Below the pieces are notes generated by a model, which had not been told where the DNA came from, did no database searches, and was given only the letters and a program-made list of their open reading frames with translations. From Symbiodinium sp. CCMP2592 (Eukaryota > Sar > Dinophyceae > Suessiales > Symbiodiniaceae): DNA of 64,000 bases. Of this stretch, positions 1-64,000 are shown in pieces (position 1 is the stretch's first letter; the number at the start of each line of letters is the position of its first letter). The position numbers were made by a program, and so were the translations under genes. The stretch is taken from positions 372,001 through 436,000 of the forward strand of contig CAJNDT010004724.1 in the NCBI GenBank assembly GCA_905221615.1, in the 5' to 3' direction.

Positions 1-457
1 GCCGGAGAGGTTCCCCTGCGAGATTCTGGGCTTCTATGATTTTGATTGCTTCCGCAGAAAATGGAACACTAAGTAGTAAACGCCACCGGCACGAAAGTGC
101 CGGCATGAGACTGACCGTGTTCTCAAACCCGGCCAGGCAAGCTGGCGGAATATTGCGAGCTTTGTGGCGGAAGTCATACATGCAAGTCAGCACGGCCCTA
201 AAGCTCTGGATGCGACAGAGCACTGCGCATTTTGGGCTTGGCCGCAATACCCCTGGCTCCGCACAAAAAAAAACAGAAACCATAAGGTTGCAAAACAACG
301 GATACGCTTGCTTCGTATCGTCGCGTCGGCACTACTATGCCTCTCTGCACGTCCCCCCCCCGCCCTTTGACGTCCTTTGTCCTCGGAGTCCTCGACAAAA
401 TGCGAGTGGCTGTTGACGGAAAGGCGCGTGGCCATTCTCGAGGGAGGCTTCCGCGGC
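1..457 (+). repeat. Partial array unit: intron and truncated last rhodanese exon
   Basis: This is the end of an array unit that begins outside the window. It matches 23702-24157 almost base for base. It holds intron sequence and the start of the last rhodanese exon at 424-457, which reads RVAILEGGFRG and then stops matching. At 457 the sequence jumps straight into what is the next exon in other copies (there at 24302), so about 150 bases are missing: the rest of the exon, the intron and the next acceptor. The fused frame is shifted, so this copy is broken. Identity with the other copies is seen directly; its status as a pseudogene end is inferred. Confidence 0.7.
86..103 (+). other. Perfect 7-bp hairpin with GAAA loop
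   Basis: CCGGCAC, then GAAA, then GTGCCGG: a perfect stem closed by a GNRA-type tetraloop. It lies in the intron before the last rhodanese exon. The same hairpin is kept in the S-type units near 23787, 33771, 43788 and 53806. Those copies are almost identical throughout, so its survival alone does not prove selection. No function is known to me. Confidence 0.6.
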
Positions 458-1740
458 CCTCCGCGAGCAACCCATGGATGCAAAAAGCCAGGCTGGGTGA
501 ACCAAGTCGTTTGTGACGCCTGCACCAGCGCAAGTGCAGTTTGAGGCTTGAGGCTGTTGAAAGTGGAGTGACATGGTGCTTTGGTATGTCTGGGCCAGTC
601 CGGCTCAGAGCGCCAGGGCAAGGCAGATATCTATGCGCTCTCAATGGGCAGGCGCCTGGCAGGCAGGGTTCTTGCAGCGGGGCGGGCCTCGCCTCACGAG
701 ACACTGCTCTGGAGTGCTATGCTTCGATGTGTTTTTATGCGTTCACTTGGCAGGTGCTGGTGCGTGAGGCCGCGCAGTGGCCGATAGTCTTTCTGATATC
801 CTCCGTGAGTGGGCGCTGGGCTGGCAAGTACTGGTAGCCAAGACTTGGGCCATGCGGACTGTGGGTGTACGGACTTGCAGAATACGGAAGACGGAAGCCG
901 AAGGGGGCAGGCAGGGTCCCGGCGAATCACGCTGGGCATTGATGGTGAATTGAACAGTCCCATCTTCTAGGCTGAAGAGAGATTGGGCTTTCGAAGGACA
1001 TCCCTGGCTTCCAATTTACATAGCCTCAGGCGATTTTTTCTCGTAGCCAGACCCCACGGCAGCAGTTCAGATGTGGCAAGTCGGACATGGCACTGTCAGG
1101 CAGCATAGCGAAGGACGATCTTGCTGTGGTGGGCTGTTGTTGCTTGTTCCCGGCGAATAACGCTGGGTTCTCTGAGCTCGACGACCCCGCTGTCTTTGCC
1201 AATGAGCCGAAAAGACTGGTCCTATTCAGGGGGCATTGAGCGCCGTGCCATGATAGACAGGGGTGAGGCAATGCATCACTCCCTGAAGCCGGACAGCCTT
1301 TGGCCTAAGCTCAGCGCCCCACGCATCCACGTCGAAGAGCTGGAAAGCAACGCAAACTGTAGCACGAAGCTTTGGCATTGGTTGGCCCTGACTGCACGTG
1401 GTAGCAAAGCCCAGAAGCAGTCAACGTGCGTTTTTCTCCAGATGGCTAGCACGGTGAAGAGCCCAGAGTGGCCAACTGCTTGAGAGAATGAAATGGGTAG
1501 TTGCCTGCTCAAAACAGCACGCTGAGGTTTCGTACTACTACGCGCGCGCGGCTCCAAGGGCCGTGCCTTGGCGCAACGATTGATTCATGCCGGTCTCGGC
1601 TCTGCATCTCTGCATCGTGTGTGAGGCGCCAGCCGTCGTGACGACGCCAGTGATACAGTGCCTGCCTCGGGAAGTGTCGCGGAGTGGACTGTCACTGTCT
1701 GCCTTCTTTGGGAGAGGTCTTGCAGCTTCTCTTTGTTTTG

Positions 1741-1763
1741 GTGTGTGTGTGTGTGAGAGAGAG
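1741..1763 (+). repeat. (GT)n(GA)n microsatellite, the uninserted target site
   Basis: Twelve bases of GT followed by eleven of GA, then GGTTGAGCGAGG. The flanks match, almost base for base, those of the 10.5-kb insertion: 9930-10545 on the left and 21140 onward on the right. This tract is therefore a direct view of the insertion site before the elements arrived. It lies in the intron just before an exon-like block that starts with the bases for I-Y-V-V-P. Confidence 0.8.
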
Positions 1764-3409
1764 AGGGTTGAGCGAGGATCTACGTCGTGCCACGAGCCGT
1801 GGTGGCGGCGACACCGCCGGCGGGCCACCAGGCTGACCGGGCTGGCGTTTGAGCTGCCGATTCCAGCGGAAATGAAATCTTAAATCCTGTTCGTGCATCT
1901 TGCTCAGTCCTTCTGGCACAATTTTCCCGTCAAGGCTGTGCGTACCCCAGAGAGTGTGCAAGTGTGCTTGGCGCTACGGCGCTGCTGTGCGGACATGCAG
2001 TGTGACGGTTAGCCGTCCACCATACTATCATCGAGCTGAGCGCTGAAGTCTGAGGCCAATGTGCCCTTGACACGACCCGTGGCTGCCGCCACCAGGCTCG
2101 CAGCTCACCATTGTGGAGTTCTTCGGCTATCACCTGCACTGGGGTGCAAGCACGACTTTTGTCATGCTTTCGCTTTGGATGTGTGCTGTCATGACATTGC
2201 CTGGGCGCTACCCATCACTCCAAAGCTGTGCCAGATTCCGACGATGGTTCCGTACTAGTAGCCGTCACTCGAAAGCTCTGCCAGATGCGTTTGGCTTTGA
2301 AGCAGGTCGTTGGCGCCTGGCCCATCCAAAATGGACCGCCCTGTCACTGTCTGCCGTCCTTTGCGTTGCCTGCTTCAATCTGCTTCCCCAGTGTGTTCCT
2401 CAGGAGCACATGCAGGCCTCCGTGGCCAGAAACTGAGACGATCGGTGAGTGCCAGTCCTCCAATATCACGGCTTTCCGTTTTCCCATCCTTTTCGATGTC
2501 GAGGTGCAGACGACGGCGAACACCGTCGTCTCTGCACCCAGGCCCGGCTCGGTCTTGGTGCAACTTGCGGTGTGTGAGCGGCTTTGACATTCCCTGTGTT
2601 GGAAATCCCTGGATGCCAGATGCCTTCAGTGCCTTCAGTGCCTGTAGTGCCTTAGAGCTTGAAGCAGGCGCTTTGTCCCTGGCCTGCCAACAAAGGACGG
2701 CTCTGTAACGGCTGACGGGATCTGTTCGTTTCCGGTTTTGATCTGCTTGCCGACTGAGCTCCTTGTTTTGGGGCGCCACAAGCAAGCGTGTGAGGAGTCC
2801 TTGCAAGGCTCGCTTGCCAGGAACTGAGAAGCAGTGCCGGTCTTCCTCGGCTGCGCTGACGCGTTTGTCGCGACTTTCCTGTTTCAGCCTCCGCGATGTC
2901 GAGGTGCAGACTGTGACGAAGACCGTCGTCTCTGCACCCAGGCCTGGCCTGACACCATGATCTGCATTGCAGCGGCTGAAACGAAAGATGTCGGCGACAC
3001 ACGGACGGACGGGGCAGACAAGGATTGGGAGATCTGAAATTACGAGACCAATTGAACGAGATCGGAATGAATGGGGTAGAAGATGGCACATATGGCACGA
3101 ACAAGCTGAGAGGCACATTCAGGGTCTGCGCTGTGCACGCTCGACACTTGCAAGCGCGGTGAAGGGCTCCAAGAGATTTTTGGAGCTGGCTCCATTCTTC
3201 AACCCTTCTCTCAGCTCACTTACGGCCTTCGTCAATGAATGGTTGTCGTTTCGTTGCTCGACTCTTGCGGGCCCAGCAAAACCGAGCAGCAGGCCTGCGA
3301 CTGGCGCCGGACTCGTGGGGCCGAACCTCGAAGTGCCCCTGAGCCAGGAGGGTCGGGGGCAGCCTCTGTTTGAATTCTTGACGTCGCCTCCATATTGGGT
3401 TTCCTCCAG

Positions 3410-4569
3410 GGGGTGGAGAAGCTCTCGCCTCTGGAGGCGCAACCCGGAGACTGCGTGTCGTGTCACGTCGCGTGGCATCTTTCCTCCGTGCAGGTGGACG
3501 AACTCCTCCGTGCAGGGCAGCCTCCGCCTCAGGACCGGGCCACAGGCCGGTGAAAAGTTGGCAAACGTCGCGGATGCGAAGATTGCTTTGAAACACTGAG
3601 GTGCTTGGTCGTGGACGTGCGGGCGGCAGACCGGGCCTCTGGCCACATCAAGGCATTTCAGCGGATCTGTGGTTCGGCGCGTCCCGCCTCTCTCCATCGC
3701 TGCAGGGGTCGGTGCACGAACCCACCAGCTTTCAGGCTCCCCTTTTGAATCGGGCGGGGACGCCAAGAGAGGGAGTGGGTGCTTCGACTGGAAGTCGCGT
3801 TGGACCGCTCGTGACCTCGTGTGAGGTGCCGGAGCTGGTGGCGAAGTTCTCGAAGGAGAAGTTGGTCGCCGGCAGCTCGGGGTCGGTGCTCCACGCACGT
3901 GACTGCACCGCTTAGATTCCATGTGCAAAGCTGCTGAGATCTTCCACTGCCAGTACTCCATGCACCGCGGCCCCCAGCGGGATGCCAAGTCTACTGTCAT
4001 GGGCCATTTGTGGAAGGCAACTGATCGAAGGTCATTGAGCTTCGTTTATCACGCTTCTTCGGTGGATATGCTCTCCCGTGGGTCGAGGTGAGTTTCAGGA
4101 TAGCCGATCTTAGACAGCACGGCAGGTGTGCAAACTGGTATCGCCAGCAGGCGCCGACTTCGCAGCGGGGGCCCTGTTTCCCTTGAGTTACATCCGACTC
4201 TCCCAGATGGCACTAGACAGCTTCTGTCTGCTTCCTTTTTGCGCAGCCTGTTTCTGTGCAAGTGTTTATGTTTTTGCAGAGACAGCAAACAGTAAACACA
4301 GTGCCACCAACGGTATGTGTGCGACCTTTTGTGCGAACATGTTCGACATGACGCTGGTCGTGTTACTGAAGCCGTATGGTTTCGAAACAATGGGTGTGCA
4401 TGCCTTGTGCAGGGCCGTATCGTCGCATCGGCATTAATTAGTACACCACTGTAACCCTCGGCGTCTTTTGTCCTCGGAGTCCTCAACCTGAATCGAGTAG
4501 CTGTTCACGCGAAGGCGAGTGGCCGTGATGGAGGGTGGCTTCCGCGGCTGGGAACGCCAGCGATTGCCG
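3410..4569 (+). CDS. Rhodanese domain, Cdc25/Acr2 type, exon set 1
   Basis: Eight small exons join in phase: 3410-3436 (GVEKLSPLE), 3494-3516 (VDELLRA), 3601-3652 (CLVVDVRAADRASGHIK), 3706-3735 (GSVHEPTSFQ), 3826-3867 (VPELVAKFSKEKLV), 3939-3976 (IFHCQYSMHRGPQ), 4126-4146 (CANWYR) and 4515-4569 (RVAVMEGGFRGWERQRLP). The Cys of the HC-x5-R loop is at 3948-3950 and the Arg at 3966-3968, so the catalytic loop of Cdc25/Acr2 rhodaneses is complete. That family reduces arsenate or dephosphorylates proteins; which applies here cannot be told. All eight inferred introns start with GC, and most acceptors read AG then G. This is the most regular set in the window. Exon borders are inferred from conserved frames and phases, not from a transcript. 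Confidence 0.75.
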
Positions 4570-4738
4570 GCAGGGAGCCTCAGCCTTCGTGAAGGGAAGG
4601 ATGCAGTGCTGCGTCAGAGAGTTTGTGCAGCTGGAATGTCGCAGCTGTCGAGTGGTGAAGCTGGAGTCTTCATCGTTTTCTGTTGGCCCGAGCTTTCAAT
4701 CTGCTCCGCGCGGGGCACGTATTGCCGGCCGACGGCAG

Positions 4739-5878
4739 GTCGTCCACGAGCAACCCATGGATGCCCAAGTGCAGGCTAGTTGCGTCTGTGTGCAACTACT
4801 AGTAGTTGCTGGGGCGGTTGCTGCTGTTGCCTCATGCCAGCGCAAACGCAGTTTGAGGCTTAAGGCTGTTGAAGGTGGAGTGGCATGTGTATCGTTGCAG
4901 TGCGATGTGCTTTGACATGTCCGGCCTCTTTCAGAGCTGGAGTGCCAGGCGAAGGCAGACGTCTATGCGCTCTCGATGGGAAGGCGTGTGGCAGGCAAGC
5001 CTGCTTGGGGGGGCCTCGTCCCGGGTCAATTGGACGACCTCTCTGAATCTCTCTGATGGGTTTGTATCTTCGCACTCTCAATGGGCAGACGTGTTGCTGG
5101 CAGGGGTTCTTGGACGGCTCCTGATTCATTTGCAGTGCCTCGATGTGTTTCTGCTCTGTTGGAAGGCGCTGGCGCGTGAGGCTGCAGCAGTCATGCGTTT
5201 TATAGGATGCTTCGAAGGCAGGCCATTAGCCTAGCTCCATGGACTTTGCACGCTTATTCTCTCGTAGCCAGAGCCGTGGCAGCAGTTCACAGATCTAGTG
5301 TAGCCAGTGGGACATAAGGTGCGGCTTTAACATTGGCAGTGTCAAGCAGCGTACCCAAGGACGAACTTGCTGCAGCTGGCTGTTGTTCGTTGTTCCTGGT
5401 GAAGAACGCCGGGTTGTCTGAACTCGACGAACCTGCTGCGTTGGCAAATGAGCCGAGAGGAGTGCTCTGAATGATGGTACTTAGCACACTACGTTGCACA
5501 GTCACCACCTACGACGGGGCAAACGGCACGAGGTCCCGTTGTGAGTTTCGCGATCCCTTGCGAATGTCGATTCAAGGAGGTTTGGACATTTGGCTTCTAT
5601 CGGTTTTGGACATTGAGTTCTCATGCCCACTTAGTGCCTTTGGCTGCTTTTCCTAATTAATTGACAAGTTTGGCGAGCTCTGTGACCGACTTGAACTCGG
5701 CGGTACACCGTTGTGAAGCCCGCCGCAGCCACCGAGATGGCCAGCCACGTGAAAATCTCAGTGCGGCCCATTGCGCTGAACGGATGCCTGCTGGACTGCA
5801 GCTTGTTCAAAAGAAGCGAGCTAACTGAGCTGAGGTTTCGTACTACTACGTGGCCACGGCGCCGAGGGCCGTGCCTTG
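4739..5878 (+). CDS. Conserved exon-like blocks after rhodanese set 1
   Basis: Blocks that keep a reading frame between diverged units, with changes mostly at third positions: 4739-4774 (VVHEQPMDAQVQ), 4955-4990 (ADVYALSMGRRV), 5360-5443 (DELAAAGCCSLFLVKNAGL and onward), 5737-5772 (MASHVKISVRPI) and 5835-5878 (VSYYYVATAPRAVP). The first two start after AG-G and end before GC, in phase with the last rhodanese exon, so they probably continue the same protein. The donor of the last block is GT here but GC or GA in other units. I recognise no domain. A start at the MAS block is possible but unproven. Confidence 0.45.
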
Positions 5879-7626
5879 GTGCAAAGGATGGTTCATGATG
5901 ACTCATCATCGGGCCCTCTTTCCTGCCGGGCGGGGAAGAGCCTTGCCAGCGTCTCGGCCTCCTCTTTCAGCCTCTTCTCCGTCGTGTGTGAGGTGCCAGC
6001 CGCCGTGACCATGCCGGTGAGGCAGTGCTTGCCTCGGGCCACTTAGGTCCGGGCAGAATTCTGGCGGAGCGGACGGGCTGCCGTCGCAGTTTTTGTGCGG
6101 GACGGTTGAGCAAGGATCTACATCATGCCACGCGCTTCTGTGCCCACGACGGCTGGCTTCTAAGCTGCTGCTTCCAACGAGCCTTATTGACAGCGGAATG
6201 TTGAAGCCTGTCCGTGCGTCTTGCTCAGTCCTTTTGGCCCAATTTTCCCGTCAAGGCTGTGAGTACCCCAGAGAACCTGTGCAAGTGTGCTGGCAGTACA
6301 GTGCCGCTGGATGCTGCTGTGCAGACATGCAGTGTGACGGTTAGGTGCCCACGAGCTGAGCTGTAAATCTGAGGCCACTTTGCCCTCGGCGCGACCGGTG
6401 GCCCCTGCCACCAGGCTCGCTGCTCACCCTTGCGACAGAGTTCTGCTGCAAACTCCCGGCTGAGGGATGACCTGCACGAGTAGGTTGCACGCCCGACTTT
6501 CGCGTTAGCCATGACGTTGTCAGCTCTGCCAGATGCGTTTGACTTTGAAGCAGGTCGTTGGCGCCTGGCCCAGCGAAGATGGACCGCCCTGTCTGCAGCC
6601 TGCATTGCATGCTTCGATCTGCTTCCCGAGTGTCTTCCTCAGGAGCACATGCAGGTCCCCGTGGTCAGGAACTGAGAAAATCCGGCCACTGAAGTTTGAA
6701 GGAGACAGCGCCGGTCCTCCTCGGCCGCGCTAACCTATCCTCTGCGATGTCGAGGTGCAGACGACGACGAAGACCGTCGTCTCTGCGCCCAGGCCTGGCT
6801 CGGTCTCCATGCATCTTGCGGCGTTGGTCGCCTGCACATCTGTGACTCGATAACCTTCGCAGCCCGATGCCTTAATCTGCCTTCGAAGTCGAAGCAGGAG
6901 CTTTGTCCCCGGGCCACCGGCACAGGACTGCGCAACGCCGGTTGAGGGGATCCGTTCGTTTTCGCATGCTTCCATCCGCTTTGTAGTTGAGTTGCTTTTC
7001 CTTGATGCCAGAAGCCAGCCTGTCAGGCGCGTGCGCACACCTCCTCCGTGGCCAGGATCTGAGAAGATCGGGGTCCTCCTCGGCTGCGCCGATGTGTTGT
7101 CACGGCTTTCCTTTTGCAGTCTGCGCGATGTCGAGGTGCAGACCGCGACGAAGACCATCGTGTCTGCACCGAGGCCCGGCTCAAACGACACAATCTACAA
7201 CCTCCATCCATCCTCGTGTGTAGCCTTCCATTGCAGTCGGTGCAATAAAAGGCTGCTGAGGTCTGCGAAACAGACCACATAACGAATATTCCGTCGATTG
7301 TGTTCACTGAGTTCAAGAGGATCAGAGGCAACAACGTACAAGCAACCTGAGAGCCACATTCAGGGTTTGTGCGGATTATTTGAACTCCAACGTCTCAGCT
7401 CTGTGGAGTTTTGCCAGCGACAAGATTTTGATTTCTGTGCCAGATGCGGCTCCAGCTTGCTGAGCACAAATCACCACGGACAGAGCCGACCTGTGCACAG
7501 GCCAGCTCCCACCGATTTGGTGGGTCCGAATTTCGAGGTGCCCCTGCAGAAGGACGGCCACGCCCAGTCTGCAACATCTGATCGAAACATAGTCTTGATG
7601 TGGCCTATATTAGATGTCTCTGGAAG

Positions 7627-9071
7627 GGGGTCGAGAAGCTCTCGCCTGGAGAGGCACAGCTGGAGAGCTACTCGTACTAGGATAGTACACAGGACGACTG
7701 ACAGGAGCGATGGCCGTGTTGATTCTGTCACTTCGCATGGAATTTTGCCTTGAGGTGTGTGAACTCCTCCAGAAAGGACAGCCTGTCTGTCAGGACCCAA
7801 CGGGTGCAAATGCCACAAGGACTCAAAAAGAACACCGAGGTGCTGCCTCATCGACGTGCGCGGGGATGATCGTGCCTCTGGCTACAATGTAGCCAGAGGC
7901 ACGATCATCCCCGCGCACGTCGATGATGCAGCACCTCGGTGTTCTTTGACATTCAGGCCAGAACAGCACGCTTCGCGGAGTTTGTTTCGCACTGGGCGTC
8001 TGGAGAGAGTGAGTGTGTCTCGTCCCTCGATGGCTCCAGGGCTCGGTGCACGAGCCCACCAGTTTCCAAGCACCCCTTTTGAACCGGGCGGGGCCGCCAA
8101 GAGAGGGAGTGAGTGTGGACTGCTCCTGACCGATCTTACTTGTGGAGTGGGATGTGCGTGAGGTGCCGGAGCTGGTGCAGAAGTTCGCCAATGAGAAGCT
8201 GGTGGCCAGCAGCTCAGTGTCCTGTTGGCCGCATGTGGAGGCACGTCTGTCAGTGACTGCGTCCACTCAGAATCCATGTGCAATACGGCTGAGATCTTCC
8301 ATTGCCAGTACTCGCTGCACCGTGGCCCGCAGTGGGATGCCAAGTCTGCTGCGGGGGACCGGGGCCTTCGAATTTTGTGGAACTGGTTCTTGAGGGCTAT
8401 CGAAGGGACTGAAGGTTACAGCCGATCTTGGAAGACTCCGGGTGTGCGAACTGGTACCGCCAGCAGGCACCTCCGACGCAGCTGGGGCCCTGGTCCCCGG
8501 ATGAATTTCGCAGCTGTACTTCCCTCCACATGTCATGTCTTGTGGTGCTGGCTTCCTGCAGGTGTGTTTTCGTTGAACATGCCTGTGCAAGCTGCAGAGT
8601 TGCATGTGGTGACTGGCATGGTGTAGCTGTGCAGCTGCACGCTGTGTCTCTGCGAGTTCTGATTTTGCAAAATGATACGGTGCATCCGAAATGCGCGGTC
8701 AACACTTAATTTGTGCCAGGCCCTTTCTCCAACGAGTGTGTCACACTCATCGTGTGTGTTACGAAACTAGGAAAGGTAAGTTGGCGGAACGTTGCAGGCT
8801 CTTTGACTGACACCATGAGCGTAGTTCAGCACGGTCCCAGAGTCCTCAAGCTGCAGATCCGACAGTGCGCGCTGCGCCTTTTCGGATTGCGCTTCCGGAC
8901 ATGAAGAGAGACTGCATGGTCGTGGTTGAGGAAAGAAGGAAGCATTTTGCCCGGCGCAGCATCGTATCGTACGATTACCTTCTCGCGCCGACGGAGTCCT
9001 CGCTGCTCACGGGAAGGCGCGTGGCCGTCCTCGAGGGAGGCTTCCGCGGCTGGGAAGGACAGCGTCTTCCG
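7627..9071 (+). pseudogene. Damaged rhodanese exon set 2
   Basis: The same eight exons can be followed: 7627-7653, 7755-7777, 7840 onward (CCLIDVRGDDRASGY), 8040-8069 (GSVHEPTSFQ), 8163-8204 (VPELVQKFANEKLV), 8294-8331 (IFHCQYSLHRGPQ, Cys codon 8303-8305), 8452-8472 (CANWYR) and 9017-9071 (RVAVLEGGFRGWEGQRLP). Three faults make this copy look dead: the third exon runs into an inverted duplication at 7887; the donor after the second exon is AC instead of GC; and the acceptor before CANWYR reads GG instead of AG. The donor after the catalytic exon is GT here. Confidence 0.65.
7827..7947. repeat. 121-bp near-perfect palindrome in a rhodanese exon
   Basis: Two 60-base arms around the single base 7887, with one mismatch (C at left against A at right in the TGCC/TGCA region). 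The left arm is the normal third rhodanese exon with its 5' flank. The right arm is the same sequence reversed. After the right arm the normal sequence resumes with ACATTCAGGCC, as in other units where GGCTACATTCAGG is uninterrupted. This is an inverted duplication inserted at the turn point, typical of a snap-back copying event. Confidence 0.9.
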
Positions 9072-9599
9072 GCAGGGAGCCTCAGCTTTCGTGGATGGAA
9101 GGATGCAGTGCTGCTTCAGGGAGGTCGCAGTAGGCGTCGCAGCATGTTGCAGAAAGCTGAAGCTTAAGGCTTGAGGGTTTCTTGATTTCTGTCGGCCCGA
9201 GTTTTGCAGGGTGGTCTGCACAGAGTCGGACATGTGGACCTGTGCGCTGGCCAACCGCAGGTCGTCCGCGAGAAACTCATGGATGCCTATGGGCAGGCTG
9301 GGTACCCATCTGCAACTAGTCGCTGTTTTCGCATGCCAGCACAAACACAGTTGAAGGATGTTGAAGACTTGAGGATGTTGAAGCTGGAGTGGCATGCGCA
9401 TGCATGCGCATTGCTGCAGTGCGATGCTCTTTGGCATGTCCGGCCTGTTTTGGAAGCCAGACGGCCAGGCGAAGGCAGACGTGTACGCGCTCTCGATGGG
9501 CAGGCGTGTGGCAGGCAAGGCTGCTTGGAGGAGGGTCTCGAGTCGGTTCAATTCAACGACCTTTGATGGGCTGGCTGTGCTTTGCCGAAGGTGCTGGAG

Positions 9600-9660
9600 C
9601 GTGAGGCTGCGTTCTATCAGAATATCAGATCCTGATATTCTGATAGAACGCAGCCTCACG
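9600..9660. repeat. 61-bp perfect inverted duplication
   Basis: Arms 9600-9628 and 9632-9660 are exact reverse complements around ATC. The matching place in the last unit (about 61750-61795) has one copy of the left arm and then AAGATCAGATGAATCGTAGG, so the right arm replaced a few bases here. It is one of three such structures in the window. Confidence 0.9.
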
Positions 9661-10542
9661 TAGGCGGTCCAGTGTTGGCCAGTGCTGGTTGCTGAGACGT
9701 GGCAAAGCGGACGTTATGCTTTGTTCAAGCAGAAAGCAGTAGACTCGACGGAGAAACGTGTTTGCCGAAGTGGGCCCGCAGAGATGCGGCTGCAGTGCCC
9801 AGCGAATCGATTTTTTTCGCTAGCCAGAACTCTTGGCAGCAGTTTAGATGTGGCAAGTCGGACATGAGGTGTAGCTTTGACATAGGCAGTGTCGAGCAAC
9901 ATACCGAAGGGCGATCTTGCTGCGGTGGGCTGTTGTTGATTGTTCCCGGCGAATAACGCTGGGTTCTCTGAGCTCGACGAACCCGCTGTCCTTGCCAACG
10001 AGCCGAAAAAACTAGTCCTGTTCAGGGAGCATTGAGCGCCGTGCCATGATAGACAGGGGTGAGGCAATGCATTTCGTGAGTGGAAGCCATGACTCCCTGA
10101 AGCCGGAAAGCCTTTGGCCTAAGCTCAGCGCCCCACGCATCCACGTGGAAGAGCTGGAAAGCAACGCAAACTGTAGCACGAAGCTTTGGCAGACTGTACG
10201 TGGTAGCAAAGCCCAGAAGCAGTCAACGTGCGTTTTTCTCCAGATGGCTAGCACGGTGAAGAGCCCAGAGTGGCCAACTGCTTGAGAGAATGAAATGGGT
10301 AGTTGCCTGCTCAAAACAGCACGCTGAGGTTTCGTACTACTACGCGCGCGCGGCTCCAAGGGCCGTGCCTTGGCGCAACGATTGATTCATGCCGGTCTCG
10401 GCTCTGCATCTCTGCATCGTGTGTGAGGCGCCAGCCGTCGTGACGACGCCAGTGATACAGTGCCTGCCTCGGGAAGTGTCGCGGAGTGGACTGTCACTGT
10501 CTGCCTTCTTTGGGAGAGGTCTTGCAGCTTCTGCTTGTTTTG

Positions 10543-10596
<54 letters not shown>
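10543..10596 (+). repeat. (GT)n(GA)n tract at the left end of the insertion
   Basis: A short GT run passes into about 42 bases of GA. To its left is array DNA that matches 1130-1745; to its right begins element sequence with no match in the array. The GA run is clearly longer than at the empty site (1753-1763), so it grew by slippage or was partly supplied by the insertion. Confidence 0.85.
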
Positions 10597-10598
<2 letters not shown>

Positions 10599-10646
10599 AC
10601 ACAGACAGGTCAGGGCATGCACAGCAAGAGGGGAACTGTTGCTTGA

Positions 10647-13118
10647 GTGGTTCGAAGAACAGGGGTGTCATTTTCCAGAACAGCAGTTGCACGAGCCGAG
10701 TCACTACCCCTACGACTCGACTACGTGCTGGCAAAGAAACTACTGTGCGACCCCGGCAAAGTTCTTGCTCAGAGGGATATTGCCACTTCAGACCATGAGC
10801 CGATCTCCGTCCCGTTGACCCAGATCCGAGTCCACGAAGGCAACATCGGGGGGAAGGCAGCACCATGGTCCTCTCGGACACTGCGACCTGGGGCTGTGGT
10901 CGATGCTATCTTGGACCAGCAGGCTGTAACCGGGGGCGACCCCGTCACCCAAATCCAGAAAGTCGCTGTGGCCATCAGCAAGCCCGGCAAGAACAAACAA
11001 CCATTCAAAGAGTCAGATGCCCTTCGAGCCCTTCGCCGACATGCCCTTCACACCGGGCCAGGGGAAGAACGGCGACGACTCTGGAAAGCAGCGCGGATCA
11101 TGCACCAATCCGAGCATCGAAAATGGCAACAACTGGCGATGCAACGTGTTGCCGAACTGGACTGGGGGATGAAGAAGGCCCTCGTGGAGCAGAGCCGTGA
11201 TCACTCCTGGGAGCTCAACCTCACCGACAGCGACCAGTGGAAGCAAGAGCTCCGGGACCACTTCGAAAAGATCTTCCACCGACAAAAACAAGTGGTAGTC
11301 ACTGCGAAAATCCGGGGGATCATGAAAAAGCTCGAGTACAGATGCAAGAACACGAAATGGATACCCTTCACCTTGGAAGACCTCAATGAAGTCAAAGTGA
11401 AGTGGAAAAATGGGCGATCTTGTGGACCCGACCAGGTGTCACATGAAGCCCTCAAGGCCATGCTCCCCCACCCGATTTGGGGGAACCGCCTACTCGCATT
11501 GTTCAATGACATGCTGTACACATGCCGCCTGGTCGAGAGCATCGAAGCAGGAGCCACTATCCTGTTGGCGAAAACCTCCCAGCCACAGAACTGGGGAGAA
11601 ACAAGACCTATAACTTTGAGTTCAGTCCTCCTCAAGACTTTCGGCCAACTCCTCTTGCAACGAGCCGGGGAAACGATCCAAGCCCCCGCCAGACTGCAAT
11701 GGTGCAGGCGGGGGAGGCAAGGGATCGAACTGATCCTCATCCTCCGACGACTAGCACGAGTTGCACGTGACTGGGGCCTCGAGTTCTACATTGCGAAATT
11801 GGACATCCGCAAGGCTTTCGATTCCGTTTTCCAGGAAAGTCTCGCCGAGCATGTCTGCCAAGTAGTGGGGGAAGATGCCAACCTACCCTGGGAAGCTCGA
11901 GCCTGGGTTGCTGTACTACATGCACAACATCTTTGTGTCCAGGTTGCCGGGGAAAGCATCCCGATCCAACAAAGCAATGGAGTTCGGCAAGGTGCACCAG
12001 AAAGCCCCGTTGCTTTCGGCTCTGTGGTTGCCAACGACCTCAATGCTGCCATCGGGGAAGCGAGGAGTTCTAAACCAACGACAGACACAGCCCCCCCCGA
12101 AGACGGGGGAAGCTACATGGACGACAACTACATTTGGTCAACATGCAGAAAACACTTTCAGCACATGCTTACCGCGCTGGGGGATAAGCTGCCCTGCCGC
12201 GGCCTCTACCTGCACCCTGGCAAGACGGACATCATCACAACCCGGGAGAAGGAAGTTCATTTCCAGGTCGCGGGGGAGAGAGTGGCAACCAAAGGGCCCA
12301 AGCACATCTTTCATGTGCTAGGGAGTCCCCTCTCTTTCCAAGGGGGAACCGCCATGTTGTTGGCGGAAGCTCAAAGCCGAGCCCGCAAAGCTTTCTGGGC
12401 ACACCGCGACTCCTTCACTTCGGCGGCTACCTTCAGGCAAAAGCTCCAGATACATGTCGTACTTGTGCGTCAGAGTGCATTTTGGGCCTGCCAGACATGG
12501 CCTTGCCACAGCAGCCTATTGCGGGGGATCAACACAATTCAGTTGTCCCACATCCGGGTCATGCTTGGTCTTCGTCGGCAACCATGTGAAGAATGGGCCA
12601 CATGGAACAAAAGAAGCTTACGACGAAGCCGACTCGCACTATTTCACTGCGGGGGAACCCGATGGTCAACTTTTGTGCTGTCGCAAATCTGGACCGCCAT
12701 CGGGCACGTCAGCAGAGGAGATCCGATCGGGGGGAAAATCCTCCAATGGCACAGCCTACAGTGGTGGCAAGACCAAAAGGACCGGGGGATCCCAGTTCAG
12801 CATGGCCATCGTTTCAATGCTTACATGGACATAGACAGGCAATTGAGTGACACAGTGGGTAAGAATTGGTTTGCCATTGCACAAGACAGAGAAGTATGGG
12901 GAGAGTGGGAGGCGGTCTTCATTGCGAAGTATGATGTCCCATGGAGTAGTGGCAAACAGTACAGCATCAGCAACCTAGCACCGGGGAACCATCAGACAGA
13001 CGACAAGGCATTCCTACAAAGTCTTACTGACACTACCAGCAAGAGAGAGCACTCAACAAAGCAACAGAAGAGACGGACCAAAACAAGACAACTGAATAAC
13101 AGACTCTTGGTATCCTGA
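10647..13118 (+). CDS. Non-LTR retrotransposon reverse transcriptase (5'-truncated)
   Basis: 823 codons without a stop. The first codon is GTG after an in-frame TGA, so this is not the true start. Residues 24-52 match the end of an APE-type endonuclease: LDYVLA at 24-29 and the SDHEP motif at 48-52. Upstream the endonuclease frame continues in another phase back to the GA tract (GELLLEWFEEQG region, about 10630-10710), so one base was gained or lost near 10700-10722. The reverse transcriptase runs from about 240 to 520: motif A LDIRKAFD at 385-392 (Asp386), motif B NGVRQGAPESP from 444, and motif C YMDD at 490-493 with both metal-binding Asp residues. Residues 550-823 form the thumb and a C-terminal part without a visible zinc knuckle or RNase H. 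The polymerase core looks intact, but this copy lacks most of its endonuclease. Confidence 0.9.
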   Translation: MVRRTGVSFSRTAVARAESLPLRLDYVLAKKLLCDPGKVLAQRDIATSDHEPISVPLTQIRVHEGNIGGKAAPWSSRTLRPGAVVDAILDQQAVTGGDPVTQIQKVAVAISKPGKNKQPFKESDALRALRRHALHTGPGEERRRLWKAARIMHQSEHRKWQQLAMQRVAELDWGMKKALVEQSRDHSWELNLTDSDQWKQELRDHFEKIFHRQKQVVVTAKIRGIMKKLEYRCKNTKWIPFTLEDLNEVKVKWKNGRSCGPDQVSHEALKAMLPHPIWGNRLLALFNDMLYTCRLVESIEAGATILLAKTSQPQNWGETRPITLSSVLLKTFGQLLLQRAGETIQAPARLQWCRRGRQGIELILILRRLARVARDWGLEFYIAKLDIRKAFDSVFQESLAEHVCQVVGEDANLPWEARAWVAVLHAQHLCVQVAGESIPIQQSNGVRQGAPESPVAFGSVVANDLNAAIGEARSSKPTTDTAPPEDGGSYMDDNYIWSTCRKHFQHMLTALGDKLPCRGLYLHPGKTDIITTREKEVHFQVAGERVATKGPKHIFHVLGSPLSFQGGTAMLLAEAQSRARKAFWAHRDSFTSAATFRQKLQIHVVLVRQSAFWACQTWPCHSSLLRGINTIQLSHIRVMLGLRRQPCEEWATWNKRSLRRSRLALFHCGGTRWSTFVLSQIWTAIGHVSRGDPIGGKILQWHSLQWWQDQKDRGIPVQHGHRFNAYMDIDRQLSDTVGKNWFAIAQDREVWGEWEAVFIAKYDVPWSSGKQYSISNLAPGNHQTDDKAFLQSLTDTTSKREHSTKQQKRRTKTRQLNNRLLVS

Positions 13119-13431
13119 CGGCAGAAAGGGGGAACACCCTCAAGCAATCACTGCATGTTCGTGAATGACCTGATTGCCTCTGACCAGTGACAGCGACATG
13201 TGGTGTGCAGTGCGAAGTTTTTCCTTGCTTTCTGTCAACATGGATATGACGATCCTGAATCTGCTCGACTACATCCTTACTGCTCAAACATGCGACATGC
13301 CACGACTACATTTTCGCAACTCGCACCTTGGTACTCGATCCTAGACGACTTGGCTTTCTGCACAGGAAAGCTGACAAAGCAATAAAGCAAGACAGCAGAC
13401 AGCAACTTTGCACAGCAGAGATCTCGACGAG
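13119..13431 (+). other. Spacer between the two proteins of element 1
   Basis: About 310 bases without a gene. It holds one GGGGGA run just after the reverse transcriptase stop. I see no ribosome-entry or splice signal that I can name. How the downstream protein is translated is open. Confidence 0.4.
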
Positions 13432-15006
13432 ATGCTGCGCACCAAACTCCTCCTAGCTTTGGTGCTCGCAGTGCCCTACGGGCACGTGTCTACTAAGGCA
13501 CAAGCCCCTGGCACAGACCCAACACGCACAGCACCGGCAGAAGCAGGCAGTACAGACGGCAATCCACCCGCGGCAGAATCCACAACAAGGGGACATCACA
13601 GTCCCGTACCGGCCCACCCCCATACAGCAGCAGACGGGGGACACAACTCAGGCCCCAACACAGCAACAGCACCGTGGAGCAACCACGAGTGGGCACAACA
13701 ACACGCCCCCACCCAGCTGGCATGGGCAGCGACACATCTCACTGCTAACGGCTATGTGACAACATGGGGCGGCTGGAGCACGACACAGGGCGGGGGAAAT
13801 GGCCCTCAACCGCCCCCACAACAGCCACTATACTTCCAACCTCCAGCATACCAAATCGGCGTACAGGCATGCGGCTCACAACAAGCACCACTACCACAAC
13901 AACCTCCACCTCGACAACCACCCTCCGCACAAGCCATGACAACTGGCCCTTACCAGCCACCACCACAAGCTCAGCCCCAGCAGACCCACGCAAGACCACA
14001 AGCCAGAGACATCCACGGCTATCATCCCACGTACGACTGGGACTTTGATCCCTGGAACAACCCAGAGGACGACCCCCCAACAACAGCAACACAGGAGACG
14101 AGCGCGGCAACGAACCCGACGGGGGACCACCCACGTGGTACACCCTTACCACCGACCTTCACCGCCACCTCTGCAGCTGCCCAACAACCACAGCCACAAC
14201 AGGTGCAACAAAGCACAAGCCAACCACAGACGACTTGCTGGCTACCACCACCCGGGACAGGGCCACTGCCAAACATGTGGCAATCAGAATACACCAACTG
14301 GATCAGTACAGGCCGCATCCCCAACACATACCTGAAGAGAGTTTGCACACCAGGCCCGGACACAGAGGGGCACGAGCCCCCCCAGAACTCCACGGCAGCT
14401 GAAGCCACACCACAAGCGCCCCCGGGGCAAACTGAAGAAGCTGCTGAGACAGCAAGTATACCCATCAACACTTCTTGCAGCGAGCCCCCACCACCACTAC
14501 AGCCACTCCAACCACAAGCAGATCCACTTCCAAGAGCCAGACAATCGGGAGAGCTCCCCGAGTTCGTCCAACCACGACCACCACCAAGCCCCGGCAGAAA
14601 CACCACCGACTCCCACGCAGACCCACAGGACACCGCGACAGCAGACCAATCCGGCGAGGAAGAGCTGCACGACACCGCTACTGGAGACACAGGCCTACCG
14701 CCTTGGGAACATCCGGAATGGGGGATTGACCCCCCCCCCCCCCTCCCGAAACACACAAACACGGGGGGCCGGACACGGCTCGCAACGACTGGGCAACAAA
14801 GAAGGCAAACATGCTTTCAAACAGCGGGTCTGGGCGGGGGAGCAACTCGTAAGACCCGACCCCCAGCCTCAGCACGGCCCCGGTTGGGGCATACTCGCGA
14901 GTCGAGCACAAAGCTCCACCGACCAACACTCGCAACAGGCAACCTCCACGCGGGGGACCAAAAAGGATTCAGCAGCGGAACAACAGTTCCAGGAGGCCAT
15001 GGATAA
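13432..15006 (+). CDS. Pro/Gln/Thr-rich protein of element 1, N-terminal part
   Basis: The open frame reaches back to 13408, but the first ATG is at 13432 and gives MLRTKLLLALVLAVPYG, which looks like a signal peptide or a membrane anchor. After it come about 400 residues rich in Pro, Gln, Thr, His and Ala with little fixed structure. At 14730-14743 the DNA is a run of 14 C; there the conserved style of sequence passes to the overlapping frame that continues to 17590. The last residues of this frame (about 14744-15006) are therefore probably out of frame. I do not recognise the family. Its place downstream of the reverse transcriptase is unusual, since the gag-like protein of LINEs normally comes first. 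Confidence 0.6.
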   Translation: MLRTKLLLALVLAVPYGHVSTKAQAPGTDPTRTAPAEAGSTDGNPPAAESTTRGHHSPVPAHPHTAADGGHNSGPNTATAPWSNHEWAQQHAPTQLAWAATHLTANGYVTTWGGWSTTQGGGNGPQPPPQQPLYFQPPAYQIGVQACGSQQAPLPQQPPPRQPPSAQAMTTGPYQPPPQAQPQQTHARPQARDIHGYHPTYDWDFDPWNNPEDDPPTTATQETSAATNPTGDHPRGTPLPPTFTATSAAAQQPQPQQVQQSTSQPQTTCWLPPPGTGPLPNMWQSEYTNWISTGRIPNTYLKRVCTPGPDTEGHEPPQNSTAAEATPQAPPGQTEEAAETASIPINTSCSEPPPPLQPLQPQADPLPRARQSGELPEFVQPRPPPSPGRNTTDSHADPQDTATADQSGEEELHDTATGDTGLPPWEHPEWGIDPPPPLPKHTNTGGRTRLATTGQQRRQTCFQTAGLGGGATRKTRPPASARPRLGHTRESSTKLHRPTLATGNLHAGDQKGFSSGTTVPGGHG

Positions 15007-17590
15007 GTTCCTCGGCAGAACTCGCCACTCCAAACAGGACGAACACAAAGGGGGACAGCAAGACCCTCCACCGAGCACAGCCAGTTCCAGCTCCACGGAC
15101 ACCCACCGCGACAGCAGCGAAGCAGAAAAGCAAGCCCAGCACACAGCAACCCGCAAATACATACCTACTCCAGAGGAGCAATGGCAGTACGACAACGCAC
15201 CGGAGGGACCAGACTCCCACGACCTTGACATTCCTCCCAGCATACCACATGCAGAGGGCACGACAGTGCAGTATCTACCCCTAACAGCGGGGTGTTGGGA
15301 CATCCACATCACAGCAACACACTACATACCCACTGCACTCACAGCCTCAGCAGGCCTGCCGCCACTCCAGATCACCCACACGGGCCAGAGCGGCCCAGTC
15401 CTCACAGCACCTCCCTTCACAGTCGGCCTGCGAGGTCGTTTAGCGCCAATGGGACCACCTGACACATGGCTTTTTCAAGTCACTTCCACGCCTCCACTAG
15501 ACGACTTCTGGCCACAGAGCATGTTTGTGGTCGCGGGGGATTCCTTCATCCTCCAATTAACCGACAATGGCTGGAAGATGACAGTAGACAAGCAAGCCGA
15601 GTCGGCCGCTCGGGAGTACCGACGGGGGGAAACCAACACCAACCCCACAAAGACAAAGCAGCCGCAGCAGGGGGAGCAGCACAAGCAGTCTCCACCGGAC
15701 ACACGCCAAGCCACAGCTGACACCGGGGATGAGCCACAGCCTTCCAGTAGCCAAGCCTCCAGCTCGGCCGACACCACTAGCCACGGGGGAACACTCCCAA
15801 ACACAAAGCCACGACATGTGCACTTTGCAGCCAATGTCACAGACCCACCGGCAAGAGAGCGACGGAAAAAGCCAAAACAAGATACAACCGGTGCTCGCAA
15901 AAAACCAGACGAGCAAGACGGACGTGCCAAACCACCACCACCACAACCACCACAGAGCCCTGGAGAGTACAGCGCCTTTGTGGACACGCGCGATCTGAGA
16001 GGTAACCGTGGCAGAGAGGGACAGGCCCCTTCGCGTGATCGCGAGGCCCCTCCAAAGCCCACCAAACCGGTGGACCTCCTTTCCCAAATCCGCGACGGCC
16101 GTGACATCGGGGGGAAAAAGAAGAGCACCACTACCTCCACAACCACCACGACCTTCAACGACCCACCTTTCACCACAACCATCTCCTGGCCAGGGGAGGC
16201 CCCAACAACTACAACTACCACAACAACCACTGACGAAGCTACCACGACCGCCACTGGCACTACCCACCACCACAACCAGCGAGAGCCCGATGATGTGACC
16301 AACCTTATGCAGCACATCCAACAAGCCCTACAACGGGGGGGGATTGCACCGGCCTCCACGACAAACCCAGAGCCAGCACCACCACAACCACTATCTTCTG
16401 GTGATGGCGCACCGGAGACAATTCCCGACAGCTCCGCGGAACCACCACAGATGCTACCACCCATTCCACAAAACCGAGCCACGGAGCCTACACCGGCCTT
16501 CGCAACCAGTGCAGAGCGAATCGAGCACTACCTCACACGCATCTATAGCCTGTCAAACCAGCTCCCAGGGGGGAACATAGTGGCACATTTGGCCCAGTGT
16601 GCCCTAGCTGACTTGCTAGTAGACGACCAAACAGAAGCTGAAGTCCTCCGCCACCTTGAGCTGGAGACCGCGCCCTTCCTCAACAGCACTGAGGAGCCTG
16701 AGGCCAAGCGGGTCAAAGTTGAGCAGAGGAGGACAGCCACCCAAGAAGCACTACAACGCATCCGCACCAAAAGCCTGCGACGACTACAAGCAGACACCCA
16801 CCACAACTACATCACATACTACGACTTGCAGCATGACGTGGATATAGTTCTAGCATGGCTGAACTCTCACATGCATGCCATGGCCACTGCCGTCGATGGA
16901 AACCCCCAGCAATGGGGGATGCCAGCTGCAAACCTGGCCTACGAGCAAGGGATGTTCAACACCGGGACCATCCTTGGGCAGATGGGCGCAGCGTTGCAGA
17001 GCATACAGGGGGACCCCAACAACCGCGACAGTTGGTTGCTCCTCGTCGACGTCGTCGGATACTTGGCTGCTGTGGAAAAGGGGGAACCCATTGGGCATCC
17101 TGCTGATGTTATAGCAGAAAGCCGTGGGATCGTCACCTCCAACCTCGCCCGCGAGAGACGTGAACGGCGAGCGCGGGGGATGGCAATGGAGCTCAACGAA
17201 CTCCGAGGGCAACTGCACGAGTGGCCCGGGGGAGAACTCAACACGATCCACCGCGCCCTCTTGGATACCTTGGAAGCGGTGGAAGATGCTCTACAACCTG
17301 CAGAACCTGAACCACCGGCACTGCCTGACCTTCACGATCAGGGGGAACGTGACGGTGACGAACGAGATCTACATGCACAAATGATGGCCCACGTCCCCAT
17401 GTCGTCTTCCGGGGGAGAGCCATGGTGGCTATACGATCGTCACCATGGCCTGGGAAACGCTCCTTCTGGGGGGAACAGAAGGCCCCCCAGTCCAACTGAG
17501 GACTTCCCCAGCGACAGTGATGCGAGCCCACCAGATCACCGCCGACGAAGACTGAAGAGCGTCTTTTACGATCGACATGGGCCGATCTGA
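14726..17590 (+). CDS. Large protein of element 1, C-terminal part
   Basis: 954 codons that begin without an ATG just before the C14 run, so this is best read as the continuation of the frame that starts at 13432. Residues 1-240 are Ser/Thr/Pro/Gln-rich. At 246-300 is a compact module starting DTWLFQV and containing VVAGDSFILQL. Residues 300-590 are again low in complexity, with long Thr runs. Residues about 595-880 are rich in helix-forming residues (ERIEHYLTRIYSL; LLLVDVVGYLAAVEKG). The C-terminus is basic (HRRRRLKSVFYDRHGPI). The 246-300 module and the helical part have diverged counterparts in the protein at 18867-20633. No known domain is recognised; a role in packaging or handling element RNA is a guess. 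Confidence 0.6.
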   Translation: MTPPPPSRNTQTRGAGHGSQRLGNKEGKHAFKQRVWAGEQLVRPDPQPQHGPGWGILASRAQSSTDQHSQQATSTRGTKKDSAAEQQFQEAMDKFLGRTRHSKQDEHKGGQQDPPPSTASSSSTDTHRDSSEAEKQAQHTATRKYIPTPEEQWQYDNAPEGPDSHDLDIPPSIPHAEGTTVQYLPLTAGCWDIHITATHYIPTALTASAGLPPLQITHTGQSGPVLTAPPFTVGLRGRLAPMGPPDTWLFQVTSTPPLDDFWPQSMFVVAGDSFILQLTDNGWKMTVDKQAESAAREYRRGETNTNPTKTKQPQQGEQHKQSPPDTRQATADTGDEPQPSSSQASSSADTTSHGGTLPNTKPRHVHFAANVTDPPARERRKKPKQDTTGARKKPDEQDGRAKPPPPQPPQSPGEYSAFVDTRDLRGNRGREGQAPSRDREAPPKPTKPVDLLSQIRDGRDIGGKKKSTTTSTTTTTFNDPPFTTTISWPGEAPTTTTTTTTTDEATTTATGTTHHHNQREPDDVTNLMQHIQQALQRGGIAPASTTNPEPAPPQPLSSGDGAPETIPDSSAEPPQMLPPIPQNRATEPTPAFATSAERIEHYLTRIYSLSNQLPGGNIVAHLAQCALADLLVDDQTEAEVLRHLELETAPFLNSTEEPEAKRVKVEQRRTATQEALQRIRTKSLRRLQADTHHNYITYYDLQHDVDIVLAWLNSHMHAMATAVDGNPQQWGMPAANLAYEQGMFNTGTILGQMGAALQSIQGDPNNRDSWLLLVDVVGYLAAVEKGEPIGHPADVIAESRGIVTSNLARERRERRARGMAMELNELRGQLHEWPGGELNTIHRALLDTLEAVEDALQPAEPEPPALPDLHDQGERDGDERDLHAQMMAHVPMSSSGGEPWWLYDRHHGLGNAPSGGNRRPPSPTEDFPSDSDASPPDHRRRRLKSVFYDRHGPI

Positions 17591-18805
17591 GCTGGTGAGC
17601 GGGGGATTTAAAACAAGAAGCCGATTGTCACGGCGGCTCTCTCTATTTCCGCTTCGGGGCCCCGTACCAGCACGGGGGAACGAAGCTCATGAGTCGGGCC
17701 CAAATACATTTCTAATACTTGCATACTGTCCTTTAACAAGCTGTTGTCCTCTCCTGTTTCCATCCTGCATAAAGAACAAAAAAGGGGCCTGACAGTATCC
17801 GCCTAGCCACAAGCTGCTGCCATGCTGAACCTAATTTCCGGAAACCTTGCCAACTGCCGCTGCCACTACATTGTGCCTGTAGTGCTGCCACAAGCTGTTG
17901 CTTTGTCATTGCGATGACGGGGGATACAGATTGGATCTCACTGTACATTTCTGGCCTTTGACCCCCTAGGATCCTGTACACTCTGCAATGTTAGGTCCCC
18001 TATAGCCTTTTCTTTGCCTACGAGAGTAATGATCCGATCTTGCACCACGATAATCCTCCGCGCAAACTTTGGACAGAACCCCGAACGATCTTCTAGAGTC
18101 ACTTTTCATGCTATGCGGTTTTGCTTGTATGGCATGTGATTGAAATCTTTGGGGGAAATTGTCCACCATCTCGCTGAGCGGGTTATACACATTCTCCTTG
18201 GCCTTGACCAATATTTGTAGGGTATATGGAAGTAATCACTCCGGGGGTATCTTCCTCCTCGCAGTTGTGATTAAATATACTTGTTGCATTCCTCTGCACT
18301 GTTTTTCCATACGGGGGAAGATTACCAAAGAGAGTGATTGTCCGGCCCTTAGTCTTTTGATCCTGTATGTCATTGGTTGCCAAGCTATCTTGCCATATGC
18401 GGCCAGGAGAACTGTGATGTGTTTCAAGGTATGGTAGACACGAAGGGGAAACTCTGTCAGAACTCAGGTATCGCCTGTAAAGCCCGTAGGGATAGCTGTG
18501 CCATTGTTTCTCGCAATACAATCCCCTTGTCTGCCATAAAATGAAAAATGCACTTTAGGTTGATGCACCGTCAATACAATCCCCAGAAATACCTCTTGTA
18601 TGGAATACATATTTTTGCCTCTTATATGTTCGGGGGATTCGGCATGTGCTGTGTGTCTTGAATGAACAGGGGGACATTGTAAATCGACATCGTATACTTT
18701 ATGGCTATAGCCTTTTACAATGTTCACTGTTCTTTTTCACCCCCCGTGTCCGTCAACACGACGGGTGGGCATGCTGCCCGGGGGCGTTGACCCGTCCCCA
18801 TGCCC

Positions 18806-18807
<2 letters not shown>
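17591..18807 (+). other. 3' non-coding part of element 1
   Basis: About 1.2 kb, richer in A and T than the coding part, without a supported gene on either strand. GGGGGA or close variants still occur near 17600, 17675, 17918, 18150, 18241, 18312, 18630 and 18668, all on the + strand. The last 60 bases can pair partly with themselves (ACGGGTGGGCATG with ACCCGT and CATGCCC), a possible 3' structure for reverse transcriptase binding. The end joins directly to GA at 18808. Confidence 0.5.
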
Positions 18808-18859
<52 letters not shown>

Positions 18860-18866
18860 GAGAGAG
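18808..18866 (+). repeat. (GA)n tract between the two elements
   Basis: About 59 bases of GA with one T interruption. It separates the 3' end of element 1 from the truncated 5' end of element 2. The simplest reading is that both elements were inserted in the same microsatellite one after the other, element 1 upstream of element 2. Confidence 0.85.
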
Positions 18867-20633
18867 TCGTTGGGGTCGCCGGCGGGGGGAGCCCCCGGCC
18901 GCTGGATGCTCTATGTGACGGCAGTGGAGAGGAGCCACGACCAAGCGGCGACACACCTACGCGTTGGGGACGCCTACATTCTGACCATGCCAAAGGGGAC
19001 AAAACGCTGGACGCACAAGTACGTGGTCCCGGCGGCCGCCCTGCAGTACTACATGGACTGGCAGAGGGAATGGACGGTGGGGAGAAGCCTATCGTACCTA
19101 CCAACAGGGGGGAACCAACCTCTGCACCGTTGGCAAGAACTGGGGGAGCGCCTCATGCCGCAACGCCAGCCACCACGAGCAGAAGCCGACTCGGAGGAGC
19201 ACCATGGCGACGACGAGGAGGAGCAGCAGGGGGACGATACCAACCTCATGCAAACACGCCTGGGGGGGGCCTCGAGCAGTTCAGACCCGCCAACCGTCAT
19301 CCCCCAGGGATGCCTAGCCATTGCCATGGTTAGACGGTGCCTCCGCAGGCTTACAGCAGTGCTGATGCACACACCAGAGATGGAGCTGCAGCAAGCCGTG
19401 GAAAACTTGCTCCTGCTGCTTGACCCACAAAGCATGGAGGGGGTCGGCAACCCGCTCTGGGGGGAGGCCAAACGACGCAAGGTCTCCAACGAGTTCCTCG
19501 AAGTCGAAGAACAGCTCCGTCGGTTGGCTAGACGACTCCCGAGCACACTATCGGACGACGACCTTGCCGAAGACTTCTCCGTCGCCATCGCCACGCTCAC
19601 GCAGGGGGTCCAGACACTGCAAAGGGCCACAGCAGATCAAGCGGGGCTCCAGGTGACGGAGGCCATTGAGGGAACGCACACAGCCCTCAAGGCCATCGCT
19701 GCAGCCAGGGACCGCACGCTACAGGGGGACAGAAGCTGGATGACCGAGGGATGGCTCCTCACGGTCGCAAGCCTACTGCAGGAAGCGGGAGGACTCGCCA
19801 TGGAACTCCTCTATGTGCCAGAGACAGTCCACCCGAGCGATGTGGTCGAACTCAGCAATGGAGCAGAGGAGGCCTTGGGGGACTTGCCCCCACTGCGGCG
19901 AGTCAAACACTGCCTCCGTGAGTTAGGGGGTCTCCTACCGTTCCTCACCACCAACGAGGGGGAGCCTGCCAGAAGTCTGCTAGCACACATGCTGCAATGG
20001 GTGCAGCAGCAAGAACGAAGCGCTCTACTCGTGGACAGCCAGGGGAACCTCGAGACTCAAGAGGCTGAGCCCATGGAGAGCCTCTTCGGGGAAGCCCCGC
20101 AGCATGCGGGGACACCACACAACGCAGAGAATAACGACTCCGAGCTGGCGGCGCAGACGCTCTACCGGGGGGACGTGATCCACAACGAGAGGACCGATGA
20201 CCCCGACATGGCGGGGCAGCTACCCAACCCAGGGGGCTCACACCACCACGGTGAAGAGCAGCCGGAGAACGAGCAGAGCGAGGAGACCGAGCATGCCAGT
20301 GCCATGTCGCAAGCGCCGGGGGCCACGCAGCCGGAATCGAGCGTGGACACCCAAGAGCAAGTGGCCACACTCCCGGCATACTGGAACCTGAGAGGGGCAA
20401 TGCGAGAGGTAGATGTTACATCCTCGGCGGAGCGAAACGCAACGACCGATGGAGAACCAACACACAGTAGCGGACCTACAGCTAGCGAAATAGCGGAGTC
20501 TCACTTTTTGCAGGAGCAGGTAGAGGCGGAACAGGCCGACCTAGGCCGGAGTTCCAGACGGCGACTGTTGTTGAGCCCCCTGGGAAGCCGTCGGCGTGTA
20601 CCAGCTAGTTACCGTACGGATGACTCTGACTGA
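18867..20633 (+). CDS. Relative of the element 1 downstream protein (5'-truncated)
   Basis: The frame is open through the GA tract, so its true start is lost; the first ATG inside the element is at 18906. The module starting GRWMLYV, with LRVGDAYILTM, lines up with DTWLFQV and VVAGDSFILQL of the element 1 protein. Further on, GEAKRRKV matches EAKRVKV there, and the helical middle (LLTVASLLQEAGGLAMELLY) matches LLLVDVVGYLAAVEKG. The C-terminus is again basic (SSRRRLLLSPLGSRRR) and ends in acidic residues. A His/Glu-rich linker lies about two thirds along. The function is unknown. The likeness between the two proteins was found by eye and is weak outside these blocks. Confidence 0.6.
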   Translation, partial: SLGSPAGGAPGRWMLYVTAVERSHDQAATHLRVGDAYILTMPKGTKRWTHKYVVPAAALQYYMDWQREWTVGRSLSYLPTGGNQPLHRWQELGERLMPQRQPPRAEADSEEHHGDDEEEQQGDDTNLMQTRLGGASSSSDPPTVIPQGCLAIAMVRRCLRRLTAVLMHTPEMELQQAVENLLLLLDPQSMEGVGNPLWGEAKRRKVSNEFLEVEEQLRRLARRLPSTLSDDDLAEDFSVAIATLTQGVQTLQRATADQAGLQVTEAIEGTHTALKAIAAARDRTLQGDRSWMTEGWLLTVASLLQEAGGLAMELLYVPETVHPSDVVELSNGAEEALGDLPPLRRVKHCLRELGGLLPFLTTNEGEPARSLLAHMLQWVQQQERSALLVDSQGNLETQEAEPMESLFGEAPQHAGTPHNAENNDSELAAQTLYRGDVIHNERTDDPDMAGQLPNPGGSHHHGEEQPENEQSEETEHASAMSQAPGATQPESSVDTQEQVATLPAYWNLRGAMREVDVTSSAERNATTDGEPTHSSGPTASEIAESHFLQEQVEAEQADLGRSSRRRLLLSPLGSRRRVPASYRTDDSD

Positions 20634-21118
20634 TTTCCAACGGGGGGCAACAGCCGACAACAAGGGGGCACCGACAACTAACAGTTAAACAAGTAATGCG
20701 GGGAACTCTGCAACATAGTAGCCAGTCTTGTTGCTTGCCATGCACGGTGTCGCCGGAGCCTCAGTTGTACAGTTTGTGTTGTGCCCGCAGCCAGCCACAC
20801 GCAGTTACAAGTTGTAGGGCATGGCGTCAAGCACAGTTGTTGTTAAAGTGCAATAGTGGAGAGTGGCTCACCAACACGGTGATGGGCGTGCGGAGCCAAG
20901 CTCAAGATAGAGTTCCGATTTCCGGCACGAGGGGGGCCCCCCCCTTAGCCTACGAGGCGGGTTGGGGGTCATAGGCTAGTGGTTTTGGGGGGCAAGCCGG
21001 TGAATCAGAACGAAAACAATCTCGGCTTTTCACTCCTGCCTGTAATCCCTCCAGTGCGCGGAAACGCGCGAGGGGGGCACGGACCAAACTCGTGCTTCCC
21101 TCCGACTGTGCTGAAGAA
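20634..21118 (+). other. 3' end of element 2
   Basis: Non-coding. Near 20930-20970 is a strong fold: a GGGGGG run faces a run of C, followed by TAGCCTAC and CATAGGCTA, which can form a second stem. Such a fold close to the 3' end could be the recognition site for reverse transcription, as in several LINEs; this is inference. The sequence ends in CTGAAGAAGAGA and passes into (GA)n. Confidence 0.45.
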
Positions 21119-21139
21119 GAGAGAGAGAGAGAGAGAGAG
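21119..21139 (+). repeat. (GA)n tract at the right end of the insertion
   Basis: About 21 bases of GA followed by GGTTGAGCGAGGATC, which is the right flank of the empty site at 1764 onward. Together with 10543-10596 it fixes both borders of the insertion. Confidence 0.85.
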
Positions 21140-22677
21140 GGTTGAGCGAGGATCCACGTCGTGCCACGAGCCGTGGTGGCGGCGACACCGCCGGCGGGCC
21201 ACCAGGCTGACCGGGCTGGCGTTTGAGCTGCCGATTCCAGCGGAAATGAAATCTTGAATCCTGTTCGTGCATCTTGCTCAGTCCTTCTGGCACAATTTTC
21301 CCGTCAAGGCTGTGCGTACCCCAGAGAGTGTGCAAGTGTGCTTGGCGCTACGGCGCTGCTGTGCGGACATGCAGTGTGACGGTCAGCCGTCCACCATACT
21401 ATCATCGAGCTGAGCGCTGAAGTCTGAGGCCAATGTGCCCTTGCCACGACCCGTGGCTGCCGCCACCAGGCTCGCAGCTCACCATTGTGGAGTTCTTCGG
21501 CTATCACTTGCACTGGGGTGCAAGCACGACTTTTGTCATGCTTTCGCTTTGGATGTGTGCTGTCATGACATTGCCTGGGCGCTACCCATCACTCCAAAGC
21601 TGTGCCAGATTCCGACGATGGTTCCGTAGCCGTCACTCGAAAGCTCTGCCAGATGCGTTTGACTTAGAAGCAGGTCGTTTGCGCCTGGCCCAGCGAAGAT
21701 GGTCCCCGTGGCCAGAAACTGAGAAAATCCGGCCACTGAAGTTTGAAGGAGACAGTGCCGGTCCTCCTCGGCCGCGCTAACCTATCCTCTGCGATGTCGA
21801 GGTGCAGACGACGACGAAGACCGTCGTCTCTGCGCCCAGGCCTGGCTCGGTCTCTATGCATCTTGCGGCGTTGGCGCGGCAGTGTTGACATCGCCTGCAC
21901 ATCTGTGACTCGATAACCTTCGCAGCCCGATGCCTTAATCTGCCTTCGAAGTCGAAGCAGGAGCTTTGTCCCCGGGCCACCGGCACAGGACTGCGCAACG
22001 CCGGTTGAGGGGATCCGTTCGTTTTCGCATGCTTCCGTCCGCTTTGTAGTTGAGTTGCTTTTCCTTGATGCCAGAAGCCAGCCTGTCAGGCGCGTGCGCA
22101 CACCTCCTCCGTGGCCAGGATCTGAGAAGATCGGGGTCCTCCTCGGCTGCGCCGATGTGTTGTCACGGCTTTCCTTTTGCAGTCTGCGCGATGTCGAGGT
22201 GCAGACCGCGACGAAGACCATCGTGTCTGCACCGAGGCCCGGCTCAAACGACACAATCTACAACCTCCATCCATCCTCGTGTGTAGCCTTGTATTGCACT
22301 CTCTTAAAAAAACTTCTGCTAGGGATCCCGAGCGGACCACGTAACTGATGTTCCGCCGATTTTGAATTACTGGTATGATTCACTGAGTGCAAGAGGATCC
22401 ACAGCAACAAAGTACAAGCACATTCAGGGTTTGCGGATTCCGTCTCAGCTGTTTGGAATCTTTGCCAGCGACAAGATCTTGATTTCTGTGCCAGATGCGG
22501 CTCCAGCTTGCTGAGCACAAGTCACCACGGACAGAGCCGACCTGTGCACAGGCCAGCTCCCACCGGTTTGGTGGGTCCGAATCTCGAGGTGCCCCTGCAG
22601 AAGGACGGCCACGCCCAGTCTGCAACATCTGATCGAAACATAGTCTTGATGTGGCCTATATTAGATGTCTCTGGAAG

Positions 22678-24179
22678 GGGGTCGAGAAGCTCTCGCCTGG
22701 AGAGGCACAGCTGGAGAGCTACTCGTACTAGGATAGTACACAGGGCGACTGACAGGAGCGATGGCCGTGTTGACGCTGTCACATCGCATGGGATCTTGCC
22801 TTGAGGTGTGTGAACTTCTCCAGAAAGGACAGCCTGTCTCTCAGGAACAAGTGGGTGCAAATGCACAAGGACTCAAAAAGAACACCGAGGTGCTGTCTTA
22901 TCGACGTGCGTGGGGATGATCGAGCCTCTGGCTACATTCAGGCCAGAACAGCACGCTTCGCGGAGTTTGTTTCGCACTGGGCGTCTGGAGAGAGTCCGTG
23001 TGCCTCGTCCCTCGACGGCTGCAGGGCTCGGTGCACGAGCCCACCAGCTTCCAGGCACCCCTTTTGAACCGGGCGGGGCCGCCAAGAGAGGGAGTGGGTG
23101 CTCCGACAGGAAGCATGGGTGTAGAATTCGTGACCGAGCTTGTCTGTTGAATCTGCTAGTGAGGTGCCGGAGCTGGTGGCCAAATTCTGCAAGGAGAAGC
23201 TTGTGGCCAGCAGCTCAGGTCCTTGCTTGTCGCATGTGGCGCTGCAGAGCGGTCAGTGACTGCACCACTTCGCAAAGCTGCTGAAATCTTCCACTGCCAG
23301 TACTCCATGCACCGTGGCCCCCAGCGGGATGCCAAGTCTATTGTGCGGATCATGGGCATGGGTGATCAGGATGTGATCAGGTATGTTCGGCGGACATGTT
23401 TCCAACAGTCATGTTATGTTTTGTTTCAATAAACCGTCGGTCCGCACCGCGCATCGAAGTGAGTTTTCAGGATAGCCGGTCTCAGACAGCACGGCAGGTG
23501 CGCAAACTGGTATCGCGAGCAGGCGCCGACCTCGCAGCGGGGGCCTCGGTCTGTGGATACATTCCGCAGTTCTAGTTGCTTCAGTTGTGCATATTGTGCT
23601 CGCGCATGCATCCCCCCGTCCGAGATGGCATCCTGTCTGCGTCCATCTGTTGAGCAGCTTTGCGTGAGTTGCGTGGCTGGGTGTTGTGACTTCATGGTGT
23701 AGCCGGAGAGGTTCCCCTGCGAGATTCTGGGCTTCTATGATTTTGATTGCTTCCGCAGAAAATGGAACACTAAGTAGTAAACGCCACCGGCACGAAAGTG
23801 CCGGCATGAGACTGACCGTGTTCTCAAACCCGGCCAGGCAAGCTGGCGGAATATTGCGAGCTTTGTGGCGGAAGTCATACATGCAAGTCAGCACGGCCCT
23901 AAAGCTCTGGATGCGACAGAGCACTGCGCATTTTGGGCTTGGCCGCAATACCCCTGGCTCCGCACAAAAAAAAACAGAAACCATAAGGTTGCAAAACAAC
24001 GGATACGCTTGCTTCGTATCGTCGCGTCGGCACTACTATGCCTCTCTGCACGTCCCCCCCCCGCCCTTTGACGTCCTTTGTCCTCGGAGTCCTCGACAAA
24101 ATGCGAGTGGCTGTTGACGGAAAGGCGCGTGGCCATTCTCGAGGGAGGCTTCCGCGGCTGGGAACGCCAGCGATTGCCG
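22678..24179 (+). CDS. Rhodanese exon set 3 (S type)
   Basis: Exons at 22678-22704 (GVEKLSPGE), 22806-22828, 22890-22941 (CCLIDVRGDDRASGYIQ), 23025-23054 (GSVHEPTSFQ), 23164-23205 (VPELVAKFCKEKLV), 23286-23323 (IFHCQYSMHRGPQ; Cys codon 23295-23297), 23498-23518 (CANWYRE) and 24125-24179 (RVAILEGGFRGWERQRLP). The residues of the active loop are all present. Two splice signals are doubtful: the donor after the second exon is AC, and the base before the catalytic exon makes the acceptor AA instead of AG, a change seen only in this copy. It may be a recent pseudogene. Confidence 0.6.
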
Positions 24180-26466
24180 GCGGGGAGTCTCAGCCTTCGT
24201 GAAAGGAAGGATGCAGTGATGCTTCGGGGAGTTTGTGTATGTCGTTGGTGCGAGTTTTTCAATTTGTCGGACATGTAAACGGCTCTGCTGGTCGACTGCA
24301 GGTCCTCCGCGAGCAACCTATGGATGCAGAAAGCCAGGCTGGGTGAACCAAGTCGTTTGTGACGCCTGCACCAGCGCAAGTGCAGTTTGAGGCTTGAGGC
24401 TGTTGAAAGTGGAGTGACATGGTGCTTTGGTATGTCTGGGCCAGTCCGGCTCAGAGCGCCAGGGCAAGGCAGATATCTATGCGCTCTCAATGGGCAGGCG
24501 CCTGGCAGGCAGGGTTCTTGCAGCGGGGCGGGCCTCGCCTCACGAGACACTGCTCTGGAGTGCTATGCTTCGATGTGTTTTCATGCGTTCCCTTGGCAGG
24601 TGCTGGTGCGTGAGACCGCACAGTGGCCGATATTTTTTCTGATATCCTCCGTGAGTGGGCGCTGGGCTGGCAAGTACTGGTAGCCAAGACTTGGGCCATG
24701 CGGACTGTGGGTGTACGGACTTGCAGAATACGGAAGACGGAGGCAGGCAGGGTCCCGGCGAATCGCGCTGGGCATTGAGAAGCGAACAGTCGCATCTTCC
24801 AGGCTGCAGAGAGATTGGGCTTTCGAAGGATATCCCTGCCTTCCAATTTACATAGCATCAGGCGACTTTTTTCTCGTAGCCAGACCCCACGGCAGCAGTT
24901 CAGATGTGGCAAGTCGGACATGGCACTGTCAGGCAGCACAGCGCAGGACGATCTTGCTGTGGTGGGCTGTTGTTGCTTGTTACCGGCGAATAACGCTGGG
25001 TTCTCTGAGCTCGACGACCCCGCTGTCTTTGCCAATGAGCCGAAACGACTGGTCCTGCAGGGGTGAGGCAGTGCAACTCGCGAGTGGAAGCCATCACTCT
25101 ATAAAGCCGGCAGGGCTTGGCCTCAGCCGAGTGCCACTGTGCTGCTCATGACACGGCTTTCCGCATGATCCGTAGATGCTGTATGCATCCCCGGGCGCCT
25201 CACACATCCACGTCGAACAGCTGGCGGGGAGTGCGACTGCAGCGCGACATTTGTTGGCTCTGGCGATACAAGCAGAGCCTTGAAGCAGCCAACGTGCTCT
25301 TCCCAACATGGCTAGCCGCGTGAAGGGCCCAGACCAGCCCACTGCGCAAAGTGCTAAGAGAACGGATGCCTGCCGGCCTGCAGCTGAGGTCTCCTTCTAC
25401 TACGCACCCACGGCTCCGAGGGTCGTGCCTTGGAGCAACGGAAGATGTATGATCGCTCATCATCGGGGTCTCCCCGGAAGGGCCGGTCTCCTCGCTCAGC
25501 TTCTTCTGCATCGCGAGTGAGGCGCCGGCCGTCGTGACCATGCCGCCGAGGCAGTGCCTGCCTTGGGCCAGGGCAGAAATCTCGCGGAGTCAGCTTCGGG
25601 AACGGTTCAGCTTTTGCGGTGTGAGGGTTGAGCGAGGATCTACGTGATGCCACACGCTGTGATGCCGGCGACAGCGGCGTGCCACACCGCCCACCTGGCT
25701 GGCTTTGACTGCTTCCAGCGAGCATGTTTTGACAACGGACTCTTGAATCCTGTCCGCGCAACCTGGTCAGTACTTCTGGCCCAATTTTCCGGCCAAGGCA
25801 GCGCATACCTCAGAGCTCGTGCACGTGTAAAGGCACCATGTATACTGCTGCAGTTGTGCGGACACATGCAGCGTGACGGTCAGCTGCCCACGAATCAAGC
25901 TGAGCGCTGAAATCTGAGGCCAATGTGCCCTTGGCAAGACCGGTGGCCGCTGCCACCAGGCGCGCAGCTCACTTGTGGCACATTGCTTCGGCAAACTCCC
26001 GGCTGAGGGATGATGTGCACTGTGGAGTATAGGGTGCTTGCCCGGCTTTTGTCATGCTGTCGCGTTGGACGTTTGCAGTCATGACATGCGCACATGCCAT
26101 GCCATAACATTGCCTCGACGGCAGCTATCATTCGAAAGCTCTGCCAGATCTGATATTGATGTATTTACATTTGAAGCAGGTCGTTGCCCGCTGGCCCGCC
26201 AAAGATGGACCGCCCTGCCCATGTTGTCTATGTTGCTTGCTTCCGGCTGCTTCCTCAGTCCGTTCCTCAGGAGCCCATCTTTGCCTCCAGGGCCAGGAGC
26301 TGAGAAGATCCGGTTGACGGAGTCAGTGCCCGGCTTCCTCGGCTGGGCTGACACGCTGTCCTCCCATCCTTGACGATGTCGAGGTGCAGACAGCGACGAA
26401 GACCGTCGTGTCCGCGCCCAGGACTGCCTTGATCTCCTTGCATGCGGAGAGTCGGAAACCCATGCC

Positions 26467-27214
26467 TTAATCTGCCTTTGAAGACGAAGCAGGAGCTTTG
26501 TGCCTGGGCCTCCGACAAAGGACTGCCCTATGCCGGTTGGCGGGATCGGTTCGCTTCATTCCTGCTCCACGGGCAACGAGGCTAGCGGCCCAAACCTTGA
26601 CTTCAGGCTGGGAATCATGAACTGCGCACCACGCAATGTCAGCATGATAACGCATAATTACTTCAGCATCCTGTTGCAACTGCAAGAAACTTTGTACCAG
26701 CTGGGAGTAGCCCGGAAGAACCTGACCAATCTGACGAGCTGTAGACTTTGCAACCATATCAACTATTCCGTTACACCACGCAAGACACCGCTCAACGCCC
26801 TCAAGTTGCTTCCAATCCTGATGAGCTTTGACCTTCACGATATGAAAATTCTGCACATCAGCCCCGAGAGCAGCATTTAAGAAAAAACAGCCAGCAGTCC
26901 AAGTTTGTTTGAGGCAGCTGGGGATTTACACCCTGCCTGAGCTGTTGAAGGATGGCACGAGCCGCCTGAACTACGGATTTAGAGCCAGAATAAATACTGG
27001 CCTGTCGAAACGCGGAACATGCAACAGCAGCAGCCAGAATCTCAGAACGATCAACATGTTGATCAGCTGATGGCACAATGCCCCTCCGCACTGCTTCATG
27101 ATCGCAGGATCCTTTCGCTAAAACCACCGCCGAAGCCGCTAACCGAATTAACGGAAACTTGGGATGAAGACAAGAATCGTCAGTGAAAAGCGCAACAGGA
27201 GTGTCGTTAAACAC
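26467..27214 (-). pseudogene. RNase H fragment of an old retroelement, in L1
   Basis: On the minus strand, 27214-26858 reads ALFTDDSC, then RSEILAAAVA, then IYSGSKSVV; 26856-26467 reads VKVKAHQD and then NGIVDMVAKSTA. These are the ordered motifs of a retroelement-type RNase H. Of the four acidic catalytic residues, the first Asp (TDDS), the Glu (RSEI) and the last Asp (GIVDMVAK) are kept, but the third is Gly (YSGS instead of YSDS). A single extra A near 26880 shifts the frame between the two halves. The fragment lies within about 0.8 kb (26560-27390) that S units lack. It is dead and was carried along when the array expanded. Confidence 0.75.
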
Positions 27215-28186
27215 TCTATGGATTACGGGAAACCTCTACTATCAAGATGACCTTGTACAAGTCTGCATAAAGGTAGTTCGGGCCACAAGCCATAAAAGCG
27301 AGCTGAGTCTGGAATGTCAGGCCAAATGCGTTGCGTCACAAGGTGTCTGTCCCTCACATCCGGAATCTTCCGGAGTGAGTTGCTTGTCTTGACGCCACAA
27401 GCAAGCCTGCCAGGACCCTGTGCACACCTCCATGGCCAGGACCCGAGAACATCCATCATCCATTGGAGTTTGAAGGAGGCAGTGCCGGTCCTCCTCGGCT
27501 GCGCTGGCGGGTTGTGTCGCGGCTTTCATTTTCCTCATTCTAGATGTCGAGGTGCAGGCGACGACAAAGGCCTTCGCGTCTGCGCCCAGGCCTGTCTCGA
27601 TCTCCATGCCCCATGACAGTCGCTGAGAATAAAGATGCTAGCGACTGCGAAGGAGAGGCCCCTTCAGCACGTAAACTATTGATGACCTTTAGGCAGTTGT
27701 CATGAAGCCCTGCCCAAGTTGGGGTCGCTGCCACTGCATCAGCGATGCCAAACACGCAGATGCTCCGGATGCTTCGGGCAAGAACGAATTGGAGCATCTG
27801 GAACTACGAGACTCGCCTACGACAACCAGCAGCGGCGACGCTGACTGAGTTCAACGGGATCGGAGTGAACATGGCGACCTGAAAGCCACATTCAGGGTTC
27901 GCGCTGCGCGTACACGCCGCTCAAGCAGTTGCATGTGGCGTAAAGATTGGAAATAAGAACTTCAACGTCTCAGCTCTTCGGGGCCTTTGCCAGTGACAAG
28001 ATGTGGATTTCTATCCTAGATGCGGCTCGAGCGTCTTGCAGACAGAACCCACCTGTACACAGGCCAGCGGCTTGCGCCGGTTTGGTGGGGCCGAATCTCG
28101 AAGTGCCACTTCAGAAGGACGGCCACGACCATGGTGCAAAAGCTGTTTGAAGCATACTCTTTACGTTATGTGTATGTCTGTGCAAG

Positions 28187-29629
28187 GGCGTCGAGAAGAT
28201 CTCAGCTGAGGAGGCACACCTGGAGAGCTGCCACTGGTAGTACTAGGAAAGTACCCGTTGTCAAGTTGTGTCTTTGCAGCAGCAGGGCGACAGACAGGAG
28301 TGCTGGAGAAAGTTCGTTGACCCTGTCACGTTGTGAAGCATCTTGCCTCCAGGTGCACAAGCTCCTCGAGGCAGGGCTGCCTGCCTCTCAGAACTGTGCC
28401 ACAAGTGGCGAAGCTGGCAAAGGCCTTTCGGATGCGAGGATTACTCCAACGAAGCACCGAGGTGTGTGCTCATTGACGTGCGTGGGGATGATCGTGCGTC
28501 TGGCCACATCGAGGCCTTTTCAGCAAGAGTCGCGGATTTGTTGTTTCACACTGGGTGTCTGGAGGGAGTCCGTGTGTCTCGTCCCTCGACGGCTCCAGGG
28601 CTCGGTGCACGAGCCCACCAGCTTCCAGGCACCCCTTTTGAACCGGGCGGGGCCGCCAAGAGTGGGAGCGGGTGCTCCGACCGGAAGCATGGGGTGTAGA
28701 ATTCGTGACGGAGCTTGTCTGTTGATCTGCTAGTGAGGTGCCGGAGCTGGTGGCCAAATTCTCCAAGGAGAAGCTCGTGGCCAGCAGCTCAGGTTCGTGC
28801 TTGTCGCATGTGGCGCTGCAGAGCTTTGGCGATTCGTCTGTGGCAGTCCCTTCCGAATCTATGTGCACTGGATGCGACCACCACCCGTCTGCTGAGATCT
28901 TCCATTGCCAATATTCCCTGCACCGTGGCCCTCAGCTGGAAGCCAAGTCCACTGTTATGGGCTGGTCTGGAGCCTTCGATTCTTGTGGGACTGGTGTCGT
29001 AGCTTTTGAAGGACGTGCTTGTCAAGTGTCTGGGCATGTATTGTTTCTGCAAGTAGACCGTTCACACTGGAGGGCTGTTGGAGTGGCCGCAGGTTGAAGC
29101 GAGTTTCAGGATAGCCGATCTTAGCAGACACGGCAGGTGCGCGAACTGGTATCGCGAGCAGGCACCTCCGACACAGCTGGGGCCTCGGTCTCCGGATGAA
29201 TTTCGCAGCTGTCCTCTCCTTCACTTGTTTTGTGGTGCTGGCTTCCTGCAGGGGTGACTCCGTTGAACATGTCTGTGCAAGCTGTGCAGTTTCGCAGTGA
29301 TGCAGTGCACCGCCAGCACGCCGGAGTGACGGTGTCGTGTTACGAAACTAGGAAATGCAAGCTTGCGGAACTTTGCAGCCTCTTCGGCTGACCCGATGAA
29401 CGTAGTTTAGTAGGGTCCCAAAGTCCTGATGCTCCAGATCCGCGCTTCCAGAGACTGCATGGTCGTGGTTGAGGAAAGAAGGGGGTATTTTGCCCGTCGC
29501 AGCATCGTATCGTACGATTACCTTCTCGCGCCGACGGAGTCCTCGATTTGATGTGAGTGGCTGCTCACGGGAAGGCGCGTGGCCGTCCTCGAGGGAGGCT
29601 TCCGCGGCTGGGAAAGACGGCGTCTTCCG
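28187..29629 (+). CDS. Rhodanese domain, exon set 4 (L type)
   Basis: Exons 28187-28213 (GVEKISAEE), 28353-28375 (VHKLLEA), 28462-28513 (CVLIDVRGDDRASGHIE), 28599-28628 (GSVHEPTSFQ), 28738-28779 (VPELVAKFSKEKLV), 28897-28934 (IFHCQYSLHRGPQ), 29137-29157 (CANWYRE) and 29575-29629 (RVAVLEGGFRGWERRRLP). Joined, they give about 95 residues, the usual length of a single-domain Cdc25/Acr2 rhodanese. The catalytic Cys codon is 28906-28908 and the Arg codon 28924-28926. Every donor is GC, phases agree at every junction, and all acceptors are AG. VVREKLMDAHGQ (29837-29872) and ADVYALSMGRRV (30050-30085) follow in phase. This is the cleanest copy along with set 1, and the L copies are the best candidates for active genes. 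Confidence 0.75.
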
Positions 29630-29836
29630 GCAGGGAGCCTCAGCTTTCGTGGATGGAAGGATGCAGTGCTGCTTCAGGGAGCATGTATGCACGTGGTATG
29701 TCGCAGTAGGCGTCGTAGCATGTTGCAGAAAGCTGAAGCTTAAGGCTTGAGGGTTTCTTGATTTCTGACGGCCCGAGTTTTGCAGGGTGTTCTGCATAGA
29801 GTCGGACACGTTGACATGTGCGCTGGCCAACCGCAG

Positions 29837-30925
29837 GTCGTCCGCGAGAAACTCATGGATGCCCATGGGCAGGCTGGGTACCCATCTGCAACTAATCGCT
29901 GCTTCCTCATGCCAGCACAAACACAGTTGCAGGATGTCGAAGGCTTGAGGATGTTGAAGCTGGAGTGGCATGCGCATGCATGGGCATTGCTGTCGTGCGA
30001 CGCTCTTTGGCATATCCGGCATGTTTCGGAGCCAGACCGCCAGGCGAAGGCAGACGTCTATGCGCTCTCGATGGGAAGGCGTGTGGCAGGCAAGCCTGCT
30101 TGGAGGGGCCTCGTCTCGGTTCAATTGGACGACCCTTGATGGGCTCTTCGACATGGTGCTCAGTTGGAAGGTGCTGGAGCGTGAGGCTGCAGCAGCCCTG
30201 CCTTCTATGAGATGCATCGTAGGCGGGCCAGTGTTGGCCAGTGCTGGTGGCCGAGACGTGGCAAAGCGGACGTTATGAGTTCTTCAAGCACAAAGCAGTA
30301 GAATGGACGGAGAAACGTCTTTGCCGAAGCGAACCGGCAGAGATGCGGCTGCAGTGCCCGGTGAATCGGCAGCAGTTCATAGATCTGGCAAGTCGGACAT
30401 GAGGTGTAGTTTTGACAATAGTTGGCAGTGTCAGGCAGCATGGCGAAGGACGAACTTGCCGTGGTGGGCTGTTGTTGTTTGTTCCCGGCGAATAACGCTG
30501 GGTTCTCTGAGCTCGACGAAACCGCTGCCCTTGCCAACAAGCGATAAAACTGGTCCTATTCAGGGAGCATTGAGCGCCGTGCCATGATAGACAGGGGTGA
30601 GGCAATGCATTTCGTTTCGTGAGTGGAAGCCATGACTCCCTGAAGCCGGACAGCCTTTGGCCTAAGCTCAGCGCCCCACGCATCCACGCCGAAGAGCTGG
30701 AAAGCAACGCAAACTGTAGCACGAAGCTTTGGCATTGGTTGGCCCTGACTGTACGTGGTAGCAAAGCCCAGAAGCAGTCAACGTGCGTTTTTTCCAGATG
30801 GCTAGCACGGTGAAGAGCCCAGAGTGGCCAACTGCTTGAGAGAGTTAAATGGTTAGTTGCCTGCTCAAGAAGCACGCTGAGGTTTCGTACTACTACGCGC
30901 GCGCGGCTCCAAGGGCCGTGCCTTG
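29837..30925 (+). CDS. Exon-like blocks downstream of rhodanese set 4
   Basis: 29837-29872 (VVREKLMDAHGQ), 30050-30085 (ADVYALSMGRRV), 30449-30532 (DELAVVGCCCLFPANNAGF and onward), a block near 30700-30744 (LESNANCSTKLWHWL), 30798-30833 (MASTVKSPEWPT) and 30882-30925 (VSYYYARAAPRAVP). Each keeps its frame in diverged units, with mostly silent changes, and most end just before GC. The MAS block follows the strongest pyrimidine tract of the unit (TTTTTTCCAG) and starts with ATG, so it could be the first exon of a gene, joined to a spliced leader. In L units the acceptor before it is missing. No domain is recognised. Confidence 0.45.
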
Positions 30926-31419
30926 GCGCAACGAATGATTCATGCCGGTCTCGGCTCTGCATCTCTGCATCGTGTGTGAGGCGCCAGCCGTCGTGACGAC
31001 GCCGGTGAGACAGTGCCTGCCTCGGGAAGTGTCGCGGAGTGGACTGTCACTGTCTGCCTTCTTTGGGAGAGGTCTTGCAGCTTCTGCTTGTTTTGGTGTG
31101 CTTGTGTGTGAGAGAGAGCTTGTGAGAGTGTTGAGCGAGGATCTACATCGTGCCACGTGCTGTGGTGCTGGCGACACCGCCGGCGGGCCACCAGGCTGAC
31201 CGGGCTGGCGTTTGCGCTGCTGCTTCCTGCGGAAATGGAATCTTGAATCCTGTTCTGTTCGTGCATCTTGCTCAGTCCTTCTGGCCCAATTTTCCCGTCA
31301 AGGCTGTGTGTACCCCAGAGAGTGTGCAAGTGTTGCTTGGCGCTACGGCGCTGCTATGCGGACATGCAGTGTGACGGTTAGCCGTCCACCACTGTCACCA
31401 CTGTGCGCTGAAGTCTGAG

Positions 31420-32614
31420 GCCAATGTGCCCTTGACACGACCCGTGGCTGCCGCCACCGGGCTCGCAGCTCACAGCTGAGGGATAACCGGAGTCGGGTGC
31501 AAGCCCGACCTTTGTCATGTTCTCGCATTGGATGTGTACAGTCTGGGGCTTTGCTTGCGCGCTAACCATCATGACTCGAAAGCTCTGCCAGATTCCGATG
31601 ATCGTTCCCACGCGTTTGACTCTGAAGCAGGTCGCTGGCGCCTTGCCCAGCGAAGATGGACCGCCCTATCTACGTTCCTCAGGGGCACGTGAAAGCCTCC
31701 ATGGCCAGGAACTGAGAAGATCCGGCAAGTGGAGTTTTAACCTTGGTATCGCTGACCCATTATCACCGGTTTCCTTTTTCCCATCCTGAGCGATGTCGAG
31801 GTGCAGACGACGACGAAGACCGTGGTCTCTGCACCCAGGCCAGGCTCGGTCTCCATGCATCTTGCGGCGTTGGCGCGGCAGTGTTGACATCGCCTGCACA
31901 TCTGTGACTCGATAACCTTCGCAGCCCGATGCCTTAATCTGCCTTCGAAGTCGAAGCAGGAGCTTTGTCCCCGGGCCACCGGCACAGGACTGCGCAACGC
32001 CGGTTGAGGGGATCCGTTCGTTTTCGCATGCTTCCATCCGCTTTGTAGTTGAGTTGCTTTTCCTTGATGCCAGAAGCCAGCCTGTCAGGCGCGTGCGCAC
32101 ACCTCCGTGGCCAGGATCTGAGAAGATCGGGGTCCTCCTCGGCTGCGCCGATGTGTTGTCACGGCTTTCCTTTTGCAGTCTGCGCGACGTCGAGGTGCAG
32201 ACCGCGACGAAAACCATCGTGTCTGCACCGAGGCCCGGCTCGAAAGACACGATCTACAACCTCCATCCATCCTCGTGTGTAGCCTTCCATTGCAGTCGGT
32301 GCAAAAAAAGGCTGCTGGGGTCTGCGAAACAGACCACATAACTGATATTCCGTCGATTGTGTTCACTGAGTTCAAGAGGATCAGAGGCAACAACGTACAA
32401 GCAACCTGAGAGCCACATTCAGGGTTTGTGCGGATTATTTGAACTCCAAGCTCTTTGGAATCTTTTCCAGCGACAAGATCTTGATTTCTGTGCCAGATGC
32501 GGCTCCAGCTGTCTGAGCACAAATCACCACGGACAGAGCCGACCTGTGCACAGGCCAGCTCCCACCGGTCTGGTGGGTCCGAATTTCGAGGTGCCCCTGC
32601 AGAAGGACGGCCAC
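31420..32614 (+). CDS. Exon-like blocks with a repeated Pro-rich module
   Basis: 31420-31460 (ANVPLTRPVAAAT), 31631-31649 (SLAPCP), 31801-31838 (VQTTTKTVVSAP), 31960-31981 (SFVPGPP), 32195-32232 (VQTATKTIVSAP) and 32554-32614 (GLVGPNFEVPLQKDGH). The order shows an internal duplication: a short P-G-P exon followed by a VQTxTKTxVSAP exon, twice. Synonymous differences between units (TTG/CTG/CTA for Leu, GCG/GCA for Ala, GTC/GTG for Val) support these frames. The last block leads in phase into the first rhodanese exon, so the stretch probably forms a linker in front of the rhodanese domain. Confidence 0.45.
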
Positions 32615-32677
32615 GCCCAGTCTGCAACATCTGATTGAAACATAGTCTTGATGTGGCCTATAATATGTCTCTGCAAG

Positions 32678-34163
32678 GGGGTCGAGAAGCTCTCGCCTGG
32701 AGAGGCACAGCTGGAGAGCTACTCGTACTAGGATAGTACACAGGGCGACTGACAGGAGCGATGGCCGTGTTGATGCTGTCACATCGCATGGGATCTTGCC
32801 TTGAGGTGTGTGAACTTCTCCAGAAGGGACAGCCTGTCTCTCAGGAACAAGTGGGTGCAAATGCACAAGGACTCAAAAAGAACACCGAGGTGCTGTCTTA
32901 TCGACGTGCGTGGGGATGATCGAGCCTCTGGCTACATTCAGGCCAGAACAGCACGCTTCGCGGAGTTTGTGTCTGGAGGGAGTCCGTGTGTCTCGTCCCT
33001 CGACGGCTGCAGGGCTCGGTGCACGAGCCCACCAGTTTCCAGGCACCCCTTTTGAACCGGGCGGGGCCGCCAAGAGAGGGAGTGGGTGCTCCGACCGGAA
33101 GCATGGGGTGTAGAATTCGTGACCGAGCTTGTCTGTTGAATCTGCTAGTGAGGTGCCGGAGCTGGTGGCCAAATTCGGCAAGGAGAAGCTCGTGGCCAGC
33201 AGCTCAGGTCCTTGCTTGTCGCATGTGGCGCTGCAGAGCGGTCAGTGACTACACCACTTCGCAAAGCTGCTGAGATCTTCCACTGCCAGTACTCCATGCA
33301 CCGCGGCCCCCAGCGGGATGCCAAGTCTATTGTACGGGTCATGGGCATGGGTGATCAGGATGTGATCAGGTATGTTCTGCGGACATGTTTCCAACAGTTA
33401 TGTTATGTTTCAATAAACCGTCGGTCCGCACCGCGCATCGAAGTGAGTTTTCAGGATAGCCGGTCTCAGACAGCGCGGCAGGTGCGCAAACTGGTATCGC
33501 GAGCAGGCGCCGACCTCGCAGCGGGGGCCTCGGTCTGTGGAGAAATTCCGCAGTTCTGGTTCCTTCAGTTGTGCATATTGTGCTCGCGCATGCATCTCAC
33601 CGTCCGAGATGGCATCCTGTCTGCGTCCATCTGTTGAGCAGCTTTGCGTAAGTTGTGTGCCTGGGTGTTGTGACTTCATGGTGCAGCCGGAGAGGTTTCT
33701 CTGCGAGATTCTGGGCTTCTATGATTTTGATTGCTTCCGCAGAAAATGGAACACTAAGTAGTAAACGCCACCGGCACGAAAGTGCCGGCATGAGACTAGC
33801 CATGTTCTCAAACCCGGCCAGGCAAGCTGGCGGAATATTGCGAGCTTTGTGGCGGAAGTCATACATGCAAGTCAGCACGGCCCTAAAGCTCTGGATGCGA
33901 CAGAGCACTGCGCATTTTGGGCTTGGCCGCAATACCCCTGGCTCCGCACAAAAAAAAACAGAAACCATAAGGTTGCAAAACAACGGATACGCTTGCTTCG
34001 TATCGTCGCGTCGGCACTACTATGCCTCTCTGCACGTCCCCCCCCCGCCCTTTGACGTCCTTTGTCCTCGGAGTCCTCGACAAAATGCGAGTGGCTGTTG
34101 ACGGAAAGGCGCGTGGCCATTCTCGAGGGAGGCTTCCGCGGCTGGGAACGCCAGCGATTGCCG
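32678..34163 (+). CDS. Rhodanese exon set 5 (S type)
   Basis: Exons 32678-32704, 32806-32828, 32890-32941, 33013-33042, 33153-33194 (VPELVAKFGKEKLV), 33275-33312 (Cys codon 33284-33286), 33482-33502 and 34109-34163. The protein keeps all family motifs, and the acceptor of the catalytic exon is AG, unlike set 3. The donor after the second exon reads GGG-AC where L units have GG-GC; if AC cannot be used, the third exon would join out of frame. Whether S copies are spliced at all is the open point. Confidence 0.6.
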
Positions 34164-36450
34164 GCGGGGAGTCTCAGCCTTCGTGAAAGGAAGGATGCAG
34201 TGATGCTTCGGGGAGTTTGTGTATGTCGTTGGTGCGAGTTTTTCAATTTGTCGGACATGTAAACGGCTCTGCTGGTCGACTGCAGGTCCTCCGCGAGCAA
34301 CCTATGGATGCAGAAAGCCAGGCTGGGTGAACCAAGTCGTTTGTGACGCCTGCACCAGCGCAAGTGCAGTTTGAGGCTTGAGGCTGTTGAAAGTGGAGTG
34401 ACATGGTGCTTTGGTATGTCTGGGCCAGTCCGGCTCAGAGCGCCAGGGCAAGGCAGATATCTATGCGCTCTCAATGGGCAGGCGCCTGGCAGGCAGGGTT
34501 CTTGCAGCGGGGCGGGCCTCGCCTCACGAGACACTGCTCTGGAGTGCTATGCTTCGATGTGTTTTCATGCGTTCCCTTGGCAGGTGCTGGTGCGTGAGAC
34601 CGCACAGTGGCCGATATTTTTTCTGATATCCTCCGTGAGTGGGCGCTGGGCTGGCAAGTACTGGTAGCCAAGACTTGGGCCATGCGGACTGTGGGTGTAC
34701 GGACTTGCAGAATACGGAAGACGGAGGCAGGCAGGGTCCCGGCGAATCGCGCTGGGCATTGAGAAGCGAACAGTCGCATCTTCCAGGCTGCAGAGAGATT
34801 GGGCTTTCGAAGGATATCCCTGCCTTCCAATTTACATAGCATCAGGCGACTTTTTTCTCGTAGCCAGACCCCACGGCAGCAGTTCAGATGTGGCAAGTCG
34901 GACATGGCACTGTCAGGCAGCACAGCGCAGGACGATCTTGCTGTGGTGGGCTGTTGTTGCTTGTTCCCGGCGAATAACGCTGGGTTCTCTGAGCTCGACG
35001 ACCCCGCTGTCTTTGCCAATGAGCCGAAACGACTGGTCCTGCAGGGGTGAGGCAGTGCAACTCGCGAGTGGAAGCCATCACTCTATAAAGCCGGCAGGGC
35101 TTGGCCTCAGCCGAGTGCCACTGTGCTGCTCATGACACGGCTTTCCGCATGATCCGTAGATGCTGTATGCATCCCCGGGCGCCTCACACATCCACGTCGA
35201 ACAGCTGGCGGGGAGTGCGACTGCAGCGCGACATTTGTTGGCTCTGGCGATACAAGCAGAGCCTTGAAGCAGCCAACGTGCTCTTCCCAACATGGCTAGC
35301 CGCGTGAAGGGCCCAGACCAGCCCACTGCGCAAAGTGCTAAGAGAACGGATGCCTGCCGGCCTGCAGCTGAGGTCTCCTTCTACTACGCACCCACGGCTC
35401 CGAGGGTCGTGCCTTGGAGCAACGGAAGATGTATGATCGCTCATCATCGGGGTCTCCCCGGAAGGGCCGGTCTCCTCGCTCAGCTTCTTCTGCATCGCGA
35501 GTGAGGCGCCGGCCGTCGTGACCATGCCGCCGAGGCAGTGCCTGCCTTGGGCCAGGGCAGAAATCTCGCGGAGTCAGCTTCGGGAACGGTTCAGCTTTTG
35601 CGGTGTGAGGGTTGAGCGAGGATCTACGTGATGCCACACGCTGTGATGCCGGCGACACCGGCGTGCCACACCGCCCACCTGGCTGGCTTTGACTGCTTCC
35701 AGCGAGCATGTTTTGACAACGGACTCTTGAATCCTGTCCGCGCAACCTGGTCAGTACTTCTGGCCCAATTTTCCGGCCAAGGCAGCGCATACCTCAGAGC
35801 TCGTGCACGTGTAAAGGCACCATGTATACTGCTGCAGTTGTGCGGACACATGCAGCGTGACGGTCAGCTGCCCACGAATCAAGCTGAGCGCTGAAATCTG
35901 AGGCCAATGTGCCCTTGGCAAGACCGGTGGCCGCTGCCACCAGGCGCGCAGCTCACTTGTGGCACATTGCTTCGGCAAACTCCCGGCTGAGGGATGATGT
36001 GCACTGTGGAGTATAGGGTGCTTGCCCGGCTTTTGTCATGCTGTCGCGTTGGACGTTTGCAGTCATGACATGCGCACATGCCATGCCATAATATTGCCTC
36101 GACGGCAGCTATCATTCGAAAGCTCTGCCAGATCTGATATTGATGTATTTACATTTGAAGCAGGTCGTTGCCCGCTGGCCCGCCAAAGATGGACCGCCCT
36201 GCCCATGTTGTCTATGTTGCTTGCTTCCGGCTGCTTCCTCAGTCCGTTCCTCAGGAGCCCATCTTTGCCTCCAGGGCCAGGAGCTGAGAAGATCCGGTTG
36301 ACGGAGTCAGTGCCCGGCTTCCTCGGCTGGGCTGACACGCTGTCCTCCCATCCTTGACGATGTCGAGGTGCAGACAGCGACGAAGACCGTCGTGTCCGCG
36401 CCCAGGACTGCCTTGATCTCCTTGCATGCGGAGAGTCGGAAACCCATGCC

Positions 36451-37198
36451 TTAATCTGCCTTTGAAGACGAAGCAGGAGCTTTGTGCCTGGGCCTCCGAC
36501 AAAGGACTGCCCTATGCCGGTTGGCGGGATCGGTTCGCTTCATTCCTGCTCCACGGGCAACGAGGCTAGCGGCCCAAACCTTGACTTCAGGCTGGGAATC
36601 ATGAACTGCGCACCACGCAATGTCAGCATGATAACGCATAATTACTTCAGCATCCTGTTGCAACTGCAAGAAACTTTGTACCAGCTGGGAGTAGCCCGGA
36701 AGAACCTGACCAATCTGACGAGCTGTAGACTTTGCAACCATATCAACTATCCCGTTACACCACGCAAGACACCGCTCAACGCCCTCAAGTTGCTTCCAAT
36801 CCTGATGAGCTTTGACCTTCACGATATGAAAATTCTGCACATCAGCCCCGAGAGCAGCATTTAAGAAAAAACAGCCAGCAGTCCAAGTTTGTTTGAGGCA
36901 GCTGGGGATTTACACCCTGCCTGAGCTGTTGAAGGATGGCACGAGCCGCCTGAACTACGGATTTAGAGCCAGAATAAATACTGGCCTGTCGAAACGCGGA
37001 ACATGCAACAGCAGCAGCCAGAATCTCAGAACGATCAACATGTTGATCAGCTGATGGCACAATGCCCCTCCGCACTGCTTCATGATCGCAGGATCCTTTC
37101 GCTAAAACCACCGCCGAAGCCGCTAACCGAATTAACGGAAACTTGGGATGAAGACAAGAATCGTCAGTGAAAAGCGCAACAGGAGTGTCGTTAAACAC
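36451..37198 (-). pseudogene. RNase H fragment in L2
   Basis: Second copy of the antisense RNase H remnant, with the same frameshift and the same Asp-to-Gly change in the third catalytic position. Shared damage shows that one insertion was copied with the unit; it is not the result of separate insertions. Confidence 0.75.
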
Positions 37199-38170
37199 TC
37201 TATGGATTACGGGAAACCTCTACTATCAAGATGACCTTGTACAAGTCTGCATAAAGGTAGTTCGGGCCACAAGCCATAAAAGCGAGCTGAGTCTGGAATG
37301 TCAGGCCAAATGCGTTGCGTCACAAGGTGTCTGTCCCTCACATCCGGAATCTTCCGGAGTGAGTTGCTTGTCTTGACGCCACAAGCAAGCCTGCCAGGAC
37401 CCTGTGCACACCTCCATGGCCAGGACCCGAGAACATCCATCATCCATTGGAGTTTGAAGGAGGCAGTGCCGGTCCTCCTCGGCTGCGCTGGCGGGTTGTG
37501 TCGCGGCTTTCATTTTCCTCATTCTAGATGTCGAGGTGCAGGCGACGACAAAGGCCTTCGCGTCTGCGCCCAGGCCTGTCTCGATCTCCATGCCCCATGA
37601 CAGTCGCTGAGAATAAAGATGCTAGCGACTGCGAAGGAGAGGCCCCTTCAGCACGTAAACTATTGATGACCTTTAGGCAGTTGTCATGAAGCCCTGCCCA
37701 AGTTGGGGTCGCTGCCACTGCATCAGCGATGCCAAACACGCAGATGCTCCGGATGCTTCGGGCAAGAACGAATTGGAGCATCTGGAACTACGAGACTCGC
37801 CTACGACAACCAGCAGCGGCGACGCTGACTGAGTTCAACGGGATCGGAGTGAACATGGCGACCTGAAAGCCACATTCAGGGTTCGCGCTGCGCGTACACG
37901 CCGCTCAAGCAGTTGCATGTGGCGTAAAGATTGGAAATAAGAACTTCAACGTCTCAGCTCTTCGGGGCCTTTGCCAGTGACAAGATGTGGATTTCTATCC
38001 TAGATGCGGCTCGAGCGTCTTGCAGACAGAACCCACCTGTACACAGGCCAGCGGCTTGCGCCGGTTTGGTGGGGCCGAATCTCGAAGTGCCACTTCAGAA
38101 GGACGGCCACGACCATGGTGCAAAAGCTGTTTGAAGCATACTCTTTACGTTATGTGTATGTCTGTGCAAG

Positions 38171-39644
38171 GGCGTCGAGAAGATCTCAGCTGAGGAGGCA
38201 CACCTGGAGAGCTGCCACTGGTAGTACTAGGAAAGTACCCGTTGTCAAGTTGTGTCTTTGCAGCAGCAGGGCGACAGACAGGAGTGCTGGAGAAAGTTCG
38301 TTGACCCTGTCACGTTGTGAAGCATCTTGCCTCCAGGTGCACAAGCTCCTCGAGGCAGGGCTGCCTGCCTCTCAGAACTGTGCCACAAGTGGCGAAGCTG
38401 GCAAAGGCCTTTCGGATGCGAGGATTACTCCAACGAAGCACCGAGGTGTGTGCTCATTGACGTGCGTGGGGATGATCGTGCGTCTGGCCACATCGAGGCC
38501 TTTTCAGCAAGAGTCGCGGATTTGTTGTTTCACACTGGGTGTCTGGAGGGAGTCCGTGTGTCTCGTCCCTCGACGGCTCCAGGGCTCGGTGCACGAGCCC
38601 ACCAGCTTCCAGGCACCCCTTTTGAACCGGGCGGGGCCGCCAAGAGTGGGAGCGGGTGCTCCGACCGGAAGCATGGGGTGTAGAATTCGTGACGGAGCTT
38701 GTCTGTTGATCTGCTAGTGAGGTGCCGGAGCTGGTGGCCAAATTCTCCAAGGAGAAGCTCGTGGCCAGCAGCTCAGGTTCGTGCTTGTCGCATGTGGCGC
38801 TGCAGAGCTTTGGCGATTCGTCTGTGGCAGTCCCTTCCGAATCTATGTGCACTGGATGCGACCACCACCCGTCTGCTGAGATCTTCCATTGCCAATATTC
38901 CCTGCACCGTGGCCCTCAGCTGGAAGCCAAGTCCACTGTTATGGGCTGGTCTGGAGCCTTCGATTCTTGTGGGACTGGTGTCGTAGCTTTTGAAGGACGT
39001 GCTTGTCAAGTGTCTGGGCATGTATTGTTTCTGCAAGTAGACCGTTCACACTGGAGGGCTGTTGGAGTGGCCGCAGGTTGAAGCGAGTTTCAGGATAGCC
39101 GATCTTAGCAGACACGGCAGGTGCGCGAACTGGTATCGCGAGCAGGCACCTCCGACACAGCTGGGGCCTCGGTCTCCGGATGAATTTCGCAGCTGTCCTC
39201 TCCTTCACTTGTTTTGTGGTGCTGGCTTCCTGCAGGGGTGACTCCGTTGAACATGTCTGTGCAAGCTGTGCAGTTTCGCAGTGATGCAGTGCACCGCCAG
39301 CACGCCGTCAATAATTTGTGTCAGGCCTTTTCTACAACGAGTGACGGTGTCGTGTTACGAAACTAGGAAATGCAAGCTTGCGGAACTTTGCAGCCTCTTC
39401 GGCTGACCCGATGAACGTAGTTTAGTAGGGTCCCAAAGTCCTGATGCTCCAGATCCGCGCTTCCAGAGACTGCATGGTCGTGGTTGAGGAAAGAAGGGGG
39501 TATTTTGCCCGTCGCAGCATCGTATCGTACGATTACCTTCTCGCGCCGACGGAGTCCTCGATTTGATGTGAGTGGCTGCTCACGGGAAGGCGCGTGGCCG
39601 TCCTCGAGGGAGGCTTCCGCGGCTGGGAAAGACGGCGTCTTCCG
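38171..39644 (+). CDS. Rhodanese exon set 6 (L type)
   Basis: Exons 38171-38197, 38337-38359, 38446-38497, 38583-38612, 38722-38763, 38881-38918 (Cys codon 38890-38892), 39121-39141 and 39590-39644. Protein and splice signals are the same as in set 4: all donors GC, all acceptors AG, all phases compatible. The preceding GLVGPNLEVPLQKDGH exon (38047-38110) ends before GA. Confidence 0.75.
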
Positions 39645-42600
39645 GCAGGGAGCCTCAGCTTTCGTGGATGGAAGGATGCAGTGCTGCTTCAGGGAGCATG
39701 TATGCACGTGGTATGTCGCAGTAGGCGTCGTAGCATGTTGCAGAAAGCTGAAGCTTAAGGCTTGAGGGTTTCTTGATTTCTGACGGCCCGAGTTTTGCAG
39801 GGTGTTCTGCATAGAGTCGGACACGTTGACATGTGCGCTGGCCAACCGCAGGTCGTCCGCGAGAAACTCATGGATGCCCATGGGCAGGCTGGGTACCCAT
39901 CTGCAACTAATCGCTGCTTCCTCATGCCAGCACAAACACAGTTGCAGGATGTCGAAGGCTTGAGGATGTTGAAGCTGGAGTGGCATGCGCATGCATGGGC
40001 ATTGCTGTCGTGCGACGCTCTTTGGCATATCCGGCATGTTTCGGAGCCAGACCGCCAGGCGAAGGCAGACGTCTATGCGCTCTCGATGGGAAGGCGTGTG
40101 GCAGGCAAGCCTGCTTGGAGGGGCCTCGTCTCGGTTCAATTGGACGACCCTTGATGGGCTCTTCGACATGGTGCTCAGTTGGAAGGTGCTGGAGCGTGAG
40201 GCTGCAGCAGCCCTGCCTTCTATGAGATGCATCGTAGGCGGGCCAGTGTTGGCCAGTGCTGGTGGCCGAGACGTGGCAAAGCGGACGTTATGAGTTCTTC
40301 AAGCACAAAGCAGTAGAATGGACGGAGAAACGTCTTTGCCGAAGCGAACCGGCAGAGATGCGGCTGCAGTGCCCGGTGAATCGGCAGCAGTTCATAGATC
40401 TGGCAAGTCGGACATGAGGTGTAGTTTTGACAATAGTTGGCAGTGTCAGGCAGCATGGCGAAGGACGAACTTGCCGTGGTGGGCTGTTGTTGTTTGTTCC
40501 CGGCGAATAACGCTGGGTTCTCTGAGATCGACGAAACCGCTGCCCTTGCCAACAAGCGATAAAACTGGTCCTATTCAGGGAGCATTGAGCGCCGTGCCAT
40601 GATAGACAGGGGTGAGGCAATGCATTTCGTTTCGTGAGTGGAAGCCATGACTCCCTGAAGCCGGACAGCCTTTGGCCTAAGCTCAGCGCCCCACGCATCC
40701 ACGCCGAAGAGCTGGAAAGCAACGCAAACTGTAGCACGAAGCTTTGGCATTGGTTGGCCCTGACTGTACGTGGTAGCAAAGCCCAGAAGCAGTCAACGTG
40801 CGTTTTTTCCAGATGGCTAGCACGGTGAAGAGCCCAGAGTGGCCAACTGCTTGAGAGAGTTAAATGGTTAGTTGCCTGCTCAAGAAGCACGCTGAGGTTT
40901 CGTACTACTACGCGCGCGCGGCTCCAAGGGCCGTGCCTTGGCGCAACGAATGATTCATGCCGGTCTCGGCTCTGCATCTCTGCATCGTGTGTGAGGCGCC
41001 AGCCGTCGTGACGACGCCGGTGAGACAGTGCCTGCCTCGGGAAGTGTCGCGGAGTGGACTGTCACTGTCTGCCTTCTTTGGGAGAGGTCTTGCAGCTTCT
41101 GCTTGTTTTGGTGTGCTTGTGTGTGAGAGAGAGCTTGTGAGAGTGTTGAGCGAGGATCTACATCGTGCCACGTGCTGTGGTGCTGGCGACACCGCCGGCG
41201 GGCCACCAGGCTGACCGGGCTGGCGTTTGCGCTGCTGCTTCCTGCGGAAATGGAATCTTGAATCCTGTTCTGTTCGTGCATCTTGCTCAGTCCTTCTGGC
41301 CCAATTTTCCCGTCAAGGCTGTGTGTACCCCAGAGAGTGTGCAAGTGTTGCTTGGCGCTACGGCGCTGCTATGCGGACATGCAGTGTGACGGTTAGCCGT
41401 CCACCACTGTCACCACTGTGCGCTGAAGTCTGAGGCCAATGTGCCCTTGACACGACCCGTGGCTGCCGCCACCGGGCTCGCAGCTCACAGCTGAGGGATA
41501 ACCGGAGTCGGGTGCAAGCCCGACCTTTGTCATGTTCTCGCATTGGATGTGTACAGTCTGGGGCTTTGCTTGCGCGCTAACCATCATGACTCGAAAGCTC
41601 TGCCAGATTCCGATGATCGTTCCCACGCGTTTGACTCTGAAGCAGGTCGCTGGCGCCTTGCCCAGCGAAGATGGACCGCCCTATCTACGTTCCTCAGGGG
41701 CACGTGAAAGCCTCCATGGCCAGGAACTGAGAAGATCCGGCAAGTGGAGTTTTAACCTTGGTATCGCTGACCCATTATCACCGGTTTCCTTTTTCCCATC
41801 CTGAGCGATGTCGAGGTGCAGACGACGACGAAGACCGTGGTCTCTGCACCCAGGCCAGGCTCGGTCTCCATGCATCTTGCGGCGTTGGCGCGGCAGTGTT
41901 GACATCGCCTGCACATCTGTGACTCGATAACCTTCGCAGCCCGATGCCTTAATCTGCCTTCGAAGTCGAAGCAGGAGCTTTGTCCCCGGGCCACCGGCAC
42001 AGGACTGCGCAACGCCGGTTGAGGGGATCCGTTCGTTTTCGCATGCTTCCATCCGCTTTGTAGTTGAGTTGCTTTTCCTTGATGCCAGAAGCCAGCCTGT
42101 CAGGCGCGTGCGCACACCTCCGTGGCCAGGATCTGAGAAGATCGGGGTCCTCCTCGGCTGCGCCGATGTGTTGTCACGGCTTTCCTTTTGCAGTCTGCGC
42201 GACGTCGAGGTGCAGACCGCGACGAAAACCATCGTGTCTGCACCGAGGCCCGGCTCGAAAGACACGATCTACAACCTCCATCCATCCTCGTGTGTAGCCT
42301 TCCATTGCAGTCGGTGCAAAAAAAGGCTGCTGGGGTCTGCGAAACAGACCACATAACTGATATTCCGTCGATTGTGTTCACTGAGTTCAAGAGGATCAGA
42401 GGCAACAACGTACAAGCAACCTGAGAGCCACATTCAGGGTTTGTGCGGATTATTTGAACTCCAAGCTCTTTGGAATCTTTTCCAGCGACAAGATCTTGAT
42501 TTCTGTGCCAGATGCGGCTCCAGCTGTCTGAGCACAAATCACCACGGACAGAGCCGACCTGTGCACAGGCCAGCTCCCACCGGTCTGGTGGGTCCGAATT

Positions 42601-44182
42601 TCGAGGTGCCCCTGCAGAAGGACGGCCACGCCCAGTCTGCAACATCTGATTGAAACATAGTCTTGATGTGGCCTATAATATGTCTCTGCAAGGGGGTCGA
42701 GAAGCTCTCGCCTGGAGAGGCACAGCTGGAGAGCTACTCGTACTAGGATAGTACACAGGGCGACTGACAGGAGCGATGGCCGTGTTGATGCTGTCACATC
42801 GCATGGGATCTTGCCTTGAGGTGTGTGAACTTCTCCAGAAGGGACAGCCTGTCTCTCAGGAACAAGTGGGTGCAAATGCACAAGGACTCAAAAAGAACAC
42901 CGAGGTGCTGTCTTATCGACGTGCGTGGGGATGATCGAGCCTCTGGCTACATTCAGGCCAGAACAGCACGCTTCGCGGAGTTTGTGTCTGGAGGGAGTCC
43001 GTGTGTCTCGTCCCTCGACGGCTGCAGGGCTCGGTGCACGAGCCCACCAGTTTCCAGGCACCCCTTTTGAACCGGGCGGGGCCGCCAAGAGAGGGAGTGG
43101 GTGCTCCGACCGGAAGCATGGGGTGTAGAATTCGTGACCGAGCTTGTCTGTTGAATCTGCTAGTGAGGTGCCGGAGCTGGTGGCCAAATTCGGCAAGGAG
43201 AAGCTCGTGGCCAGCAGCTCAGGTCCTTGCTTGTCGCATGTGGCGCTGCAGAGCGGTCAGTGACTACACCACTTCGCAAAGCTGCTGAGATCTTCCACTG
43301 CCAGTACTCCATGCACCGCGGCCCCCAGCGGGATGCCAAGTCTATTGTACGGGTCATGGGCATGGGTGATCAGGATGTGATCAGGTATGTTCTGCGGACA
43401 TGTTTCCAACAGTTATGTTATGTTTCAATAAACCGTCGGTCCGCACCGCGCATCGAAGTGAGTTTTCAGGATAGCCGGTCTCAGACAGCGCGGCAGGTGC
43501 GCAAACTGGTATCGCGAGCAGGCGCCGACCTCGCAGCGGGGGCCTCGGTCTGTGGAGAAATTCCGCAGTTCTGGTTCCTTCAGTTGTGCATATTGTGCTC
43601 GCGCATGCATCTCACCGTCCGAGATGGCATCCTGTCTGCGTCCATCTGTTGAGCAGCTTTGCGTAAGTTGTGTGCCTGGGTGTTGTGACTTCATGGTGCA
43701 GCCGGAGAGGTTTCTCTGCGAGATTCTGGGCTTCTATGATTTTGATTGCTTCCGCAGAAAATGGAACACTAAGTAGTAAACGCCACCGGCACGAAAGTGC
43801 CGGCATGAGACTGGCCGTGTTCTCAAACCCGGCCAGGCAAGCTGGCGGAATATTGCAGGCTTTGTGGCGGAAGTCATACATGCAAGTCAGCACGGCCCTA
43901 AAGCTCTGGATGCGACAGAGCACTGCGCATTTTGGGCTTGGCCGCAATACCCCTGGCTCCGCACAAAAAAAAACAGAAACCATAAGGTTGCGAAACAACG
44001 GGATACGCTTGCTTCGTATCGTCGCGTCGGCACTACTATGCCTCTCTGCACGTCCCCCCCCCCCCGCCCTTCGACGTCCTTTGTCCTTGGAGTCCTCGAC
44101 AAAATGCGAGTGGCTGTTGACGGAAAGGCGCGTGGCCATTCTCGAGGGAGGCTTCCGCGGCTGGGAACGCCAGCGATTGCCG
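39645..44182 (+). repeat. Short unit S2
   Basis: Copy of S1 at a distance of 10015 bases. Differences noted include A for C in the LSELDE block near 40527 and, near its end, an extra G (CGGGATACG near 44000) and a longer run of C (about 44053-44066). The same lost acceptor and AC donor as in S1 are present. Confidence 0.75.
42693..44182 (+). CDS. Rhodanese exon set 7 (S type)
   Basis: Exons 42693-42719, 42821-42843, 42905-42956, 43028-43057, 43168-43209, 43290-43327 (Cys codon 43299-43301), 43497-43517 and 44128-44182. The coding sequence matches set 5. The doubtful donor after the second exon is the same, so that change predates the amplification of the pair. Confidence 0.6.
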
Positions 44183-46469
44183 GCGGGGAGTCTCAGCCTT
44201 CGTGAAAGGAAGGATGCAGTGATGCTTCGGGGAGTTTGTGTATGTCGTTGGTGCGAGTTTTTCAATTTGTCGGACATGTAAACGGCTCTGCTGGTCGACT
44301 GCAGGTCCTCCGCGAGCAACCTATGGATGCAGAAAGCCAGGCTGGGTGAACCAAGTCGTTTGTGACGCCTGCACCAGCGCAAATGCAGTTTAAGGCTTGA
44401 GGCTGTTGAAAGTGGAGTGACATGGTGCTTTGGTATGTCTGGGCCAGTCCGGCTCGGAGCGCCAGGGCAAGGCAGATATCTATGCGCTCTCAATGGGCAG
44501 GCGCCTGGCAGGCAGGGTTCTTGCAGCGGGGCGGGCCTCGCCTCACGAGACACTGCTCTGGAGTGCTATGCTTCGATGTGTTTTCATGCGTTCCCTTGGC
44601 AGGTGCTGGTGCGTGAGACCGCACAGTGGCCGATATTTTTTCTGATATCCTCCGTGAGTGGGCGCTGGGCTGGCAAGTACTGGTAGCCAAGACTTGGGCC
44701 ATGCGGACTGTGGGTGTACGGACTTGCAGAATACGGAAGACGGAGGCAGGCAGGGTCCCGGCGAATCGCGCTGGGCATTGAGAAGCGAACAGTCGCATCT
44801 TCCAGGCTGCAGAGAGATTGGGCTTTCGAAGGATATCCCTGCCTTCCAATTTACATAGCATCAGGCGACTTTTTTCTCGTAGCCAGACCCCACGGCAGCA
44901 GTTCAGATGTGGCAAGTCGGACATGGCACTGTCAGGCAGCACAGCGCAGGACGATCTTGCTGTGGTGGGCTGTTGTTGCTTGTTCCCGGCGAATAACGCT
45001 GGGTTCTCTGAGCTCGACGACCCCGCTGTCTTTGCCAATGAGCCGAAACGACTGGTCCTGCAGGGGTGAGGCAGTGCAACTCGCGAGTGGAAGCCATCAC
45101 TCTATAAAGCCGGCAGGGCTTGGCCTCAGCCGAGTGCCACTGTGCTGCTCATGACACGGCTTTCCGCATGATCCGTAGATGCTGTATGCATCCCCGGGCG
45201 CCTCACACATCCACGTCGAACAGCTGGCGGGGAGTGCGACTGCAGCGCGACATTTGTTGGCTCTGGCGATACAAGCAGAGCCTTGAAGCAGCCAACGTGC
45301 TCTTCCCAACATGGCTAGCCGCGTGAAGGGCCCAGACCAGCCCACTGCGCAAAGTGCTAAGAGAACGGATGCCTGCCGGCCTGCAGCTGAGGTCTCCTTC
45401 TACTACGCACCCACGGCTCCGAGGGTCGTGCCTTGGAGCAACGGAAGATGTATGATCGCTCATCATCGGGGTCTCCCCGGAAGGGCCGGTCTCCTCGCTC
45501 AGCTTCTTCTGCATCGCGAGTGAGGCGCCGGCCGTCGTGACCATGCCGCCGAGGCAGTGCCTGCCTTGGGCCAGGGCAGAAATCTCGCGGAGTCAGCTTC
45601 GGGAACGGTTCAGCTTTTGCGGTGTGAGGGTTGAGCGAGGATCTACGTGATGCCACACGCTGTGATGCCGGCGACACCGGCGTGCCACACCGCCCACCTG
45701 GCTGGCTTTGACTGCTTCCAGCGAGCATGTTTTGACAACGGACTCTTGAATCCTGTCCGCGCAACCTGGTCAGTACTTCTGGCCCAATTTTCCGGCCAAG
45801 GCAGCGCATACCTCAGAGCTCGTGCACGTGTAAAGGCACCATGTATACTGCTGCAGTTGTGCGGACACATGCAGCGTGACGGTCAGCTGCCCACGAATCA
45901 AGCTGAGCGCTGAAATCTGAGGCCAATGTGCCCTTGGCAAGACCGGTGGCCGCTGCCACCAGGCGCGCAGCTCACTTGTGGCACATTGCTTCGGCAAACT
46001 CCCGGCTGAGGGATGATGTGCACTGTGGAGTATAGGGTGCTTGCCCGGCTTTTGTCATGCTGTCGCGTTGGACGTTTGCAGTCATGACATGCGCACATGC
46101 CATGCCATAATATTGCCTCGACGGCAGCTATCATTCGAAAGCTCTGCCAGATCTGATATTGATGTATTTACATTTGAAGCAGGTCGTTGCCCGCTGGCCC
46201 GCCAAAGATGGACCGCCCTGCCCATGTTGTCTATGTTGCTTGCTTCCGGCTGCTTCCTCAGTCCGTTCCTCAGGAGCCCATCTTTGCCTCCAGGGCCAGG
46301 AGCTGAGAAGATCCGGTTGACGGAGTCAGTGCCCGGCTTCCTCGGCTGGGCTGACACGCTGTCCTCCCATCCTTGACGATGTCGAGGTGCAGACAGCGAC
46401 GAAGACCGTCGTGTCCGCGCCCAGGACTGCCTTGATCTCCTTGCATGCGGAGAGTCGGAAACCCATGCC

Positions 46470-47217
46470 TTAATCTGCCTTTGAAGACGAAGCAGGAGCT
46501 TTGTGCCTGGGCCTCCGACAAAGGACTGCCCTATGCCGGTTGGCGGGATCGGTTCGCTTCATTCCTGCTCCACGGGCAACGAGGCTAGCGGCCCAAACCT
46601 TGACTTCAGGCTGGGAATCATGAACTGCGCACCACGCAATGTCAGCATGATAACGCATAATTACTTCAGCATCCTGTTGCAACTGCAAGAAACTTTGTAC
46701 CAGCTGGGAGTAGCCCGGAAGAACCTGACCAATCTGACGAGCTGTAGACTTTGCAACCATATCAACTATCCCGTTACACCACGCAAGACACCGCTCAACG
46801 CCCTCAAGTTGCTTCCAATCCTGATGAGCTTTGACCTTCACGATATGAAAATTCTGCACATCAGCCCCGAGAGCAGCATTTAAGAAAAAACAGCCAGCAG
46901 TCCAAGTTTGTTTGAGGCAGCTGGGGATTTACACCCTGCCTGAGCTGTTGAAGGATGGCACGAGCCGCCTGAACTACGGATTTAGAGCCAGAATAAATAC
47001 TGGCCTGTCGAAACGCGGAACATGCAACAGCAGCAGCCAGAATCTCAGAACGATCAACATGTTGATCAGCTGATGGCACAATGCCCCTCCGCACTGCTTC
47101 ATGATCGCAGGATCCTTTCGCTAAAACCACCGCCGAAGCCGCTAACCGAATTAACGGAAACTTGGGATGAAGACAAGAATCGTCAGTGAAAAGCGCAACA
47201 GGAGTGTCGTTAAACAC
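46470..47217 (-). pseudogene. RNase H fragment in L3
   Basis: Third copy of the antisense RNase H remnant, the same as in L1 and L2, including frameshift and catalytic change. Confidence 0.75.
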
Positions 47218-48189
47218 TCTATGGATTACGGGAAACCTCTACTATCAAGATGACCTTGTACAAGTCTGCATAAAGGTAGTTCGGGCCACAGGCCATAAAA
47301 GCGAGCTGAGTCTGGAATGTCAGGCCAAATGCGTTGCGTCACAAGGTGTCTGTCCCTCACATCCGGAATCTTCCGGAGTGAGTTGCTTGTCTTGACGCCA
47401 CAAGCAAGCCTGCCAGCACCCTGTGCACACCTCCATGGCCAGGACCCGAGAACATCCATCATCCATTGGAGTTTGAAGGAGGCAGTGCCGGTCCTCCTCG
47501 GCTGCGCTGGCGGGTTGTGTCGCGGCTTTCATTTTCCTCATTCTAGATGTCGAGGTGCAGGCGACGACAAAGGCCTTCGCGTCTGCGCCCAGGCCTGTCT
47601 CGATCTCCATGCCCCATGACAGTCGCTGAGAATAAAGATGCTAGCGACTGCGAAGGAGAGGCCCCTTCAGCACGTAAACTATTGATGACCTTTAGGCAGT
47701 TGTCATGAAGCCCTGCCCAAGTTGGGGTCGCTGCCACTGCATCAGCGATGCCAAACACGCAGATGCTCCGGATGCTTCGGGCAAGAACGAATTGGAGCAT
47801 CTGGAACTACGAGACTCGCCTACGACAACCAGCAGCGGCGACGCTGACTGAGTTCAACGGGATCGGAGTGAACATGGCGACCTGAAAGCCACATTCAGGG
47901 TTCGCGCTGCGCGTACACGCCGCTCAAGCAGTTGCATGTGGCGTAAAGATTGGAAATAAGAACTTCAACGTCTCAGCTCTTCGGGGCCTTTGCCAGTGAC
48001 AAGATGTGGATTTCTATCCTAGATGCGGCTCGAGCGTCTTGCAGACAGAACCCACCTGTACACAGGCCAGCGGCTTGCGCCGGTTTGGTGGGGCCGAATC
48101 TCGAAGTGCCACTTCAGAAGGACGGCCACGACCATGGTGCAAAAGCTGTTTGAAGCATACTCTTTACGTTATGTGTATGTCTGTGCAAG

Positions 48190-49663
48190 GGCGTCGAGAA
48201 GATCTCAGCTGAGGAGGCACACCTGGAGAGCTGCCACTGGTAGTACTAGGAAAGTACCCGTTGTCAAGTTGTGTCTTTGCAGCAGCAGGGCGACAGACAG
48301 GAGTGCTGGAGAAAGTTCGTTGACCCTGTCACGTTGTGAAGCATCTTGCCTCCAGGTGCACAAGCTCCTCGAGGCAGGGCTGCCTGCCTCTCAGAACTGT
48401 GCCACAAGTGGCGAAGCTGGCAAAGGCCTTTCGGATGCGAGGATTACTCCAACGAAGCACCGAGGTGTGTGCTCATTGACGTGCGTGGGGATGATCGTGC
48501 GTCTGGCCACATCGAGGCCTTTTCAGCAAGAGTCGCGGATTTGTTGTTTCACACTGGGTGTCTGGAGGGAGTCCGTGTGTCTCGTCCCTCGACGGCTCCA
48601 GGGCTCGGTGCACGAGCCCACCAGCTTCCAGGCACCCCTTTTGAACCGGGCGGGGCCGCCAAGAGTGGGAGCGGGTGCTCCGACCGGAAGCATGGGGTGT
48701 AGAATTCGTGACGGAGCTTGTCTGTTGATCTGCTAGTGAGGTGCCGGAGCTGGTGGCCAAATTCTCCAAGGAGAAGCTCGTGGCCAGCAGCTCAGGTTCG
48801 TGCTTGTCGCATGTGGCGCTGCAGAGCTTTGGCGATTCGTCTGTGGCAGTCCCTTCCGAATCTATGTGCACTGGATGCGACCACCACCCGTCTGCTGAGA
48901 TCTTCCATTGCCAATATTCCCTGCACCGTGGCCCTCAGCTGGAAGCCAAGTCCACTGTTATGGGCTGGTCTGGAGCCTTCGATTCTTGTGGGACTGGTGT
49001 CGTAGCTTTTGAAGGACGTGCTTGTCAAGTGTCTGGGCATGTATTGTTTCTGCAAGTAGACCGTTCACACTGGAGGGCTGTTGGAGTGGCCGCAGGTTGA
49101 AGCGAGTTTCAGGATAGCCGATCTTAGCAGACACGGCAGGTGCGCGAACTGGTATCGCGAGCAGGCACCTCCGACACAGCTGGGGCCTCGGTCTCCGGAT
49201 GAATTTCGCAGCTGTCCTCTCCTTCACTTGTTTTGTGGTGCTGGCTTCCTGCAGGGGTGACTCCGTTGAACATGTCTGTGCAAGCTGTGCAGTTTCGCAG
49301 TGATGCAGTGCACCGCCAGCACGCCGTCAATAATTTGTGTCAGGCCTTTTCTACAACGAGTGACGGTGTCGTGTTACGAAACTAGGAAATGCAAGCTTGC
49401 GGAACTTTGCAGCCTCTTCGGCTGACCCGATGAACGTAGTTTAGTAGGGTCCCAAAGTCCTGATGCTCCAGATCCGCGCTTCCAGAGACTGCATGGTCGT
49501 GGTTGAGGAAAGAAGGGGGTATTTTGCCCGTCGCAGCATCGTATCGTACGATTAGCATCGCTCGTCCTCGGAGTTCTCGACCTGATGCGAGTGGCTGTTC
49601 ACCGGAAGGCGCGTGGCCGTGATGGAGGGAGGCTTCCGCGGCTGGGAAAGACAGCGTCTTCCG
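48190..49663 (+). CDS. Rhodanese exon set 8 (L type, converted last exon)
   Basis: Exons 48190-48216, 48356-48378, 48465-48516, 48602-48631, 48741-48782, 48900-48937 (Cys codon 48909-48911), 49140-49160 and 49609-49663. The last exon reads RVAVMEGGFRGWERQRLP where sets 4 and 6 have RVAVLEGG and WERRRLP. Met in that place is otherwise seen only in set 1, which points to gene conversion. The change keeps the frame, the GC donor and the family motif. Confidence 0.72.
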
Positions 49664-52600
49664 GCAGGGAGCCTCAGCTTTCGTGGATGGAAGGATGCAG
49701 TGCTGCTTCAGGGAGCATGTATGCACGTGGTATGTCGCAGTAGGCGTCGTAGCATGGTGCAGAAAGCTGAAGCTTAAGGCTTGAGGGTTTCTTGATTTCT
49801 GACGGCCCGAGTTTTGCAGGGTGTTCTGCATAGAGTCGGACACGTTGACATGTGCGCTGGCCAACCGCAGGTCGTCCGCGAGAAACTCATGGATGCCCAT
49901 GGGCAGGCTGGGTACCCATCTGCAACTAATCGCTGCTTCCTCATGCCAGCACAAACACAGTTGCAGGATGTCGAAGGCTTGAGGATGTTGAAGCTGGAGT
50001 GGCATGCGCATGCATGGGCATTGCTGTCGTGCGACGCTCTTTGGCATATCCGGCATGTTTCGGAGCCAGACCGCCAGGCGAAGGCAGACGTCTATGCGCT
50101 CTCGATGGGAAGGCGTGTGGCAGGCAAGCCTGCTTGGAGGGGCCTCGTCTCGGTTCAATTGGACGACCCTTGATGGGCTCTTCGACATGGTGCTCAGTTG
50201 GAAGGTGCTGGAGCGTGAGGCTGCAGCAGCCCTGCCTTCTATGAGATGCATCGTAGGCGGGCCAGTGTTGGCCAGTGCTGGTGGCCGAGACGTGGCAAAG
50301 CGGACGTTATGAGTTCTTCAAGCACAAAGCAGTAGAATGGACGGAGAAACGTCTTTGCCGAAGCGAACCGGCAGAGATGCGGCTGCAGTGCCCGGTGAAT
50401 CGGCAGCAGTTCATAGATCTGGCAAGTCGGACATGAGGTGTAGTTTTGACAATAGTTGGCAGTGTCAGGCAGCATGGCGAAGGACGAACTTGCCGTGGTG
50501 GGCTGTTGTTGTTTGTTCCCGGCGAATAACGCTGGGTTCTCTGAGCTCGACGAAACCGCTGCCCTTGCCAACAAGCGATAAAACTGGTCCTATTCAGGGA
50601 GCATTGAGCGCCGTGCCATGATAGACAGGGGTGAGGCAATGCATTTCGTTTCGTGAGTGGAAGCCATGACTCCCTGAAGCCGGACAGCCTTTGGCCTAAG
50701 CTCAGCGCCCCACGCATCCACGCCGAAGAGCTGGAAAGCAACGCAAACTGTAGCACGAAGCTTTGGCATTGGTTGGCCCTGACTGTACGTGGTAGCAAAG
50801 CCCAGAAGCAGTCAACGTGCGTTTTTTCCAGATGGCTAGCACGGTGAAGAGCCCAGAGTGGCTAACTGCTTGAGAGAGTTAAATGGTTAGTTGCCTGCTC
50901 AAGAAGCACGCTGAGGTTTCGTACTACTACGCGCGCGCGGCTCCAAGGGCCGTGCCTTGGCGCAACGAATGATTCATGCCGGTCTCGGCTCTGCATCTCT
51001 GCATCGTGTGTGAGGCGCCAGCCGTCGTGACGACGCCGGTGAGACAGTGCCTGCCTCGGGAAGTGTCGCGGAGTGGACTGTCACTGTCTGCCTTCTTTGG
51101 GAGAGGTCTTGCAGCTTCTGCTTGTTTTGGTGTGCTTGTGTGTGAGAGAGAGCTTGTGAGAGTGTTGAGCGAGGATCTACATCGTGCCACGTGCTGTGGT
51201 GCTGGCGACACCGCCGGCGGGCCACCAGGCTGACCGGGCTGGCGTTTGCGCTGCTGCTTCCTGCGGAAATGGAATCTTGAATCCTGTTCTGTTCGTGCAT
51301 CTTGCTCAGTCCTTCTGGCCCAATTTTCCCGTCAAGGCTGTGTGTACCCCAGAGAGTGTGCAAGTGTTGCTTGGCGCTACGGCGCTGCTATGCGGACATG
51401 CAGTGTGACGGTTAGCCGTCCACCACTGTCACCACTGTGCGCTGAAGTCTGAGGCCAATGTGCCCTTGACACGACCCGTGGCTGCCGCCACCGGGCTCGC
51501 AGCTCACAGCTGAGGGATAACCGGAGTCGGGTGCAAGCCCGACCTTTGTCATGTTCTCGCATTGGATGTGTACAGTCTGGGGCTTTGCTTGCGCGCTAAC
51601 CATCATGACTCGAAAGCTCTGCCAGATTCCGATGATCGTTCCCACGCGTTTGACTCTGAAGCAGGTCGCTGGCGCCTTGCCCAGCGAAGATGGACCGCCC
51701 TATCTACGTTCCTCAGGGGCACGTGAAAGCCTCCATGGCCAGGAACTGAGAAGATCCGGCAAGTGGAGTTTTAACCTTGGTATCGCTGACCCATTATCAC
51801 CGGTTTCCTTTTTCCCATCCTGAGCGATGTCGAGGTGCAGACGACGACGAAGACCGTGGTCTCTGCACCCAGGCCAGGCTCGGTCTCCATGCATCTTGCG
51901 GCGTTGGCGCGGCAGTGTTGACATCGCCTGCACATCTGTGACTCGATAACCTTCGCAGCCCGATGCCTTAATCTGCCTTCGAAGTCGAAGCAGGAGCTTT
52001 GTCCCCGGGCCACCGGCACAGGACTGCGCAACGCCGGTTGAGGGGATCCGTTCGTTTTCGCATGCTTCCATCCGCTTTGTAGTTGAGTTGCTTTTCCTTG
52101 ATGCCAGAAGCCAGCCTGTCAGGCGCGTGCGCACACCTCCGTGGCCAGGATCTGAGAAGATCGGGGTCCTCCTCGGCTGCGCCGATGTGTTGTCACGGCT
52201 TTCCTTTTGCAGTCTGCGCGACGTCGAGGTGCAGACCGCGACGAAAACCATCGTGTCTGCACCGAGGCCCGGCTCGAAAGACACGATCTACAACCTCCAT
52301 CCATCCTCGTGTGTAGCCTTCCATTGCAGTCGGTGCAAAAAAAGGCTGCTGGGGTCTGCGAAACAGACCACATAACTGATATTCCGTCGATTGTGTTCAC
52401 TGAGTTCAAGAGGATCAGAGGCAACAACGTACAAGCAACCTGAGAGCCACATTCAGGGTTTGTGCGGATTATTTGAACTCCAAGCTCTTTGGAATCTTTT
52501 CCAGCGACAAGATCTTGATTTCTGTGCCAGATGCGGCTCCAGCTGTCTGAGCACAAATCACCACGGACAGAGCCGACCTGTGCACAGGCCAGCTCCCACC

Positions 52601-54199
52601 GGTCTGGTGGGTCCGAATTTCGAGGTGCCCCTGCAGAAGGACGGCCACGCCCAGTCTGCAACATCTGATTGAAACATAGTCTTGATGTGGCCTATAATAT
52701 GTCTCTGCAAGGGGGTCGAGAAGCTCTCGCCTGGAGAGGCACAGCTGGAGAGCTACTCGTACTAGGATAGTACACAGGGCGACTGACAGGAGCGATGGCC
52801 GTGTTGATGCTGTCACATCGCATGGGATCTTGCCTTGAGGTGTGTGAACTTCTCCAGAAGGGACAGCCTGTCTCTCAGGAACAAGTGGGTGCAAATGCAC
52901 AAGGACTCAAAAAGAACACCGAGGTGCTGTCTTATCGACGTGCGTGGGGATGATCGAGCCTCTGGCTACATTCAGGCCAGAACAGCACGCTTCGCGGAGT
53001 TTGTGTCTGGAGGGAGTCCGTGTGTCTCGTCCCTCGACGGCTGCAGGGCTCGGTGCACGAGCCCACCAGTTTCCAGGCACCCCTTTTGAACCGGGCGGGG
53101 CCGCCAAGAGAGGGAGTGGGTGCTCCGACCGGAAGCATGGGGTGTAGAATTCGTGACCGAGCTTGTCTGTTGAATCTGCTAGTGAGGTGCCGGAGCTGGT
53201 GGCCAAATTCGGCAAGGAGAAGCTCGTGGCCAGCAGCTCAGGTCCTTGCTTGTCGCATGTGGCGCTGCAGAGCGGTCAGTGACTACACCACTTCGCAAAG
53301 CTGCTGAGATCTTCCACTGCCAGTACTCCATGCACCGCGGCCCCCAGCGGGATGCCAAGTCTATTGTACGGGTCATGGGCATGGGTGATCAGGATGTGAT
53401 CAGGTATGTTCTGCGGACATGTTTCCAACAGTTATGTTATGTTTCAATAAACCGTCGGTCCGCACCGCGCATCGAAGTGAGTTTTCAGGATAGCCGGTCT
53501 CAGACAGCGCGGCAGGTGCGCAAACTGGTATCGCGAGCAGGCGCCGACCTCGCAGCGGGGGCCTCGGTCTGTGGAGAAATTCCGCAGTTCTGGTTCCTTC
53601 AGTTGTGCATATTGTGCTCGCGCATGCATCTCACCGTCCGAGATGGCATCCCGTCTGCGTCCATCTGTTGAGCAGCTTTGCGTAAGTTGTGTGCCTGGGT
53701 GTTGTGACTTCATGGTGCAGCCGGAGAGGTTTCTCTGCGAGATTCTGGGCTTCTATGATTTTGATTGCTTCCGCAGAAAATGGAACACTAAGTAGTAAAC
53801 GCCACCGGCACGAAAGTGCCGGCATGAGACTGGCCGTGTTCTCAAACCCGGCCAGGCAAGCTGGCGGAATATTGCAGGCTTTGTGGCGGAAGTCATACAT
53901 GCAAGTCAGCACGGCCCTAAAGCTCTGGATGCGACAGAGCACTGCGCATTTTGGGCTTGGCCGCAATACCCCTGGCTCCGCACACAAAAAACAGAAACCA
54001 TAAGGTTGCGAAACAACGGGATACGCTTGCTTCGTATCGTCGCGTCGGCACTACTATGCCTCTCTGCACGTCCCCCCCCCCCGCCCTTCGACGTCCTTTG
54101 TCCTTGGAGTCCTCGACAAAATGCGAGTGGCTGTTGACGGAAAGGCGCGTGGCCATTCTCGAGGGAGGCTTCCGCGGCTGGGAACGCCAGCGATTGCCG
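49664..54199 (+). repeat. Short unit S3
   Basis: Copy of S2 at 10019 bases with few differences: T for C near 50862 in the CAGAGTGGCTAACTG stretch, C for T near 53651, and a changed A-rich run near 53982-53990. The converted patch of L3 does not continue far into it, except for one G at 49756. Confidence 0.75.
52712..54199 (+). CDS. Rhodanese exon set 9 (S type)
   Basis: Exons 52712-52738, 52840-52862, 52924-52975, 53047-53076, 53187-53228, 53309-53346 (Cys codon 53318-53320), 53516-53536 and 54145-54199. It matches set 7 in protein sequence and splice signals. After this set the array stops following the L+S pattern. Confidence 0.6.
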
Positions 54200-56947
54200 G
54201 CGGGGAGTCTCAGCCTTCGTGAAAGGAAGGATGCAGTGATGCTTCGGGGAGTTTGTGTATGTCGTTGGTGCGAGTTTTTCAATTTGTCGGACATGTAAAC
54301 GGCTCTGCTGGTCGACTGCAGGTCCTCCGCGAGCAACCTATGGATGCAGAAAGCCAGGCTGGGTGAACCAAGTCGTTTGTGACGCCTGCACCAGCGCAAA
54401 TGCAGTTTAAGGCTTGAGGCTGTTGAAAGTGGAGTGACATAGTGCTTTGGTATGTCTGGGCCTGTCCGGCTCAGAGCGCCAGGGCAAGGCAGATATCTAT
54501 GCGCTCTCAATGGGCAGGCGCCTGGCAGGCAGGGTTCTTGCAGCGGGGTGGGCCTCGCCTCACGAGACACTGCTCTGGAGTGCTATGCTTCGATGTGTTT
54601 TTATGCGTTCACTTGGCAGGTGCTGGTGCGTGAGGCCGCGCAGTGGCCGATAGTCTTTCTGATACTAGTATCCTCCGTGAGTGGGCCAGCGCTGGCAAGT
54701 ACTGGTAGCCAAGACTTGGGCCATGTGGACTGTGGGTGTACGGACTTGCAGAATACGGAACACGGAAGCCGAAGGGGGCAGGCAGGGTCCGGCGAATCGC
54801 GCTGGGCATGGAGAATCGAACAGTCCCATCTTCTAGGCTGCAGAGAGATTGGGCTTTCGAAGGACATCCCTGGCTTCCAACTTACATAGCCTCAGGCGAT
54901 TTTTTTCTCGTAGCCAGACCCCACGGCAGCAGTTCAGATGTGGCAAGTCGGACATGGCACTGTCAGGCAGCATAGCGAAGGACGATCTTGCTGTGGTGGG
55001 CTGTTGTTGCTTGTTCCCGGCGAATAACGCTGGGTTCTCTCAGCTCGACGACCCCGCTGTCTTTGCCAATGAGCCGAAAAGACTGGTCCTGCAGGGGTGA
55101 GGCAGTGCAACTCGCGAGTGGAAGCCGCCACTCTATAAAGCCGAGCAGGGCTTGGCCTCAGCCGAGTGCCACTGTGCTCCTCATGACAAGGCTTTCCGCA
55201 TGATCCGTAGATGCTGTATGCATCCCCGGGCGCCTCACACATCCACGTCGAACATCTGGAAAGCCTTTGGCCTAAGCTCAGTGCCACCGAAAGATCTGGG
55301 CGCCCCATGCATCCACGTGGAAGAGCTGGAAAGCGACGCAAACTGTAGCACGAAGCTTTGGCAGTGGTAGCAAAGCCCAGAAGCAGTCAACGTGTGTTTT
55401 TTTCCAGATGGCTAGCACGGTGAAGAGCCCAGAGTGGTCAACTGCTTGAGAGAGTGAAATGGTTAGTTGCTTGCTCAAGAAAAGCACGCTGAGGTTTCGT
55501 ACTACTACGCGCGCGCGGCTCCAAGGGCCGTGCCTTGGCGCAGCGAATGATTCATGCCGCTCTCGGCTCTGCATCTCTGCATCGTGTGTGAGGCGCCAGC
55601 CGTCGTGACGACGCCAGTGAGGCAGTGCCTGCCTCGTGGAAGTCTGTGACGGTCTGCCTTCTTTGGGAGAGGTCGCAGCTTTTTTCTATCCTTGTGGTGT
55701 GCTTGTGTGTGAGAGAGAACTTGTGAGAGTGTTGAGCGAGGATCTACGTCGTGCCACGAGCCGTGGTGGCGGCGACACCGCCGGCGGGCCACCAGGCTGA
55801 CCGGGCTGGCGTTTGCGCTGCTGCTTCCTGCGGAAATGGAATCTTGAATCCTGTTCTGTTCGTGCATCTTGCTCAGTCCTTCTGGCCCAATTTTCCCGTC
55901 AAGGCTGTGTGTACCCCAGAGAGTGTGGCGCTACGGCGCTGCTGTGCGGGCATGCAGTGTGACGGTTTGCCGTCCACCACTGAGCGCTGAAGTCTGAGGC
56001 CAATGTGCCCTTGACACGACCCGTGGCTGCCGCCACCAGGCTCGCAGCTCACGGCTGAGGGATAACCGGAGTAGGGTGCAAGCCCGACTTTTGATCATGT
56101 TCTCGCGGTCATGGGGCTTTGCCTGGGCGCTAATCGTTCCCATGCGTTTGACTCTGAAGCAGGTCGCTAGCACCTGGCGCAGCGAAGACGGACCGCCCTA
56201 TCTGCGGTCGCCTGCGTTGCTTGCTTCAATCTGCTTCAAGAGTGTGTTCCTCAGGAGCACATGCAGGTCCCCGTGGCCAGGAACCGAGAAAATCCGGCCA
56301 CTGAAGCGAGACAGCGCCGGTCCTCCTCGGCCGCGCTAACCTATCCTCTGCGATGTCGAGGTGCAGACGACGACGAAGACCGTCGTCTCTGCACCCAGGC
56401 CTGGCTCGGTCTCCATGCATCTTGCGGCGTTGGCGCGGCAGTGTTGACATCGCCTGCACATCTGTGACTCGATAACCTTTGCAGCCCGATGCCTTAATCT
56501 GCCTTCGAAGTCGAAGCAGGAGCTTTGTCCCTGGGCCACCGGCACAGGACTGCGCAACGGCGGTTGAGGGGATCCGTCCGTTTCCGATTTCTGCTTCCCG
56601 GTTGAGTTCCTCGTCTTATTCGTCTTGGTGCCACGACCAGACCGCCAGGCGAAGGCAGACGTGTACGCGCTCTCGATGGGCAGGCATGTGGCAGGCAAGG
56701 CTTCGTCTCGGTTCAATTCAACAATCTTTGATGGGCTCGCGGTGCTTCGACATGTTTCGTGCCCAGATGGCAGGTGCTGGGGCGTGAGGCTGCAGCAGTC
56801 CTGCGTTCCTATATGTCTTGTAGATGGATTGAAGAATTTGCCAGTGCTGGTGGCTGAGATGTGGCCAAGCGGACATCAGTTGCTCAAGACGGCTGCACTG
56901 CCCGGCGAATCGCGCTGGGCATTGGTCATCGAATAGTCCCATCTAGG

Positions 56948-57077
56948 CTGCGGCATCATTGGTTCTTGAAAGAGATGCTTGCAGCCTTTCTGAGCCTTCC
57001 GCTCATTTGAAAGAAAAAATGAGCGGAAGGCTCAGAAAGGCTGCAAGCATCTCTTTCAAGAACCAATGATGCCGCAG
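56948..57077. repeat. 130-bp palindrome with perfect 60-bp arms
   Basis: Arms 56948-57007 and 57018-57077 are exact reverse complements around a 10-base A-rich spacer. The sequence after the right arm (CTCAGATGTGGCAAGTCGG) is the normal continuation found in other units. No gene lies in it. The structure is of the same kind as at 7827-7947, with the same arm length. Confidence 0.9.
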
Positions 57078-59830
57078 CTCAGATGTGGCAAGTCGGATGT
57101 GAGGTGTAGTCTTGACATTGGCAGTGTCAAGCAGCATTCCCAAGGGCGAACTTGCTGGGGCGGGCTGTTTACTTGGTGTTGCCGGTGAAGAACGCTGGGT
57201 TCTCTGAGAACTCGACTATCCCGCTGCGAAGGAAAACGAGCCGAAAGGAGTGGTTCTGACGGACGGTTGGCCCAGTCTCTAATGGTACCCACCTGCGACG
57301 TTAAGCGGCATAAGGTCCCGTTTCGAGTTTCGCGATCCCGTGCGAGTGGCGATTCAACATGCTGTGGCACTTTGTGGAACTGGGTGTCAACCTGTTTCCC
57401 ATTGTGCTGTTTCAGTGGTCCCTTCGAGTAAACGGGATCTTCAAGGGGGAGGTCGTTAATCATCGGCTTTGCAGGCCGGTGGATGGTCCGTGCATGAGCT
57501 GGATAATAGAAGAGATATCTCTCGGAGCTTCTGGCCAGGACGCCGGCCCACTTCGTGCATTCTGATGGAAGCGTTTGCACAGCTGCCGAGCTGTGTGATC
57601 GAGAGCGGCCCTCGCTCCGATAATTTCAGTGCTAGCACGAGTCTGACTTAGGGGGAGGTGAACCGGAACGTTGAGGGCGTGCCATGGTAAAGAGGCTTGG
57701 GGCAATCTAGTCTAGTTCCAGAAGCCGAGCGTCGTTTGCCGAGTTGCCGCTGTGCTCCTCAGAACATGGCATTCCGCATGATCCATACCGACGAGGGTGC
57801 GAACAGATCTGGGCGCCGCACACATCCACGTCAAACAGCTGGAAAGCAATGCGAACTGCAGCAAGAAGCATTGCTTAGCCTTAACTAGACCTGGTAGCAA
57901 TGGCTCGCAACGTGAAGGGCCCAGACCGGCCGATATTTGCACCAAGTGCTAGGGGAACGAATGCCTGCGGCATGCTCAAGAATGTGCGCTGAGGTTCCAT
58001 ACTACTACGCGCCCACGGCGCCGATGGCCGTGCCTTGGTGCAACGGATGATTCACGAAGCATCGGGACCTCCTCCTCCTCTGCCGGGCTGAAGGGCCTTG
58101 CCAGTCTCGCTTCTCCTCTTTCGCTTCTTCTCCGTCGTGTGGGAGGCGCCGGCTGTCATGACCATGCCTATGAGGCAGTGCTTGCCTCGGGCCAGGGCAG
58201 AAATCTCGCGGAGTCGACTTGTGGGAGATGTCGCAGTTTTTGCGAGTGAGGGTTGCGCAAGGATCTATGTCATGCCTCTCACTGTTGTGCCGCCGACACC
58301 AGCGCCCTACACGGCCCACCTGGCTGGCTTTGAGCTGATGCTCCTAGCGGGCATGTTTTGACAGCCCACTCTGAAAATCTTGTCCGTACATCTTGGTCAG
58401 TCCTTCTGGCCCCATTTTCCGGCCCAGCCTGTGCATGCCCCAGAGAGCGTGCAAGTTTGCTGGCATTCTGGCGCGGCTGATGTGCGGACATGCAGCCTGA
58501 CGGGCAGGTGCTCATGATACCATTGAGCTCAGAGCTGAAATCTGAGGTTAATGTGCCCCTGGCGCGATCAGTGGCCCCGCAGCTTACCCCTGTGGCACAG
58601 TGCCTCGGCAATCTCCCGGCTACGGAATGAATTGCTTTGTCGAGAAGGGTGCAAGCCCGATCTGTCATGCTCTTGCATTGGACATGTCTCGTCATGACAT
58701 GCCATAACATTGCCTGGGTGGTAGCTAGCCATCATTCGAGAACTGTGACAGATTTTGATGTGTTTGACTTTGAAGCAGGTCGCTAGCACCTGGCGCAGCG
58801 AAGATGGACCGCCCTATCTGCGGTCGCCTGCGTTGCATGCTTCGATCTGCTTCCCGAGTGTCTTCCTCAGGAGCACATGCAGGTCCGCGTGGCCAGGAAC
58901 CGAGAAAATCCGGCCACTGAAGTTTGAAGGAGACAGCGCCGGTCCTCCTCGGCCGCGCTAACATATCCTCTGCGATGTCGAGGTGCAGACGACGACGAAG
59001 ACCGTCGTCTCTGCACCCAGGCCTGGCTCGGTCTCCATGCATCTTGCGGCGTTGGCGCGGCAGTGTTGACATCGCCTGCACATCTGTGACTCGATAACCT
59101 TTGCAGCCCGATGCCTTAATCTGCCTTCGAAGTCGAAGCAGGAGCTTTGTCCCTGGGCCACCGGCACAGGACTGCGCAACGCCGGTTGAGGGGATCCGTT
59201 CGTTTTCTTTGCAGTTGAGTTGCTTTTCTTGATGCCAGAAGCAAGCCTGTCAGGCGCGTGCGCACACCTCCTCCGTGGCCAGGATCTGAGAAGATCGGGG
59301 TCCTCCTCGGCTGCGCCGATGTGTTGTCACGGCTTTCCTTTTGCAGTCTGCGCGACGTCGAGGTGCAGACCGCGACGAAAACCATCGTGTCTGCACCGAG
59401 GCCCGGCTCGAAAGCACGATCTACAACCTGCATCCATCCTCGTGTGTAGCCTTTTATTGCATTCGCTAAAAAAACTTCTGCTAGGGATCCCGAGCGGACC
59501 ACGTAACTGATATTCCGTCGATTATGATGTATGATCACTGAGTGCAAGAGGATCCACGGCAACAAAGTACAAGCACATTCAGGGTTTGCGGATTCCGTCT
59601 CAGCTCTGTGGAATTTTTGCCAGCGACCAGATCTTGATTTCTGTGCCAGATGCGGCTCCATCTTGCTGAGCACAAGTCACCACGGACAGAGCCGACCTGT
59701 GCACAGGCCAGCTCCCACCGGTTTGGTGGGTCCGAATTTCGAGGTGCCCCTGCAGGAGGACGGCCACGCCCAGTCTGAAACATCTGATTGAAGCATAGTC
59801 TTGATGTGGCCTATAATATGTCTCTGCAAG

Positions 59831-61206
59831 GGGGTCGAGAAGCTCTCGCCTGGAGAGGCACAGCTGGAGAGCTACTCGTACTAGGATAGTACACAGGGCG
59901 ACTGGCAGGAGCGATGGCCGTGTTGATGCTGTCACATCGCATGGTATCTCGCCTTGAGGTGTGTGAACTCCTCCAGAAAGGACAGCCTGTCTCTCAGGAA
60001 CCAGTGGGTGCAAATGCACAAGGACTCACAAAGAACACTGAGGTGCTGCCTCATCGATGTGCGCGCGGATGATCGAGCCTCTGGCTACATTGAGGCCAGA
60101 ACAGCACGCTTCGCGGAGTTTGTGTCTGGAGGGAGTCCGTGTGTCTCGTCCCTCGACGGCTCCAGGGCGCGGTGCACGAACCCACCAGCTTCCAGGCACC
60201 CCTTTTGAACCGGGCGCGGCCGCCAAGAGAGGGAGTGAGTGTGGACTGCTCCTGACCGATCTTATTTGTGGAGTGGGATGTGCGTGAGGTGCCGGAGCTG
60301 GTGCAGAAGTTCGGCAAGGAGAAGCTGGTGGCCGGCAGCTCAGTGTCCCGTTGGCCGCATGTGGAGGCACGTCTGTCAGTGACTGCGTCCACTCAGAATC
60401 CATGTGCAATACGGCTGAGATCTTCCATTGCCAGTACTCGCTGCACCGTGGCCCGCAGTGGGATCCCAAGTCTGCTGCGGGGGACCGGGGCCTTCGAATT
60501 TTGTGGAACTGGTTCTTGAGGGCTATCGAAGGGACTGAAGGTTACAGCCGATCTTGGAAGACTCCAGGTGTGCGAACTGGTACCGCCAGCAGGCACCTCC
60601 GACGCAGCTGGGGCCCTGGTCCCCGGATGAATTTCGCAGCTGTACTTCCCTCCACGTCATGTCTTGTGGTGCTGGCTTCCTGCAGGTGTGTTTTCGTTGA
60701 ACATGTCGGTGCAGAGTTGCATGTGGTGACTGGCATGGTGTAGCTGTGCAGCTGCACGCTGTGTCTCTGCGAGTTCTGATTTTGCAAAATGATACGGTGC
60801 ATCCGAAATGCACGGTCAACACTTAAGTTGTGTCAGGCCTTTTCTCCAACGAGTGTGTCACACTCATGGTGTGTTACGAAACTAGGAAAGGAAAGCTGTC
60901 GGAACGTTGCAGGCTCTTTGACACCATGAACGTAGTTCAGCACGATCCCAGAGTCTCAGTCCTCAAGCTCCAGATCCGACGGTGCGCGCTGCGCCTTTTC
61001 GGATTGCGCTTCCGGACATGAAGAGAGACTGGCATGGTCGTGGTTGAGGAAGGAAGGAAGCATTTTGCCCGTCGCAGCATCGTATCGTACGATTACCTTC
61101 TCGCGCCGACGGAGTCCTCGATTTGATGTGAGAGTGGCTGTTCACGGGAAGGCGCGTGGCCGTCCTCGAGGGAGGCTTCCGCGGCTGGGAAGGACAGCGT
61201 CTTCCG
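59831..61206 (+). CDS. Rhodanese exon set 10
   Basis: Exons 59831-59857 (GVEKLSPGE), 59959-59981 (VCELLQK), 60043-60094 (CLIDVRADDRASGYIE), 60166-60195 (GAVHEPTSFQ), 60289-60330 (VPELVQKFGKEKLV), 60420-60457 (IFHCQYSLHRGPQ; Cys codon 60429-60431), 60568-60588 (CANWYR) and 61152-61206 (RVAVLEGGFRGWEGQRLP). It is close to set 2 but without the palindrome, and the acceptor before CANWYR is AG here, so it shows what set 2 looked like before it decayed. The donor after the catalytic exon is GT; that after the second exon is the doubtful AC. Confidence 0.62.
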
Positions 61207-64000
61207 GCAAGGAGCCTCAGCTTTCGTGGATGGAAGGATGCAGTGCTGCTTCAGGGAGCATATATGCACGTGGTATGTCGCAGTAGGCGTCGCAGCATGT
61301 TGCAGAGAGCTGAAGCTTAAGGCTTGAGGGTTTCTTGGTTTCTGTCGGCCCGAGTTTTGCAGGGTGGTCTGCATAGAGTCGGACATGTGGACCTGTGCGC
61401 TGGCCAACCACAGGTCGTCCGCGAGAAACTCATGGGTGCCCATGGGCAGGCTGGGTACCCATCTGCAACTAGTCGCTGTTTTCTCATGTCAGCACAAACA
61501 CAGTTGAAGGATGTTGAAGACTTGAGGATGTTGAAGCTGCAGTGGCATGTGCATGCATGCGCATTGCTGCAGTGCGATGCTCTTTGGCATGTCCGGCCTG
61601 TTTTGGAAGCCAGACGGCCAGGCGAAGGCAGACGTCTATGCGCTCTCGATGGGCAGGCGTGTGGCAGGCAAGGCTGCTTGGAGGAGGGTCTCGTGTCGGT
61701 TCAGTCAACGACCTTTGATGGGCTGGCTGTGCTTTGCCGAAGGTGCTGGAGCGTGAGACTGCGTTCTATCAGAAGATCAGATGAATCGTAGGCGGTCCAG
61801 TGTTGGCCAGTGCTGGTTGCTGAGACGTGGCAAAGCGGACCTTATGCTTTGTTCAAGCAGAAAGCAGTAGACTCGAAGGAGAAACATGTTTGCCGAAGTG
61901 GGCCCGCAGAGATGCGGCTGCAGTGCCCAGCGAATCGATTTTTTTCGCTAGCCAGAGCTCTTGGCAGCAGTTTAGATGTGGCAAGTCGGACATGAGGTGT
62001 AGCTTTTACATAGGCAGTGTCGAGCAACATACCGAAGGGCGATCTTGCTGCGGTGGGCTGTTGTTGATTGTTCCCGGCGAATAACGCTGGGTTCTCTGAG
62101 CTCGACGAACCCGCTGTCCTTGCCAACGAGCCGAAAAAACTAGTCCTGTTCAGGGAGCATTGAGCGCCGTGCCATGATAGACAGGGGTGAGGCAATGCAT
62201 TTCGTGAGTGGAAGCCATGACTCCCTGAATCCGGACAGCCTTCGGCCTAAGCTCAGTCGCAACAGATCTGGGCGCCCCACGCATCCACGTCGAAGAGCTG
62301 GAAAGCAACGCAAACTGTAGCACGAAGCTTTGGCATTGGTTGGCCCTGACTGTACGTGGTAGCAAAGCCCAGAAGCAGTCAACGTGCGTTTTTTTCCAGA
62401 TGGCTGGCACGGTGAAGAGCCCAGAGTGGCCAATTGCTTGAGAGAATGAAATGGTTAGTTGCCTGCTCAAAACATACGCTGAGGTTTCGTACTACTACGT
62501 GCGCACGGCTCCAAGGGCCGTGCCTCGGCGCAACGAATGATTCATGCCGGTCTCGGTCGCCTCTTGTAGCCTCCTCTGCATCGTGTGTGAGGCGCCGGCC
62601 GTTGTGACGATGCCAATGAGACAGTGCCTGCCTCGGGAAGTCTCGCGGAGTGGACTGTCACTGTCTGCCTTCTTTGGGAGAGGTCTTGCAGCTTCTGCTT
62701 GTTTTGGTGTGTGTGTGTGTGTGAGAGAGAGAGGGTTGAGCGAGGATCTACGTCGTGCCACGAGCCGTGGTGGCGGCGACACCGCCGGCGGGCCACCAGG
62801 CTGACCGGGCTGGCGTTTGCGCTGCTGCTTCCTGCGGAAATGGAATCTTCAATCCGGTTCGTGCATCTTGCCCAGTCCTTCTGGCCCAATTTTCCCGTCA
62901 AGGCTGTGCGTACCCCAGAGAGTGTGGCGCTACGGCGCTGCTGTGCGGGCATGCAGTGTGACGGTTAGCCGTCCACCACTGAGCGCTGAAGTCTGAGGCC
63001 AATGTGCCCTTGACACGACCCGTGGCTGCCGCCACCAGGCTCGCAGCTCACAGCTGAGGGATAACCGGAGTAGGGTGCAAGCCCGACTTTTATCATGTTA
63101 TCGTGTTGGATGTGTGCGGTCATGGGGCTTCGCCTGCGCGCTAACCATGACTCGAAAGCTCTGCCAGATTCCGATGATCGTTCCCACGCGTTTGACTCTG
63201 AAGCAGGTCGCTGGCGCCTTGCCCAGCGAAGATGGACCGCCCTATCTACGTTCCTCAGGAGCACGTGAAAGCCTCCATGGCCAAGAACTGAGAAATCCGG
63301 CCAGTGGAGTTTTAACCTTGGTTGCGCTGACGCGTTGTCACCGGTTTCCTTTTTCCGATCCTGAGCGATGTCGAGGTGCATACGACGGCGAACACCGTTG
63401 TCTCTGCACCCAGGCCTGGCTCGGTCTCCATGCATCTTGCGGCGTTGGGGCAGCAGTGTTGACATCGCCTGCGCATCTTTGACTCGATAACCTTTGCAGC
63501 CCGATGCCTTAATCTGCCTTCGAAGTCGAAGCAGGAGCTTTGTCCCCGGGCCACCGGCGCAGGACTGCCCAATGCCGGTTGAGGGGATCCGTTCGTTTCC
63601 GATTTCTGCTTCCCAGTTGAGTTCCTCGTCTTATTCGTCTTGGTGCCACGAAGCCAGCCTGTCAGGCGCGTGCACACAACGCCGTGGCCAGGATCTGAGA
63701 AGATCGGGGTCCTCCTTGGCTACACCGATGTGTTGTCACGGCTTTCCTTTTGCAGTCTGCGCGACGTCGAGGTGCAGACCGCGACGAAGACCGTTGTGTC
63801 TGCACCGAGGCCCGGCTCAAAAGACACGATCTGCGACCTCCATGACCACCTTCATCCTCGTGTGTAGCCTTCCATTGCAGTCGATGCAAAAAAGGCTGCT
63901 GTGGTCTGCGAAACAGACCACATAACTGATATCCCGTCGATTGTGTTCACTGAGTTCAAGAGGATCAGAGGCAACAACGTACAAGCAACCTGAGAGCCAC
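61207..64000 (+). repeat. Start of the next array unit, cut by the window end
   Basis: Blocks 61414-61449 (VVREKLMGAHGQ), 61628-61663 (ADVYALSMGRRV), the LAAVGCC block near 62036-62120, a VSYYYVRTAPRAVP-like block near 62485, LLCIVCEAPAVVTMPMRQCLP near 62571, a (GT)n(GA)n tract at 62708-62735, IYVVPRAVVAATPP near 62747, SFWPNFP near 62878, then two VQT-like blocks near 63374 and 63775. The unit is close to the one at 9072-10596 and shows the microsatellite again without an element. Its rhodanese exons would lie beyond the window. Confidence 0.65.

What the first reader, a model, noticed from the sequence alone, without database searches (positions are those of the whole stretch)
3410..61206. 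Tandem rhodanese (Cdc25/Acr2-like) genes made of 21-55-base exons
Seen: in ten places the same eight short blocks occur in order and, joined at AG and GC borders, give a complete rhodanese domain with the HC-x5-R loop, RGPQ-CANWYR and LEGGFRGW. In sets 1, 4, 6 and 8 all phases and splice dinucleotides agree. Established: Cdc25/Acr2 rhodaneses use this loop for arsenate reduction or phosphatase activity. Inference: the 10-kb repeats are not satellite DNA but an array of one highly split gene that simple frame finding misses.
Basis: partly seen in the sequence, partly recalled or inferred. Interest (0 to 1): 0.85.

Follow-up and report, generated by a model that had tools for sequence, protein, structure and literature searches.

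The report
Tandem array of finely split rhodanese genes
A stretch of algal (Symbiodinium-type dinoflagellate) DNA that looks like 10-kb repeats is really a head-to-tail row of similar enzyme genes, each cut into about 24 tiny exons; the genes have close relatives in databases, so this is an unusually finely split example of a known dinoflagellate habit.

Summary
Confirmed and extended. The eight blocks occur in order in ten places on the + strand. They are part of a 24-exon gene: in 10 of 10 units an ATG-to-stop frame of 279-285 codons joins without internal stop. Of 230 donors 156 are GC, 41 GT, 32 GA, 1 GG; 228 of 230 acceptors are AG. Mean exon 35.6 nt, median intron 97 nt. One of the 240 exons (unit 3, exon 8) is a placeholder in a damaged copy. 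Three joined products tested are rhodaneses (PF00581, 41.6-49.6 bits) with the Cdc25/ACR2-type HC-x5-R loop. Full-length relatives without introns exist: two ~1.07-1.08-kb contigs and an MMETSP transcript. ACR2.1/ACR2.2 proteins of Symbiodinium CCMP2592 are 95% identical to units 1, 2 and 10. dN/dS of the rhodanese part is 0.18-0.30 in nine pairs of diverged units. Copies are mosaics. Tandem arrays, GC/GT/GA donors and intron-rich genes are each known in this group; the combination (ten full units plus three partial, exons a third of the usual size, mosaic copies) is unusual. Arsenate-reductase or phosphatase activity is inferred, not shown.

The parts
1442..5179 (+). gene unit 1, ATG to stop, 24 exons, 285 aa
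   Evidence: 95.4% identical to P0026 (ACR2.2, CCMP2592) over its whole length
5737..9604 (+). gene unit 2, 279 aa; acceptor of exon g is GG (8442); palindrome in exon c, which supplies that exon's GC donor in the model
   Evidence: 95.2% identical to P0005 over 208 columns
10244..24613 (+). gene unit 3, 285-codon model split by a ~10.5-kb insertion in intron 3; exon 8 truncated at a junction (placeholder in the model), acceptor of exon f AA (23286)
25308..30184 (+). gene unit 4 (L type), 284 aa
30798..34597 (+). gene unit 5 (S type), 284 aa; intron between exons 7 and 8 only 24 nt
35292..40199 (+). gene unit 6 (L type), 284 aa
40813..44616 (+). gene unit 7 (S type), 284 aa
45311..50218 (+). 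gene unit 8 (L type), 284 aa
50832..54633 (+). gene unit 9 (S type), 284 aa
57900..61756 (+). gene unit 10, 281 aa
   Evidence: 95.7% identical to P0005 (ACR2.1, CCMP2592) over its C-terminal 208 columns
1..767 (+). 3' end of a further unit (unit 0): exon h truncated and fused to exon i, then exons j and k
55408..56694 (+). partial unit 9b: exons 1-10, then exon j; rhodanese exons missing
62484..64000 (+). 5' part of a further unit (unit 11), exons 2-12 recognised; cut by the window end
35292..35303 (+). unit 6 exon 1 (E1), start codon, MASR
35373..35408 (+). unit 6 exon 2 (E2)
35506..35537 (+). unit 6 exon 3 (E3)
35621..35672 (+). unit 6 exon 4 (E4); donor chosen by comparison with relatives
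35755..35784 (+). unit 6 exon 5 (E5)
35903..35943 (+). unit 6 exon 6 (labelled E7 in calls)
36164..36191 (+). unit 6 exon 7 (E8), first copy of an internally repeated three-exon module
36255..36275 (+). unit 6 exon 8 (E9)
36368..36405 (+). unit 6 exon 9 (E10), VQTATKTVVSAPR
36477..36504 (+). unit 6 exon 10 (E11), second copy of the module begins
37398..37418 (+). unit 6 exon 11 (E12)
37536..37573 (+). unit 6 exon 12 (E13), VQATTKAFASAPR
38047..38101 (+). unit 6 exon 13 (z), GLVGPNLEVPLQK
38171..38197 (+). unit 6 exon 14 (a), start of rhodanese domain
38337..38362 (+). unit 6 exon 15 (b)
38446..38497 (+). unit 6 exon 16 (c), LIDVRGDDRASGHI
38583..38630 (+). unit 6 exon 17 (d)
38722..38763 (+). 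unit 6 exon 18 (e)
38881..38918 (+). unit 6 exon 19 (f), catalytic loop HCQYSLHRGPQ
39121..39159 (+). unit 6 exon 20 (g), CANWYR
39590..39644 (+). unit 6 exon 21 (h), LEGGFRGW
39852..39887 (+). unit 6 exon 22 (i)
40059..40104 (+). unit 6 exon 23 (j)
40186..40199 (+). unit 6 exon 24 (k), ends AGA-stop

Best explanation
The window lies inside a head-to-tail array of one nuclear gene of a Symbiodinium-type dinoflagellate. Each full unit of 3.7-4.9 kb from start to stop (unit 3 is longer because of an insertion) is a separate gene of 24 exons of 12-55 nt. Its introns, median 97 nt, begin with GC, GT or GA and end with AG. Spliced, it encodes a protein of about 280 aa: a low-complexity N-terminal half with an internally repeated three-exon module, then one rhodanese domain of the Cdc25/ACR2 class with an HC-x5-R loop. 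The array grows by DNA-level duplication, of which three nearly identical 10-kb L+S dimers are the newest step, and it is mixed by recombination between copies, which leaves mosaic genes and a few broken ones. Shown: gene structure, homology, purifying selection between diverged copies, mosaicism. Inferred: that the copies in this window are transcribed, the growth by duplication and mixing by recombination as processes, and that the enzyme reduces arsenate or removes phosphate.
For: Ten of ten units read ATG to stop with no internal stop. Donor +1 is G in 230 of 230; among five diverged unit types donor +1, acceptor -1 and the first exon base are invariant at 23 of 23 introns, acceptor -2 at 22, donor +2 at 19, other nearby positions at 4-18. 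G at donor +5 in 170 of 230 and G as first exon base in 209 of 230. PF00581 47.9/41.6/49.6 bits against a cut-off of 22.2 for three products. P0024 (284 aa, contig 1067 bp), P0025 (285 aa, 1084 bp), P0026 (285 aa) and the MMETSP transcript P0028 (348 aa, with extra N-terminal residues) align from first to last residue. dN/dS in the rhodanese part 0.18-0.30 for nine pairs of diverged units. Mosaic: unit 5 is closest to unit 1 over exons 1-6, to units 2 or 10 over exon 7 and exons 9-16, to unit 4 over exons 17-18. Catalytic loop aligned without gap to 1t3k and 2j6p, one residue longer than in YgaP.
Confidence: 0.93

Rival explanations
1. The copies are mostly pseudogenes: one or two active genes elsewhere, and this array is a decaying duplication.
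For: Unit 0 has a fused, truncated h exon; 9b lacks the rhodanese exons; unit 3 carries a ~10.5-kb insertion, a truncated exon 8 and an AA acceptor; unit 2 has a GG acceptor and palindromes.
Against: In 8 of 10 full units (1 and 4-10) no defect in frame or splice dinucleotides was found; dN/dS 0.18-0.30 in the rhodanese part between diverged units; annotated proteins 95% identical to units 1, 2 and 10 exist in CCMP2592.
Confidence: 0.12
2. The 10-kb near-identical dimers (units 4-9) are an assembly artefact: one dimer written several times.
For: Coding sequences of units 5, 7 and 9 show no substitution and units 4 and 6 differ by one base in exon 4; intron mismatch between them is 0 to 0.6%; three perfect fold-back palindromes may point to imperfect assembly.
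Against: The copies are not all identical: intron mismatch 0.3% (5-7, 7-9), 0.4% (4-8), 0.6% (5-9), though 0.0% with 1% gap columns for 4-6. Units 1, 2, 3 and 10 are clearly distinct, so an array remains even if the dimers are collapsed.
Confidence: 0.1
3. The domain is a sulfur-transferring rhodanese and not a Cdc25/ACR2-class enzyme.
Against: C-x5-R loop followed by GP, gap-free against the Arabidopsis and Leishmania chains and one residue longer than in YgaP; best sequence match in the PDB is 1t3k.
Confidence: 0.25
4. Satellite DNA with chance coding resemblance.
For: 10-kb period, about 97-98% identity between dimers; the exons are too short to stand out as open frames.
Against: Controls and ten open joins; relatives.
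Confidence: 0.01

Closest known systems
ACR2.1 / ACR2.2 proteins of Symbiodinium sp. CCMP2592 (P0005, P0026)
   Different: Other units are 74-87% identical; names are database labels; P0005 and P0050 are partial models; no paper on them was listed
Plant, yeast and Leishmania ACR2-type reductases and Cdc25 phosphatases (1t3k, 3fs5, 2j6p, 1c25)
   Same: Rhodanese fold and HC-x5-R loop
   Different: Added ~140-residue low-complexity N-terminal half; activity untested; Arabidopsis ACR2 knockout left arsenic redox state unchanged (abstract of PMC3412857)
Dinoflagellate tandem gene arrays (Amphidinium, Polarella)
   Same: Head-to-tail same-strand copies with short spacers
   Different: Reported as mostly intron-poor or single-exon (passages of PMC2488372, and PMC7245778); here 23 introns per copy. 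psbO (9 introns) is named there as a tandem exception (PMC2488372 passages)
Symbiodinium microadriaticum gene structure
   Same: Predominant donors GC/GT/GA; 21.8 exons per gene (table passage of PMC5177918)
   Different: Mean exon there 109.5 bp, here 35.6 nt; mean intron there 504.7 bp, here median 97 nt

Membership tests
Rhodanese-like domain (PF00581) | scores above Pfam's gathering cut-off | tested here: met
   3 of 3 joined products tested (units 1, 5, 4): 47.9, 41.6, 49.6 bits, cut-off 22.2
Cdc25/ACR2 class of rhodanese enzymes | active-site loop with five residues between catalytic Cys and Arg | tested here: met
   HCQYS(L/M)HRGPQ in 10 of 10 units; gap-free against 1t3k and 2j6p, one residue longer than YgaP. 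That loop length separates the classes is recalled knowledge
Cdc25/ACR2 class of rhodanese enzymes | arsenate reductase or phosphatase activity | not testable with these tools
   needs a bench assay
Cdc25/ACR2 class of rhodanese enzymes | fold closer to this class than to sulfurtransferases | tested here: inconclusive
Symbiodinium ACR2.1/ACR2.2 family | collinear homology, N-terminal half included | tested here: met
   unit 1 95.4% over 285 columns of P0026; units 2 and 10 95% over 208 columns of P0005
Dinoflagellate tandem gene array | several complete same-strand copies head to tail | tested here: met
   10 full-length units, one partial unit inside and one cut unit at each end, all on +
Dinoflagellate tandem gene array | low intron density, as reported for Amphidinium and Polarella arrays | tested here: not met
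   23 introns per copy
mRNA-derived (retroposed) dinoflagellate duplicates | relict spliced-leader sequence and no introns | tested here: not met
   no match to the 15-base leader core with up to 3 mismatches in the window; introns present in all ten units
Satellite DNA | non-coding repeat | tested here: not met

The most novel reading that the evidence does not exclude
The array is a recombination-driven mixer: because each gene is cut into two dozen small exons with alignable introns, nearly all in phase 0 or 2, unequal exchange between neighbours keeps making in-frame combinations of N-terminal modules and rhodanese domains, including shortened forms such as 9b, and selection keeps the variety.
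Probability: 0.15. Interest if true: 0.65.

Novelty: new member of a known kind. Interest (0 to 1): 0.42.

Why it matters
It shows that what reads as a 10-kb tandem repeat in a dinoflagellate genome can be an array of genes whose exons average 36 nt, too small for six-frame reading; several database models of its relatives are fragmentary. It runs against the reported tendency of dinoflagellate tandem arrays to be intron-poor. Its copies, from near-identical to about 37% mismatched in introns and mosaic by segment, are good material for studying splice-site choice (GC donors in 156 of 230 introns) and recombination between copies.

Tried and rejected
Satellite reading: rejected. One multi-rhodanese polyprotein: rejected, every full unit has its own ATG and stop and the full-length relatives begin and end at the same points. 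First exon limits for d (30 nt) and h (104 nt) and for E4 and E8 were replaced after relatives were seen. Spliced-leader relic: none (leader letters recalled, later seen in a passage of PMC8045281). Foldseek and VIA-align did not decide between sulfurtransferase and Cdc25/ACR2. NCBIfam gave only hits far below cut-off. A paper on intron sites in a dinoflagellate tandem array (Mendez 2015) was seen only as a reference-list title and is not held. The dN/dS used the exon 4 limits, before the last revision, and was not repeated. Mosaic breakpoints were compared by exon-plus-intron segment only, not mapped to the base. Collection scans (search for related loci, the DNA search on collections, search_dna_similar) and the fetch from genomes were not used.

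The search of the window's own genome did not complete, so total copy number, array ends and species name are open.
Full report
WHAT WAS CHECKED. The window is 53-61% GC in 2-kb steps and holds units repeated with a 10-kb period: 21121-45227 matches 31110-55259 at 98.2%, and other pairs among the 90 of 176 alignments printed range from about 65 to 97%. A substitution-only scan with the eight block sequences found all eight, in order and on the + strand, in ten places beginning at 3410, 7627, 22678, 28187, 32678, 38171, 42693, 48190, 52712 and 59831; it also gave weaker stray hits to single blocks, two of them on the - strand. No eleventh complete set was found.

JOINING. With AG acceptors and GC donors (GT after exon f in units 2 and 10) the blocks join in phase in all ten sets; the only splice-site failures in this part are GG before exon g in unit 2 and AA before exon f in unit 3. 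Three joined products (units 1, 5, 4) score 47.9, 41.6 and 49.6 bits on PF00581, cut-off 22.2. The best solved relative by sequence is Arabidopsis 1t3k (E 2.2e-8; its entry shows Ser at the catalytic Cys), then Leishmania 2j6p; their catalytic loops align without gaps, while E. coli YgaP needs a one-residue gap.

RELATIVES. A search with the 119-aa product returned 23 proteins, led by a 172-aa protein on a 1080-bp contig and by ACR2.1/ACR2.2 proteins of several Symbiodinium. P0001, P0002, P0004 and P0005 agree through every join from exon a to the end; they lengthen exon d (SFQAPLLNR), shorten h, and give the end VVREKLMDAHGQ - AKADVYALSMGRRVAG - AGA stop, which lies in the window as three more exons. 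A second search with the full product returned 41 proteins. P0024 (284 aa on 1067 bp) and P0025 (285 aa on 1084 bp) are open from first to last residue on contigs far too short for the introns seen here, and P0028 (348 aa, extra N-terminal residues) is named as an MMETSP transcript. I infer that these three represent spliced RNA; the record type of P0024 and P0025 was not shown. Against this, several automated models of relatives differ from mine: P0006 and P0007 skip exons, P0040 and P0050 read on through intron 1, P0035, P0036, P0045 and P0046 run into introns, P0003 differs within exon d. P0026 (285 aa) is 95.4% identical to unit 1 over its whole length; P0005 is 95.2% and 95.7% identical to units 2 and 10 over 208 columns; other units are 74-87% identical to these two.

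FULL GENE MODEL. Thirteen upstream exons were picked by eye from conservation between units and settled with the relatives. In all ten units 24 exons join into one frame, ATG to stop, 279-285 aa, no internal stop. Exon 4 has several in-phase donors; its end was set from relatives, and exon 7 was set to 28 nt by analogy with exon 10, so frame and splice site are not independent there. Over 230 introns the donors are GC 156, GT 41, GA 32, GG 1; acceptors AG 228, GG 1, AA 1. The GG donor belongs to exon 8 of unit 3, a placeholder (52% match) at a junction that removed part of that exon, so that exon and its two introns should be left out of strict counts. Exons: 12-55 nt, mean 35.6. Introns: median 97, shortest 24 (S units, exons 7-8, open in frame, so possibly retained), longest 10,691 (unit 3, with a reverse-transcriptase ORF). 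Among five diverged unit types (1, 2, 4, 5, 10), donor +1, acceptor -1 and the first exon base are invariant at 23 of 23 introns, acceptor -2 at 22 and donor +2 at 19; positions further into exon or intron reach 4-18. This supports the borders apart from the frame.

CONTROLS. A profile was built from eight relatives (P0009-P0016) that are 53-61% identical to the query. Real a-h joins of the ten units: 179.7-186.7 bits. Best of 1200 permuted joins 151.3, of 1200 joins with shifted borders 123.7, of 1200 joins of random AG...G(C/T/A) segments 39.7, of 10 unspliced units 53.2, each taken over three frames.

SELECTION AND MIXING. Fifteen pairs of units were compared (with the exon 4 limits). For the nine pairs run among units 1, 2, 4, 5 and 10, dN/dS is 0.18-0.30 in the rhodanese part and 0.33-0.49 in the N-terminal half; intron mismatch is 9-37%. 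The other six pairs are near-identical or recombinant: 5-7, 5-9, 7-9 and 4-6 show no substitution (units 4 and 6 differ by one base in the longer exon 4 of the last model), 4-8 has five changes, 3-5 has 0.07 and 0.80. Segment-wise comparison of five types shows mosaics: unit 5 is 84-99% identical to unit 1 over exons 1-6, 90-100% to units 2 or 10 over exon 7 and exons 9-16 (exon 8 is 76% at best), 97% and 89% to unit 4 at exons 17-18, and at best 59-80% like any other from exon 19 on; unit 10 is 87-99% like unit 2 from exon 7 to the end and at best 76-84% like any type before. Segments are exon plus following intron; breakpoints were not mapped to the base.

WHAT IS KNOWN. For S. microadriaticum a table gives donors GC/GT/GA, 21.8 exons per gene, mean exon 109.5 bp, mean intron 504.7 bp (passage of PMC5177918). 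Largest tandem arrays in S. tridacnidorum CCMP2592 and S. natans are reported as 10 and 13 copies (section 9, part 1 of 2, of PMC8045281). Highly expressed tandem genes are described as intron-poor in Amphidinium (passages of PMC2488372) and single-exon in Polarella (passages of PMC7245778). Three searches aimed at this gene family gave: no paper holding Symbiodinium, arsenate reductase and rhodanese together; no ACR2 in the 20 of 801 papers listed; one paper with the word dinoflagellate among the 20 of 168 listed. Only listings were seen and only open-licence PubMed Central papers are covered, so absence from print is not shown. Each feature thus has a precedent; the combination of ten full and three partial units, 23 introns per copy and 36-nt exons is what stands out.

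LIMITS. No RNA of this organism, no species name (Symbiodinium near CCMP2592 is inferred from protein identity), no total copy number: the own-genome search did not complete.

Noticed in passing
7848-7926, 9600-9660, 56947-57078: Three perfect fold-back palindromes with arms of 39, 29 and 62 bp (scan for arms of 14 or more and loops up to 8). The first lies in exon c of unit 2 and supplies its GC donor in the model, the second overlaps unit 2's stop codon. Template-switch events or assembly artefacts.
   Followed up: partly
about 10597-21120: About 10.5 kb inserted next to a (GA)n run in intron 3 of unit 3; ORF 10647-13118 on + has RVT_1 (45.5 bits), three further long + strand ORFs (532, 954, 637 aa) have no Pfam match at E 0.01.
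   Followed up: partly
31659-31682 and the same place in units 7 and 9: The intron between exons 7 and 8 of S units is only 24 nt and open in frame; it may be read through.
   Followed up: partly
1088-1205 and equivalents in other spacers: A block of about 110 nt, some 320-440 nt after the stop codon, looks well conserved between diverged units (by eye); UTR, regulatory or further exon.
   Followed up: no
about 36600-37400 and equivalents in units 4 and 8: L units carry about 0.75 kb extra in intron 10, absent from the other types aligned.
   Followed up: no
55408-56694: Partial unit 9b goes from exon 10 straight to exon j, both at phase 0 borders, so a short protein without rhodanese domain could still be read in frame.
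   Followed up: partly
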